A DNA stretch of 64,000 nt, from the NCBI GenBank assembly GCA_021018995.1, contig CM037590.1, forward strand, positions 69,969,597 through 70,033,596, in the 5' to 3' direction. Each line of letters begins with the position of its first letter. Position 1 is the first letter of the stretch. The position numbers were made by a program, and so were the translations under genes. This DNA comes from Chloranthus sessilifolius. Its lineage: Eukaryota > Streptophyta > Magnoliopsida > Chloranthales > Chloranthaceae. Below are positions 1 to 64,000 of this stretch, in pieces. The notes below the pieces were generated by a model that saw only the letters and a list, made by a program, of their open reading frames with translations, was not told where the DNA came from and searched no databases.

Positions 1-607
1 ACAAGTACAAGCATAGATAAGCATCATGAAATCAAACTACTTTACCCTCTACAAGATGAATAAAGAAAAAGAAATCAAAGTAAATGATGAAACCTGATTT
101 ATTTACATAAATTCACAATCAAACTATCATATTCACTAAAACAAACCCAGATTACAAACTAAAGAATCAAACTACATCTCTCTGGCTTCATCTCATCCTA
201 ACTTGCTAAGAAATTAGCCACTCATCGAGAAGAAAATCTTAAACACAACCATGATTAACTTCTCTTTCTAATTAAAACGCTCTCAAACCTGAGCTCCTGA
301 AATCTTTCTTAATTCCACATGCATATGAATTGGAAAGTTGGCTATCAATTTATAATCCTCCAGGTTCAGTTTTGCATTGAAATTAGAAGTTTCAGAATTA
401 GAATTCAATTTGGAATGTGAAAGATCCAATTTCGAAAGTATGCAATCATCAAAACTCTTTCTAATTTTATAGTCCTCGTTTAAACAAGGTGGAGGCTCGT
501 TTAATCGACCTTCATAATTTTTTTCAAGTTTTGTATCACCAATTTTTATCTTCATTCTACATCGAAAGATTGAGACTTTATTATAAATCTCGTTTAAATG
601 ATTTGGA
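1..607. other. Flanking DNA left of element A
   Basis: AT-rich DNA with no recognisable gene. It contains dispersed copies of a CTCGTTTAAA-like word (near 477, 497 and 589). Before element A inserted it was continuous with 13203 onward, because both sides carry the same GCCTC duplication. A 128-codon minus-strand frame at 283-669 runs across the insertion boundary into the LTR and matches no family I know, so it is not called as a gene. Confidence 0.6.
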
Positions 608-612
608 GCCTC
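608..612. repeat. Left target-site duplication of element A (GCCTC)
   Basis: GCCTC directly precedes TGTAACGCC, the first bases of the 5' LTR. The same GCCTC follows the last base of the 3' LTR at 13198. A 5-bp duplication is typical of Ty3/gypsy integration. Confidence 0.9.
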
Positions 613-1208
613 TGTAACGCCTCGTGAAATCCTGACCGTGAACAGTACCTCACGGTGTGTGTACGTCAAAATGCATGCGTGGCCCGATGAATGGTCGCCG
701 AGCCTGGGGAGGTCATTAGTTGAATAAAGTAAAGAGTGTGTGTGGATTAATATATATATATATACATATATGCATATGGTTTAAGTGTGTGTGCTTAACA
801 CCGAAGCATAAAGGAGTTATAAGAGGAGAAAAGAGAAGTAAATTCTCTTAAATTTCAGTTGTTGGGGGTGATTGATGAAGAGAGAGAGAAAGGACGTGAA
901 GGAGATGAGTATTTATGAGGGTTTTATGATTTTGAGTTCTCGAGGAAATTAAAGCCACACATTGAATTTAGTGTTAGATCTCGCGAAACATGGGGGTTTT
1001 GGCTGCCAAACCCTAGCTTGGAGTGTGAAGTCTCGGATCGTTGGATCGGTCGATCCAAAAGGCATGATCTTGTAAATCGTTTGATAATTTAATTATAGAG
1101 TGTGATTGTAGTTTAAATGGGGTGAATGGAAGAATAAAAATGGAGAAAAAAGGAAAGGAGAATCGATCGGAATGGATCTTTGAGGAACATATCCTAGCCG
1201 TTGAAGGC

Positions 1209-1576
1209 TGGCGAAAACCGACTAGTCGAATTATGAATCGATCGGTCGATTTTCGCTGTGATAGCAGTCAAACATGAATTCGACCAGTCGACTTTGATTC
1301 GATCGGTCGATTCTGAGAAACCGACCGATCGAAGTAGAATTGACCAATCGATTTCCACAAAACAGGAGATAGTAATTTTATAATTTTGGGCAGTCGAACT
1401 GAAAAACTGACCGATTGATTTTGGATATCCAATTGGTCGATTTGAGGATTTGACTAGTTGGTTTAGGTGCCATGTAAAGTACAAGGTTTTTTGAGCGAAA
1501 CCAACTAGTTGAAATTTCAGTTCGACTGGTCGATTTTGGAAACCGATCGGTCGAATTGTGATTCGACCGGTCGATT
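1209..1576. repeat. Palindrome array in 5' LTR of A (CGACCGGTCG type)
   Basis: About fifteen near-palindromic 10-14 bp words of the form TCGAYYRRTCGA, irregularly spaced by roughly 10-30 bp. Examples are CGACTAGTCG, GATCGGTCGA, GACCGATCGA, CGACCAGTCG and CGACCGGTCG. Many deviations look like C-to-T or G-to-A changes at CpG, as expected of methylated DNA. Long minus-strand frames across it simply translate the repeat. Confidence 0.9.
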
Positions 1577-2100
1577 CATGATAGTTGGGTTGTCTTCCAT
1601 TTTATTGTTAAGAACTGAGGGGATATGAGTTACCTCCCTGTTTTCGCGTCGATTCTTACGTTCTGACCGTGATCACATGTGTATTAAGTGTGATTGAACC
1701 TAAGAAGGATGTGAAGCAAACTTGAGCTACGTGAGCCAAGGAATTTAGATCGAGGTGAGGAAAAGCATGTAATATGCGTAGATGAACTTAGTAGGCATGT
1801 ACGTAGTGATATATGAAGCATGTGACTTTTGAATACATTCATTGGGACACTTGTTATGTTTTCTTTGAAATATGCACGCCTTGCTATGTGTGTACGCCTT
1901 TTAAATCAGTCACATAAAATTGTGTGACAGATTTTGAGAAGCACATTGGTACTCACAGTGGTTAGTTTTGAATGTGCGCATGCGAATGTGATGTGAACCC
2001 AAATGTGGTGTGAAGACTTTTAAATTTTGGAAAAACTATTATGTTTATTGCACTTACACGGTGAATAATTATATGCATATTGTTTTAAGGTTATGTGAAT

Positions 2101-2216
2101 ACCCGACCGACGCGGCGATATAACCGCGACCGACACTGCAGGATATCCGCGACCGGTACGGAGGGATATCCGTACAACTTTTGCTCCGGTCCGGTGGGAT
2201 ATCCGATCTTTGGGTT
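2101..2216. repeat. GATATCC/ACCGGT short repeat array in 5' LTR of A
   Basis: About four imperfect units of roughly 25-30 bp built on GACCGGTACGG followed by GGGATATCCG. A homologous array lies at 12230-12332 in the 3' LTR, and another on the minus strand at 28158-28273 in LTR B. It is therefore an LTR module older than the divergence of A and B. Confidence 0.75.
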
Positions 2217-2599
2217 CCAACAGTGGAACCATTTTGTTCGAAGAGTCCCTCCGTTTTGAGGACTTGTAACTTCGATAAAAAGGGTTCAATTGAACGACGA
2301 TGGTGGGTATTCCATTGGGGCTCGATGCTATACTGCTCGGGGATTATTTAAGTGAATTGTTTAAGTGGGTGTGTTGAGTAAAAGAGTTATTTTAAATAGT
2401 GATAAGAAAGTTTCTGAATTTGCTCCCTTTATTCATTTTTGACAAATTACTTTTGGTTTGTGAATTTATATGTTTTCGTTTCAATCAGTTACTCACTGTG
2501 AATTGTCATGAAAGACATGTTTATAAAGAACTATGCATATTAGATTTTGCTATCCTCATTGAGCTAGGATGTAGCTCATTCTTTCGACTATATGTCACA

Positions 2600-2698
2600 G
2601 GTGTAGGTGAAAACTCGATAGCCGACGATCGAGATAGACTAGATACAGACTACGTCCCTGATGAGGAGAATGAGCCCCCTCCAGAGGACTTCTTTTAG
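2600..2698 (+). other. Acidic short reading frame (possible terminal exon) in 5' LTR of A
   Basis: Reads 32 codons to a TAG, starting at the G of a TATATGTCACAG acceptor-like site. The peptide is acidic, ends DYVPDEE..PPPEDFF, and carries no membrane or known domain signature. The frame stays open upstream to 2399, but only the part after the AG is conserved in the LTRs at 27695-27793, 34531-34632 and 43837-43932, and mostly by synonymous-type changes. It could be a spliced exon or an upstream ORF in the element's leader. The function is unknown. Confidence 0.55.
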
Positions 2699-2797
2699 GA
2701 GAATTCTAGCGTGATTCAGATATTATTCTTGGGCTTGGTATGTCAAGCCTTTATGTTGAAAGATAATGTAATATATGTACAAATAATTTTTTTTTGC

Positions 2798-2846
2798 GAA
2801 CCATCATGGGTGATTAGAAGAAATCACTGATGGTTTGGTTCGGTTC
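2798..2846 (+). other. Conserved LTR hairpin, 5' LTR of A
   Basis: GAACCATC is followed by GGTGATT, a short loop, AATCACT and GATGGTT, forming a stem about 100 bp after the acidic frame's stop. Hairpins at the same relative position occur in the other three related LTRs with different stem sequence. It could be an RNA element near the R or polyadenylation region. Confidence 0.6.
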
Positions 2847-3073
2847 TCGTTCCATTCAGGTGCATGCAAGTTAGAACCATCTTTTGGGTTTTTGATAGTA
2901 AGTATTAAAATGGTTGAAGAGACATATTTTATGATCTCTTTATATTGTAATCGTGTACTTCCTTTGCTGTGTGTGTGTTACTACTATGGTTTTCGCTGAT
3001 GCGTTAGGGCACGGTCTCGTAGATCGTGCCGATGGCTTAGGTTTCGAGACTTCGAAATTTGGGCTGTCACAAT

Positions 3074-3085
3074 TGGTATCAGTGC
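3074..3085 (+). other. Primer-binding site of A (tRNA-Met type)
   Basis: TGGTATCAGTGC starts 3 bp after the LTR end. It differs by one base from the plant initiator-methionine tRNA primer site TGGTATCAGAGC. Confidence 0.88.
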
Positions 3086-3196
3086 TTTAAAGCTTTAGAA
3101 AATTCTGACAAGTCTTAGATCGGATTAGAAGCCTAAGATTTGTTAGGATACAGGGACTTTCTGTTGATAGAACCTTTGTTTCATTGTAATAGTGGG

Positions 3197-4572
3197 ATGA
3201 AATCTAGAGGTTGAGGACGCCCTAGAGGCGGCATAGATGATATCAGAGGAACCTAAGCAGTATAGATGATATCCCTGCGGGTACTAGTCGAGAGCAGAGG
3301 CATCCTCTTGAAGAAATGGGACAGAGAGATGAAGCCACTAATAGATTGGCTCAGGCCATGGAGGTTGTGGCCGCTGCAATGGCCCAGCAAACCCAATAGA
3401 CAGCTATGTTGGCAGAGCAGACGGCAATGTTGGCCGCCAACAACACGAGTCATTAACAGCCACCACCACCTCCTCCAGTGCTATTGCCTCCTCATTTGTA
3501 GTTTTCAGGAGATTAAGACCTCCTAATTTTTATGGGCAAACGGATCCGTTAGAAGCGGAGAAGTGGTTAAACCAGATAGAGAAACTCTTATAGCGATTGC
3601 AGGCCAGTGAAGATGAGAAGGTCGGTTGGGCGTCGTTCCAACTAGAGGGTGATGCTGACCGATGGTGGAAGTCGGTATTGGAAAAGAGGGAGATTGAAAA
3701 CCCTCAGGGAGTATGGACTTGGGCGGAGTTCGTTTTAGTGTTCAATAAAGAAAACTTCCTTAAGCAGGTAAGGAATCAGTTAAGAAGGGATTTTTCAAAG
3801 TTGGAGCAGGGAAGTATGACTGTACGAGAGTACGGTAACGAGTTCATAAGGTTGTCAAGGTTTACTCCGGAGTTAGTGGCCATCGAAGAGATGAAGGCCA
3901 GTAAGTTTGAGGAAGGCCTAAGGCCAGTAACACCGAAGAATCTCTGTGTTTGAATTGGAGACTTATGCTGAGGTGATAGGTAAAGCCATTGTCGTAGAGA
4001 GAGACATAGAAAACATGTATAAACGATGAGATCAACAACATAAGAACAAGGCTACTCAAGGGGCAGTGAGCGACTACGACTCGGGGAATAAAAAGCTGAG
4101 GTTTACAGTACCAGCTCCAGTAGCGAGGCAACCGGTCTATACAAGTTATACCAGACCATTCGCACATGCACACATCAGACCTATCCGCATCGAAGGTCCG
4201 GCACAGCCTCAGATTTCAGGAGCGTCCGTTAATCAGGGACTTACGCGAACGACATCTTCAACACCCCAAGTCACGTGTGCCCGTTGTGGCAAATCACATA
4301 AGACATTGGAATGCAAACGGGGCACCGGGGGCTACTTCAAATGCAGAAAGATGGGTCATTGTATCATAGATTGCCCAGAAATGGCAAAGGAGGGAATGGC
4401 TTCAACTCCGATTGGTCGTCAAGGGACGACGGTTTCTGCTCCAACGACCAGACCAATACCACCGAGGAAGCCAACTATTCAAGATCGAGCATATGCAGTG
4501 ACTGCCAAGGATGCTCAGAACGTGAATGACATTATTCAAGGTAGACTCTTATTTTCAAAAATTGCTTTGTAG
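3197..4572 (+). pseudogene. gag of element A, decayed
   Basis: Structural protein gene of the retrotransposon. The N-terminal part (3197-3590) has several stops and at least one frameshift but keeps a glutamine/alanine-rich coiled region and a proline run. The capsid-like retrotransposon gag domain is at 3597-3953, with WASFQLEGDADRWW and EFVRL-type motifs. The nucleocapsid part (4066-4572) has a CX2C (CARC), then a zinc knuckle FKCRKMGHCIIDC whose first cysteine is replaced by tyrosine. The frame ends at TAG 4570-4572, which lies inside the intron-like segment 4541-4660. Gag would package the RNA in cytoplasmic virus-like particles; this copy cannot make a full protein. Confidence 0.85.
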
Positions 4573-4660
4573 AAGCTTTAGAATTTTAGATAGAGAAGGT
4601 GCATCTATCTATGGAATAGTTCACCTAGTTTTAATTGGCTAACATGCATATACTCTATAG
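4541..4660 (+). other. Intron-like segment between gag and protease of A
   Basis: A 120-bp AT-rich segment that starts CAAG|GTAGAC and ends CTCTATAG|GTAC. It holds the gag stop codon at 4570. Removing it would join gag to protease in one frame at a Q-G codon pair. The same segment, 148 bp with ends CAAG|GCATAA and ACGTAG|GTAC, sits at the identical protein position in element D (40623-40770). The two share an internal AGAAGGTGCAT block but are otherwise diverged. Regulated splicing of this kind would parallel the Ogre elements, whose intron lies between protease and RT instead. Confidence 0.6.
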
Positions 4661-7600
4661 GTACATTGCAAATATTTGGGAAGGAAAGTTATGTAGCATA
4701 TGAAGCGACAGTGTTGATAGACCCAGGGTCTACCCACACTTTTGTTATGCCTCGGTTTGCCAAGAAGATGAAGGTCACTCCTGAGACAATGGAATTTATC
4801 TTAGCAGTGTCCATTCCAACTGGAGAATTAGTGGATATAGACTTGGTCTATAAGACAGTAAGGATCGCCATCATGGATGGAGGCGTCTATGAATTGGCAG
4901 CATATTTAATCTTGTTGGAGATGCAAGGATTCGATGTAATCCTTGGCATGGGCTGGCTGTCAACTCATCATGCTACGGTTGATTGTCGAAACAAGGTGGT
5001 TGTATTCAGACCGAACATGAGGAGATCGTTCTGTTTTAGGGGGATAAGGTCGAAGTTCCTGCCATTGGTGTTTGCGGTTAGAGCTGAACGCATGATCAAG
5101 AATGGGTGCAATGGTTACTTGGCGTTCTTGAAGGACGATAAGGAAAGGAAGAACATCTCCGAGATTTCAGTGGTACGTGAATTTAAATATGTCTTTCCAG
5201 AAGAATTACCAGGATTACCTCCTGAGAGAGAAGTGGAGTTCACTATCGACTTGACACCTAGAACGAAGCGTGTTTCTAAAGCACCACACCGAATGACTCC
5301 TGCTGAGTTGAAGGAACTGAAAGAGCCATTGCAAGAATTATTGGATAGGAGATTTGTGAGACCTAGTGTGTCTCATTGGGGAGCACCGATTTTATTTGTA
5401 AAGAAGAAGGATGGGCCGATGAGGCTATGCATCGACTATCGTCAGTTAAACAAACTCACTATAAAAAATAGATACCTTTTGCCTAGGATTGATGACTTAA
5501 TTGATCAGCTGCAAGGAGCGCGATACTTTTTTTAAGATCGATATGAGGTCCGGGTATCATCAGTTGAGGGTCAAGGCAGAGGATATCCAGAAGACGACAT
5601 TTAGAATGTGGTACCGACACTACGAGTTCTTAGTTATGCCGTTTGGTTTGACAAATGCCCCGGCGCCATTTATGGATTTGATGAATTGGGTCTTTAAACC
5701 ACACTTAGATACGTGCGTCGTGGTGTTTGTTGATGATATATTGATATACTCCAAGACAAAGAAGGAGCATGAGGAGCACTTGAGAATCGCACTATAGACG
5801 TTGCGAGAACACTAGTTATATGCCAAGCTCAGCAAGTGCGAATTTTGGTTAGAAAAAGTCAGTTTTTTAGGACGCATCATAACAAAGGAAGGGTCCTAGT
5901 AGATCTGGCTAAGATCGAGGCCGTGGTGAAATGGGAACAGCCAAAGACAGTGACGGATGTGCGTAGTTTCCTTGGTCTTGCTGGTTACTACAGGTGCTTT
6001 GTAGAAGTATTCTAAAAAATATTAGGGCCACTTACGAGACTCACCCGAAAGGATGTAAGATTTGAATAGGTTGAAGCATGCAAAAAGAGCTTTCAAGAGC
6101 TCAAGAAAAGGCTCACTTCAGGTCCAGTGCTTGCGATTCCTTCAGGTAGCGGAGGGTTCGCAATATATAGCGATGCATCACACAATGGTCTAGGCTGTGT
6201 ACTCAATCAGAACAAAAAGGTTATCGCTTACAGGTCAAGGCAGTTGAAAGATAATGAGAAGAATTACCCGACCCATGACCTGGAATTAGCAGTGATTATT
6301 TTCGCGCTAAAGATTTGGAGACACTACTTGTACGGTGAAACTTTTGAGATATTCACCGACCATAAAATCCTTAAGTACCTATTTACTCAAAATGAATTGA
6401 ACATGAGGCAACACAGATGGATGGAGTTTCTCAAAGATTATGATTGTTCCATACAGTACCACCCTGGTAAGGCTAATGTGGTAGTAGACACTTTGAGTCG
6501 TAAGAGTGCGGCTCAGTTAACTAGCCTTATTATGGGGATGCACCGCTGGAAGTTATTGGAGGACCTAGCCTTATATGATGCAAAGTTTGAAGTGCAAGCG
6601 TCAGGGGCCTTTTTGGCTAATATCACAGTACGACCGACTCTTTTTGAACACATTTACGAGCTACAGATGAACGATCTGGAGTTGGTCAAGATTAGGCAGG
6701 GCCTGATTGAGGGCACAAGACCGGATTTCTCGATTAAGGACGATGGGTCCTTGCTATTCAGGGGATGACTGTGCATTCCAGTTGATGCCGAATTGCGGCG
6801 AACTATATTAGATGAAGCTCATAAATTGGTATATGCTATACACCCTGGTAGCACGAAGATGTATCAAGACTTGAGAAAGAGTTATTGGTGGAGAGGTTTA
6901 AAGAAAGTCGTCGCCAAATATGTATCAAGGAGGCTGACGTGCCAACAAGTGAAGATAGATCATAGACACCCTGCTGGATTGCTACAACCTCTGCTAGTGC
7001 CGGAGTGGAAGTGGGAGTCAATTTTGATGGACTTCATATTGGGATTACCCTGATTGCAAGGCGACACAACGCCATTTGGGTCATCGTTGATAGGCTGACG
7101 AAGTCAACCCACTTTCTACCTTATAATACTACGTATACGGCTGGACGACTAGCAGAGTTATACATGAAAGAGATTGCACGACTGCACGACATCCCATTTA
7201 GTATAATATCAGATCGTGACCCTCTCTACACTTCAAAATTTTGGCAAAAGTTTCAAGAAGGGATGGGTACGCGATTAGAATTCAGCTCGGTGTTCCACCC
7301 ACAAATGGACGGACAAACAGAACAGGTGAATCAAGTGAAAGAAGACATGCTCAGAGCTTGTATGCTCATTTTTCAAGGATCATGGGATCAACACCTACCC
7401 TTGGTTGAGTTTGCATACAATAATAGTTTTCAAGCGAGTATCGGTATGACACCGTATGAGGCGCTTTATGGACGGCGATGTCGATCGCCAATCAACTGGG
7501 AAGAGACCTACGATAAGTTTGTATTAGGTCCGGAGGTGCTCGAAGACAATGCTGATATCCTTCGTATGATTAGAGACATGATCAGATCAGCTCAGAGCAG

Positions 7601-8072
7601 GCAGAAGAGTTATGCCGACCTAAAAAGGACAAGTGTTGATTTCTGAGTCGGTGATCACGTGTTTGTCAAGATATCACCCATGAAGGGTGTTATGCGATTT
7701 GGGAAGAGGGGCAAGCTAAGCCCTAGGTATTTTAGACCCTTCGAAGTGTTGGGAAGAGTGGGCGAAGTTTCCTATAGAATTGGACTTCCTCCTCTGTTTG
7801 ATAGAGTACATAATGTATTCCACGTATCCATGCTTCGCAAATACGTTCGAGATCCTACGCATATCTTGGTGGACCAATTGATCGAGATGTACGGGGACAT
7901 GATGATGATAGAGGAGCCGGTACAAATTCTTGACATAAAGGAGCAAGTCTTACGTAATAAAACTATCCCTTTAGTGCTCGTTAAATGGGGACACCATCCT
8001 CCAGAAGAGGCGACTTGGGAGCGTGAAGAGGAAGTTAGAGCTCAGTATCATCGGTTGTTTCAAGAGACCTGA
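4661..8072 (+). pseudogene. pol of element A (protease, RT, RNase H, integrase, chromodomain), decayed
   Basis: Replication polyprotein of a chromovirus. Protease: [10 protein letters not shown] near 4714-4743. RT: conserved [10 protein letters not shown] near 5428 and FVDDILIYS near 5726. The frame breaks near 5533, has stops at 5795 and further breaks near 5880-6130. RNase H: 6127-6520, with YSDAS and the TDHK motif. Integrase: H2C2 zinc finger near 6838-6960 (first paired cysteine now R), core aspartates in MDFILGLP and SDRDPLYT, and the glutamate in the EQVNQVKEDM stretch. The tail has a GPY/F-like segment at 7690-7790 and a chromodomain ending WGHHPPEEATWERE (7984-8030). At least six disabling changes. 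Chromodomains of this type direct insertion to heterochromatin. Confidence 0.92.
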
Positions 8073-8286
8073 GAGAGAGCCTCATTAATGTAATGAATTT
8101 ACACTCGTAAATGTGAAGAGTATATGATAAAATTGTAAGCAACTGTGTAATCAACATCATTAGTGCTATAGAAAGGATGTTTAGTGCAAAATGTGCCTAA
8201 TGTATGGTATAGATGCTTAAAAGGGAAATTTTTTAAGATTTTAGGAGTTAGCAAGCAAAAACACAAATTTTAGTTTGCTGTCATAA
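8073..8286 (+). other. Spacer between pol and the palindrome array of A
   Basis: Low-complexity AT-rich DNA after the pol stop. No gene, repeat unit or clear signal. Confidence 0.6.
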
Positions 8287-8536
8287 ATCGACCGGTCGAA
8301 ATGTAAATCGACTGGTCAAATTTTGAAATTGATCGATCGAACGTGGAATCGACTGGTCGATTTTCACAAACAGAACAACTTTAAGGCTATATAAAAATTG
8401 ATCGGTCAAAAAATTAAACCAACCAGTCGATTTACCAATTTTGACCGGTCGATTTGTAAATCGACCAATCGAAATCGTGACTTAGGTTTCAAGTGGGGAA
8501 ACCGACCGATCAATTTTCAAAATTCGACCGGTCGAT
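8287..8536. repeat. Internal palindrome array of A, upstream of the accessory gene
   Basis: About ten copies of the same TCGAYYRRTCGA words as in A's LTRs, for example CGACCGGTCG at 8289 and 8525. They surround a TATA-like sequence at 8388. The LTR and internal arrays share the motif but not the spacing or flanks, so the internal array is not a copied piece of LTR. Confidence 0.88.
8388..8397 (+). promoter_or_regulatory. TATA-like box before the accessory gene of A
   Basis: CTATATAAAA lies inside the palindrome array, about 400 bp before the accessory ATG. The following 8560-8790 leader has several AGGGTTT/AAACCCTAG telo-box-like words, as in plant 5' UTRs. A separate promoter is inferred, not shown. 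Confidence 0.45.
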
Positions 8537-8790
8537 GTTGTTCAGACGACTTTAAGTAGGGTTTTTCTTGTCCATTCTATCATTTCAAATTTAGGGTTTT
8601 TCGTTGGGGGCTCTGCTAGGGTTTGAGAGGAAAAAAGAAGGGTTTGGAGGTCGACTTCGTTTGGATTCTTCGCCGATTTGGATCCAAATCTGATAAAAAA
8701 GGTAAACCCTAGTTCCTTGAACCTTTGATTTTGGATTTTCCCCTTCTTTTGGATCCCTAGTTGTCATTTTTCTGTGCCTAAACCCTAGCC

Positions 8791-10195
8791 ATGCCTCCTA
8801 AAACAAGACAGTCTTCGAAGCCTTCAGCTTCGAAGCTACCGGACCGACGCCTTGTGCGTCGGCACTGCCACCACCCACGCAACACAAATGCCGGCACCAT
8901 GCACAGCCCCATAGCTTGTGACGCTTTCGAGCGAACCTTTACCACCACCGCCACGACCTTTAGATCAGCCCAATGAGTGGTGGGCGGGGAAGAAGATTGA
9001 GATTGAATACACAATTGATCTGACCCTATTTGAGGACGCGAATGTACAAGGAGAAACTCTGTGGGCTCGAAACTATCTTGAGAAGGCCGGTTTAATCAAC
9101 ATTTTGGAGCCATTACATGGCTATTATTACCCGAGGCTCGTACGCCTCTTTTATCAAAATCTTAAATCGACTAGTACAACTTCCGCGATTGAAACTACAG
9201 TTGATGGATGCAATTATCGATTCACTTGGGATCATGCGTCTAAAGCCCTAGAGTGCTATGACGAATATTTCGACGACATTGATCTATTACCCCCTTTTGC
9301 AACGGACATCCAGTATAAGAAAATTTGGAATGAAATGACCCAGGGACGACACGGTTCCGGCTATTCCATTCGAAGAGTGGATTTGCCTCCCTACTTGTGG
9401 ATGTTGGGTACCATCATCAAATGCAACCTCTACCCTATTTGACACAACATAGAAAGAGTGGAAGAGGTGCAACGAGCATTGTATGCAGCATTTAGGGGTC
9501 GTTGGTTCAATGCACCCAAGATGGTGTTTGAGGGTATGATTCATATACACGGGAAACTGATGAAGGGTGGGGCAAAAAAAAAGGATTGTCTTCTGTATGC
9601 CTATTGTATCTCCTTAATGTTTGAGGAGTACGCGGATACGGGACCATATCAAATATCTCCCGACGAGCCGCGATTGAATGACCGGGTGGAGTTGTTTACC
9701 TTCGTGGATTGGAACCGAACTTATAATCAGTTGAAAAAAGTCCTACCTCTCGAGGGGGCGTAAGCACCACCTCCTCCACCCGAGCCTGAGCAAGAACCAG
9801 GAGAACGAATTCCACCTCCACAGCAACATGTGCCCATAGCACCTGAACCACCAATGCAGCAACAGACCCGTTATTCGATGCCTCCTTCATCACAGCCGGA
9901 CTCCGACATTTTGTGTGATATCCTAGCTCGGATGACCCAAGTCGAAGAGAGAAACCGATTACTACATCGTCGCACGGATCATCATGAGGGTATCTTCGCC
10001 CAATGGATGCAGTATGCGTACCCCGCTGACTATTTGACGCGCCTCGCAGACACTTGTGTCACTGTACCTGACCCGTGGTACTACCCCGCTGGTGCATCTA
10101 CTTCAGGCGGTGTCCCCGGCGATGATAGAGAGGACGTCGCGCCTACGGACGAGGCAGGACCTTCCGGAGTGCCGCCGGGAGATGCGGATGCTTGA
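8791..10195 (+). pseudogene. Accessory gene of element A (putative plant transposon protein type), nearly intact
   Basis: About 465 codons between pol and the 3' LTR, same strand. The ATG follows an AAACCCTAGCC leader and begins MPPKTRQSS. One frameshift lies between about 8860 and 8918; thereafter a single frame runs to 10195, interrupted only by stops at 9440 and 9762. The core (8970-9760) has WWAGKKIE, an HGYYYPRLVRLFYQNL motif, DLPPYLWMLGTI and RWFNAPKMVFEGM. It is followed by a proline/glutamine-rich linker and a coiled segment (LARMTQVEERNRLLHRR). The core resembles the plant domain family named putative plant transposon protein, whose biochemical role is unknown. The gene at 30218-31505 is a homologue in the same place. 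It is distinct from gag-pol and may act in trans or in host interaction. Confidence 0.72.
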
Positions 10196-10750
10196 GCTAA
10201 AGTTTATGGAAGTTTTGATCACTTTTTGCACAATGATTGAAATTAATACAGGTTGTGGGCACAAATGATAGAACTATTGTGGTATGATTGCCAAGTTGAC
10301 TTGTTTTTTTTTTTTGTGTGGTTCTTTTGCAACTATTGTGACCTGGTAGTCACTTGGTAAATATATATGTTAACTTTTTGATTGTGCATGTGGATGTGGA
10401 TATATGAAAATCCGAATGTGTTTCTTTTGTAGGCACTTAAATTTTACCTATTTTGCCTATGCAATTGTGAATGTGTTCAATCATGCAGGTACTTAAACGG
10501 AGGGGTTTCACCTCATGACTTCATCAGTGAGGTCTTGTAGGTGTGTCGTAAGGTGAATGTCGGCTGGCCTTGACTAGTGATTTTCAAATTAAGTTAGGAT
10601 TTTCCCAGTCCTTGTTAACGAATTGGATTCTCTCCAGTTAAACACTTTGATTGCTCTCCCTTCGCTCTCCGAGTACGGGAGGGTGTGTGTGTGTGTCCTT
10701 CCATTAGGATATGTGAAACCTTACTTAATTTTCGAGGACGAAAATTCCTA
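10196..10750 (+). other. 3' untranslated stretch of A
   Basis: Non-coding DNA between the accessory gene and the 3' LTR, with T- and TG-rich runs near 10300 and 10683. It ends in TTTTCGAGGACGAAAATTCC just before the purine tract. That short inverted repeat is a common feature before the polypurine tract of chromoviruses. Confidence 0.6.
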
Positions 10751-10762
10751 AGGAGGGGAGAA
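10751..10762 (+). other. Polypurine tract of A
   Basis: AGGAGGGGAGAA immediately precedes the TGTAACGCC start of the 3' LTR. It is the plus-strand primer site. Confidence 0.9.
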
Positions 10763-10899
10763 TGTAACGCCCAGTGAAATCCTAACCGTAAACAGTACCT
10801 TACGGTGTGTGTACGTCAAAACGCATGCGTGGCCCAGTGAATGGTCGCCGAGTCTGGGGAGGTCATAAGTTGAATAAAGTAAAGAGTGTGTGTGGATTA

Positions 10900-10933
<34 letters not shown>

Positions 10934-11364
10934 ATGGTTTAAGTGTAAGTGCTTAACACCGGAGCATAAAGAAGTTATAAAAGGAGTAAAGAGAAGTAAA
11001 TTCTCTTAAATTTCAGTTGTTGGGGGCGATTGATGAAGAGAGAGAAAGGATGTGAAGGAGACGAGTATTTATGAGGGTTTTATGATTTTGAGTGCTCGAG
11101 GAAATTAAAGCCACGCGTTGAATTTATTGTTAGATCTCGTAAAACACAGGGGTTTTGGTTGCCAAGCCCTAGCTTGGAGTGTGAAGTCTCGGATCGTCGG
11201 ATCGGTCGATCCGAAAGGCATGATCTTGTAAATCGTTTGATAATTTAATTATAGAGTGTGATTGTAGTTTAAATGGGGTGAATGGAAGAAGAAAATGGAG
11301 AAAAAATGAAAGGAGAATCAATGGGAATTGATTTATGAGGAACAGATCCTAGCGGTTGAAGGTT

Positions 11365-11697
11365 GGCGAAAATCGACCGGTTGAATTATGAATCAACCGT
11401 TCGATTTTTGCTATGATAGGAGTCAAACACGAATTCGATCGGTTGACTTTGATTCGATCGGTCGATTCTGAGAAACTAACCGGTCGAAGTAGAATCAACC
11501 GGGCAATTTCTACAAAATAGGAGATAGTACTTTTATAGTTTTGGGCCGACCGATCGAACCGAAAAACCGACCCATCGAATTTGGATATCCGACCGGTCGA
11601 TTTGAGGAATCGACTAGTCGGTTTAGGTTTCATGTAAAGTATAGGGTTTCTTGAGCAAAACTGATCGATCGAAATTTCAGTTCGATTGGTCGATTTT
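11365..11697. repeat. Palindrome array in 3' LTR of A
   Basis: Same TCGAYYRRTCGA family as 1209-1576 with two fewer units. Individual units differ in their central bases from the 5' LTR copies. Confidence 0.88.
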
Positions 11698-12723
11698 GGA
11701 AACAGGTTGTCTTCCGTTTTGATGTTAAGAACTGAGGGGATATGAGTTACCTCCTTGTTTTCGCATCGATTCTTATGTTCTGACCGTGATCACATGTGTA
11801 TTAGGTGTGATTGAACCTAAGAAGGATGTGAAACAAACTTGAGCTACGTGAGTTAAGGAATTTAGATCGAGGTGAGGAAAACCATGTAATATGCGTAGAT
11901 GAACTTAGTAGGCATGTACGTAGTCATATATGAAGCATGTGACTTTCGAATACATTCATTGGGACACTTATTATGTTTTCTTTGAAATATGCACGCCTTG
12001 CTATGTGTGTACGCCTTTTAAATCAGTCACATGAAAGTGTGTGATAGATTTTGAGAAGCACATTGGTACTCACAGTGGTTAGTTTTGAATGTGCGCATGC
12101 GAATGTGATGTGAACCCAAACGTGGTGTGAAGACTTTTAAATTTTGGAAAAACTATTATGTTTATTGCTTTTACACGGTGAATAACTATATGTATCTTTT
12201 GCACGTTGTTTTAAGGTTATGTGAATACCTGACCGACGCGGCTGTATAATCACGACTAACGCAGCGGGATATCCGCGACCGGTACGACGGGATATCCGTA
12301 CAACTTTTGCTCCGGTCGGGTGGGATATCCGGTCTTTGGGTTCCAACAGTGGATCCATTTTGTCCGACGAGTCCCTCCATTTTGAGGGCTTGTAACTTCG
12401 ATAAAAAGGGTTCAATTGAACGACGATGGTGGGTATTCCATCGGGGCTTGATGCTATACTGCTTGGGGATTATTTAAGTGAACTGTTTAAGTGGCTGTGT
12501 TGAATAAAAGAGTTATTTTTAAATAGTGATAAGTTTCTGAATGTGCTCCCTTTATTCATTTTCGTCAAATTACTTTTGGTTTGCAAATTTATATGTTTTC
12601 GTTTCAATCAGTTACTCACTGTAAATTGTCATGAAAGACATGTTTATAAAGAAACTACGCATATTAGATTTTGTTTTCCTCATTGAGCTAGGATGTAGCT
12701 CATTCTTTCGACTATACGTCATA

Positions 12724-12822
12724 GGTGTAGGTGAAGACTCGATAGTCGACGATCGAGATAGACTAGATACAGACTACGTCCCTGGTGAGGAGAACGAGCC
12801 CCCTCCAGAGGACTTCTTTTAG
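12724..12822 (+). other. Acidic short reading frame in 3' LTR of A
   Basis: Copy of 2600-2698, preceded by TATACGTCATAG and ending at TAG 12820-12822. It differs from the 5' copy at a few bases, and the frame stays open. In the 3' LTR it could serve as a last exon of transcripts coming from inside the element. Confidence 0.5.
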
Positions 12823-12921
12823 GAGAATTCCGGCGTGATTCGGATATTGTTTTTGGGCTTGGTATGTCAAGCCTTTATGTTAAAAGATAATGTAATATAT
12901 GTACAAATAATTTTTTTTTGC

Positions 12922-12959
12922 GAACCATCATCGGTGATTAGAAGAAATCACCGATGGTT
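12922..12959 (+). other. Conserved LTR hairpin, 3' LTR of A
   Basis: GAACCATC..GGTGATT, loop AGAAG, AATCACC..GATGGTT. The stem is better paired here than in the 5' LTR copy. Confidence 0.6.
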
Positions 12960-13197
12960 ATGTTCGGTTCTCGTTCCATTTAGGTGCATGCGAGTTAGAA
13001 CCATCTTTTGGGTTTTTGATAGTAAGTATTAAAATGGTTGAAGAGACATATTTTATGATCTCTTTATATTGTAATCGTGTACTTCCTTTGCTCTGTGTGT
13101 GTGTTACTATTTCATTTTCCGCTGATGCGTTCGGGCACGACCTCGTAGATCGTGCTGACAGCTCGGGTTTCGGGACTCCGAAATTTGGGCTGTCACA

Positions 13198-13202
13198 GCC
13201 TC
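13198..13202. repeat. Right target-site duplication of element A (GCCTC)
   Basis: GCCTC directly after the final TGTCACA, identical to 608-612. Confidence 0.9.
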
Positions 13203-13458
13203 ATTTAAACAACTTTGACAACTTTGGAAATCTGCGTTCAAACGGCAGTTGTTCTCGTTCAAATCAAATCTAGTGAGTCTTGACTTGTTAAACGAGTTCT
13301 GAAACAGGCTGATCTTGAAACCTTCGTATATTTTGATGTAGAACTCCCAATTCAAGTGAGTCTTGACTTGTTAGAAAGATTCTTTAAATCCTTGGTTAAA
13401 GCCAGTTAATTACAGTTTTCTCATTTAATCTGTAATCAGTTAAACTAGTCAAGAATTA

Positions 13459-13570
13459 CAGCTTTGTTAGCTTCATTTGTATATTAACCTAATATTTTTA
13501 GTGTAATCAGTTAAAGCCAGTACTACACTAAAAATACTAGGATAATATACAAATGAAGCTAACAAAGCTG
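13459..13570. repeat. Near-perfect inverted repeat, 47-bp arms
   Basis: Arms 13459-13505 and 13524-13570 are reverse complements with two mismatches in 47 bp, around an 18-base loop. The outer ends read CAGCTTTGTTAGC and GCTAACAAAGCTG. A transcript would form a long hairpin like a young MIRNA precursor, or it could be a foldback element. No TSD or reading frame is seen. Confidence 0.85.
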
Positions 13571-14204
13571 AGCTTTGGGGCATAATTGGCATAATTTGGA
13601 GATATAATAGCGGCACCCTATTGTCACCTCCGTAACTGCACTCTGCAGATCCCTGTTACACGAGCAATCGTGAGTTCGGAAATAAATATGCACAATAGTT
13701 TTTTTAAATTGTGAGTAAATTGTGATAAGGCCCCAATCTAGTCTAGTTGGATTGACATGAATGGGCCGGATTTAGTGTCGTTTAATAAATAAGCTAGTTA
13801 GGTCTAGTTTGGTCCTCAGTGGACAATTAAAGGGGCCAGTTGAGTCTAGGCCGAAGCCCAACACGATTGTAGTAAAGTGTGTCTCGAACAAGTCTAACGA
13901 TACAGGTTGAGGCTCAACTCAATCTTTAGTAAACTTATTGGACCAATTTAGGTTTAATTTAGTTTTGGATGACACAAATGGACTAGTTTAGGGTTCTAAC
14001 CAATTTGATTGACATTAATGGGCTAGTCAGAGTCTATTTCAATTTCAGTGGAAGTTATAATGGACGACCAAGTGGGGTCTAGCCCGGTGTTAGTTGGGTT
14101 TACTGGTGCATCTTAGTTAATTTGGCTACCCGAGATCGAGGCATAAATGATAAAACTCCTTATAAGTTAATGTCATCCTCAATTAGTTTATATACTAGAT
14201 AATC
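13571..14204. other. Unassigned stretch
   Basis: Low-copy-looking DNA with irregular repeats of TCTAGTT/TGGACCAATTTAGG-like words (13740-14100). No gene recognised. Confidence 0.4.
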
Positions 14205-14396
14205 TAAGGCCTTGTTAAGGTGTTTCTTAGTTTTTCTCAGAAAAGCTCTGAATCCTGATAACTCAGAATCCTATTGATTCTTAGCAGACTCTGATTCCTG
14301 CCTTTCCTACAATTGTTCTTAAGTTGCCCGAATTCCTGACTTTTCTCAGAAAAGCTAATTTCTCATTCGTTCTTAAGTTTTTCTCTGAAAAGCTCA

Positions 14397-14516
14397 GAAT
14401 CAGATGAATGTATGATTGTGCTGCCGTCATACGAATGTTAATCATCGGACTACTTATCGTACTCGGATTTGGCTAAAAATTTTTGGGCGACCAATCCATA
14501 CGAGGTTGAAGTTATG
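14397..14516 (+). repeat. Direct repeat, copy 1
   Basis: About 120 bp repeated at 15466-15587 with roughly 85% identity by eye. Shared stretches include TCGTACTCGGATTTGGCTAA and CCAATCCAT. Translated, both contain YLSYSDLAK, so the source may have been an exon, but I do not recognise the protein. Confidence 0.75.
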
Positions 14517-14625
14517 TTATGAATTTTTTTTTTAATATAATTTCTCGACACATACTTATGACAATCAAAACTATAACGTTTTCAATCAGGTCCTCCATAC
14601 TAGTAGGGATGTAGGTTCTGTGTAC

Positions 14626-14960
14626 CGAACCTAACCAAACCCGATTTTTTCGGTGTTCATCGGTACACCCCAAACCAAAACTGAACTGAAACCCATTTGG
14701 TTCGGTTCAGTTCGGTTCGGTTCTATTTTTTCTGAAATCGAAACTGATTCGGTTCAGTTTAGGTAAAATACCTATTTTTAGGGTTATTTTTTAGATTTTT
14801 CCCTGATTTTTTTCGGGTTACTCAACCTAATCCCTCGGTTTTCAACTTCAAACCATCCAAATCGAAATCGAACTGAATTGAGGTTCGTTCAGTTTGTGTT
14901 GGGTTTCAATGTGGTTCGGTCTGATTCGATTTCCTCGATTTTCGATTTGGTTTCAGTGTG
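14626..14960. repeat. GGTTCGGTT-rich tract
   Basis: Imperfect repeats of GGTTCGGTTCAG and its complement, interspersed with T runs. Such tracts are common inside plant non-autonomous DNA transposons. Confidence 0.65.
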
Positions 14961-15317
14961 CGGTTCAAGACTTGCATCTGATGCAAACTTTTCAACGAGA
15001 GGTGACCCAAGTCAAACCCATAAAAGACCTGGTTTTAATTCCAATATTATGCAATTGAGGCCCTACGTGCTATTGGGCCTGACAACCCCTTTGAGTAACC
15101 ACCACTATCCATTAAAAATGAATGCATATAAGCCGTTCATCGCAAAAGCAAGAAATCAGTTCCACCTGTTAAGAGGTGGAATTGGAATGACCCCATGACC
15201 TACCACGTGTACCCCAATAGCATCTTGCAACCTTCATTAACGAGGATTAGTTTTCATTAACTCACGTTAGAACCACCCAACTATATATATAATTTGAATC
15301 TTCAATTACCTCCCTAA

Positions 15318-15341
15318 TCGCTCTCTCTCTCTCTCTCTCTA
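15318..15341. repeat. (CT)n microsatellite
   Basis: Run of CT dinucleotides, placed like a 5'-UTR CT tract before ATG-containing sequence at 15399. Confidence 0.85.
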
Positions 15342-15465
15342 ACTTCTCTGATAAAAAGATAAAAACCCCAGCCTCTTGCCAGGTATGCAACCTCTCATGT
15401 CTGCAATCGAATACAATGGTGGATCCTTCCAGAAGATTTAGTATCGGCTACGCGCTCGCACCAAA

Positions 15466-15587
15466 GAATCAGATGAATCCGTGGTTGTGCTGCTGTCATA
15501 CGAAGAGTAATTATCAGACTATTTGTCGTACTCGGATTTGGCTAAAAAATTTTGGGAGACCAATCCATGCGAGGTTGGACTTATGTG
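15466..15587 (+). repeat. Direct repeat, copy 2
   Basis: Partner of 14397-14516. It follows a leader-like CT run and an in-frame stretch from 15399 that is stopped almost at once, so it does not make a credible gene. Confidence 0.75.
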
Positions 15588-17035
15588 ACTAGTTCATCCT
15601 CGGACTCTATCGTACGATCAAAAGTATCGACGAAAAGCAACAACTCAATTGTCTACTGCACTTTTATCACAGTGTCGGTCATATTTTACTTCATTGTTCT
15701 GTTTGGGTTACTTTATTTGTAGACCATAAAACTTGAGGGGTAACCCATCCATGGTTGCAGTGAAAGATTTATAGTTTCCAAATACAATAGCTACAAAGTT
15801 AATTTAATTTGCAAATCCACAAATTTTGGGTAGCATTGAAAGATTTGTGGTTTGCAAATAAAGCCACCCTTTCTAATTAAGCTTTTGCTTTTAGTTCACC
15901 ATCTTTTTGGTCCTCTTCTACCTCTTCCTTCTTCTCTCCTTTCCCTTTATAAAATAATTAAATAGACTCATTAACTAGAGATAGATGGCTGTGGACCTGC
16001 TAACGAGTTACAGGACCAAAGTTATTTCACCAAACATGGAGGAAAGCTTACTAGAAGAAGCGCTTCTACTTGTTTACAGAGCATGGAGAAGCTTCTAAAG
16101 CTACTCTCTCAACAGCAGGAGCACCAGTTGAATTCAAAATCCTCTGAAATAGATTGCAAATTTGTTACAGACATTGTAGTCACCAAGTTGTGTTGGGTCG
16201 AACTCTAACTGGCCATGCTCGGTTCAAGAGATCTCTTCTACCTTCTTCACAACAAATCTCAAATACCCACGAGAGATTTCATGTACCTGAGAAGAAAAAT
16301 GGGTCGGATAAGAGATCTCCGTTGCCTCCTCGCCTTCATCACCACCGTCCGATTTCTGCAACGAAAATAAGATGTATAGCCTTGAGAGAACTATACTTAC
16401 CTAAGCTCAGTTCCTGAGCTTTTCTGAGCAAAAAGCTCAGAAGAGGAAACGTCCCTTTCAGCAGAAAATGGCCTGAAGTTGTAGAAACCGAGAGAAACTC
16501 CCGAACAACAGAAAGCACGATTCTGAGCTACAAATTTGCACTTTACGAGGAAGAAACTCAGAATCTGGGCTTTCCCCAGCTCTCGAACGAGGCCTAATAG
16601 AATCTGGGAAACGAGTCAACTATCAATAAACTAGTACAGTTACATGACTTCCTGAGCCTCTAACTACAACAGTGGGACGCAAAAGATCTTCAAGATGAGA
16701 AGGATGCACTACATAAACCTTAGGCCGACGCTAATATATTAAGCCATTAGCGCAGAGAAAGTCTATATAACTCACACTCATGCCTTGTTTGTTAACACGA
16801 GTTCTGATAAAAATAAGCTGGAAATTTGAAATTTCCCACAAAACTGTAATTTGCAAGTGTTTGGCAATATGGTGGGACCCACAAACTAGAGTTTTTTTTA
16901 AAAAAACTCACATAAAATTTCCAGCCAAAATTTGGCTGGCACTTTTTTCTGCCCCTTATACGTTAAAAGCTCGGAGAAATTTTGGTGGCCACCCTCGCAA
17001 CCCAAAATTCGTTCTTTTCAACTCGGATATTTTAT

Positions 17036-17165
17036 GCTTAAAATCGTTTGATTGCTTTAGATTAATCGATCAAGATTTTTTTTTCACCATAATTTTTCAT
17101 ATAATAGATCTTGAGACTATGAGCTTATCATCAAACGCTCAATTTTTTTTTGATATGGCACACAT
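17036..17165 (+). repeat. Dispersed repeat family, copy 1
   Basis: Shares GAT-G-AGATC, AATAGATCTT and a CAAACG/GGTCAATTTTT block with 17225-17350 and 25655-25800. The type is unknown (possible MITE or SINE relic). Confidence 0.5.
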
Positions 17166-17224
17166 GCCAATACCTCTTTTTTCACGCCCACGCATTCTTT
17201 GAAAGCGCCTACATCTTAGACCCT

Positions 17225-17350
17225 TGAAACAAACGTTGATTTCTTCGAATCAGATGATGGAGATCTTTTTTAACAAATATCTTCCACAAAATAGATCTTA
17301 GGTTCATGGTGCATCAATCTAACGATCAATTTTTAGCTCTCAGATTTTCA
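17225..17350 (+). repeat. Dispersed repeat family, copy 2
   Basis: Contains GATGATGGAGATC, AATAGATCTTAGG and AACGATCAATTTTT in the same order as copy 1. Confidence 0.5.
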
Positions 17351-19375
17351 CGGTTGGGTATCCACTCCACCTTGTGATTCAGCTCTCAGATTTTCTTTTA
17401 TTATTATTCAAGTTTCTGGACTGTGATCGAATCTGTTCTTCTATTTTTCACGTATGAACAAATATATTTATTGGTTCCAATTGAATCTCCATCGAACAAG
17501 GCTTTTCAGATCTCTATCTCAGTCGAATCTCCTCTGTAATTTTTTCTAAAAAGTATTTTATTTTTTTGAAAGATATTGCAACATTTTTGTGATTTTTTTA
17601 TTTTTTTCAAGGTTTTTGGATTTTTTTTTTTCTAAAATATTGGATTTGGGTTGACTAAATCCAAATCCACCGTTTGGGTTGCTTATTTCTAGCATTAGAT
17701 TTGGGTTTGAGTCATTTGACCAGGTGCAAATCCCACCTAGTAGGATTAAGACAGATTTGAAATAATACTCGGGAGACTATTAAATCCAAATCCAGCAAAA
17801 TCTCGTTGCCACCTCTATCTATTTTCATTGTGTCGTGTAGATAGAGCATATGATATTATGAATATAAGTTGCATCTAAGAATCACTTATTTCTCATTGAA
17901 TGCCGTGAAATGGGGCTTCAAATTGAATGTGTTCGTTGGGACAATGTTCGTTGATAAGTATGAGAAATGTGGAGAGTTGGGTTTGTTGGTCAGGTGTTTG
18001 ATGGAATGCCCAACAGAGGATGTGAGAGTTTTATTGCCGTGATTGCTCGCCAAGTGTTTGATGGAATGTCCATCCCTACCTCTTAGACAATTGGGTCTGC
18101 GCATCTACAACTTCATCAAGAGGTCTTCTTCTTCGACGTTTTGTAAGATATAAATCAAGAGATTTATATCCCCATATAAATCAAGAGATTGTTTATCATC
18201 CCCAGAGTACAATTACTCGCTCTCTGGTACCTACAGCACCTTCCTTTGATTTCTGGTATTTTTTTTGTGTGTTTTTTTATTGGCTATGGATTTGATGTTA
18301 AATCCATAGCTCTGGTACCTACAACTCTCTGATTTTCTTTTGGTTCTTGATGCAGTTTTTATGGTAAATCTGTGGAATAACATTAATGAGTCTGATAGGA
18401 TTTTATTTTGAATTGAACTACCTGTTTGCAGCACGTAGGAAGCAACAAGTATTCATTTATAGATTACTACCTGGGCTGGAATTCACGGTGACATCTACAT
18501 ATGCTCCTTTGAACTGTTCAAGTGGCCATCTACGGTGACATCCACACTCTCATTAGAAGTATGTGGATGAGGGAGTTTGACTTGGCTGGGCAATAACCCT
18601 CTTTTGTTGGAGAAAATGTAAAAGGTGTGCTATGTCTTGGATCTCACTTTCTCACTTTTCAAATGCCATGTAAATGATTAGTATTGTGATTGACAGTTGA
18701 TCTCAAGAGCTGTAATTAGAATTACTGATTTCTTTCTAGCTACTTATAGTGATACCCATATGATTCATCTTTGACTTTTGTATTTGTAGTTCCTTGCCAT
18801 TGTTTTCTTATTTAGACATATATGGTGCTGATTTAGGAAGGAAATTGATGCTTCTTCGGGAACTGGGACAATTACTTGGAAACTTGAGATTGACTAATCC
18901 TATTGATGCTTCTTGGGGAAATTGATGCTTCTTCGGGAACTGGGACAATTACTTTCTCTCTTCCATGAAGAAGGCAAATGACTTTCTATAGTTGACCGTA
19001 AACTCTTCCTCTTTTTAATCATAGTTTACTTGGCGCCTTTTTTCAGAAAATATATCCATTATATTTTTCTTCCTTTTTTAAAGACTAATTACATTTTCAT
19101 TCTGTAAACTGTATTGTTCCACACTGGCATTCCTTAAAGGCCTTTTTATAATTTTGTTTCAATTGTTTTTTCTATTTTCCACTAAACTGCTTCTTTTCCT
19201 TACACTAAGAGATATCCCTGTAAGCCCTTTTTATTTACACTACATGAATATTAAGTACCTTATGTCTCCAAGGAATTTCTTACTGTAGTAGATGTACTAA
19301 TTTATAATTTCAGAGTTGTGCTATTACAGAAGTTTATATACTTTTATTGCATACTTTTCTTTCTTGATTTTTTCA

Positions 19376-19380
<5 letters not shown>

Positions 19381-19459
<79 letters not shown>

Positions 19460-19481
19460 TCTCTCTCTCTCTTTCTCTCTA
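19381..19481. repeat. (CT)n microsatellite
   Basis: About 100 bp of CT with TT and CC interruptions. Confidence 0.95.
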
Positions 19482-19768
19482 TTAAGTATAAAGGCATGTT
19501 TTATACACTAAATAATTGAAAAATCAGGGAAGATTTTACTCAAACGGGTTAGACTACCTAGTTTCATCTTGGGGGCCAGATCTTGTTCACAAGTAGTTGA
19601 TGAGTTTTCTTCTTCGTAGACATCAAGGAGAACCATATCCTTTTTGTATCTTCTTCCTAAGCAGTTCTCCTTTTTAAATAATATTCCTATATTTTCATGG
19701 AATGAGCTAATGTAAAATTTGAAGTCCTTGCTTGCTGAAACTTATGTTGTATGTTAAAATGTTGACAG

Positions 19769-20082
19769 GTTAATGGTCTCGATTCCGATATTGATACTCT
19801 ATGTGTTGGACCCTCCTATGTGAATCGAGAGGTAAATCTGGTTATCAGAAAATTCATGTTGATTGATTTTTGCACTTGTAAATGTTTGGTATGACTTAAT
19901 ATTTGGATGGCGCTGTGCAGAGAGATTTTTTCGTTACTTTGCATCAAATTATGGCTGGCATGGATGACGTTACTGAACTGCAACCAGTTCCAGATGCTTA
20001 TGTCCCAGTAATGAAGTTCAAGTTTCGTGGAATATCTATTGATCTCTTATATGCCAGTATCTCCCTCTTGGTTGTTCCACAA
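19769..20082 (+). pseudogene. Poly(A) polymerase gene fragment, two exons
   Basis: Two exons with good splice borders: 19769-19831 (after TTGACAG, before GTAAAT) and 19921-20082 (after TGTGCAG, before GTAAGT). They read in one frame. The first carries DIDTLCVGP with the paired catalytic aspartates of nuclear poly(A) polymerase. The second carries VTELQPVPDAYVPVMKFKF and ISIDLLYASI, containing the third catalytic aspartate. In a full plant enzyme of about 700 residues these are consecutive parts of the nucleotidyltransferase domain, which adds mRNA poly(A) tails in the nucleus. No upstream or downstream exons are found nearby, so this is a fragment, perhaps captured by a transposon. The exons themselves have no stops. 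Confidence 0.85.
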
Positions 20083-20576
20083 GTAAGTTGGTTTATAACA
20101 AAATTTGTGCCATATCTTTTAGTGTATCTTTGGCCAAAATCTATTGATTTAGGGAAGATCTATGTAGTTGGGATGTTTGGGCATACAGATGTACTTTCCC
20201 AATGTTAACCTCCATTTAATTGGGACTTATCACGGGCTACAAAATCTGTTGTCTTAATGAAAATTTATGCCTTGTTGTAGATCAACAATTAACAGAGAAT
20301 CCGTTGCTTGCTGGACCATGTGAGGGGCAAAATTTGCAAGCTTCCCATCAAAACATCAGCAAATCTGCATGAAAAAACCAGATCTGCAAAACCTTTCATG
20401 CTATGAAAGAGTTTGTTGTCCCTTGTTTTCTCGTGTAACTCGAATAACACCAAAATCACCACTAGACAGTAGGGCACGTTCCACTTTATATCTATTTATT
20501 TCAGCTCGTCTCAAAAGGCATTCCTTGAAACAGGATCATGGCCATAGACAGTTGGAATACCCATTCAAAGTTGTCC
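20083..20576. other. Unassigned stretch after the poly(A) polymerase exons
   Basis: Begins as intron sequence (GTAAGT). I looked for the next poly(A) polymerase exon and did not find it. No other gene is recognised. Confidence 0.4.
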
Positions 20577-20579
20577 ACC

Positions 20580-20724
20580 TAGTACAAAAAAAAAAGACTA
20601 TTAGCGGCAGCCATAAACTGTTGCTATTAAAAAAAAACTGCCGCTAATAGTCTTAATAGTTTTTTATTAATAACGTCACTTTTTGGCTGCAAAAAACTGC
20701 CGCTAGTAGTCATTTTTTGTAGTG
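20580..20724. mobile_element. Small CACTA-like MITE (145 bp)
   Basis: The right end reads TTTTTTGTAGTG, the complement of a CACTACAAAAAA terminus; the left end is a degenerate TAGTACAAAAAA. ACC flanks both sides (20577-20579 and 20725-20727), the 3-bp duplication of CACTA elements. Inside are inverted copies of GACTATTAGCGGCAG (20597, 20637, 20697). Confidence 0.75.
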
Positions 20725-20727
20725 ACC

Positions 20728-21836
20728 TTATTTCTACACAACGATGATATTGAACAAGTTCCAATTTTAGTATCCAATCTGTCGATGACCCTATTATCCC
20801 AAGCTGTACTATACCTTTTGCAGTACCCACTGCATTGATTGCAATCCAGAGTAACCTTCCAATAGAAACGAGTGAATCATGGACTGGCAACAGTTTGCCC
20901 ACTTTGTCTGTTTGCCCACTTTGTCTCTTGCAGTTTTACTCCATTTGGTTTCTTATTCTTAACTAGGTCTTCCATAACCACACATTTCTACAAACAAAAA
21001 AACCCCTAACAGAATGACAAACAGTAAGAACTCCAACGCCCCATTCTTGCTCCCATGCTTCTTAGCTTCATAGTTTACCAAGCATTGTACCCTTTGAGTC
21101 TCCTTCAGACCTTTACCCTTAGAGTCCCTTTCAGACCTTTACCCTTTGAGATTATGGCAGTCCCATCGATCACTCTTGCCTGCCTGCCCTGAGATTCTAA
21201 GCAAAACCATTATACGAGAGTAGTCATCGTCTGATTTGTATTAAGTCCTCAAGCAATAATAGGTCCATCTGTTCTTTATTCTCAAAACTTATCCCCCATG
21301 AATTGTTCAGCTATTCCCAAACAATATTGTGTAGCTGCTTGTGCCAATCATCAATGTTAACTAGTTAACTCCTCTTCTCTGACATCAATGTATCCGATTC
21401 TACTTTCTTAGGTTGTTCACGGTATTAATGGGTATTTAGGTACTTGTATTAGTGCCACATATTGTACCTCCCCTGCACTCAGACTTAACAATCTTTGAAA
21501 GCCGCAGCTTGTATTGCTGTGTTAGCTACCACCGATATCCACCGTTGGATCTCTATGCAAAGATTTAGACCATGAAGCCCTATTTTTTAATTTTGCCAAA
21601 CCAGCATATTCAATGTTGATCCCTCTCCTAAGTTGAGATTGTAGACAAAGCGACATGACAGATATTACTGAGGTACGGTCACCGATAAACATCCCACCTC
21701 CTACATATATTTCCTATAGCTCTTTCTATTTCAGATACATTGCACCTGGATCCTTGCATCCTCCAGAAATTCGAATTTTATGCAAGATAATTAGCTTCCA
21801 CGTATCTTTTGCAAAGGTTCCCAATCCTTTCGGCAG
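20728..21836. other. Unassigned stretch
   Basis: AT-rich DNA with a small direct repeat (TTTGCCCACTTTGTCT near 20895 and 20911; CAGACCTTTACCCTT near 21107 and 21132). No gene recognised. Part of it may be decayed LINE sequence adjoining 22035. Confidence 0.35.
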
Positions 21837-21953
21837 ACAAAGTGCAGGCGGCTGATGTGGCGTGACGCAATTGGCTGCAAGTGCGGTGGGGCTCAATTAA
21901 TGCAAGGCGGTGTAGCCAATTATGTCGCGTCACGTCAGCCGCCTAATCTTTGT
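21837..21953. repeat. Imperfect inverted repeat, about 39-bp arms
   Basis: Left arm 21837-21876 (ACAAAG..AGGCGGCTGATGTGGCG) pairs with 21914-21953 (GTCACGTCAGCCGCCT..CTTTGT). There are about five mismatches over the inner 31 bp. Mismatches are mostly transitions at CpG. Probably a foldback or MITE remnant; no clear TSD. Confidence 0.7.
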
Positions 21954-22034
21954 TCTCAACAATATCAGCTACCTTTCTTATGACTTGTTTCTTAATAATA
22001 CTAAATTTAAACTTCTAACTTCTATTGGCTTTGC

Positions 22035-22383
22035 CTATATTTCAGGTAGGAATCTCTGTATTCTCAAACTTGAAGGGAGCTGGTCCCCACCCATCCGTAG
22101 ATGTACACAGTGTAGTAGGCACATGGTCAGAGATAGGCTGTGGTAGTCCTTGCCTCTTGGAGCAGAATATATTGTTTCTATGCACCATCCAAATAAACCC
22201 ATCCAGTTTACATAATAAAGGAGAGGTCTCTTGTATATTGGATGTAGTGTACATATTTTCTCGCATAGGCATATCCACCATAGCACACAATTCCATGACA
22301 TTGAAACCCCTCACACTTTTAGTGATTTGACTACTCCCAATTTTCACATTTCCAAATGGAATCGCCTTGAAATACCCTTGCAC
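22035..22383 (-). pseudogene. LINE (L1-type) endonuclease fragment
   Basis: Minus-strand frame of about 113 codons. It shows the order typical of the C-terminal half of plant L1 apurinic-type endonucleases: a GDFN-like start (now GYFKAIPFGN), SQITKSVRGFN, VDMPMRENMYTTSN in the position of a LxDLPLxGxxYTWSN motif, CKLDGF, ISDHVPT (the catalytic SDH) and WGPAPFKFEN. The reverse transcriptase that should follow is absent; the frame ends near 22035 beside unrelated DNA. The intact enzyme nicks target DNA for target-primed reverse transcription. Confidence 0.75.
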
Positions 22384-23350
22384 ACAAAATTCTCATTGAC
22401 TCTCAACTAAGCCCAAAAATCACTGTTGACAGTTTTGGTCATAATATTTGCAATGATCTTTATCCCTGTTAGTGAGAGTCAAAGATAAGTTGGAAATCTA
22501 GTTAGAATGCTATTATGAGTTTTTTTTTTTTTTAAGTAGACTTTGTTAGTCGTGTTGAAATTATTTGAAGGAGACTGATTTTTTTCTTTTCTTATTTTCT
22601 CGAGATCCTTATATCAGAATTTTGAAGCTCCTTAGCTTCAGTTGCCGTATTTCGAACCCTAAAATTTCATGGTACTGTTGCTTCTCTTATCCATATCATA
22701 TACTGCTGCTGTACAGATTTCTGGGTCGTTTAGTGATTTTCATCACTGCTTTATTGCTGAGTTTTTACACATAATATAAAAATTTGATCCTAGATATTTA
22801 CCAGAGAGCAGTCACTTTGTGTGTAAAAAGCCAAAGGTTAAGTTTGTATCCCGGGTCAGGTACCTAATACCAACTCTCTCTATATTAGGTCACGTGGAGA
22901 GCTGTAATGCACAGAGCAATTGGATACACACATACCATTAGACATACTAAATTATGCATATATTTATTTGTTCATAGATAATATGAAAATTATGTTTTCA
23001 GAAAGTCTTGCATGGATTGTGAAGATTCCATTTTCAAATAGTTTTGTTGTTGAATCATGTGGTGTTTGTATTATCTGACATGCCTATTTATTTGTTGCAG
23101 AGAGGTGAAGCTAAACTTTAGACAGAAGATTGGGAGGTAGCTGTGGAAGACCAAACAAGTAAATTTCACTGAACTTTTTCCTGATTTATATATCTTCATT
23201 TATCCTATTTGTTGTAAGTAAATATGATCTGATTTTTAATACTAAATAACTTATTAGTTTATAGGATTCAAGTTCATCCTTAAATATTCCTATTTCTCTT
23301 TACATTTTATTTTGGAGTGGTGTAAATTTTTATGGCGATTATTGTTTCAG
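22384..23350. other. Unassigned stretch
   Basis: No gene recognised. Poly-T runs near 22520. 23170-23350 shares words with 26650-26850 (CCTGATTTATATATCTTCATTTATC and TTTTATGGCGATT followed by AC/AT runs), indicating a diverged duplication. Confidence 0.4.
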
Positions 23351-23354
23351 ATCT

Positions 23355-23357
<3 letters not shown>

Positions 23358-23434
<77 letters not shown>
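23358..23434. repeat. (AC)n(AT)n compound microsatellite
   Basis: AC run followed directly by an AT run. Confidence 0.95.
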
Positions 23435-23439
<5 letters not shown>

Positions 23440-23462
23440 AGATAAACGTAGCTTGCTCTCAA

Positions 23463-23787
23463 GGTCTAGGTTATTTACCTAGACCCATGCTAGTTGGCTG
23501 CCACATGGCACCTGATTACATGATTAGGTGCCACGTGGATCAGCGGGTCGATCATTAACCATTGCATTTGTTTCTTCCTTAAAACTTATATATATCTGCA
23601 CAGTCAACAGCGTAAACCGTGTGAAAAATGAATGGTGAACTCTATTTGATTTTATTGTTCATTGCAGTTGACTCCATTTGACTGTATTTTTTTATTTTAT
23701 TTGTATTTTGATGTTCTTTTTTTCAATGGTCCTAATCATTGATCCGTTCTTTCACGTGGCACCCGATCATGTAATCGTACCACGTAG
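23463..23787. repeat. Cluster of long palindromes
   Basis: GGTCTAGGT-TATTT-ACCTAGACC at 23463-23485 is a perfect 9-bp-arm hairpin. 23501-23538 is a 38-bp near-palindrome with CCACRTGGCACC arms. 23753-23787 repeats the CACGTGGCACC..ATCATGTAATC pattern. It may be one small element with palindromic ends. No TSD found. Confidence 0.65.
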
Positions 23788-23849
23788 TCGCTAAAAAGGT
23801 GTCTTGTAGAGTTTACCATTATTTATCATGGAGTTCCATATATATATAT

Positions 23850-24675
23850 TGTCATGCCTTGTTGACGGGGAACGACCAAAAAAATTTTTTTTTTACTGTT
23901 CATGATGAATAGTAACGGACGTCCGTGATGAACAGTGACGGACGTCCGTGATTTTGCCCTCTTACTGTTCGTAGGTCACGGACGTCCGTGAGGCACTACG
24001 AACGTCTATGGGCGTCGTGACGGGGTTTTCTAAATATTGCAGAAATTGCCTATTTTTGTGTTTTATTAGTATTAGGACTCTCTATTTCCAATTTTAACTA
24101 TTAGTGAGCTATATATAGAGGCTTGTAAAGACTTTTTAGTTAGTTTTTGATTATTGAATGAAAAAGAGAGTTGCTTTTGCGCAAACCCTAGAGAGCTTGT
24201 GAAGAGTTTTCAACCAAGGGAGTGAATCCTTCAAACCCTGAGGAGTGAGCAATCGTTTCTCGTGCGACTTGGTGCGAAGCCGACGTACAGCCGTGGTGTG
24301 AAGCCTTGGAATCTATCATTTTATTTTATCTTTTTTTTAGTTATTGTCAGGTATTATCCTTCTTTAATTTCATTGATAAAAACTCAAAATCCCAAGTTTT
24401 TTCCCTTTTATCAAAATTATTTGAAGCCCTATTTCATTTAAAATCCCCGAGGAGTCAAGAGACGATATTGCGATTGTCGAATGATGCCCTAAACTAGAAC
24501 GAATCTCGAGTTCCCTCATCGGAGCCGTTTTTCTAAATCGGGAAATTTTTACGCATGCGACGCTAAAATGGATTAATCTAATTGTTTTGTTAATTTCATT
24601 GAATTAATTTTATGTGTTACTTGATTTTGAATATTTCCGCTATTCAATTCATTCTAAAGTTAATCCCACATCGCA
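23850..24675 (+). repeat. Solo-LTR-like segment with ACGGACGTCCGT palindromes
   Basis: Begins TGTCATGCC at 23850 after a TA run. It has a palindrome array (23915-24021), then a TATA box GCTATATATAGAGGC near 24108, then a leader-like segment with AAACCCTAGAGAGC. The end is uncertain: ATCGCA at about 24675 is followed by TATTA, against TATAT at the left, a possible imperfect 5-bp duplication. No internal genes. Confidence 0.45.
23915..24021. repeat. ACGGACGTCCGT palindrome array
   Basis: Three perfect 12-bp palindromes ACGGACGTCCGT (23915, about 23938, about 23979) plus decayed variants to 24021. The spacers contain ACTGTTCATGATGAATAGT-like words. Here the array lies upstream of the TATA box. 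Confidence 0.88.
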
Positions 24676-24761
24676 TATTAGGATTTTAGCGTTTCCAGTA
24701 GTTATAAATTTGGACTATATATGATTATGTCTATTTCTCATTTTGGTCTCCTCCGTTGCAG

Positions 24762-24893
24762 GGAATGCAGAGCTTTACTGCAAAATTGGTGTGCCCTTTG
24801 TAATGGGTACTACTGGAGGGGATAGGCAGAGGCTGTTTAAGACTGCAAGATGCAAATGTTTATGTCGTGATATCTCCCCAAATGGGAAAACAG
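24762..24893 (+). pseudogene. Dihydrodipicolinate reductase exon, frameshifted
   Basis: After a CCTCCGTTGCAG acceptor the frame reads NAELYCKIGVPFVMGTTGGDR, the region of plant DapB-type reductases that ends their NAD(P)-binding half. A 2-bp deletion near 24845 shifts the frame; the next stretch, VYVVISPQMGKQ, continues the same protein in another frame. The exon appears to end at CAG|GTTCTT. The intact plastid enzyme reduces dihydrodipicolinate in lysine synthesis. The substrate-binding half with its lysine/histidine motif is not seen nearby, so this is a non-functional fragment. Confidence 0.8.
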
Positions 24894-25353
24894 GTTCTTG
24901 GAACATTAAACTCGTATAATTTTGGTGAAAATATTTATCTACAATGGCAGCTTGGAACATTAAACTCTGCATGCAGGTCTTGAAATTTTTTATGTCATCT
25001 TGTTCCGTATGCAGGTCTTGAAATTTTTGATGGAAAGAAACAGTGTTGATGCTCTTCATGGCCCACTAATTCTTCAGGTACTCAACTCCTTAGCACTTAT
25101 CTCCAAATCACCTGATTTGTAAATGATGCGTACCATGCTGTATATCCTCTTGTACAAAATTCAAATAACCGTCATGTTCTTTGATTTTCAAAGTTTAAAT
25201 GCTTTACAGTAATCTGCTGATTAAGATAACTATGTCTACCAGGATTGTTCTGTTGGCTTGCTGTTCGCACTGCTTCCAGTGCTGGGTGGCACTTCTGGGG
25301 TTCTTCAAGGAGTTATATCGATGACCAAGTCGTATCTAAAGGACCTCTGCATG

Positions 25354-25355
<2 letters not shown>
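24894..25355 (+). other. Exon-like pieces of unknown origin
   Basis: CTTGGAACATTAAACTC occurs twice (24897, 24952), as does TGCAGGTCTTGAAATTTTT (24974, 25012), so a short tandem duplication is present. Two open pieces have splice-like borders: VLKFLMERNSVDALHGP before a GT at about 25078, and DCSVGLLFALLPVLGG after CTACCAG at about 25243. I do not recognise the protein, which may be a third captured gene. Confidence 0.4.

Positions 25356-25391
<36 letters not shown>
25356..25391. repeat. (CT)n microsatellite
   Basis: Uninterrupted CT run. Confidence 0.95.
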
Positions 25392-25393
<2 letters not shown>

Positions 25394-26340
25394 ATGATTC
25401 TATTGGAAAAACTCAAAATAATGCCATGTGGAGAAAGATTTACTTGTCTCCCAAAGGCGGAAACTACTTGTCACCCACATTATAACATTCATAAATCCCC
25501 TTCCAAAAACCATCAACAGTGAAGAATTACATTTAATGCCTTCTTGGAATGCCCTCAGTTCGACTACATTTTATGCTTGATTATATATCATCTTTTGGCA
25601 GCTTGATTTACAGCCCAAGATTCTTCATTCTAAAACCGAGTGTCACGTGCTTAATCCATTGACTGCTTTGAATCAGTCGATGGAGATCATTTTTAGTTCT
25701 AATCTTTGACATGATAGATCTTAAGGTCTTGAAACTATCAATAGACGGTGCAATTTTTTATTCCATGTGGCATACATCCCAAAACGAATATGACCAAAAT
25801 TTCCTATGATGACAGGTAGAAGCAAATGATTTGGAGCTGTAGATTAACAGATTTTAGTATGTCAACATATGAATCTGGTTGGCGAGGGAAGCCGATTCGG
25901 ACAACATGCGATGAAGCTGGAAGCGTTTTCTTCAATTGATCACAACCTGATCACTTCCATCAAGAGGTATGAGAACTTTGTAAGAATCAGGGGCGTAACC
26001 TTAGAACCGTAAATTTTTTGAAGTAAATACATGATGAATGTTATGTAAGAGCCAGATGATCTCATCTCTAAAAAAGAATTTTGAAAGGGTACTTGTAACT
26101 GATTTATCTAGCTCAAAATGCATCCTTCTTTTTACAAATTTTATTCGCTTCAATTGGCATGCATGTGATTTCCTTGATTACACCTTAGATGAAAAGCAAG
26201 GCAAGCACCCCATCTGTATGAGTGATCGACTCTCGAACATGGTGATGAAGGTATGTCTAGGGATCAAGTATCAAGTTCTTTAAATTGCTTGAAGAATTTG
26301 CCGCCTTCAAATGGTGCATACCATGGTAAAGAGAATTTAG
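25392..26340. other. Unassigned stretch with dispersed repeat copy 3
   Basis: 25655-25800 is a third copy of the AATAGATCTT-type repeat (here GATAGATCTTAAGG). An open piece near 25880-25965 (FGQHAMKLEAFSSIDHN) looks exon-like but is not identifiable. Nothing else is recognised. Confidence 0.4.
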
Positions 26341-26529
26341 GGAGTTGTATTGCCGATTCTAGTATAACTACAGAATCGGAGTAAAAAATGAGTGGGGAAA
26401 TAAATTTAAAATAAAATAAAATTTAATTAATTAATTAATTTTTATTTTTAAAAAAAATATTAAAAAACCCCTATGCTAATGGCTGTGGGAAGCAGCCGTT
26501 GGCATAGGTGGAGAAATAAGAAAAAAAAA

Positions 26530-26647
26530 CTTATGCCGACGGTTGGAGCCGTCGGCATGGGTTTCCAACTATGCCGACGGCTACAACTGTCGGCTTATCC
26601 ATTAGCCGATGGAACTATCGCCGACGGCTGATAGCCTTAGGCATAAG
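26530..26647. mobile_element. CACTA-like subterminal repeat cluster (truncated)
   Basis: Several GCCGACGGC/GCCGTCGGC words in both orientations, bounded by CTTATGCC at 26530 and GGCATAAG at 26647, with another ATGGCTGTGGGAAGCAGCCG pair just before (26477). Such GC-rich inverted words are typical of subterminal regions of plant CACTA elements. No terminal CACTA or transposase is found. Confidence 0.55.
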
Positions 26648-26753
26648 TCCCTTTTCCTGATTTATATATATCTTCATTTATCTAATTTTTTACAAATAAT
26701 AGAGAATATTTTTATGGCGAAGATACACTAACACATGTTATTTGTAAGAAGAT

Positions 26754-26754
<1 letters not shown>

Positions 26755-26825
<71 letters not shown>
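26755..26825. repeat. (AC)n(TA)n compound microsatellite
   Basis: AC run followed by a long TA run, the same arrangement as 23358-23434. Confidence 0.95.
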
Positions 26826-26831
<6 letters not shown>

Positions 26832-26911
26832 ATGGCGATTCTTGTTTCTAATTGAAACTGTTACAAATAATAGGGAATATTTTGCATGGGTAAGAATATA
26901 CACATAATATG

Positions 26912-27105
26912 ATGTGTATCTAGCGATTTAGGCATGATTAGGATTTTGTTACTATTTTAGAAAATATTTTCAATTACTAGAGGTCTCTTTAAATCTTAAT
27001 TGATTATATTTACCTCTATTTAAAGAGGCTTCTCCATTAATGAAACATAGACAACCATCCATTATCAAAATGTAGAATTTTAAGTTTCTTTATGGAATCA
27101 GAGCC
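26912..27105 (+). mobile_element. Copia LTR and primer-site junction (truncated)
   Basis: The segment TGTGTATC..GGATTTTGTTACTATTTTAG looks like a short copia LTR, with a TTACCTCTATTTAAAGAGGC block typical of their R region. Near 27091 TTTATGGAATCAGAGCC matches the tRNA-Met primer site that follows copia LTRs. Only about 200 bp of internal DNA follows before element B. The LTR start is uncertain. Confidence 0.5.
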
Positions 27106-27531
27106 GTCACCGGTTCCGAACTTGCAATTATGCCGACGATGGTTCTATGGCCTACCTCTTAAAATTATATTTTTTTTCTCTACTCTTGTCGCTATTTTAT
27201 TAGAATTATTTTTTAATAAAATCTCTATTTTTCTTTATATTTTTACAAGCTCCCTATCCACACGCTTAATTTATTTATCTCTATTTTTATTTAAGATCTT
27301 TCTATACACTGTAACAGCTCGGATTTCGGCATCTTAAAACTCATGCCGTCGATACGATCCTCAAGGTCATACCCCATATGTCACACAGAACACTTGGTAC
27401 AATCACACATGAAACAGAACAAAGCATAACTAATTAATCAGATATAAAAAGAAATAAATCTTCATTCTATATAAGATAGTCTAAAAGATTCTAAAAGACG
27501 GTTTAATTCTCATGCCAATCGCATGAGCAAA

Positions 27532-27583
27532 AGAACCGAACCGAACAATCCGTGACACGCCAAAGTCACGCGAAGATGGTTCG
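27532..27583 (-). other. Conserved LTR hairpin, LTR B
   Basis: Minus strand CGAACCATC..GTGAC, loop TTTGGCG, GTCAC..CGGTTCG. The inner stem is GTGAC/GTCAC, unlike the GGTGAT/ATCACC of the other LTRs, yet still paired. Confidence 0.55.
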
Positions 27584-27694
27584 CCAAAAAGAATAATATA
27601 ATACACGAAAATATCTTTCACAAATATAAATGACCGGACGTACCAAGCCTTATAAATAAGCTTTCAAAATGCACAAAGTGACATAGCAGATCTA

Positions 27695-27793
27695 CTAGAA
27701 GAACTCTTTTGGAGGTTGCTCAGTCTCTTCATCGAGAACGTACTCAGAATCCTCTAAATCTAGATTTTTGGTACCCTCAGAGATCTCCAAACC
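27695..27793 (-). other. Acidic short reading frame in LTR B
   Basis: 33 codons including the stop, directly after a TATACATCACAG acceptor-like site. The middle reads LDLEDSEYVLDEE and the end is PPKEFF-stop, aligning with the A copy (DYVPDEE..PPPEDFF) without gaps near the end. Uninterrupted. Confidence 0.55.
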
Positions 27794-28157
27794 TGTGATG
27801 TATAGTCGAAGGGTAAGCTACATCATAGATCAGTAAGGAAAAACAATATCATGCATATTCTCCTACATCACACATATCTTTCATGATATAACTTAATGCA
27901 TAAGAATCACAATTTAAAAGCATTCACATTATCTCAAAACGACTATATGATGCATAGTTTCAAACACATTGATCATGGTTTCTAAACCACACTCTTATTA
28001 CACACGCACTTAAATAAATTACTTAAGTAGTTCCTCGAGCATATATAGCATCGAGCTCCCGATGGAATACCCACCTTCATCGTTCACATGAATCATTGCA
28101 CAATGTTCAAGTCCCTTTGCATTAGGTGACTTATGCCGAACGAAGTACTTTTACTAT

Positions 28158-28273
28158 TGAAAATTAAAGAACGGATATCCCGCCGTACCGGTATACTATT
28201 TTGTATCGAATATCCCACCGTACCGGTCATAGATATCCTATCGTATCGGTTACAATTATCCCGCCGTGTCGGT
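28158..28273 (-). repeat. GATATCC/ACCGGT array in LTR B
   Basis: Four units of about 30 bp with ACCGGTACGGCGGGATAT on the minus strand, homologous to 2101-2216. Confidence 0.75.
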
Positions 28274-28891
28274 CGGGTATTCACATATAAAATCTCAAAT
28301 CAAATGTGCAAAAATACATATAGTTTATTACCGTGAATTTGCGCTAGTCATAGTAGTTTGAAATTTTCACATGTTCCACACACACTTATTCACATGATTT
28401 TTTCACACACATAATGATTTACATCTCTTTGATATCACATACATATCCACTTGAAATCACATACATAACATACACACACATACACTCAATTCTTCTCATA
28501 GTGATCATATATTCTAATTTCACATGTTCAAAAACTATGAATGATTTCATGCTATTAAGAAGACAAAAATCTGAAAGCACACTTTCTGATCATATCACTA
28601 CACACATGCTAGCTGAATTCAAATATACATGCTAAAGAGTTTTCCCTACCTCGAATGAAGTCATACAAAATGTTCAACTAATTATATCTCCCATGAGTCT
28701 CCACACACATCCATGCATCATCCTAAAATTAAAAGGTCCAAACATCCCATAAGAATGCTTAAAAGACTCTAAGGTATAAATTGCTAAAGGATTCAAAACA
28801 AAAGAACACATACAAGTACCCCGTTCCTTGTAGAGCACAAGATAGTTCATTTCTCGTGCGACCGACTTAACTTTCAGTTATCTGTAGAGTG

Positions 28892-29040
28892 TCACGCGAG
28901 GGGGCCATATTTCACTTAAGTCCTCGCGCGAGCGAGACTCAGAGTCTTCACGGACTTACTTAAGTCCCTATGAGGCCCCCCAAGTCTTTTCTCTGATTCT
29001 CGTGCAAGCGAGCTATGAAGCTTGTGTGCGCGAGAATCAG
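28892..29040. repeat. CTCGCGCGAG palindrome array in LTR B
   Basis: CTCGCGCGAGCGAG at about 28922, CTCGTGCAAGCGAGC at about 28999 and TGTGCGCGAGAATC at about 29025, plus a decayed unit at 28892. It uses a different palindrome from element A at the corresponding LTR position. Confidence 0.8.
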
Positions 29041-29652
29041 AGATATCCATATATGAGTTTTTCTCTTCACTCGATCTTAACTAACTCAACCATTTTCCAC
29101 ATACATTATAATAAACAATAAATGACCCATTATAAATACCATGAACACTTATTTCATACCTTAAACATTGTGATCCGCTCGTAGAGCAAATCGTTCTTCT
29201 CAAGGAATGAAAAGCGTTTCTAAAACCCAATCCACTCACGCCTTCATGCCAAGCACACAGATCACGACGAGACAAATCAAATCGTATGGCTATCTATTCC
29301 TCACACACATTCACACCATCCTTCATGATCTAATGGATAAAAAATCAAGGATTCAAGTGATCCCTACTTCAAACCTATTTTCCTTTCTTTTTCTCTCTAA
29401 TTCACAACACTAAAGCAAGGAGAAAGAAATTCATGTGTGAGATCCTTTATCCTAGCAATTGAGTTTGCTAATATATCAAACACCAACATCTAAGATAGAT
29501 GTTACCTTATCTGCTAACTACTTATGGCGTTAGACACATACATACCACGTATAAAATTGTGTATGGGTTCCCTTGTGAACCACATACACCAAGTCCTGTA
29601 CACACGTAACTTAAGTGGCTTATGAAAATTGGGGTTATTACATTCATCCCAC

Positions 29653-30217
29653 CTTATAAAATTTTCGTCCTAAAAAATTGGTGTAAGTCCCGGTAACAAA
29701 CCGATATCCATTTCTAGAATGGACACACAGTTGCTAATAGGCTACCCTATAAAAATACATTTCATCTCCCACATTCACGTGGCACCTGTATGCTTATAAC
29801 CTCGTTATACGTGTTCACCACATGCCATACTGTAACCATCCTGAATAAAGGAACAATTTTATATTGACCCTCCACACCATCAGTTATTGCACGTGCATAA
29901 AATCAGTGTACACATACAAATACACACAAACCTTCAAACAAAAGCAATGACATTTAAGTAAGGCACACGCATTTTGTGTGGATGTAGTCAATCAATACCA
30001 TACCCATTCAACATAACCATCCATCTACTAAATCATTTAGAACTAGGCATCATGCACTAAACTACTCGTAAGTCATAACAATAATTACGTCAAAAAGTAA
30101 AGATGTGACAACCATGTCACAATAGTTCAACATTTAGATCTCAAAATTACATACAATTTCTATTTTGCTTTCAAAATTTATAAAATTTTCATAACAAAAT
30201 ATCCACAGCAGCTAGCT
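29653..30217 (-). other. 3' untranslated stretch of B
   Basis: AT-rich, no gene. A GGACGAAAATTTTATAAGG segment next to the LTR corresponds to the GAGGACGAAAATTCCTAAGG before A's purine tract. Confidence 0.5.
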
Positions 30218-31505
30218 CTAATCGTCCTCCTCCTCATCGTACACCTCGTCCTCCTCCTCCTCCTCTGAATCGAACTCATCCTCCTCCTCGTCATCATCAT
30301 CATCCTCATCACCCTCCTCGTCCTCGTCATCCGTCTCTACCGCCGCGCCAGAACTAGAAGAGCCAAAAATGGAGTCCCTCATTTTTGTAAGACTCTCCTC
30401 ATAAGTCTGTGGAAAGGCATGGCGCATCAAGTCTATGCTGATGACCTCTTGAAATCGCTGATATAGTCGAATGCTATCCTGATGCAGCCTAATATCGTGG
30501 GTGTGTAGTAGCACCTCGCGAACCATGCCCTCCATGGTATCAGCTGAGATGAAGATGGTGGTGGAGTATGAGCACTCATGTGTGGTACGGATCCCGACTG
30601 TGGTGGTTGTGCAACTTGTTGGGCGATCTGACTATCTTTCTTTTTCTTCACACTAGTCCTTAAGGGTCCTCAAGCTCTTGTTTAAGTCTTTGATATGGTA
30701 ATGTTGCACATTGTCAACGAGTGAGGGTTTATGGGCTTGAATTTCAAAGCCATTGCTCCCATCACAGAGCTCAAACGAGTGTACGACAGTTTGTTTATGG
30801 GTTTGGGAATGACACCCGGTTTGTTTCTCCCCAAGGCATGTAGAATGGCTTTTCGAACCAGGATAGGGACGCTAAACCACCTATCGTGATAGACCGAATG
30901 GATAGCTTGCAGAAACGGAACCCGTCTCTCTTGCTCGTGGCCCAAAGGAAATAAAATTTTCGTAAATATAATGTCTAAGGGCCACATGCGTTGAGGTAAT
31001 TGGGCCCGGGTTATTGACTTCCCTGTGGCAGTCACTCCCCGCATTATATCGGCCACAATATCTTTCAAACTAATTTCTTGGAGGAATGGGGATTTGGAAA
31101 CCCCATCCTCAATATAGTCTAGAGGGCATCCCATAGCATGGGCGATGTCCTTAGCCTCGAAAGAAAATGCCTTTCCATCAATCTCACAAATGATTTTGGT
31201 TTCGGTGGGATTGGTCTTAAGGGTTTGGTAAAAGAGTTTCACCAGCGAGGGTAGTAGTGTGCACAACATGGCGACAACAGTGGTTTCAGTTCATTAACAT
31301 TGAGATAATTCGTAGTCTGTTGGGTGGTTGATGGATCCTCAAAGAAACTCTTGTTGATCACCCATTCTTTTTCAAAGATCTTGGCTTCCCACCATGGGGT
31401 GGGTTGGGTCAAAGGTTTTGGCGTAGGAGCCCCCTTTTTTAGAGAAGACAGCGGCCTAACTGCCTGCTGCTTCTTTGGCCTAGGGTTTGGTGACTTATCA
31501 ACCAT
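30218..31505 (-). pseudogene. Accessory gene of element B (putative plant transposon protein type)
   Basis: Minus strand, starting ATG at 31505 after an AAACCCTAG leader. The first frame (31505-31239) has WWEAKIFEKEW and CAHYYP. A one-base shift leads to 31269-30682 with LVKLFYQTLK, DIAHAMGCPLDYI, AQLPQRMWPLDIIFTK, GHEQERRVPFLQAI and DRWFSVPILVRKA. Further breaks lead to a final part (30535-30218) with a coiled RLHQDSIRLYQRFQE segment and a 40-residue almost pure Asp/Glu tail. It aligns with the A gene over the core and the coiled segment. The acidic tail is absent in A. The family function is unknown; nuclear or chromatin contact through the tail is conjecture. Its place just before the LTR matches A. 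Confidence 0.72.
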
Positions 31506-31707
31506 TCTAGGGTTTTTAAAAATAAAATAGAATGGAAATGAAGGTGAATGTTGATGGAGATTACCTTTTATGAGTTAAAATTGGATCGAATAGCAAAGGA
31601 AATCAAGTAATCACACGTAGAAGGAGCTCCCACACTGAAAACCCCAAAGCCCTAGCTCTCCCTCTCTCAATCGTTTGCGAAAATGACAGGAAAAAAGGTT
31701 TTAATCG

Positions 31708-31719
31708 CTATATATAGTA
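31708..31719 (-). promoter_or_regulatory. TATA-like box before the accessory gene of B
   Basis: ACTATATATAGC on the minus strand, about 205 bp upstream of the ATG and directly downstream of the palindrome array. Confidence 0.5.
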
Positions 31720-31723
31720 TGTT

Positions 31724-31855
31724 CCTCGCGCGAGCGAGGTTCGAACTTTGCGCGAGCGAGTGACAGACAGTCACTGGCCCTTGAAATCCCCTTCTTTATT
31801 CTAGGTTGTTCGAAGCTCGCGCGAGCAAGCTATAAGTTGTTGCGCAAGTAAGGGT
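31724..31855. repeat. CTCGCGCGAG palindrome array upstream of the accessory gene of B
   Basis: CCTCGCGCGAGCGAGG at 31724, TTTGCGCGAGCGAG at about 31747, GCTCGCGCGAGCAAGC at about 31815 and a decayed unit at about 31840. The motif matches B's own LTR array and not A's. Confidence 0.85.
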
Positions 31856-31859
31856 CAGA

Positions 31860-32440
31860 CACACTTCTGAAGCATTTTTGGTTAAATTCTCCATTTCCTT
31901 CACTTTTAGCCTCAAATTCTAATTCATATGAGTCATTCTATTATGTCTAATTCAGTACCCTATGACGAAGGACACTGATCGACTATTTTGATGGTCATCC
32001 ACCTACGATTTAACATTGTATTTATAAATGGAAATTACCATGAAATTCATTAAAATATTCATACAGTTATATAACTTTCACAAATTCAAAATAAATTTAA
32101 GGTAAATAACACCGAATAAACTTCCCGTACATCCGACTCACGTTCCTATTGGTGCGCGCTTTTTCTGGGTTCCTTTCGGTTCATGAGAATCAGTGGCCCA
32201 ATTATGTCCTAAGCGGACTCTGGCAATGCGGTGTTTTGAATATTGAAAATAAAGGGGGGTTTCTAGGAAGGCCCCTAGTTTATTCATCGCCATTCTTGAG
32301 ATATTTAACGACAAGAATATCGCCAAAGAATCACACTTTGAAAGTGTGAGTTACTTCTTTCAATTGTTTTCGCCAACGCCGAAGTTTAGATAGTTTAGTT
32401 TTCTTCTTATTGCTGTTATTCTAATTGGCTTAAGTTTTCT
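31860..32440. other. Unassigned stretch between B and C
   Basis: No gene recognised. The minus-strand segment near 32330-32270 has TTTGGCGATATTC and AATGGCGATGAAT, faintly like the primer-site region of Tat elements, so part may be internal DNA of element C. Confidence 0.35.
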
Positions 32441-32985
32441 AGTTCTACTATGAGTCTAATTATGTGGACATATTGCAGTGAATTAATATAATATTCTAGT
32501 ATCCTAATCCTAGTGCGAGTCTACTTGGTTTAAATATTTTAGTACTATCAGAAATCCATCTAGTTGAGAATCTAATTACTTTTTAGCGTCCTACCTTTAT
32601 TAGAATTCTATTGTGATTAGGTGTCCTAATTCTACTGTGATTTTAAAAGGTCTCCTAATGCTATTAGAACTCTAATTGATTTAATATTTTAATCTTATTA
32701 GAACTCTAATTAATTAAGTCCCTTAATCCTTAGAAATCTAGTTAATTAAGTTTCCTAATCCTACTAGGAGTCTAATTAATGCAATATTTTAATCTTATTA
32801 GAACTCTAATTAATTAAGTCTCCTAATCCTACTAGGAGTCTAATTAATATTAGTCTCCTAATCGTACTAGGAATACAACTATTCTAATTTTACTAAGACT
32901 GATTAGAACAAGTGTACTAATTGTACTAAAATTCCAATTAAAGCAAGTATACTAATTTTACTAAAATTCTAATTAAAGCCACTAA
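32440..32985. repeat. AT-rich degenerate repeat array
   Basis: About a dozen units of roughly 40-45 bp around TCCTAATCCTACTAGGAG and TCTAATTAATTAAG. Units drift strongly toward the ends. Confidence 0.75.
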
Positions 32986-33699
32986 AAAAAAGGGGTTTGA
33001 GCCCGCTATGCTAAGGATGATTGGCCTCGTTCCGGAATACCCTCTGTAAGCTCCCTTGGGCAAATCGGGTGGCTGAGATTAAAGCAAATTAAATTTTGAA
33101 TTATAAGATAGTATTTCTTTGGATTTTTAAAGTAAACAATTTTGGATTAGAATCATGAATTAAAATTTGAAACTAGAAATTAAGAACTGAACTATAAGTA
33201 GGGATTTTAAAAATCTCAAATTGAGTAATTAAGAGTAAAATTTAAAATCTAAGAACTGAATTCGGGATCGAATTCAGAAAATCAGACCGTATGATTAAGG
33301 ATTGGTTCTAAAAACTGAGAATTAGAACCAATGATTAATAATAAGACTGGAGATTGAGATTTCAGAACAAGATTGAGGCTTAGGGTCGGGGATTAGACAG
33401 TCTGATTAAGGACTGGTTCTAGAAACTAAGAACTAGAACCAGATATTAAAAATTACTTTCTAAAAAAAATGGTGCTATGGTATAAGACTGAAAATTTAAT
33501 GCTAATAGTTAAAATGGAAAAAAAAATCTAAGAATTAAAACTAGGATCGAAAAGTAAAAACTAAAAGGAAAATTTTACCTAAGGCCGAGGCCAGAGAGGG
33601 ATCTCGAAATCCAAAGCTTGAAGGCCAGGAACTCGAGAGAGGGAAAGTCTCTAAAAAATCCTGTCCCTAGGGTCGAGGTATACAAGTCTATTTATAGGT

Positions 33700-34060
33700 T
33701 TTTTTCTAATTACGCGTACTGTGGGGTTGTTTAACTTTCAATTACACACTCTGTTTCAGGCGTTTAATTGAATTGTACATCGGCTAACTAGTGCTTATTC
33801 GCTTTGAGTCGGTCACCGCCTCAGTGAGCGACCGGCTGACTGACTCAGCTAGGCTTTCTAGTTCTAATCACGTTATGACTAATTGCGCGCTTACTTTGGA
33901 GTGCGCAATCCGATTGAGCGCTTCATTCAAAGTGCTTAATCGTGGAATTTTGGCAGTTAAGGGTTGGGAGACTACGTCGGGGACAAACCAATTGCGCGCC
34001 TGTGATATGGCATTCAATCCGATCACGCATGCCACGTGGAGTGCGTAATCGAGTCTCGAG
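33700..34060. repeat. GCGCAATT inverted-word cluster in LTR C
   Basis: ATTGCGCGC, GTGCGCAATCCGATTGAGCGC-like, CAATTGCGCGC and GTGCGTAATC words in both orientations, continuing at 36770-36830 beyond the inserted LTR. They lie upstream of the TATA box on the minus strand. The pattern is less regular than in the other LTR families. Confidence 0.6.
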
Positions 34061-34265
34061 GCGGTCTAGAGAAAGGAGGTTTGGTCTGAAAAGGTGTGAC
34101 AGCCCGGATTTTTGCACTCAAAAATCCGTGCCATTAGGATCATGCTCTGGATGATCCCAAGGAAAAATCACAGAGTGTCTGCTCGTATAGCGAAAATCAG
34201 AGCAGACACGGTCCAGTAGTGGCAGATCAAGTCATCATATAAGGCATTTAAAAAGAAAGAAGTAA

Positions 34266-34269
<4 letters not shown>

Positions 34270-34334
<65 letters not shown>
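34270..34334. repeat. (TA)n microsatellite
   Basis: About 65 bp of TA within the solo LTR. Confidence 0.97.
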
Positions 34335-34337
<3 letters not shown>

Positions 34338-34366
34338 AATATACATCCTCAAAAAGGAATCAAGAA

Positions 34367-34408
34367 GAACCACTGGTGATGGACATCCATCACCCAAAAC
34401 AATGGTTC
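34367..34408 (-). other. Conserved LTR hairpin, solo LTR 3
   Basis: Minus strand GAACCATT..GGGTGATGGATGTCCATCACC..TGGTTC: an inner 9-bp stem and an outer GAACCA/TGGTTC stem. Confidence 0.65.
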
Positions 34409-34530
34409 CTATAGAATATATAATAATACAAGTAAAATATCTATAGAAATAAATATAGAAGGTGGCCACCAGGCACACAATAATGCAGAGTATAAAACAT
34501 AATCCAAAATACAAGACTAATGTATCCAGG

Positions 34531-34632
34531 CTAAGGGTAAAACTCGTTTGCCTGGATATCAGTCTCCTCGTTCTCAGCCTCTGGCTGATAATCCGAGTCG
34601 CTCTCGATACTCGGTGCTCAAGCCTCAGAACC
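34531..34632 (-). other. Acidic short reading frame in solo LTR 3 (one stop)
   Basis: Same position as in the other LTRs, after TGTGTCATAG. It reads SDSDYQPEAENEE and ends NEFYP-stop, with one TGA at codon 5. Acidic character and the DY.P.E core are kept. Confidence 0.45.
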
Positions 34633-35462
34633 TATGACACAGAGTCAGGAGTGAGCTAACTATCTAAGCTCAGTAGAAGAATTTTAGTTAAAGTTGCATC
34701 TTAATTATAAAACATGGTTGCAGAAGATATTTCAGACAGATATGTAATTTCAGAATATAGACATAATTGAATGTATACGTATGTATGATCGATATGCAAA
34801 ATTTATCGAAAGCGCATGTAACTAGTAAGAGCGCATGTATCTCGAGTTTTAGTTTTTCGTGATGCTATGTACAATATTTAATGACTTAAAATAATATACT
34901 TAAGTAACTCCCGTGAGTATAACACGTGGTAGCTAGATTTGTGCCGATGGGTAATCCCGACCATTGTCGTTCAATGAACAATTTAAGGAATTACAATAGT
35001 GCCTCATCTAAGGAGTGCAATTGTGCCGAGGATTTTCAAAGCAGATGCACGATTGTTCCAGGCACGGATATATCGCCAAGTTGGTGAGATTCGTCAGATT
35101 ATTAAACCTCAAATCACATACAGACAAATTATACATAACATGAATCAGGTGATAGGTATCAGATAACAGTAATAAGATATAATAGAGTTTTCACACATGC
35201 TAAACATGAATGGAAAGTAAAATCAGAATATGCAGTCAAATGCAGAAGATTTGGAACCATGAGATCAAGAATAAATGTAATTTCAGTTGAATTCTCTTAC
35301 CTCAGATCAGACCTTTCTAAGCAAATCCAAAGCTTTTTAAAGCATCACAGTCTGATCTTAGACCATAGACAGTATGTTTATTGTTAGAGATGTCAAAACA
35401 TCAATTGGCACAGTATCCAATAGTGTCTTATTCACAAAACTAAAACAGTAAAAAACAGGAGT

Positions 35463-36009
35463 GATTGATCAATCAATGTCCTTGCTTGATCGATCAATCA
35501 TCTAACTTGATTGATCAAATACCTCCCTTGATCGATCAATGTCCCCCTTTAACTCATAAGTGACAGAGGGGATTTGATTGATCAACATCCCTGTTTGATC
35601 GATCAATCCTCAAATTTGATCAATCAATCTCTCCATTGATCGATCAATCCAATCAGACACAAATTTTTACCTCCTGTATGCACACTTAACTTATAAAATT
35701 TGATCGATTAATATCCAAATTGATCGATCAATCTTCCTCATTGATCCATCAATGTCCATATTGATCGATCATTCTTGCCTTTGATCGATCACCTCACTGT
35801 GATCATTCAACCTCTCATATTGATCGATCAATTCTCAACTTGATCGATCAACCTTCAAATTTGATCGATCAATGCCCATCGGGCATTTAACTTCTAGAAA
35901 AGCACCCTAATGTTCCCATTAACTGAATATACAAATTGATCAATCAATCCTTTATATTAATCGATTAATTTCAGGCTTGATCGATCAATTCACTAATTTA
36001 ATCGATCAA
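35463..36009. repeat. TTGATCGATCAA palindrome array
   Basis: More than twenty copies of TTGATCGATCAA or one-base variants (GATCAATCAA, GATCGATTAA) over about 550 bp. It is the longest palindrome array in the window. Confidence 0.93.
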
Positions 36010-36869
36010 GGATGACAGTTTTCTGTCATTAATGGCGATCACTTGTTCTTGACCTACTTTGATCCTTAACCATTAATGATCCCTAACAACCATTCATACA
36101 TATCCCTTTACACATTTATGAGGTGTTAATTTATACAATTTTAATATAAAAACTCACCTATTTAAAGTCCCTTTCGAGTTCTCGGCAAACACGATCTGGA
36201 GAGGGTTTCAGATCTCAAATAAGAAATTATTGCCGTCACGACTCGGAATAGCAGGCATGTGGCTTCACTTTGACCGACAGAGATGGCACACATCTTCGTA
36301 AGACAACTCGACGCACCGACGTCGATTCTGCTCTATTAAATCAAGCAATCTCAACCCTAGGTTTCTTCTAACTGTGGTTTCGCAAAGTAACCACCAAAAA
36401 ACCCAAATCTCTTAGCTATGGATTCACAGGGATCAAGGAGAAGAAGAGCACTGATAGCTTATATTTCTCTTCTTCCTTCTCTTATAAGCTAACAGATGAA
36501 ATATCCTTGATATTTCAGTTCTTCTCTAAACTTAACCTCCGGTGTGAAGCACATATATGACTTCTTCGGCGTACAACCTTTCACCCAAGGTCTTACAAGA
36601 CTCGGACTCACACAAGAAGTCACGCATGACTTCATCTAATCGCGGATTAATATTATTCTTAATAATATTAATTTAAAAATTTTAAATTTATCTCGATTTT
36701 CGTGCCGAGCATGCTTATTAAAGCAGTTGAGTTCTTGTTATGAATTTTAGGGTCATTACAGAAGGGACTGATTGCACGTTCATGAGTTGGCATACAATCG
36801 AATTGCGCACATGGTTTTAGGCGCGTAATTGGGGTTGTTCGGGTCCGGGTCAAGTCTAAAATGTCAGAC

Positions 36870-37090
36870 TATTATTTCAGTCTACATTTCAACTATATAC
36901 TATTTTTTCAGTATATAGTCTCCCTACGTTGGGATCTGAGACACAGAGCTATTGTTTCAGCCTATGTTCAGTTATGTACTATTATTTCAGTGTATGATCC
37001 CCACGATAGGGTTAAAGGGGTATGAGCCACAGAGCTATTGTTTCAGCCTGTGTTAAGCCACATGCTATTGTTTCAGCATAGTCCCCATAT
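36870..37090. repeat. TATTGTTTCAG repeats in LTR C
   Basis: Five imperfect units of about 30-65 bp containing CTATTGTTTCAGCCT or CTATTATTTCAGTGTAT, with ATAGGGTT between them. Confidence 0.7.
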
Positions 37091-37204
37091 TAGGGTTGTT
37101 AAACTTTCAGAGAAGGTAAGTCTTTTCTGAAAAGTCGCGGACAAGGTCAAAGGTTGACCGAATAATTTTATACATTCCAAGAGGGAAAAATGGGAGTGTC
37201 TACA

Positions 37205-40200
37205 GTTCCCACGTGTCTTCTTCCCGCGTATGGTTCCGCCACTGTACAAGTACTAATGGAATTTTCTTAGTGCCTAGAATTTACTCCTTCCGATCAAGAA
37301 TTTGTATTGGGTCCTCTCTGACGGTCAAATCTTCTTAGATTTCAATCGGTTGATAATCCAACACGTGTGTTGGGTTCTTGACATATCTGTCTTAACATTG
37401 AAACATGAAATACATCATGCATGTTGGAGAGATGTGGTGGTAGTGCAATTCGGTAAGTGACCTCTCCAACACGTCCCAAAACTTCAAATGGCCCTACAAA
37501 GCGAGGGCTCAACTTGCCACGCTTCTTAAAATGCATAACGCTCTTCTTCAGCGAAATCTTACTGAAGACTTTGTCTCCCAACTGAAAGCATGATACCGTG
37601 TTAACATTAGTGGTTTGTACATGCAGTTCATTTGAATGCACAATTAAGTTTTACCTAAAAGTCCACGCTCATCCTCTTTAGGTCCGCATAGATTTTCTGT
37701 CTACTTTGAGCGACCTTTAATCGTTCTCAAATCAAGCATATCATCTCAGTGGTGCTTTCTAAAACCTCAGGCCCCAATATAAAGTTCTCTCCCGTCTCTT
37801 CCCAATTAATTGGAGATCGACATTTTCGACCATACAATGTCTCATATGGTGTCATGCCAATACTTGCCTGAAAGCTATTATTATAGGCAAACTCGATTAA
37901 TGGCAAGTGCTGATCCCATGATCCCTGAAAATCAAGCATGCAGGCCCGTAACATATCTTTTATAATCTGATTTACTCTCTCGGTCTGGCCATCTGTTTGT
38001 GGATGAAATGCTGAACTGAAGTCTAGGCTAGTGCCCATCCCTTCTTGAAATTTTTTCCAAAATTGAGAAGTATACAGTGGATCTCTATCTAACACAATGC
38101 TTAGGGGAATGCCTTGCAATCGAACAATCTCCCTCATATACAGATCTGCGAGCCTACTTGCCGTGTAGGTGATGTTATAAGGCAAGAAATGGGCATATTT
38201 TGTAAGTCTATCAATGATCACCCAAATTACATTGTGCTTCTTTGGTGTTTGTGGCAATCCTAAAATAAAATCCATTGATATGGATTCCCACTTCCATTCC
38301 GGTATAAGTAAGGGTTGCAATAACCCTGATGGATGTCGCTGATCTATTTTCACTTGCTGACATACCAAACACCTTGAAACATACTCAGTAGTGTCCATTT
38401 TTAAACCTCTCCACCAGAAGCCTTTCTTCAAATCTTGATACATCTTAGTGCCTCTTGGGTGGATAACATAAGGTGATTTATGTGCTTCATCCAAACTGAC
38501 TTGTCGCAGATCGACATCTGTTGGTATACACAATCTCCCTTTATACAATAGTGAACCATCGCTCTTTATGGAGAAATCCTGCTGAGTACCGTCCTTCAAT
38601 CCTTGTCGAATTTTTAATAATTCAACGTCTTTCATCTGTAGCTCACAAATCTGATCGAAGATGACTGGTCTGATCGTAACATTTGCCAGAAAAGCTCCTA
38701 GAGCTGTCACCTCTATCCGTGCATCGCATAGAGCTGTCTTCTAATAATTTCCATCTGCGAAGCCCCACGATTAAATTTGACAATTGTGCTGAAGTCTTGC
38801 GACTCAAGGTATCGGCAACAACGTTCGCCTTGCCTGGATGATACTGTATGGAGCAATCATAGTCTTTAAGAAATTCAATCCACCTTCTTTGTCTCATATT
38901 TAAGTCTTTCTGGGTGAATAAATATTTGATACTCTTATGGTCTGTGAAGATCTCAAAGGCTTCACTATATAAATAATGTCTCCATATCTTCAACATAAAA
39001 ATCACTGCTGCTAACTCAAGGTCATGCGTCGGGTAATTCTTTTCATGGTCCTTAAGCAATAACCGTTTTGTGTTGATTGAATACATAACCCAAGTCGCTG
39101 TTTGACACAACACTGAACACCACAAATCCTCCAGTGCCATCTGGGATGGCTAGCACTGGTGCCGAAGTAAGTCTTCTCTTCAATTCTTGAAAACTCTTCT
39201 CACATGCCTCGGTCCATTCAAACCTCGTATTCTTCCTTGTCAACTTTTTAAGCGGACCGAAAAGTTTTGAAAACCCTTCCACAAATCTTCGATAGTATCC
39301 CGCCAAGCCTAGAAAGCTTCTCACCTCAGTAACTGTCTTAGGTTGTTCCCATTGAACCACATCTTCTATGTTAGCTGGATCTACCTTAATTCCTTCTTCA
39401 GAGATAATATGTCCCAAAAAGCTTACTTGTTCTAGCCAAAACTCGCATTTGTTAAGCTTAGCATACAGCTGATGCTCTCTTAATGTTTGTAATGTGACCC
39501 GTAGATGTTGCTTATGCTCTCCCTTTGTTTTTGAGTATATCAGTATGTCGTCAACAAATACTACTACACAAGTGTCAAGGTGAGGCTTGAACACCCTATT
39601 CATGAGATCCATAAAAGATGTTGGTGCATTAGTCAAGCCAAAAGACATCACAAAGAACTCATAGTGCCCATATCTAGTCCTAAATGTCGTCTTCTGAATA
39701 TCCTCAACTCTGACTTTCAACTGGTGATATCCGAATCTCAAATCAATCTTCAAAAAGAATCTGACTTCTTATAATTGATCAAACAGATCATCGATTCTTG
39801 GGAGTGGGTATTGATTCTTAATTGTCAGTTTATTCAGTTGACGGTAGTCGATGCATAATCTCATCGACTCGTCCTTCTTTACGAACAAGATTGGTGCTCT
39901 CCAAGGAGAAACACTAGGTCTTATAAAACCCTTGTCTAACAGCTCTTGCAGTTGATCCTTCAACTCTTTCAATTCGGCTGGGGCCATTCTGTATGACACT
40001 TTAGACACTGGTTCTGCACCTGGCGCTAATTCTATAGTGAAGTCGACTTCTCTATCAAGTGGCAATCTCGACAATTCTTTAGGAAAAACATCCTCAAAGT
40101 CACACGCAACCGGAAAGTCCGTGAGCATGTTCTTCCCTTCCTTACTTTCTTGCAAAAATGTAAGGTATTCGTTACACCCCTTCCTCATCATTTTCTGTGC

Positions 40201-40622
40201 ACGGATTGTGGAAATGAGTGGTACAAAAATCGATCGCATGCTGAGGAATTTGAATGATCTACTCTTATCTGGGCGGAAGGTAACGATCTTCCTCGGGCAA
40301 TCCACGCTTGCACCATGGATGGATAACCCATTCATGTCAAGGATTACGTCGAATCCTTGCATATATAACAGTATCAAATATGCCTGTAATTCTTGGTCTA
40401 TATATCCCCTGATGTTTACCATAATAGATCGACAAACGGTGTCTGTTTTAATTGTACTACCCGTTGGGATTGACACGTCCATAATGGAGTCTAAGGGTTC
40501 AGGAATGGCTTTCACCCTTACTGCATATTCAGGCGTCACGAAATAATGTGTAGACCCTGGGTCTATCAGGACTCGTGCTTCCTAGCAAAGGAAGTCGCCC
40601 CTTGTACACATTTGTAACGTAC
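37205..40622 (-). pseudogene. pol of element D (Tekay type), decayed, chromodomain cut
   Basis: Minus strand. Protease: a [11 protein letters not shown]-like stretch at about 40560 and QGFDVILDM near 40340. [20 protein letters not shown] near 39910 and FVDDILIYS near 39560. RNase H: 39140-38800 with [11 protein letters not shown]. Integrase: 38640-37727 with intact HPRG..CLVCQQVK zinc-finger cysteines, MDFILGLP, LDRDPLYTS (S to L) and ERVNQIIKDM. The GPY/F-type KLSPRFVGPFEVLGRVGEV is at about 37530. The chromodomain begins PIQILDRKE and breaks off inside EEDTWEL at 37205, where LTR C starts. Stops and shifts lie near 39770, 39100 and 37710. It is better preserved than element A's pol. Confidence 0.9.
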
Positions 40623-40770
40623 CTACGTTATATATACACACTATGAATTAAGATACAAAAGTGATTAAGCATAGATGGTAGCATAATAACTAAATGAAGG
40701 ATGTCTACTTTTCTATGTATGCACCTTCTTCATCTAAAGAATTCAATGACTTTCATAAAATTATTTATGC
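40623..40770 (-). other. Intron-like segment between gag and protease of D
   Basis: 148 bp, AT-rich, with minus-strand borders ACAAG|GCATAA and AACGTAG|GTACG. It sits at the same codon pair as 4541-4660 in element A and shares TTTAGATGAAGAAGGTGCAT-like sequence with it. The donor is GC rather than GT. Flanking protein sequence (ANTSNDIIQ before, GTLQM after) matches element A on both sides. Confidence 0.6.
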
Positions 40771-41930
40771 CTTGTATAATGTCGTTGCTTGTATTGGCGG
40801 CTTTGGCGGTGATTGCGTACGCCCGACCTTGCACTATGGGCCGTGTTTGTCGCGCAAGCCTTTGTGGTCACTCAGTAGTCATCTTTCCTTCATTCCTCAA
40901 CATTGGACAATCTTTGATCAGATATCCCATTTTTCCACATTTGAAGCATCCACCCGTACCCCTTCTACAATCAGACGTATTATGAGACTTGCCACTCTTG
41001 GCACAAGTCTCCACTGGTGTGGACAATGTTGCTCTTGAAAAGCCTTGAGTGACTGACACTCCAGTGGTGGTACTAGGATTCTCATAGCGGATAGGCCTCA
41101 TCGAAGTAGACATAGGTGACCTACGATAACTGATCTGAGGTGGTCTAGAGTAGTGGGTCTGTGTAAACTGCCCCTGACTAGGCGCTACAAAACGCGGCTT
41201 TTTATTCACCGATTCATAGTTTCCCCCTCTACTTTGATCCATCTATCCCTTTCCTTATTGGTCCCTCTTATTGTACATTTCATTAAGCGATTTGTCCACT
41301 ACTAGCGCCTTTCCCATGACTTTTGTATAAGTCTCCAATTCAAATGCCGCAACCCTATCACGTAGGATTGACCTCAACCCATTCTCGAATTTGTTGGCCT
41401 TCATAATTTTTGTAGCCACATAATTAGGAGAAAATCTTTACAATCGTATAAACTCCGTGTCATATTCTCTCACGATTATTGCTCCCTGTTCCAAGGACAT
41501 GAATCTTGCAACCATCTGATTCCTTAACTACTTTGGGAAGCATTCCTAGTTGAACGCATAAACAAATTCTTCCCATGACCACAAACCTCCTGGGTGCTCT
41601 TGTTCTCTTTTCAATAATACCGACTTCCACCACGAGTCGGCATCTCCTTCCAGCTGACACGAAGCCCATCTGACTTTCTCAACATCCGTGCATGACATTC
41701 TCTCCAATAGGTTCTTGGTTTGATTCAATCACTTTTCCGCCTCCAATGGGTCAGTCTAACCATAAAAGCTTGGAGGTTTTAGCTTCCTGAACTCAACAAA
41801 TCCAGAGTGATATGGATTTGCAGTGGCAGTAGGAGGTGGTGTATGTTGATGATTATTGGCAATCAATAATGCTGCTTGCTGAGAATGATATTTTCCATGG
41901 TCTGCATCATTCTTTGGATTGATTCAAGCC
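40771..41930 (-). pseudogene. gag of element D, decayed
   Basis: Minus strand. From about 41930: QRMMQTMENI and NNHQHTPPPTATAN, then FRKLKPPSFYG and the capsid-like part RWASCQLEGDADSWWKSV (41728-41546). After breaks near 41450, the nucleocapsid part (41242-40868) has CAKSGKSHNTSDC and CFKCGKMGYLIKDC, a zinc knuckle whose histidine is now tyrosine. Upstream of 41930 lies sequence also found at 60061-60165, so the original gag start or leader is either shared with or replaced by Tat-tail sequence. Confidence 0.78.
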
Positions 41931-42019
41931 TTTCTCCTTACCTTGGGTCATACATTTGTCAAAGTAGTTTCACAAAGACAATTCTGGTCGGGGCCTGATT
42001 TGAACTAACATGAGCGGCC
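41931..42019 (-). other. Leader-like segment shared with 60061-60165
   Basis: Contains GGCCGCTCATGTTAG, GGCCCCGACCAG and GTCTTTGTGAAAC on the minus strand, the same order as on the plus strand at 60066-60125. It is continuous with 44282 onward across the solo-LTR insertion. Confidence 0.65.
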
Positions 42020-42024
42020 CAATT
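42020..42024. repeat. Target-site duplication (CAATT), left
   Basis: CAATT before TGTAATATCCC, identical to 44277-44281. Confidence 0.9.
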
Positions 42025-42757
42025 TGTAATATCCCTGATATTTTTGACCTATTTTCGTTTACCTCGATAAGCGTGTCCGAAAAATATTGTGGACTATTTT
42101 AGATTTTTGGTAATCTAAGTCTATGATAAGACTTTTGGCATAAAGATTTCGTTTTAAGAGGTGTGCAAGTCATGTAATCTATGACTCACACAATAGCATT
42201 GGTGTTTGTGTTTAACACCGAATAATGTTCAACTTAAGTAGATAAGTAGTAATTACAAATATCTAGGTTTTGTTTTGTATTATAAAGAGAGAGATTTGAG
42301 AGAATTTACACTTCTCTCTTTCGGTGGAAAGTAAATTGCAAACCAATTGGGCTGCTTTTGATCTTTAGATCTTGAGAGAGTGAGAGCTCCTCTTCCCATC
42401 TCAACCATTGGTTTATTTGGTACTTGAAATTGGATCAGTTTGAGATATTGGAAGAGAAGGTTAGAGGAGAGGATATCACTGTATCGATAGGATCTGTGCA
42501 ATGGAAGAAGGGTTATAATGGGATGACTTGAAGCTTTTAAACCTTCAATCATAGAAGCTTGTTCCGGTGCGTGAATCGGTACAAGGGGATCAACAGATTA
42601 AGCTACAAGAGGTATGCCTTGAAACCTCCTTATGTAAATTTATTGGGTTTTGTTAAGAAATTAAGATTTGGATTCAATAGAAAGGATTGAATGGCTGTGT
42701 AGAAAATGATGAAAAAGAATCCGGGCATGTTGAATTAACAGCCACAGAGCCTGGGAA

Positions 42758-42936
42758 ATTCGACTGTCGATTTCAAAATCGACTGTCGAAATTGGAAATC
42801 GACTGTCGAATTGGAAATCGACAGTCGAAAATAAGATTTTAAGCTTTAAACAGAGTTCTGAAATTCGATGGTCGAATTTAAAATCGACCATCGAATTTCA
42901 AATTCGACCATCGAATTTGAAATCGATGGTCGAATT
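42758..42936. repeat. TCGACTGTCGA / TCGATGGTCGA array
   Basis: Four TCGACTGTCGA or TCGACAGTCGA units followed by four units that alternate between TCGATGGTCGA and its complement TCGACCATCGA. Because both strands of the same word occur, neighbouring units can pair with one another as well as fold individually. Confidence 0.9.
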
Positions 42937-43836
42937 CTGTCCAGCTTTTGGCTTTTAAATATTTGATTGGATTTTTATTTTGTGAGCTTTTGGGTTGATT
43001 TTTGGGTTCTATATTAACACTGAGGGTGTTAATATATGTAGGTTTTGACAATTGGGAGTCCTTGGAGAGGACTGCTTGTTCATGCTTTTGAATTTTCTTG
43101 GTTAAGGTAGGGAAATCCTAATTATTATTTGCATGAATTATAAGCATAAACTGTTATAAATCATTTATTTTTAGAAGCATAAAATATGGAAATTTCGTTG
43201 CACACAGTATAATTAAAACTTTGAACATATGATACAATCCGAAAATTTGTAAACCTTGTCATAAATAAGAATCATTGGAAATCAGAACCTCAGCTAAATT
43301 TGAATCAGAACCTCAGTTAAATTTTGAATCAGAACTTCGAATCAGAACTTTGAATAATCAGTATATGATATGAATAATAAACTTGGATATGTGTTAGCAT
43401 TTGCATTTGATTTTGGGTTCATAAGTACGATGCCCTAGATTCTACCAATCGTGTTGACGGTAAAACTTTGGCGCAAGTTTCCCTCATAGCGTAGGGGCTT
43501 GTTGCATTTTCGAAATGGGTTCATGAACGACGATGGTCAGTAGGGTCTTCCCATCGGTCACGATCCGCTCTCATGCTATAGGAAATTTGGGAGATAAAAT
43601 TAAGTTATAAATTTAAGACAAGAAGCATGCTAAATCAGAACATTTTGAACACTTTAGATTTTATTATCAGTTTTGACTCAGGATTAGAATTGGAGATTTA
43701 ATTTGAAAAGCATCATTGAAAAACCATATTTGATCCGATTCCGTCTTTTGAAAACCTTTACTTATAAAGAAATGCAAATAGATCTGTCTTCCTCTATTGA
43801 GCTTGGCTGTTAGCTCACCCTCGACTATACGTCACA

Positions 43837-43932
43837 GGTACTGAGACTGACCTTGTGTCAGAGGATCCGGAGGACTCCGATTATATTCCCGAGGAGGATT
43901 TGGACATACCAGCTGAGGAGTTTTTCCCGTGA
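43837..43932 (+). other. Acidic short reading frame in solo LTR 4
   Basis: 32 codons including TGA, directly after TATACGTCACAG. Reads SEDPEDSDYIPEEDLD and ends EEFFP-stop, uninterrupted. The frame is not continuous with coding sequence upstream in the way seen in A, since the alignment gains a 1-base difference just before the AG. That points to the AG as the true boundary. Confidence 0.58.
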
Positions 43933-44025
43933 TCTTAGATTCTGTATTTTTGGTATTTTGTCTGGATATTATTTTTGGATTGATGAGCCTTAGGCTATTA
44001 TTTTTGATCTTTTGATATCACTCGA

Positions 44026-44084
44026 GGAACCATTATTGTGAACCTCTATTTTAGGTGATCGGATTGGCCATCACCGGTGGTTCC
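44026..44084 (+). other. Conserved LTR hairpin, solo LTR 4
   Basis: GGAACCA..AGGTGAT, loop CGGATTGGCC, ATCACC..TGGTTCC, with a larger left bulge than in the other LTRs. Confidence 0.6.
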
Positions 44085-44276
44085 TTTTGGTTCCTCACAG
44101 TGATGTATCTAATTTTGTTATAAAAAGCTTTTGTTTTTGGATTAACAATGTTGCCTCTGTCTTTAGACCTTTGTTTATGTTGCCGGCTTTTGTTTGTTAC
44201 GGCTTATTGAGAAATCAATAAGTTGATGAACCGGCCTTTCCTATACCTTAGGGATTGGAAAAGTCGGGTCGTCACA

Positions 44277-44281
44277 CAATT
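44277..44281. repeat. Target-site duplication (CAATT), right
   Basis: CAATT after GTCGTCACA, identical to 42020-42024. Confidence 0.9.
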
Positions 44282-44329
44282 GGAAAAAGGGTATCAGGGA
44301 GATTAACTAAGAGGGCTCCTCCAACATCA

Positions 44330-45208
44330 ATTTTATCAATCCATTCAAACCTTTCTTTTTTAATTTTCTTTTCTTAATCCTTTTTACTCACAACATCGAA
44401 GGTGGGTTCGTCGTGCCCATTTTCGCCCTCTTTTTACCCGCGGCGCCCTTTCGGGTTTTCACCACGTCCATGGGTTTAGCTCTCTTACCCCAAGCGCCCT
44501 TTCGAGTTTTCACTTGGTCCACACAAACTCGCTGTTTTTACCTGTAGTGCCCTTTCGGGTTTTCACCACGTCCATCTTGCTTTGAGCGTATATTTTTATT
44601 TATTATTTTTATCTTTTTATATTTCTTTTATTTTTTCAAAAACCACGATATAGACGTCGATGTCATAGCAGACCAGATGGGGTTTTGGTGTCGTCTCACA
44701 ACTTGGCTCGTGTTGACTTAACAGATACTATGACTGCTTGTGAACCTACAAAGAGGGCTTTCTTCAGGGTATAGCTTGGCCATGGGTCAGGTTAGGATTT
44801 GAAGGTATGTTAGGCTAAAAAGGGTTTTCTTGATACAGCTTCAGTTTTTCGCAATACACTTCTTCCTTGAGGGATTTTTACTATATATGCCCCATAATTC
44901 TTCTATTTTTTCTTTTTTTTTTTTGTTTTATTTCAGGCAATCGCTTTTTGAGGTTTTGATTTTCTGATTTATTTTTATTTTTGATAGTAATTCTATTTCC
45001 TCTCTTTTTTTTTGTATATGTACACACTTTTTTTTTTTTTCGGAGAAGGGGTTTATTGAAAAAAAGGCTTAGGCTCAAATGGGGTAGTAAAGGATATCAT
45101 CATTTTTAGGGATGCTTGTGGCTACTGCTCTTGGAATGATGGCCTCTTTTGGGTGGTTCTTAAGCAGTCACATCTCTGTTTCACCAATACTTACCTTATC
45201 GCGATAGA
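44330..45208 (-). other. 3' tail of the minus Tat copy
   Basis: Non-coding; it aligns in reverse with 59069-60060. Three repeats of GCGCCCTTTCGGGTTTTCAC lie at 44448-44577. An AG/T-rich low-complexity run is at 44600-45060. Confidence 0.7.
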
Positions 45209-48200
45209 CTAAGAGTAGAACCGTCAGACGTATCTAGCATTGATGGGCTCAAGAAGATGATCTCCGTTCATGGTGGCGAGGTGGATGGTGTATCCTGGCA
45301 GTACTTCTCGGATGACATAAGATCCTTCCTAGTTTGGCTTAAACTTCCCTCTCGAATCGACGTGGAGAGATGGGAAGATCTTCTTCAGTACAGTGTCTCC
45401 TACCTTCAAATCTCGACCGCAGACACGTTTATTATAAGCGTGTGATTCTCCCCTGGTAAACTTGAGTATGATACAAGGTTAGGAGCCTTTTCTCATCCAG
45501 TAGATTCAATTGTTCAAAGCAGGATCTCTCTCTCTCTCTCTCTGCTTTGGGTAAGCCTGATTCCATGACGATTCGGAGCGAGGGTACTTCAACCTCTACT
45601 GGTAGGACGACCTCGGTTCCATATACAAGGGAGAATGGTGTTGCCCCTGTAGCAGTACAAATTGGTGTTCTGTAGGCTCACAAAGCAAATGGCAGCATTT
45701 CGCTCCAATCTCGATAAGTGATAACCATCTTCTCGAGGATGCGGACGACTGTGTTGTTAGCAGCTTCTATGGCTCCATTGGTCTGAAGTCGATAAGGTGA
45801 CGAGCGATGGTGCTTGATCTTGTACTACTCGTAGAAGGCTCGAATGCCCTTATTCGCAAAGTTTATGTCTTTGTCCAAAATGATATCCTTGGGTACTCTA
45901 AATTGGCACACAATATTATTCTTGAGAAACTTCTCAACGTGGCTGGCCATGATGTTGGCATATGACGCCGCTTCTACCCACTTGGTGAAGTATTCAATAG
46001 CGACGAGGATGAATCGATGTCCATTTGATGCTTTTGGATTAATCATTTAGTCAAGGCCCCAGGTAGCAAATGGCCAAAGAGTGGTCATGCAGTGAAGATC
46101 GATGGTAGGAGCATGTATCAAACTGGAGTGTTCTTGACACTTGTAGCTTTTTTAAACATGTTTGCAGCAATCCCATTCTATAGTGGTCCAAAAGTATCCC
46201 TATCGTAGAAAATTCTTAGCGAGCATGTGACCGCTGATGTGTGCACCGCATACTCCCTCGTGAATCTCTTTCATAATATTGATCGCTTCACTTTTTGTAA
46301 GGCACCTGAGCAAGATGTTGTTGTACAATCGCTTGTAAAGGAATTCCTTACAAATGACGTAGCCTGTCGCTAAACGTTGAATGGTTCGTCGGTCCGTCTT
46401 GGATGTACCCTCATGGAAAGTTAATGTCTCGAGGAAATTCTTGATATCTGAGAACCAAGGTGGCTCATCATCAGGCTTTGTAGGTTCCTCAATTTGGAGG
46501 CAGAAGACCGACTCATTTCTTTGCTCGATCATAATCGGCTTCATCTCAGCACCATACGGGATTTCTATCATTGATGCCAACATTGCTAGTGTGTTGGCGA
46601 ATCGATTCCTTATCCAAGGGACATATGAGAATGTCACGTCTTAGAAGCAAGCTATCAGATCCTCGAGGTGCTCATGGTAGGGGATCAATTTCTCGTCGTT
46701 CGACTCCCAATCTCCATTCGTCTGGCATATGATCAATTGCGAATTGCTAAACACTCAAAGGTGAGTTACATTCAGATCGAGCCGCTTGTAGGCCAGTGGC
46801 ACAAGCCTCATACTCGGCCATGCTGTTAGTGCAAGGGAAGTTGAGCTTGATAGAAACTGGTACATGTGATCCTTTCGGCGAAATCAGGATGACGCTAACT
46901 CCTCCCTGACCTTGGGCATTGGTTGCCCCATCAAAGTGCATTACCCATGATTCCTCTGCTTCCTAAGTATCGTCTTCCGTCATAAACAGGATGTCCTCAT
47001 CGGGGAACTCAGACAATAAAAGCTGCCATCGTGCAGTTCGCCCAGTGAGAGCCGACTTCTCAAACAGGTATTTAAATGGGTCCATTCGAGCCAGGAGTAG
47101 AACGACCTGGGATAGCAAGTAATGGTAGAGCCTCTGAGTAGCCCAGACAAGAGCCAGATATGCTTTCTCTAGATGAGAATAGTGCATCTCATCATCAGTA
47201 AACTTCTTACTCAGAGCGTAGATGACCTGCTCTCTTCTTCCCATCTCGTCATGCTGCCCTAAGACACATCCCATCGAAACTTCCATCATGGAGAGATACA
47301 TCAAGAGTGGTATCCCCGGGTCAGGTGGTATCAAAATAGGTGGGTTAAGGAGGTAGCTTCTGATTTTATCGAATGCTGCTTGGCAATTGTCATTCCATTC
47401 AATGGGTGAGTTCTTTCGGATTAGCTTGAAGATCGGCGTGCAGATTGGAGTTAGTTGTTCAATGAACTGACTGATATACTGTATTATGCCCAAGAACCCT
47501 CTAACCTCTTTCTCGGTAGATGGTGGTGGTACTTCGGTGATAGCTTTAACTTTGACTGGGTCGACCTCGATCCCTCTCCTGCTGACGATGAATCCCAACA
47601 GTTTCCCAGACATAGCATCGAACGCGCACTTTTGTGGATTCAGACGTAGTCTGTATTTTCTCAACCTCTCGAACAGCTTCTGGAGGTTTACCAAGTGATT
47701 GCTTTGCTCCGGTGACTTGGCTATCATATCATCAACATATACTTCAATTTCTTGATGTATCATGTCATGAAATAGTGCAGTCATAGCTCTCTGGTACGTT
47801 GTACCGATATTCTTCAGCCCAAACAGCATGACTCTATAGCAAAAGGTTTCCCAAGGAGTGATAAATGTAGTCTTCTCTTGATCTGCCTTTGTCATCTTTA
47901 TCTGGTTGTATCCTGAGAATCTGTCCATAAAAAAAAGCATCTCGTGCTTAGCAGTGTTATCGACTAAGATGTCGATGTGTGGCAATGGGAAATCGTCCTT
48001 CGAGCTCGCCCTGTTCAAATTGCATAAATTAATACACATGCAGACCTTTCCATCCTTCTTCAGTACAGGCACAATATTGGCTAGCCACTGCGGATATTTA
48101 GATATCATGAGAAACCCCGCGTCATACTGCTCGATGACCTTGTCCTTGACTTTCAACATCCACTCGGGTCGGAGACGTCTCAGCTTCTGCTTAACCGGCT

Positions 48201-49491
48201 TCATATCAAGATAGAGAGGCAACTCATGCTCACCAGATCAGTGTCCAGACCAGGCATGTCCTCGTATGACTAGGCAAAAATGTCTAGGTATGATCGAAGA
48301 AAGTTGATCATACTTTTTCTTTCTTCAGGAGATAGTGAAGTTTCGATTTTGGTAATTCGGGAAATCTCCTCAGTCCCTAGATTGACATCTTCGATTGGGG
48401 GTAGTGTCATGCTCAAATTCGGCAAACCGGTCAAGGAGCTCATTGGGGAGCTCCTCCAAAGGGATATCCTCATCCAAACTCGTGACACCTACCTCTTCTT
48501 GTATTTCTACAGGAGAGGGGTCAATTTTATGTGGGACGGGTATTCCAATTAAGGCATTTTTTGTGAGATTTTATTTGAAATTTTAAATGACAATATTTTT
48601 GGACTTTGTATTTTTTTAATGTTTTTAGAATTTTTATTTTCTTCAGAGATGGACCCTTGGCAGCATGAGTCTGTGTATATAAAAGGTATTGCCTACCAAG
48701 GACTTATCTCACTTTTTATAGGTTATTTTTTTTTTAGAAATAGGTGCTAAATGTTAGGCCACTCCCCGCATCCAGGGTTTGAGGCAAAGATGCCCAGTTG
48801 CATACCTGAGAGGATGCTCCTTTACCTGTTTGGATGGAGGGTGTTGACTGATATGGCTCTTCGGAGTCAGCCTCCATCATGTTGATCCCCATGTCGTCTG
48901 AGATGATATCCTCAAATGTTAACACAGTTTGTGGTGATTCACCAGAGGGGGAGTTTGTTTAGGTACAGACCGTCGTTCCTCAAAGAGGGATAATGCAGCC
49001 AAGTCTATCTCTAGGCTAGGAAGGGTGATGTGGGGATTCGTGGGGTGAACCGATGTGTAGGATTTATGTGGGGTTAAACGGGTTACCCCATTTCAATCGA
49101 TCTTTACAACCCCAATGCTCACGAATGAATTCTCGATGTGAGGCCTGGGACGTGGTTTTTCCTCTATGTGTATCCCCCTAGCTTTTGCAGCTGCCATTAT
49201 GCGGGCTCTTTTTTTAGCCTCTTGTACCTCTTCTTCCGTGGGCTTGTAACCTAATCTAAATCTAACTTTTCATCCCCCCTTAGCTGTGAGGGACTCCTTC
49301 CTACCTTGCAGTTTGGGCCAATGTCCCCTTCCTTTTTTATAACCCCACTTTTGGAGCATGGCCACTGCTGCTACCATTCCACCTCTGATTCTTGGAATGA
49401 TACCCTCAATGGGCTTTGGGAGTATCGTCGATACCTCATATTCGAAGTTGTGAAGGTTGACATCCTCAGTGGTGTGTGGCACATTCAACAC
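45209..49491 (-). pseudogene. pol of the minus Tat copy (RT, RNase H, integrase), decayed
   Basis: Minus strand. A G-patch-like stretch LQKWGYKKGRGHW is at 49491-49270 just after the protease. RT is the best preserved part (48222-46963, 419 codons open): VYVDDMIAKS near 47735, LLGFIVSRRGIEVDP and EKEVRGFLG. RNase H follows (46941-46747) with MHFDGATN and AEYEA. The integrase zinc-finger and core parts are at 46637-45825 with HEGVCGAHISG, WVEAASY and DKDINFANK, then a C-terminal part to TAG at 45209-45211. Stops interrupt between RT and RNase H and within integrase. The enzyme set would copy RNA to DNA and integrate it; this copy is dead. Confidence 0.88.
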
Positions 49492-50153
49492 TTTAGGCTT
49501 TTCAATGCTATTGGTGGCCTTTCCTTCTCACTGTGCCCTTCACCAATGATTGTGATGATCTTATGCTTGGACGCGAACTTGAGCTTTTGTTGCAGCGTCA
49601 ACGGTATTTCTCTGACCTCATGCAACCAGGGGTGCCCCAATAATAGATTAAATGAAGATTTAATTTCCATAATTTGAAATAAGATGGAGAAGGTCATTGG
49701 CCCAATTAATAACTTAAGGTCAACTTCTCCCATTATTTCTCTCCTTGTATTGTCAAAACCTCGGACATTGGTTCTTGTGGGTCTCCGCATGCATGGATCT
49801 ACTCCAATCTTAGTGGCGGTTCTCAATAGGCATATATTTAATGCAGACCCATTATCGATTAAAACCAAGGAGATAATCATATTTCTAGAATCAATAGTTA
49901 TATTTAAGGATTTTGAGTGACTACCTCTCTCCTCGGGTAAATCAGCATCTGAAAATGAAATGGCATTTGGAGCCATCACTTGACCAATTATTTGCCCGAC
50001 TTCATCCGGGCTAACCTGAAGCGATACATGCGCATTCTTTAACGCCCCCATTAAAGCTTGAAAATGGAGCGGGGACGTCATTAATAAATCCCATGTAGTA
50101 ATATGAGTAGGCATTCTTCTCAGCTGAGTCTCTAGTATATGTTCTCGACTCAT
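49485..50153 (-). pseudogene. Retroviral-type aspartic protease region of the minus Tat copy
   Basis: 222 open codons. The active-site triplet appears as LIDNGSALN (DNG in place of DSG/DTG), with a preceding LNITIDSRNMII strand and the flap-to-tail motif FNLLLGHPWLHE. It is the Gag-Pol-processing protease of Tat elements. It follows gag remnants and precedes the G-patch-like segment. Confidence 0.82.
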
Positions 50154-50199
50154 TTTTTTAAAAGGATTAACAGCATTATCTTTCTTTCCCTCTAGTTGG

Positions 50200-53100
50200 G
50201 CTTATGTTGCTGCTGGTGCTTCTAGCTGCTTCGAAATCTTCCCGAATTAGGTAACAAAGTCCACTACCCCTTCTCTGTCGCTGCTATCATTGATATCTGT
50301 TTATTCATAACTCAGTGGGACTTGATGAGGATCATAGGTTGGTCCCAAAATTCGTAATGGTATAACTACCGATATCGGATGCACTTGCATCGCGGGCTTC
50401 AGAGGTGTGGGTAACACTTGATTCACTTCAGTGATAGCTGGTTGGGTGGCAAAATTGGGCCTAATGGGGGTGGTGAAGCTTGTGGGTGGTTGCACCAGGG
50501 GTAAAGGGGTAGGAGTTGGTCATTGATAGTTGATAAGTGTTGGCGGGGGATTGGGGGCATGATGGGCTATCGGGTAATTAATCGGGGTGGTGGTGTATGG
50601 TTGATATGCATTTATATGCACATAATTGACAGGTGTGGGTGATGGGAAATAAGCCCTAAGATTTAAGGGTGTTCAACTCATGGTGCTGGGTTGGGAAAAT
50701 AATTCAACAAATTTAGGGGTTCAATCACCCCAATATTCCTTTCTTCATAATTTCTTGGAAATGGTGCCACATAGCCCTCCCGATCACTAATATAGTTTGA
50801 CGGGTCAAATTCAAACACTTCCTCACATTCTTCTATCATCCCGATGGTGGGTCTGGGACCTGCTCCTCTGGTAGGATGTGGGGGTAATGGCACCTGATGA
50901 ATATTTGCGTGTTGGTTTACTTGAGAAGGTGCAGGTGGAATGATTTTCCTAGCATCAACTAAATCTTGAATCACATGCTTCAATGAGAAGCAGTGATCAG
51001 TAGGGTGACTCAAATCCTAATGAAAATTACAGTGAGTATTAGGATCATAATTCTTTGGGATTGGGTGAGGAGGTGGTTGTGATTGGCGAGTAGTAACTAA
51101 TCCCTTTTCTATTAGTAAAGGCAAAAGCATACTTAATGATTGCCCTAGGGTGTAAACACTCGATCGTAGTGGGCTCTCCTCTGTTACAGAGTCATCTGCA
51201 TTCCTTGTCCATTCCCTGCTCTTTGCATCTTCTCAGTTCTGACGGGTGCTGGCTTGGCTGCTTGAAATTGGAGCGGGATTATATTATTATTGGGCCTGGT
51301 GTTAGCAATATTTTGGATAACGACCCCTGTTCTCTTCTTGTTCCTCTATTATGAAAACCTTCTAATCCCACTGGCTCCGCTCGGTACATTCTTATTCAGG
51401 CGACCTTTCCTGATAGCATCTTCACAGTGATTTGCGTTCCTTACCAGATCAGCAAAGCTGGACTGCTGCTGGTATACTAAAAAGTCTAAGATCATCGGTA
51501 GGGTATTTTTAGAAATCATTTCTATTTGTTCATCATCAGGTATCCTATTTCTAACTTGAGCCGCCAGTGCTCTCCAATGCCCCAAATAATCTCTAAAGGC
51601 CTCATTCGGGTTCTGCTTCAAACGGGCCAAATCTGACTTATGCGGTTCAATGTCTATATTATAGACATATTATTCTTGAAACAAGTGTGTCAAGTCCTTT
51701 CAAGTTTTCATCATAGATGGTTTCAAAGATGTAAATCATCTCAAGGCTGGACCAGTCAAACTTTTCTGAAAGACCTTTATCAATAGTCTTTCGTCCCCTC
51801 CATAGTGGCACATGTGCCCATAATAAGACTTGAGGTGTGCTTTGGGATTGCCGGTGCCTATGTACTTGTCGAAAGCTGGCATTTTAAATTTTGGAGGCAA
51901 GGGGACCTCAGTAAATAAATATAAATCTGAGAAGTCTGTGGCATGAATTTTAGCACCACCCATCTTCAACAACTGCTTCTAGATCTTGTCTAACTGCTCT
52001 TTCAATTATTCTGATTCCTTGGATATGGGGGCCACTTTCTCAACAGTCAGTTGGACTTCACTCTGGGCTATTAGGGGGTGGGCAATTATAAGAGGAGGGT
52101 TAAGGCTGGTTAATGCTCCAGCATAGGCTCCACTGCTTCTAATCTCGTCCTCTTCATACTGTTGGTCTACATAAGGTGCAGTGAGGGCGGGGGTTGGATG
52201 GGAATGGCATGAATGGGGGTTGGGTGAGTCCATTGGGGATGAGGGAAGGTTTGTTGGGTGATGGAATGAGTGGAAATCAAATTTTGGGGTGGGGCCTGAT
52301 GAGGACATTGGGCATGGGGAAAGGCTTGGAACTGACTTTGGGATGTTGGGATGTGGGCGAATTGGGGTTGATGTAAGGCATGGGTTTGAGCTGGGTATGA
52401 GGGTTGTGAATGAGTGAAATTTTGGAGGAATTGTGAAGGGTATGGGTGTGAGACTCTAAAGTTTTGCTGGGCTTGGGTTTGGGCTATGAAGGGCTTGGGA
52501 GGGTTGGGCTATGAAGGTTTGGCCCATGAGTTCTTGGGAAGCTTGGGCCACAAAGCCTTGGTCATGATAGGTGTGGCCTAGGGGCCCTTGGTGGGTCTGG
52601 GCCTTGGGCCATTGATGGGTCTATCCTATTGGGCCTTGATGGGTCTAGCCATGTGGGCCTTTCTGGGTCTGGGCCATTGGTCCTTAGTGGGTCTAGCCCA
52701 TTGGGCCTTGATGAGTCTGGGGTATGGGCCCTTGATGGGTCTGGTCCATGTGCCTTTGATGGGTCTGGGCTATGATCCCTTGATGGGTCTGGGCCATGGG
52801 CCCTTGATTGGTCCGTGTCATGGGGTTTTGGGCCTTAGGGTATGTGGGTAATGAGCGTTTGGGCCATTGGGCCCTGGGACCTGTGGGTTTGGGCCATTGG
52901 GCCTTAGGGCATGTGGGAAATGAGGGTTTGGGCCATTGGGCCTTGGGACATGTGGGAAATGGGGGTTTGGATAGAGTGGATGATGGGGGATTGATGGGGG
53001 TCATGGAGGAATGAGGCATCGAGGCTTGAAAGGGTATGGGATGGATCCATAGATGTGTGGTGTGGATGAGAGGCGACGTGTTGGGAGGCCTTCCACTTAT

Positions 53101-53860
53101 TATACGTTTGGAACATCTCCTCCATCATGGCCAAGGAAGGGGGATTGGATGGAGATGGGTCATTTGAGGGTTGGAGGTGTATGGATGGGATGTGTGAAGA
53201 GGGAAAATTGGGCATGGCCCCGATAAAATTGGGCATGACCTAGGTAAGTGGTGGGATATGAGGTGGGTTGGAGGAATGACATGGGGCATTGGTGGATGGA
53301 TTAGGCATGTATGGGGAAGATGTATAGGGCATAGAGGTGGAGAATGAGAGAGGAAAATTAGCCATGGTTTCAGAAAAGATAGGCATGACTTGGGTAAATG
53401 GAGGGCTGTGTGGGGGATTGGATATGGTATGGATGGATGTAGGTGGATTGGATTGGGCAGATGAAAAATAGGGTATGTTGGTTAAGGTAGAGGATGGGGT
53501 CGGGTTTTGAACGGGTGTGGAAGGAATGTGAGATGGTTGGAGATGGCCATGGTGAAGGCATGGCTTGGGAAAATGACGGGAAATTTGGTTTTGTGTATTT
53601 TGGGAAGTAGTGGAAGGGAAAATAGGGGCACCGAAAGGGTTGGTTATGCTGAGAGTTGATTGGGTGAGGGGGGTGGAAGTAAAAGCTTCTTCAGTATGGA
53701 AAAGGGTTGGAGAATGTGGTGGGGATGAGTCAGGATCGGTGTAAGCCGGGTCCACAGCCTAAGACATAGCTCGATATCGAGTCGGGTACGGGTGCCTCAG
53801 GCAGGGCTCGTAAAGCTTCCTCCTTCCCCTATGGGATGAAGGAGGGTATGATGATGCCAT
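50200..53860 (-). pseudogene. gag of the minus Tat copy, with expanded Pro-rich head
   Basis: Starts ATG at 53860 (MASSYPPSSHRGRR). A stop at about 53760 is followed by a Ser/Pro-rich region (53755-53240) and a minisatellite-derived QTHQGPM repeat (53020-52560). The gag core follows at 51972-51349, with FKMPAFDKYIGTGNPKAHL and LKQNPNEAFRDYLGHWRALAAQV. A TDHCFSLKHVIQDLVDARKI segment follows at 51013-50900, typical of Tat gag C-termini. Several stops. The head is longer and more repetitive than usual Tat gag. Confidence 0.75.
52560..52960. repeat. Minisatellite in Tat gag head
   Basis: About thirteen units of roughly 24-36 bp around GGGCCCTTGATGGGTCTGG. On the minus strand it reads as GPMAQTHQ/GPIPQTHQ in frame; the opposite strand is also open only because the repeat is periodic. 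Confidence 0.88.
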
Positions 53861-54149
53861 TGTGCCGACACCAATCAAGACTCTATTTTTTGGTTTTTTA
53901 TTTTTAATTTTTCTTAATATTTATAAGTGAAAAGAAATGAGGATTCTGGGGCCTTTTGAATTCCCTTTTCAAGTGGCTCTCGTACCCTAAATAGGTCCCG
54001 TGACAAAGGTTTTGAAGCGCTTCAAAAGAATCAAAGGAGAATCCTATGATCTATTGAAGGCATGGAAACCGATGTAAACAACCCGATCCCTCAAAACGAG
54101 TCAAAAAGAAGTCAACTTCTTTTGATAGGGATGTGAAGCAGGCCACCAG

Positions 54150-54300
54150 ATTCGGGCTACTACTGTGTACCCAAAGCTAGCACAACTATTAGGTGCGCCA
54201 GAGCAAAAAGTTCCCCTTTTTATGCTGGCGCAACTAATACATGCGCCAGTGTAAATTTGAGGATTTTTAGCTTAGCGCAACTATTAGTGGTGCCAGGCAA
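54150..54300. repeat. GGCGCA..TGCGCC inverted words in Tat leader
   Basis: CTGGCGCA..TGCGCCAG at about 54224-54248 forms an 8-bp stem with a 9-base loop (ACTAATACA). Decayed relatives lie at about 54190 and 54275. The same word family is found in the Tat LTR (56635-56757) and at 62484-62566. Confidence 0.75.
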
Positions 54301-54309
54301 GGGTTAAAA

Positions 54310-54775
54310 TATCTTATTTTCGATACGTATCGTCCTGAAGTTCAGGACGATACGTATCGCGTATCGTCCGATACATTCAATGTATCGGTGATACATTGAA
54401 TGTATCGTATCAATACAAATTTTGTTTATTTATTTTTTCAAAAAATCTAAAAAATCAAATTATCGTCCGTATCAGCCGATACGTATCGCGTATCGCCCGA
54501 TTCATTCAATGTATCGACGATACATTGAATGCATCGTTTTGATACTTTTTTTTTTCAAAAAATTTATAAATCAAATCATCGGACGATAATTTGAAATTAT
54601 AGCCCGATAATTTGAATGTATCGTCCGTATCGTCCGATACGGGAGATACATTGCCCATATCAGACGATAATTACTCTATTTTTTAGGGGGTACGATACAT
54701 GGGCAATGTATCGTACCGCCCAGGTCTAAAATTGATACGTATCAGGCGATACATATTGATATCGGACGATTTTTT
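54310..54775. repeat. GATACGTATC-rich palindromic tract
   Basis: Dense mix of GATACGTATCG, CGATACATTGAATG/CATTCAATGTATCG and TCGGACGATAATT words in both orientations, in two diverged half-units (54325-54430 and 54470-54560) and a third near 54600-54770. Probably an inserted palindromic MITE: GCCAGGCAA occurs just before (about 54292) and just after (about 54786) it, although the intervening bases are too different to call a TSD. Confidence 0.7.
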
Positions 54776-55279
54776 GACCCATGGCGCCAGGCAAAAATTG
54801 GGTTCCAGATAGTTTGACAACAGTAGTTCCAGCCCAAAATGAGTCTCCTAATTGGTTTTTTCTGAAAGTTGGGCTTCTGGGGATTGACTGTTATAATGAT
54901 TTATCTCTTTCCTCACCGATCCTAAAGGTTTAGAGGCCAATTTGGGTTCACTATTGCTCTCTTTTTTTTTCCAGATTTTAAGCTTGGTAACGAGGTTACC
55001 CACCCGATATACCTCAAGTGCAAGCACTTTTCTTAGGTACTAGGTGGGCTGGGACTTGCCCGGATCATCACCACTAAGGGCTGCCACCGTACTAAGACCC
55101 GAGAGTTTGTATGTGTGCCTAAATAACCCAACCCTTGAAAATCTACCCCGCAAAAATTAATGTAAATCCCCTTTGTTGGTTCAATTTTTTTTTTCACTTT
55201 TAAGAAAATTTCTTAAGTTCAAAGACCGGGGGTGGTGATCCAGTGCCGCCTCTACAGGCCGACGTTCATTAGCGAAATA

Positions 55280-55480
55280 TGATTACGGAATTAAAAGTGC
55301 AAGTAGGCTCGCCAAACGTCTAAGACACTTGAAATGAAGGAAACGTAAAGAAATTAAATGACAACGCACAAGTAGACCCATCGATCGGCGAAGGTGATTG
55401 AAATGACGAAAACGTAAAGAAATTGAATGACGGTGCATAAGTAGGCTCGTCAAACGGCTAAGGCTCGTAAATGACGTAAA
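55280..55480. repeat. Tandem repeat in Tat leader
   Basis: Three imperfect units of about 70-75 bp containing GAAACGTAAAGAAATT, ATGACRRYGCAYAAGTAG and CGTCAAACGG. Confidence 0.75.
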
Positions 55481-55609
55481 GTAGGGGTAAGTAAAATGAT
55501 GAATTCGGAGGGATGCGTAAAAAAAAAATAACTAAAAAAAATAGTAATAAAAGGGTTAGTAAATAAAAAATAAAGAGGCCAAATTCAAGGAAAAGCTCTA
55601 CTAGCTACT

Positions 55610-55626
55610 CCCCAGCAGAGTCGCCA
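55610..55626 (-). other. Tat-type primer-binding site
   Basis: Minus strand TGGCGACTCTGCTGGGG, four bases after the LTR end GGGTTGCA. This junction sequence is characteristic of Tat/Ogre-like elements. I do not assign the tRNA. Confidence 0.8.
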
Positions 55627-55630
55627 TCTG

Positions 55631-56781
55631 TGCAACCCTGAGATTTTTTACAATCCCGTCATGACGATGCACTCGTAAATAAATATTTAGAGTCGCCACC
55701 CGGAGCTTTTGGTGTCCCAGGAAACCTAGATCAATTTTATAACCACCGAGTGCCACAAATATGACTCTGAATCCGGTCTACGCCAAAGGCTCTTAGGTAG
55801 GGGCTTCGGTTATAGATTGAGAAGGTGTTAGGCACCCAATCAAGCTGCTTAATGCAGTCTCTACTTATGGTCAAAATAAAAATAATATAAAAGAAATGAA
55901 AAAGCCTTCCTCTTTCTCAAAGGGTCTTAAAATCCTATTTGTGCCCTCCGTTCCTACAAAAAATTTAGCTGCGTAACGACACAAATGGGAGGATAGAGGA
56001 AGAATCGAGAAGGTAGAGGAATAGAGGGGAGAGCCGGAGCTCTCGGGCCCTTGTGGCACCACTGTGGAACCTTACGTTGGCTTACTTCGGTGAGCTTTTG
56101 AAGGCATGTATGGTGAGAAATGAGGTTCTAACTCCTAGGGCTTGATAGCTAAGAGGTAGAGAGAGAAGGCTAGGGGATAGCACACACCTAACCTAGAGTT
56201 TTTTGGTGAAATGTTAAGGTCTAAAGAAGGTTTTGAAGTACTGAAATTTATATGGGAATGGGGCACTAGAGGTGAGAGAGAAGGGATTCCTTAATCTCTT
56301 AATTGCAATTTTTTTCAAGCCTTTGTAAAGGGAGGGGTGCTTCTCTATTTATAGGAAAAAGAGACGTTAGGAGGGTGCTTAGAGGCTCATTTGGATTAGC
56401 AATTAGGTAATCTAGCCATCTAAGGTTTGTTAGGGTTTTTAGAGCCTTGAAAAGTGTGAGAAGATGCTCCAATGGTGGATGATAGGGTGGGGCTTTAAAC
56501 CACTTAAGAGGTGGCACATAGATAGTAAATGAGTGCAACAGAACTAGCAAAACACACCCTAAAGGTTAAGATGGTCAACAAGTCAAACCCCATTCTCAAA
56601 ATTCGAGGCAAAAACTCAAGGTTACTGTTCATATGCCTGGCGCAACTAATAGTTATGCTAAGCATATGTATAATAATACAGTGAAGCTACAGTGGCCTGG
56701 AAGTTGGCTGCTCGCGGGGGGAGGGCACACATGTGTGGCGCAAGTAATACTTGTGCCAAATCCCTAGGGGGATTCACAACA
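55631..56781 (-). repeat. 5' LTR of the minus Tat copy
   Basis: Minus strand, probable start TGTTGTGAATCCCC at 56781, end GGGTTGCA at 55631. It has a TATA box CCTATAAATAG near 56336 and the GGTGTTAGGCACCC-like conserved block near 55823-55840. The inner end is firm; the outer end is inferred from where plus-strand pol sequence begins. Confidence 0.65.
56635..56757. repeat. TGGCGCA..TGTGCCA inverted words in the Tat LTR
   Basis: At 56735-56757, arms TGGCGCAAGTA and TACTTGTGCCA pair with one mismatch around a single base. A decayed unit is at about 56637. Both are in U3, upstream of the TATA box. Confidence 0.75.
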
Positions 56782-56789
56782 TATTTATC

Positions 56790-59068
56790 ATTTTACCTTT
56801 AAGCTTCAGAACACGATATCTTCTCGCACACAGCTTCGATTGGGGTGATTCTTGGCTTGTCGAAAAGCTGAGGACTTCTACCCCCATTGTTGAAGAAACA
56901 TAGGATGTCAATCTAGGGACTGAGGAGATTCCCTGAATTACTAAGATTGGAACGTCGTTGTCTCCCGAAGAAAGAAAAAGCATGATCGATTTCCTTTGGT
57001 CATACCAAAAAAATTTTGCCTGGTCATACGAGAACATGCCCGGTTTGGATACCCATTTGGTTGGGCATGAGTTGCTACTCTACCCTGATATGAAGCCGGT
57101 CAAGTAGAAGCTAAGACGCCTACGACCCGAGTGGATGCTGAAGGTCAAGGACAAGGTCATTAAATATTATGATGCAGGATTTCTCATAGTATCTAAATAC
57201 CCACAGTGGCTAGCCAACATCATTCTCGTACCAAAGAAGAATGAAAAAGTTCGCATGTGCATTGATTTTCGAAACTTGAACAGTGCGAGCCCGATGGACG
57301 ATTTCCCATTGTCGCACATCGACATCTTGGTCGATAATACTGCTAGGCACGAGATGCTTTCTTTCATGGATGGATTCTTCGAATACAATGAAATAAAGAT
57401 GACAGAGGCCGACCGAGAAAGGACGGCGTTCATCACCCCCTGAGGAACATTTTGCTATAGAGTCATGCCATTTGGGCTAAAGAATGTTAGGGCAACGTAT
57501 CAGAGAGCTATGACTGTGCTGTTTCATGACATGATGTACTGAGAAATTGAAGTGTATATCGATGATATGATGGCCAAGTCACTAGAGCAAAGCGATCACT
57601 TGGTAAACCTCCAGAAGTTGTTTGAGAGGTTGAGAAAGTATAGGTTACATCTGAATCCACAGAAGTGCGCATTTGGCGCTATGTCTAAAAAACTGTTAGG
57701 ATTCATCGTCAGCAGGAGAGGTATCAAGGTCAACCCAATGAAAGTAAAGGCCATCACAGAAATACCGCCGCCGTCTACTGAGAAAGAGGTTAGAGGGTTC
57801 TTGGGCAGGATACAATATATCAGTTGATTCATTGCACAACTAACTCCAATCTGCACGTCGATCTTCAAGATACTTTAAAAGAACTCACGTGTTGAATGGA
57901 ATGACGATTGTCAAGCAGCATTTGATAAAATCAAAAGCTACCTCCTCAATCCACTTGTGTTGGTACCACCCGAGTCGGGGAGACCACTCTTGATATATCT
58001 CTCCACGACAGAAGTTTTGATGGGATGTGTCTTAGGGCAGCATGACGAGATGGGAAGAAGGGAGCAGGCTATCTACTATCTCAGCAAGAAGTTTACTAAC
58101 TACGAGACGCACTATTCTCATTTGGATAAAGCTTGCCTAGCTCTTGTATGGGCCACTCAGAGGCTTCGCCATTACTTGCTATCCCAAGTCGTTCTACTCC
58201 TAGTCCAAATGAACCTATTGAAGTACTTATTTGAGAAGTCGACTCTTATTATACGAACTGCATGATGACAGCTTTTATTGTCTGAGTTTGATATCACTTA
58301 CGTCACTCAGAAGTCAATCAAGGAGCAGGCACTCGCTGATAATCTTGCAGACAATCCATTGCCCGATTATGAGCCCTTGAAAATTGAGTTCCCTGATAAA
58401 GACATTTTGTTCGTGATGGAAGATGATACTGAAGAAGCAGAGGAATCATGGGTAATGTACTTTGATGGGGCAACAAATGTCAATGGTCAGGGAGTTGGCG
58501 CCATTCTGATTTCGTCAAAAGGATCCCATGTACCTGTCTCCATCAAACTCAACTTCCCTTACACTAATAACATAGCCTAGTATGAAGCTTGTGTAGCAGG
58601 CCTACAAGCAGCTCTTGATTTGAACGTAACACGCCTCCGAGTATTTAGCGATTCACAGTTGATCATTTGCCAAATGAATGAAGATTGGAAGATGAAAGAT
58701 GAGAAACTAATCCAGTCCTCCTTAAATCTGGTCTACTCGAGGCAGAGAGAGAGAGAGATCCCGCTTTGATTAATTAAACTTATTGGATGAGAAAAGGCTA
58801 CAGGCCTTGTCTCATACCCAAGTCTACCAAGGGCGAATCGCACGCGCTTACAATAAACATGTCCACAGTCGAGATCTAAAGGTGGAAGACATTGTGCTGA
58901 AGAAAATCTTCCCTTCTCTCCATGCCGATCTGAGAGGGAAGTTTAAGCCTAATTGGGAAGGGCCTTACATCATTCGGGAAGGGATACACCATCCGCCTAG
59001 CCACTATGGACGGAGATCATTTTCCTGATCCCATCAATGCTGGATATGTCCGTTGGTTCTACTCTTAG
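56790..59068 (+). pseudogene. pol of a second Tat copy, plus strand, integrase deleted
   Basis: Head-to-head with the minus copy. RT begins near 57030 (MPGLDTHLVGHELL) and runs through VYIDDMMAKS (near 57550) and LGRIQYIS, with stops at 57440, 57541, 57825 and 57877. RNase H 58278-58720 has MYFDGATN. The sequence then jumps at a (GA)n run (58741-58758) straight to the integrase C-terminus, LRGKFKPNWEGPYIIREG (58930-58985), ending at TAG 59066. The zinc finger and DDE core, present at 46637-45600 in the minus copy, are missing. Non-functional. Confidence 0.87.
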
Positions 59069-59370
59069 TCTATCGCGGCAAGGTAAGTATTGGTGAAACA
59101 GATATGTGACTGCTTAAGAACCATACAAAAGAGGCTATCATTCCAAACCTAGTAACCAAAAAGCGTCCCTGAAATGATCATATCTTTGGCTACACCATTT
59201 GAGCCTTGGCCTTTCTTTCAATAAACCCTTCCCCGAAAAGAAAAAGAGAAAAAGCATGTACATATACAACACAAAAAGGAGAGAGGAAGTAGAATTACTA
59301 TTAAAAATAAAAAAATATAAAAAAAGCAAAATAACAAAAAGATTGCCTGAAATAAAACAAAGGAACAAAA

Positions 59371-59410
<40 letters not shown>

Positions 59411-60801
59411 GGAAAGAAAGAGAATAGAGAAATAATGGGGCTTGTACAACAAAAATCCCCAAGGAAGAAGTGTGTTGTGGAAAGCTGAAACCGTATCAAG
59501 GAAACCTTTTTTAGCCCAGCATACCTTCAAATCCTAACTTGACCCATGGCCAAGCTACACCCTGAAGAAAACCCTCTTTTTAAGTTCATAAGTAGTCATA
59601 GTATCTGTTAAGTCAACACAAGTCGAGTTATGAGACGACACCAGAACCCCATCTAGCCGGCTATGACGGAATCGACATCTATGTCGTGGCTTTTGTAAAA
59701 AATAAAAATAAATAAATAAAATAAAATACAAGCTCAAAGAAAGATGGACATAGTGAAACTCCGAAAGGACATTACGAGTAAAAAGTGCGAGTTTGTGTGG
59801 ACCAGGTGAAAACCCGAAAGGGCGCTTGGAGGAAGCGAGCTAAAACTATGGACGTGGCGAAAACCTGAAAGGGCGCCACGGGCAAAAAGAGGATGATCTC
59901 GGGCACGAGGAACCCACCTTGGGCATTGTGAGTAAAAAAGGATTAAAAAAAAAAGAAAAAAAAGAAGAGAAAACAAAGGAGGGAAAGGTTTGAAAAAGAT
60001 TGATGAGATTGATGTTTGATAAATCCCTTGATTACTCTCCTATGTTACCCAATTTCTGACTAGGCCGCTCATGTCGGTTCAAATTGGGCCCCGACCAGTT
60101 GTCTTTGTGAAACTGCTTTGTCAAACGTATGACTCAAGGTAAGGAGAAAGATTTGAATTAATCTAAAGGGATTGATGTTCCGGGCGTAATAAAACTGCTG
60201 AAACTCACTTAGATCAGACCACTTAAAAGGGGTTCGACCATGCTCAAAAGGGGACCCGAGATCCCACCCTGTGATTGAGGCATCAAAACAAACAACAAAA
60301 CAGAGAATAAAGGAGAAGGCGAGAAGAATTTTTGTCAAAGATGATAATTTCCCTTTTCCACTTTCATGCCCACACTTTGTGCACCTAGGCGAGAAGACCT
60401 TTTGTCAAAGATAATAATTTCCCTTTTTCCATTTTCATGTCCACACTTTGTGCACCTGGGCCGGAAGACCACGTTTTGCTAAAAGATAATGATTTTCCTT
60501 TTTCACTTCCATGCCCAGGCTGTGCACATTTCATCTCAAAAGGGACCCATCAACCAAAAAGAATAAAAAAAAAAAGACTTTTTGTAAATATAATAGATTT
60601 TCCTTTTCCATTTACAACTGTACTGCTTACACCACATCCCAAAAAAAAATATCGGTGTGATGTCTAGCTTTCTTTTCTTTCCTTTATATAAAAACATAAA
60701 TAAAAATATACCCAAAAAATATGTGTGTATCTGAATAGGGGTTTCTTACGCCCCTTCCTGTAATTCTGACCTGTGCAAAAAGATATATGTACAGGAGGGA
60801 A
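59069..60801 (+). other. 3' tail of the plus Tat copy
   Basis: Non-coding; it aligns in reverse with 44282-45208. It contains the GAAAACCCGAAAGGGCGC repeats (about 59811-59883) and purine-rich low-complexity runs (59270-59420, 59940-59990). It also holds the GGCCGCTCATGTCGG leader-like segment (60061-60165) shared with 41931-42019, a 71-bp tandem repeat, and a T/A-rich end. Confidence 0.65.
60318..60530. repeat. 71-bp tandem repeat in the Tat 3' tail
   Basis: Three units starting at 60318, 60388 and 60459, each with GGCGAGAAGA or GGCCGGAAGA and ending ACTTTGTGCACCT or GCTGTGCACAT. A degenerate fourth follows. Tandem repeats in this position are known in Tat elements. Confidence 0.85.
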
Positions 60802-62230
60802 TCAACGGCCCAGCTCGTGCTTCAAGGTACTAATCTTCGTGTGAAAACCATCCTCCCGAACATTTCGCTCAGTCAGCCAGCGACCATGCAGGCTCTGTAC
60901 CTCTTCTGAGAAGCATTGGTAGCCCCAAGAATAAACATTCAAGGCTCCTTCCAGACAAAGGACCTCGCTCTCAGCTGTGCTAGCTCTGATCTCTGCTACC
61001 TCTGCTCTAACTTTCTCTTGTGCCAAAAGCTCTTGCAGGACCCTCTTCTCATTGGTCAGCAACTCAATGCAAACTTGAAGCGCTGTCTCCTTCTTCGGCC
61101 AGGGCCCTCCCACATCAATACTCTTTGCTTGATCCAGATGATCATCAGTAGGCTGCTTAGCTGATAGCCAAGCTCATACTCTGGGGAAGACTGGATTGAA
61201 TCTCCCTGCTCCAAATCGCACATTAGTGTCGATTGACGAGTCTCCCAAAGAGGAGCAATCTGATCCATGTCCCCAAAGGACCCCCTAGAAAAGATCAAAT
61301 CACATAAAGGGGGTTTCGCTTCGCAAGGCACCTGCTGAGAGTAGTCGAGCTGACGCAGAACTCAAAATGGGAAGTAGAAGGTGTTGTCAGTCAATCCTAG
61401 GAGGGCGATGCCCTCATGATCTCTCGAGCGAACTACTGGAAAGGTCCGATCCAACCAAGGGAGTCTCCATACCAGTTCTATATCAGTCAGCCAAAGCTTC
61501 AACTCTGACGGATCTCCCTGTGGAATCATGTGACACCTGCCCAGAAAGCATCAGACCACCTCACCTCGAACAACGTAAAAGTGAGGCATGGGTCCCAAGA
61601 TGGCGAAATGCTCACCTAACTAAACTTGGAGCAGCAAAGGACATCCCCTGAGGCTCTCCACCTTGCCTGGAGCGAATGCATCAAGGCGCCGGTATAGTTC
61701 AGCAAGGACCAGATGCATCACTGATCGGCCCTCATCCAACTCGGTCAAAATGTCACAGAGAGCCAGAGAGAAGCTTTCTCCTCCAGTAAAGAAGAGGACT
61801 TCCGAGATGAGACCGAGAGTAAAGGCCTTCATATTGAAGAGATTCCTAATCGGCAATTTTCGAAGACTTTCATCATCAAAAAGTTCTTTGAGGAATTTGA
61901 CCGAACACTTTGTGGGCCCCCCGATAAGACTTTTCTGATATTCAAAGTTCTTCAAACCTAGGGAGAGGTAAACGGCCTTAGCATAGCCCGATTTCGGCAT
62001 GACTCTTGCAAGGCCACTGTGGAGCTTCAAGCCTGACAGATTGGACAACTCTTCAACAGTAGGAGATAGTTCTCGCTTCCCAAAATGAAATACATGGGCA
62101 TTTGCATCCTAAAACGAGATCGCCGCATGAAGTAGGTCCCACCGTGGAGGAACCTCAAGAAAGAAGGAAAGACGGGATAGTCCAAGCCACTCTAGATCGA
62201 TGAGCTCGCTCTCATTCAAGCTCCCAAGCT
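60802..62230 (-). pseudogene. Antisense accessory gene of the Tat element (DUF7745/plant-mobile-domain-like)
   Basis: Minus strand, opposite to the adjacent Tat pol. The start is not fixed; coding sequence is evident from about 62230 (LNESELIDLEW). It continues LEVPPRWDLLHAAISF, a TAG replacing the expected Trp codon, then DANAHVFHFGKRELSPTVEEL and the long open part 62048-61620 with LCDILTELDEGRSVMHLVLAELYRRLD. A stop at about 61620 and shifts follow, then a C-terminal coiled segment (61113-60802) rich in Glu/Leu. The W..L..A..F.D...F.FG..EL.PTVEE pattern is that of the plant family DUF7745 and its mobile-domain relatives, of unknown function and recurrent in Tat elements. Confidence 0.65.
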
Positions 62231-62455
62231 AACTTTTTAGAAAATTGGGCCCCAAGCCCAAAGAAGGGAGTAAATTGGTTCCAGGCCTTGTATGTAAGGA
62301 AAGGTTGGAAAGCGGGTCCATGGACCTATAAAGATTTTTCAAGAATATAAAATTCAATGTATGATGATGGACCCACCTTTGGGATAGCAAGGAGAGAAAG
62401 AAACAGTAAAAAATATCAGGTCAAAGAGAAAAGAGAAAGAAAATGAGCTCTCTCG

Positions 62456-62467
62456 GGCTTATAATGG
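62456..62467 (-). promoter_or_regulatory. TATA-like box before the antisense gene
   Basis: CCATTATAAGCC on the minus strand, about 230 bp before the first evident coding sequence and about 17 bp downstream of the inverted-word cluster 62484-62566. Confidence 0.4.
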
Positions 62468-62483
62468 CCCACTGCCCCCAAGT

Positions 62484-62566
62484 TGCACCTAGTGCATGTA
62501 ATACATGTGCCAGTGCAAATTCCCCCCAAGATTGGCCTGGCACATGTAATACATGCGCCAAACCAA
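62484..62566. repeat. Inverted words upstream of the antisense gene (Tat family motif)
   Basis: TTGGCCTGGCACATGTAATACATGCGCCAA-like unit at 62532-62561 and a TGCATGTAATACATGTGCCAG-like unit at 62493-62514. The same GGCRCA..TGYGCC family is seen in the Tat LTR and leader. Confidence 0.75.
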
Positions 62567-62962
62567 TCTGGCCCTTTTTCATGCAAAAATAAAGTTTTTG
62601 AGGGGGAGTTTTTGTCTTTGCTGGACCCCCTAGCCAGCTTACTTGCTATTTCTTGCCCTGATTACTTTGAGAGACATAAAAACTGAAAATGCACCTAACT
62701 TACAAATGGTTCTTTGTGTAAAAAAAATCCACACCAAGGCATGCGACCTTAAGGGCCAATTTGCAAGCAATCATCAAACCATCCTGCAAGCAGTCAAATA
62801 CAATACAAGGGAAACAATGCATGCATTCAAAAGGGAAAGGGCACTAAGCATTTCCCAAGCAGAAGATCTACCAAAAAGTGTCATAATTATCTGTTACAAA
62901 TTGTTTAAATCCCAAAATATCATCCCAAAGTGTTTGAAAATGTTAGAATGCAGAAACTAAGC

Positions 62963-64000
62963 CTAGTCCTTGTTGGCACCCTTCGATTTCTTTCGCCGAT
63001 GCAAGGAGCTTTGAAAGGTCCACATATCTCTTACTCGGGACCACGCCTGTGAAGGCCGGCTAAGTAGAGAGCATGATTCCTTGTCAAATGCACGCTGTAA
63101 GTCATAGCCAAGGTCACAAATCAGGATCAATTGAAAGACAAAGATGGTAAAGTAGTGAGGAAAACATGTCAGCAGAATACTCATCACCTCCACATCCCGG
63201 AGAGATCAGCGATGTTGCAATAGTACACGGCATGGTCCATGGCCTATTCAAAGTTCTACATTCAAAGGGGAAAGGATGTTAGTTACCCGGCCTACAAACA
63301 AACACCGACATTTCTCAAAAGAGCAGAGGATTGATCATGAAAAGTCTTACCCCCAAAGGAGGAGGAACCCAAACCGCTTAGGTTGAAAGGTGGGCCTGCC
63401 TATCTACGTCAGCGCATAGATCTGAGCGAAAGCCATCTTTAAGGCACCTAAAGGTCCCATGAACCATGACAGGTAAACCACCTAAGGCACCCATACAAGA
63501 GGAGCCTGAAGGACCAACACCGCAAGGACCAGCATCTGAGGGACCTACCCCTGAAGCATCAGCAGTACCCGTCACCGCTCCACCTTCATCATCTGAATCA
63601 TCGACCAATCCAAACTGTAAAAAGATAATGATTTATTCCGTCAGTAGAAATCACAGATCAATTAAGACTGGGGAACCAATCTAGAAGAGAGGGGAGAAAT
63701 ACCTGAGAGTACGGATCGCCGAAGCCAGGAAATCAATGTCAGGGATGAAGCACGAAAGAATAAACCGATATGGCAAAGACTAGTACCACGTCCGATAGTC
63801 TCCAGGCATAAGAAGGGCATGGATGGGGATCCCATTTTGAAGGAAGGCCGCAGTGAGCTCCTCAATACTACCTACGGGATCCATGACATTTGCAGGTGGA
63901 TCCAAAGGTATGGTAAGATAGCCCTGGTACTGGTGAACTACCCGCTCCCCCAGGTAGTAGGCCCTGGCCCATGCCCCACAAAAAGAGATGATGCGACGGT
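62963..64000 (-). pseudogene. 3' part of a spliced minus-strand gene of unknown function
   Basis: Minus strand, entering from beyond 64000. The first piece (64000-63700) reads ARAYYLGERVVHQYQGYL, PLDPPANVMDPVG and NGIPIHALLMPGDYRTWY, one TAG, then FIPDIDFLASAIRTL. Intron-like borders follow: GTATTT near 63699 and CTTTTTACAG near 63618. The next piece (63616-63378) is rich in Asp, Gly and Ser (VDDSDDEGG). A last exon after CTTACAG (about 63101) reads RAFDKESCSLLSRP and ends HRRKKSKGANKD-stop at 62963. I cannot name the family. Its context suggests another accessory gene of a Tat-type element. Confidence 0.45.

Follow-up and report, generated by a model that had tools for sequence, protein, structure and literature searches.

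A 64,000-nucleotide stretch of Chloranthus sessilifolius DNA, here called the window, holds retrotransposon LTRs in which short palindromes recur at close intervals, and it raises the question of whether these arrays are genuine and, if so, what they might do for the elements that carry them.

Palindrome arrays in the LTRs

One element in the window, A, is complete (Table 1). It is classed as a chromovirus of the Tekay clade, a name that rests on the chromodomain after the integrase (PF00385, 27.2 bits against a cut-off of 25.1), the Met-tRNA PBS, the PPT, the 5-bp TSD and an LTR length above 2 kb. For comparison, the passages of PMC3605345 on three Tekay elements of Beta give LTRs of about 2.6 to 3.0 kb, one of them truncated to 1.0 kb. 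The first-pass annotation had counted five gypsy-type LTR families with arrays. That account is in part wrong or uncertain: B and D are solo LTRs, the array at 23915-24021 (three copies of ACGGACGTCCGT ahead of a TATA-like box) lies in an LTR-like stretch of uncertain gypsy character, and GCGCAATT has three scattered matches in the window (33881, 33990 and 36801). Since B is a solo LTR, we rejected a reading in which its array came from an element lacking an extra ORF. The same annotation had overlooked the second arrays of A and C and the two Tat-type arrays outside the proposed LTR.

Table 1. Elements, arrays and extra ORFs in the window
Feature	Position	Strand	Details
5' LTR of A	613..3071	+	direct repeat with 10763-13197, 89% identity; termini TGTAACGCC...TGTCACA; TSD GCCTC
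LTR array of A	1218..1574		word TCGACCGGTCGA; 14 sites, grouped as 2 + 4 + 4 + 4
PBS and gag-pol of A	3073..8072	+	PBS TTGGTATCAGTGC; Pfam gag, protease, RNase H, Chromo; chromodomain at end
Second array of A	8288..8535		word as in LTR; 10 sites; TATA-like box CTATATAAAA at 8387
Extra ORF of A	8791..10195	+	Transposase_32-like; two in-frame stops, one frame change
3' LTR of A	10763..13197	+	array 11373-11693, 12 sites; PPT AAGGAGGGGAGAA precedes LTR
3' LTR of C	27310..29642	-	67% identity over 796 columns with LTR A; PPT AAGGTGGGATGAA
LTR array of C	28853-29034		5 sites, 3 of these with at most 3 mismatches
Extra ORF of C	30218..31574	-	several open pieces, acidic tail; homologue of A extra ORF (tblastn 1e-21)
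Second array of C	31725..31851		word as in C LTR; 3 matched sites plus one (31838) added by eye
Solo LTR B	34095..36760	-	flanks CCTTC / CCTTT, no PPT; array 35465-36009, word TTGATCGATCAA, 21 sites
gag-pol, probably of C	37207..41852	-	three pieces 66-69% identical to A gag-pol; Pfam SH3_Tf2-1 and Integrase_p58_C
Solo LTR D	42025..44276	+	TSD CAATT; array 42760-42933
Internal Tat-type array	54178..54295		3 sites, steps of 48 and 47 bp
Proposed 5' LTR of Tat-type (-) element	55629..56778	-	array sites 56638, 56736; TATA CTATAAATAG near 56354
PMD-like extra ORF	61620..62321	-	antisense to Tat (+) pol; in-frame stops
Tat-type array	62490..62560		2 sites at a 48-bp step; on the minus strand TTATAAG (62464) follows about 26 bp downstream

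The palindrome arrays are real. In the four Tekay-type LTRs (A, B, C and D) the palindromes begin about 600 to 750 bp into the LTR, and the locations first given for the arrays of A, B and D were correct. We compared the number of perfect 10-bp palindromes with dinucleotide shuffles (n = 200). The 5' LTR of A holds 9 against 2.2 in the shuffles and the LTR of B 18 against 3.1, counts that none of the 200 shuffles reached; the 3' LTR of A holds 5 against 2.1 (reached by 9 of 200). By this count the LTR of C was not enriched (3 against 2.3, 78 of 200), nor was its array alone (1 against 0.18, 33 of 200), and D has no perfect even palindrome against 0.66 in the shuffles. The shuffle check on LTR palindrome density that the first-pass annotation had proposed therefore bears out A and B and, for perfect even palindromes, does not bear out C and D. 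As a counterpoint on specificity, the non-LTR stretch 13198-27000 also lies above its shuffles (20 against 12.5, reached by 1 of 40). A blind finder, which required a perfect 12-bp palindrome with at least four near copies per 500 bp, returned nothing from 0.97 Mb of shuffled sequence; it detected the 5' LTR of A, the second block of A, and B, and missed the 3' LTR of A, C and D.

The words themselves are concentrated in the arrays. With up to two mismatches, the A word has 21 matches in the 64 kb, 20 of them in A's three arrays and one elsewhere in an A LTR; in the 5' LTR array, 12 sites came from matching and those at 1450 and 1501 were added by eye. On the plus strand, the 14-mer of C, allowing three mismatches, occurs at six places (three in the LTR, three in the second block and none elsewhere in the window), or at eight when both strands are merged. 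The array of D consists of four copies of TCGACTGTCGA followed by four of TCGATGGTCGA (on either strand), with site orientation alternating in the second group, and 8 of the 13 occurrences of TCGANNNTCGA in the window lie inside it. Most words fit the frame TCG-N6-CGA with a variable core, so the sequence is not wholly replaced between families, contrary to what had been proposed. Likewise, the words often differ as claimed, but not every family has its own, TCGACCGGTCGA being common to LTRs of differing similarity.

Sites are regularly spaced in three of the LTR families, at a mean of 20.5 to 20.9 bp in A and B and 19.3 bp in D, mostly in groups of four, and tandem periods of 19 to 21 bp are found in the arrays; spacing in C is irregular (22, 32, 38, 69 and 76 bp). 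Within the A and B arrays conservation is highest in the words, which have 1.2 to 1.6 bits of information per column against 0.2 to 0.6 in the flanks. Between the two LTRs of A, however, differences affect 28 of 140 word positions (20%) against 17 of 181 in the array spacers (9%) and 129 of 2081 in the rest.

The same word ahead of extra ORFs

In both A and C the LTR word reappears where an extra ORF downstream of pol has its predicted promoter. At the second array of C, a TATA-like CTATATATAG (31708-31717) lies towards the ORF, with 7 bp between it and the closest site. The extra ORF of A matches PF20167 (Transposase_32) at 27.4 and 34 bits, under the cut-off of 45, and is therefore labelled Transposase_32-like only; a search with PF20167 gave no match in two pieces of the C extra ORF. 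Among 3864 candidates in a large protein set, no relative of the A extra ORF was found at E 0.01, and no solved structure in the PDB matched the extra ORFs by sequence (best E 0.86 or worse). An AlphaFold model built on three rows was unusable (pLDDT 36.9, pTM 0.27). The N-terminal pieces are basic (net charge +8 in A, +9 in C), and the tail piece of C is acidic (-36 over 137 aa).

Across the genome, the exact A word pair occurs at 78 places and its reversed control at none, and seven of eight readable Tekay-like LTRs that were not seeded by the word carry an array, L009 being the exception. The arrays thus extend beyond the few copies of the window, and the restricted occurrence that the first-pass annotation had named as counter-evidence is not seen. 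We retrieved 26 genome stretches with the A word, and in the six where both places could be read (L006, L014, L016, L017, L026 and L027, all chosen by the A word) the same word stood at both; the LTR of L027 was identified solely through a 74-bp match and its position. L022 has twin blocks of TCGCTCGAGCGA whose linkers are common to both; they are probably two LTR copies and were excluded from the agreement count. In L021 the A word precedes a far-diverged ORF (31.5% identity over 111 aa to the A piece), and protein and word are therefore not in strict step. All nine pre-ORF blocks have a TATA-like box within the array or up to about 50 bp past it, against a mean of 3.0 of 9 in random spans of equal length (0 of 2000 draws reached 9). 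Relative to predicted TATA boxes, arrays are placed differently in LTRs than ahead of extra ORFs. The B word pair was absent from viral contigs and the A word pair from prokaryote contigs.

The Tat/Ogre-type family resembles the layout of A and C, but distributed across two copies and with a different extra ORF and word. The ends of the proposed Tat-type LTR were set by eye because the window holds no second copy of it; past its end lies TGGCGACTCTGCTGGGGA, which we take to be the known Tat/Ogre PBS. The extra ORF matches PF10536, the plant mobile domain (PMD), at 26.7 bits, under the cut-off of 34.9, and is therefore called PMD-like only. A repeat at 54300-54740 (CGATACGTATCG) is a different one and was left out of the Tat-type site counts.

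A putative operator and its alternatives

We propose, with a probability of roughly 0.45, that the arrays serve as operator-like DNA sites. They would be recognized by a dimeric regulator, probably encoded by the element, whose word stands in the LTR as well as at the extra-ORF promoter. Each palindrome would be the target of a symmetric, dimeric protein, and a phase of about 21 bp, equal to two turns of the helix, would set neighbouring sites on one face of the DNA. Since the word stands at both places, a single factor could act on both, and the likeliest candidate would be the product of the extra ORF itself. The result would be a self-controlled switch, working by activation or anti-silencing, whose core word diverges between families over time. 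Of the three roles first suggested for the arrays, putative binding of a dimeric protein fits best. A wider version, that such private, diversifying operators exist in at least two lineages of plant LTR retrotransposons, is plausible but less likely than not: the extra-ORF protein would bind phased palindromes, of the form TCG-N6-CGA in Tekay elements and 23 bp long in the Tat type, in the LTR as well as at the promoter from which it is expressed, activating or un-silencing its own family only, and changes in the core word would separate families.

A host transcription factor dimer could instead co-regulate the LTR and the extra-ORF promoter, with families swapping host factors, for which Tnt1-type LTR enhancers are a precedent. 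One word across LTRs of differing similarity and ahead of a far-diverged ORF would suit such a factor, and the common TCG...CGA frame might reflect one host factor family. We nevertheless consider it unlikely, because many cores within one clade would not be expected, nor would the agreement within elements (A and C, plus the six chosen by word). An RNA role, in which hairpins or intermolecular duplexes of the genomic RNA serve dimerization, packaging, Rev-like export or splicing, draws on the far better folding of the arrays than of their shuffles (z -3.4 to -12.0 against 60 mononucleotide shuffles each), on the modest stability that spacers contribute (z -1.3 to -3.7 for A, C and D) and on the alternating orientation in D. 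It appears improbable, as the spacers of B do not help (z +1.3), half-sites within sites show no covariation (p 0.50 to 0.75, a comparison of low power), and the pre-ORF arrays of C and the Tat type lie upstream of the predicted TATA and hence outside that mRNA. Kissing-loop dimerization, first suggested as a possible role, is disfavoured as the main one by the same lack of covariation, by the small contribution of spacers to folding and by the variable position of arrays relative to predicted start sites.

Under neutral minisatellite turnover, short tandem repeats would expand and pass by copying between the LTR and the internal region, with no functional role. The 19-21 bp periods are in keeping with this, as is a weak similarity between the LTR and pre-ORF arrays of A with words masked (0 and 1 of 300 shuffles reached the score); A against the unrelated B array scores almost as high (3 of 300), so part of that similarity is composition. 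The spacers are near random, yet the faster-mutating words remain alike; the two blocks of C have a common word without detectable spacer similarity (85 of 300); and in A, B and D spacing is preserved where sequence is not, all of which makes simple turnover decidedly improbable. The arrays could also be sites where the host nucleates methylation or small RNAs to silence the element. Their CpG observed/expected ratio is 1.0 to 2.9 against 0.70 for the window, and 15 of the 28 positions at which the words of the two A LTRs differ show CpG transitions. This reading is very improbable, however: the B word has one CpG, the B array stands at 1.01 and, with 2.7 CpG per 100 bp, close to the window mean of 2.9, and an element should not preserve targets of its own silencing.

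Known systems and significance

Extra ORFs of plant LTR retrotransposons are mostly without established function, according to the relevant parts of PMC7264820 and PMC11963269. A word common to the LTR and the extra-ORF promoter offers a concrete candidate target for them, and we found no description of an operator-like word of this kind among the matches listed in open-licence full texts. If the operator reading is true, it would give these ORFs a function as a retrotransposon counterpart of VANC; a changed operator core would avoid cross-activation and help to account for the coexistence of many related families within a single genome; and many ready-made protein/site pairs would be at hand.

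VANC proteins of Arabidopsis VANDAL DNA transposons target family-specific, tandem, non-coding short motifs that differ among related families, as the pertinent sections of PMC5735166 and PMC10398659 have it. The likeness lies in a family-specific motif repeated in the element's non-coding DNA together with an extra ORF, although here one word spans several LTR families. In contrast to VANC, the present arrays belong to LTR retrotransposons, are palindromic with a phase of about 21 bp, occupy two promoter-like places and are known from sequence; Pfam and PDB searches of the extra ORFs gave other matches or none. TnpA of Spm/En acts on a 12-bp motif that is repeated in the promoter of the element itself. 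Repeated short promoter sites and an element protein, here putative, are features in common. As cited in the part of PMC10398659 concerned, the element protein brings about activation and demethylation; Spm/En is a DNA transposon with a demonstrated protein effect, whereas for these LTR retrotransposons an effect is proposed.

Among retrotransposons, Retand elements have TRP28 ORFs in antisense and, from pol to the 3' LTR, tandem repeats that are specific to each family, with a regulatory role proposed (PMC11963269, in its sections on Retand). An extra ORF, in Retand a predicted DNA binder, family-specific repeats and a regulatory proposal recur here. Those sections describe neither palindromes nor an LTR-linked word, and here the Tekay ORF is sense and Transposase_32-like, the Tat-type ORF antisense and PMD-like. 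In sunflower, the portions of PMC11728184 on extra ORFs report an Athila ORF with PF20167, predicted to be nuclear, and a Tekay 5' extra ORF. The Athila domain is related to the one seen here; unlike here, palindromic sites go unmentioned (0 occurrences of 'palindrom' in PMC11728184). Finally, the host PMD proteins MAIN and MAIL1 are tied to the promoter motif 'DOWN', direct binding being unproven in the parts of PMC7156037 and PMC9899485 that treat it. By eye, 'DOWN' (CATGCAGTTT) and the Tat-type word gave no clear match. The pairing of a PMD protein with a short promoter motif is nonetheless common to both, although MAIN and MAIL1 are host genes.

Palindrome words in the LTRs and before the extra ORF

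The window holds a complete Tekay-type LTR retrotransposon (A), a second Tekay-type element (C), and two solo Tekay-type LTRs (B and D). The gag-pol, extra ORF and 3′ LTR assigned to C most likely form one element, judging by order, orientation and PPT. A Tat-type element surrounds D, since 41912-42019 carries on the similarity to 60063-60168. The two extra ORFs of A and C are homologous (tblastn, 1e-21); that of A matches Transposase_32 at 34 bits, below the cut-off of 45, and is termed Transposase_32-like only, and the C pieces gave no match to this model.

Positions of elements and minor features in the window
Feature	Position	Strand	Remarks
Element A, complete Tekay-type	613-13197	+	LTRs 89% alike; TSD GCCTC; PPT AAGGAGGGGAGAA; PBS TTGGTATCAGTGC; gag-pol; chromodomain
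gag-pol of element C	41852-37207	-	
Extra ORF of element C	31574-30218	-	
3′ LTR of element C	29642-27310	-	
Solo LTR B	36760-34095	(-)	lies between the parts assigned to element C
Solo LTR D	42025-44276	+	TSD CAATT
Tat-type sites	56638, 56736		in proposed Tat-type LTR; step 98 bp
Tat-type sites	54178, 54226, 54273		inside element of proposed Tat-type LTR; steps 48, 47 bp
Tat-type sites	62490, 62538		just upstream of TATA-like box and antisense plant-mobile-domain (PMD)-like ORF; step 48 bp
Donor-like sites, by eye	1751 (+), 28652 (-), 35301 (-), about 43097 (+)		
LTR acidic peptide	2596-2700, 12720-12830, 27660-27800 (-), 34510-34640 (-), 43835-43940		

At up to two mismatches, the palindromic word of A (TCGACCGGTCGA) occurs 21 times in the window: seven times in the array of the 5′ LTR (LTR5), seven in that of the 3′ LTR (LTR3), once at 1042 in LTR5, and six times at 8288-8535, a second array positioned between pol and the extra ORF, with a TATA-like box between two of its site groups. 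The 14-mer of C has six plus-strand places, three in its LTR and three at 31725-31829 before its extra ORF, where the array ends 7 bp ahead of CTATATATAG. With the words masked, the LTR and pre-ORF blocks of A were still weakly alike in their spacers (0 and 1 of 300 shuffles). A and B were nearly as similar (3 of 300), so composition accounts for part of this likeness; the two C blocks showed no spacer similarity (85 of 300).

Sites are spaced on average 20.5 to 20.9 bp apart in A and B and 19.3 bp in D, mostly in groups of four, and the next group begins 41 to 51 bp on, with exceptions of 64 and 75 bp in B. Both A LTRs open with a group of two, LTR3 and the second A block also close with two, B contains one run of nine, and spacing in C is irregular (22, 32, 38, 69 and 76 bp). 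Word columns held 1.2 to 1.6 bits in A and B, against 0.2 to 0.6 in the flanks, and 1.0 against 0.3 in the C LTR (five sites); word positions were picked by matching and flanks were not, and such a match density is unexpected by chance. Between LTR5 and LTR3, differences affected 28 of 140 word positions (15 of the 28 being CpG transitions), 17 of 181 in array spacers and 129 of 2081 in the remaining LTR. The words are thus the most diverged part of A's own LTRs, yet alike within arrays, which means fast decay after silencing and likeness kept during activity. The two halves of a site showed no joint variation in a covariation test of little power, as expected if one protein subunit matches each half-site.

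Copies of the arrays across the genome

The exact A word pair was found at 78 places in the 2.17-Gb genome, and its reversed control at none. An extra-ORF match was present in 9 of the 26 10-kb stretches fetched around such places. All six elements with both places readable bore the A word in both LTR and pre-ORF block, an agreement conditional on their having been chosen by that word (sites in the two places: L006, 5 and 10; L014, 5 and 9; L016, 8 and 5; L017, 10 and 12; L026, 5 and 8; L027, 4 and 11, its LTR being recognised by a 74-bp match and position). Three were left out of this count: an RNase H piece occupies the expected block place in L008, another LTR lies directly upstream in L029, and the 3′ LTR of L021 falls beyond the stretch. 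In all nine pre-ORF blocks (the six, L021, A and C), a TATA-like box either falls within the array or follows it by no more than about 50 bp, compared with a mean of 3.0 of 9 in random equal-length spans (0 of 2000 draws reached 9).

Among eight further Tekay-like LTRs with the array place within the stretch, seven have an array built from a different word: TCGATTAATCGA in L007, L015 and L028, TTGATCGATCAA in two LTRs of L012, TCGCTCGAGCGA in L029 and the imperfect palindrome TCGTTCGATCGA, found by matching, in L026. The LTR of L009 has no array. The first-pass annotation had described the words as replaced between families. This holds for the core, while the outer TCG...CGA is mostly retained, being common to TCGACCGGTCGA, TCGATTAATCGA, TCGATGCATCGA (L025), TCGCTCGAGCGA, TCGTTCGATCGA and the D word TCGA-CTG-TCGA. 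TCGCTCGAGCGA is close to the C word on the opposite strand, and other frames occur in B (TTG...CAA) and L020 (TCA...TGA).

L011 and L019 each hold a second A-word cluster, and L020 and L025 hold additional array words (TCAATCGATTGA, TCGATTAATCGA, TCGATGCATCGA). Two TCGCTCGAGCGA blocks, near-identical in their linkers as well, lie 2.4 kb apart in L022 (1890-2060 and 4260-4420) and are probably two LTR copies.

Arrays against chance

Palindrome density had been proposed to exceed that of shuffled LTRs. Counting perfect 10-bp palindromes against dinucleotide shuffles bore this out for LTR5 of A (9 versus 2.2) and B (18 versus 3.1; 0 of 200 shuffles reached either) and less so for LTR3 (5 versus 2.1; 9 of 200), but not for the C LTR (3 versus 2.3; 78 of 200) or D (2 versus 2.1; 133 of 200). 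D words are odd-centred, and its array holds 8 of the window's 13 TCGANNNTCGA. The background was also raised at 13198-27000 (20 versus 12.5) and 45000-53700 (11 versus 6.9; 1 of 40 shuffles each), with no such excess in the A internal part, C pol or 57000-64000.

In a test that presupposed no palindromes, the most repeated 10-mer of each region was scored for self-complementarity at a 75% threshold, which 4 of 7 array regions and 5 of 30 control tiles passed. The top 10-mers of LTR5, LTR3, B and D sit in the array and are at least 75% self-complementary, with one extra match outside it for LTR5, LTR3 and D each; that of D is spacer adjoining the word rather than the word itself. Those of the C LTR and the two second blocks scored 0.4 to 0.5. 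A blind search for 12-bp palindromes with at least four near copies returned none in 0.97 Mb of shuffled sequence and, in the window, only LTR5, the second A block and B.

For the Tat-type lineage, the 23-bp palindrome TGGCGCAACTAATAGTTGCGCCA, composed from the very sites it matches, gave seven matches in the window at up to seven mismatches, against 0 to 3 in ten mononucleotide shuffles. The Tat-type LTR and the PMD-like ORF belong to two separate copies of one family (79 to 83% alike). A separate repeat at 54300-54780 is rich in the inverted words CGATACGTATCG and ATACATTCAATGTATC and includes a tandem copy about 118 bp long. At 52582-52970, the proline-rich part of gag in the Tat-type (-) element contains GGGCC-rich 24-bp and 39-bp tandem repeats.

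Candidate binders and rival readings

We favour reading the arrays as DNA targets of a dimeric regulator. This would most likely be the extra-ORF product, acting both at the LTR and at its own promoter. The extra ORFs are basic in their N-terminal pieces, and the extra ORF of C ends in a very acidic tail (a 137-aa piece, net −36), a combination suggestive of a transcription or chromatin factor. The closest known system is that of the VANC targets in VANDALs, followed by TnpA of Spm. For Retand, repeats specific to each family have been noted alongside extra ORFs predicted to bind DNA, with no link drawn between the two in the portion of that account considered here.

Action through RNA folding fits less well: array RNA does fold strongly, but this is owed mostly to the words themselves, and the placement of the arrays varies with respect to the predicted TATA boxes, which suits a DNA element better. 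LTR arrays lie 400 to 480 bp after the box in A, B and D (none was assigned in C), extra-ORF arrays around or just before it, and the Tat-type LTR array about 285 bp before it. Binding by host factors is a serious rival to binding by the extra-ORF product. The A word also precedes a far-diverged ORF (L021) and occurs in LTRs barely similar to that of A (L027), which counts against strict pairing of protein and word.

A donor-like site, CGAG/GTRGGGAAA, and its relatives follow the array by about 160 to 240 bp in the LTRs of A, B, C and D, so a 5′ leader may contain the arrays. Each of the four Tekay LTR families also carries, after a splice-acceptor-like GTCAYAG/G, an acidic peptide in one frame that ends in FF, FFP or FYP and a stop (GVGENSIADDRDRLDTDYVPDEENEPPPEDFF and relatives; one internal stop in B), possibly a coding exon within the LTR. 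An LTR-like stretch at 23864-24780 has three ACGGACGTCCGT about 120 to 185 bp before a TATA-like box (24109).
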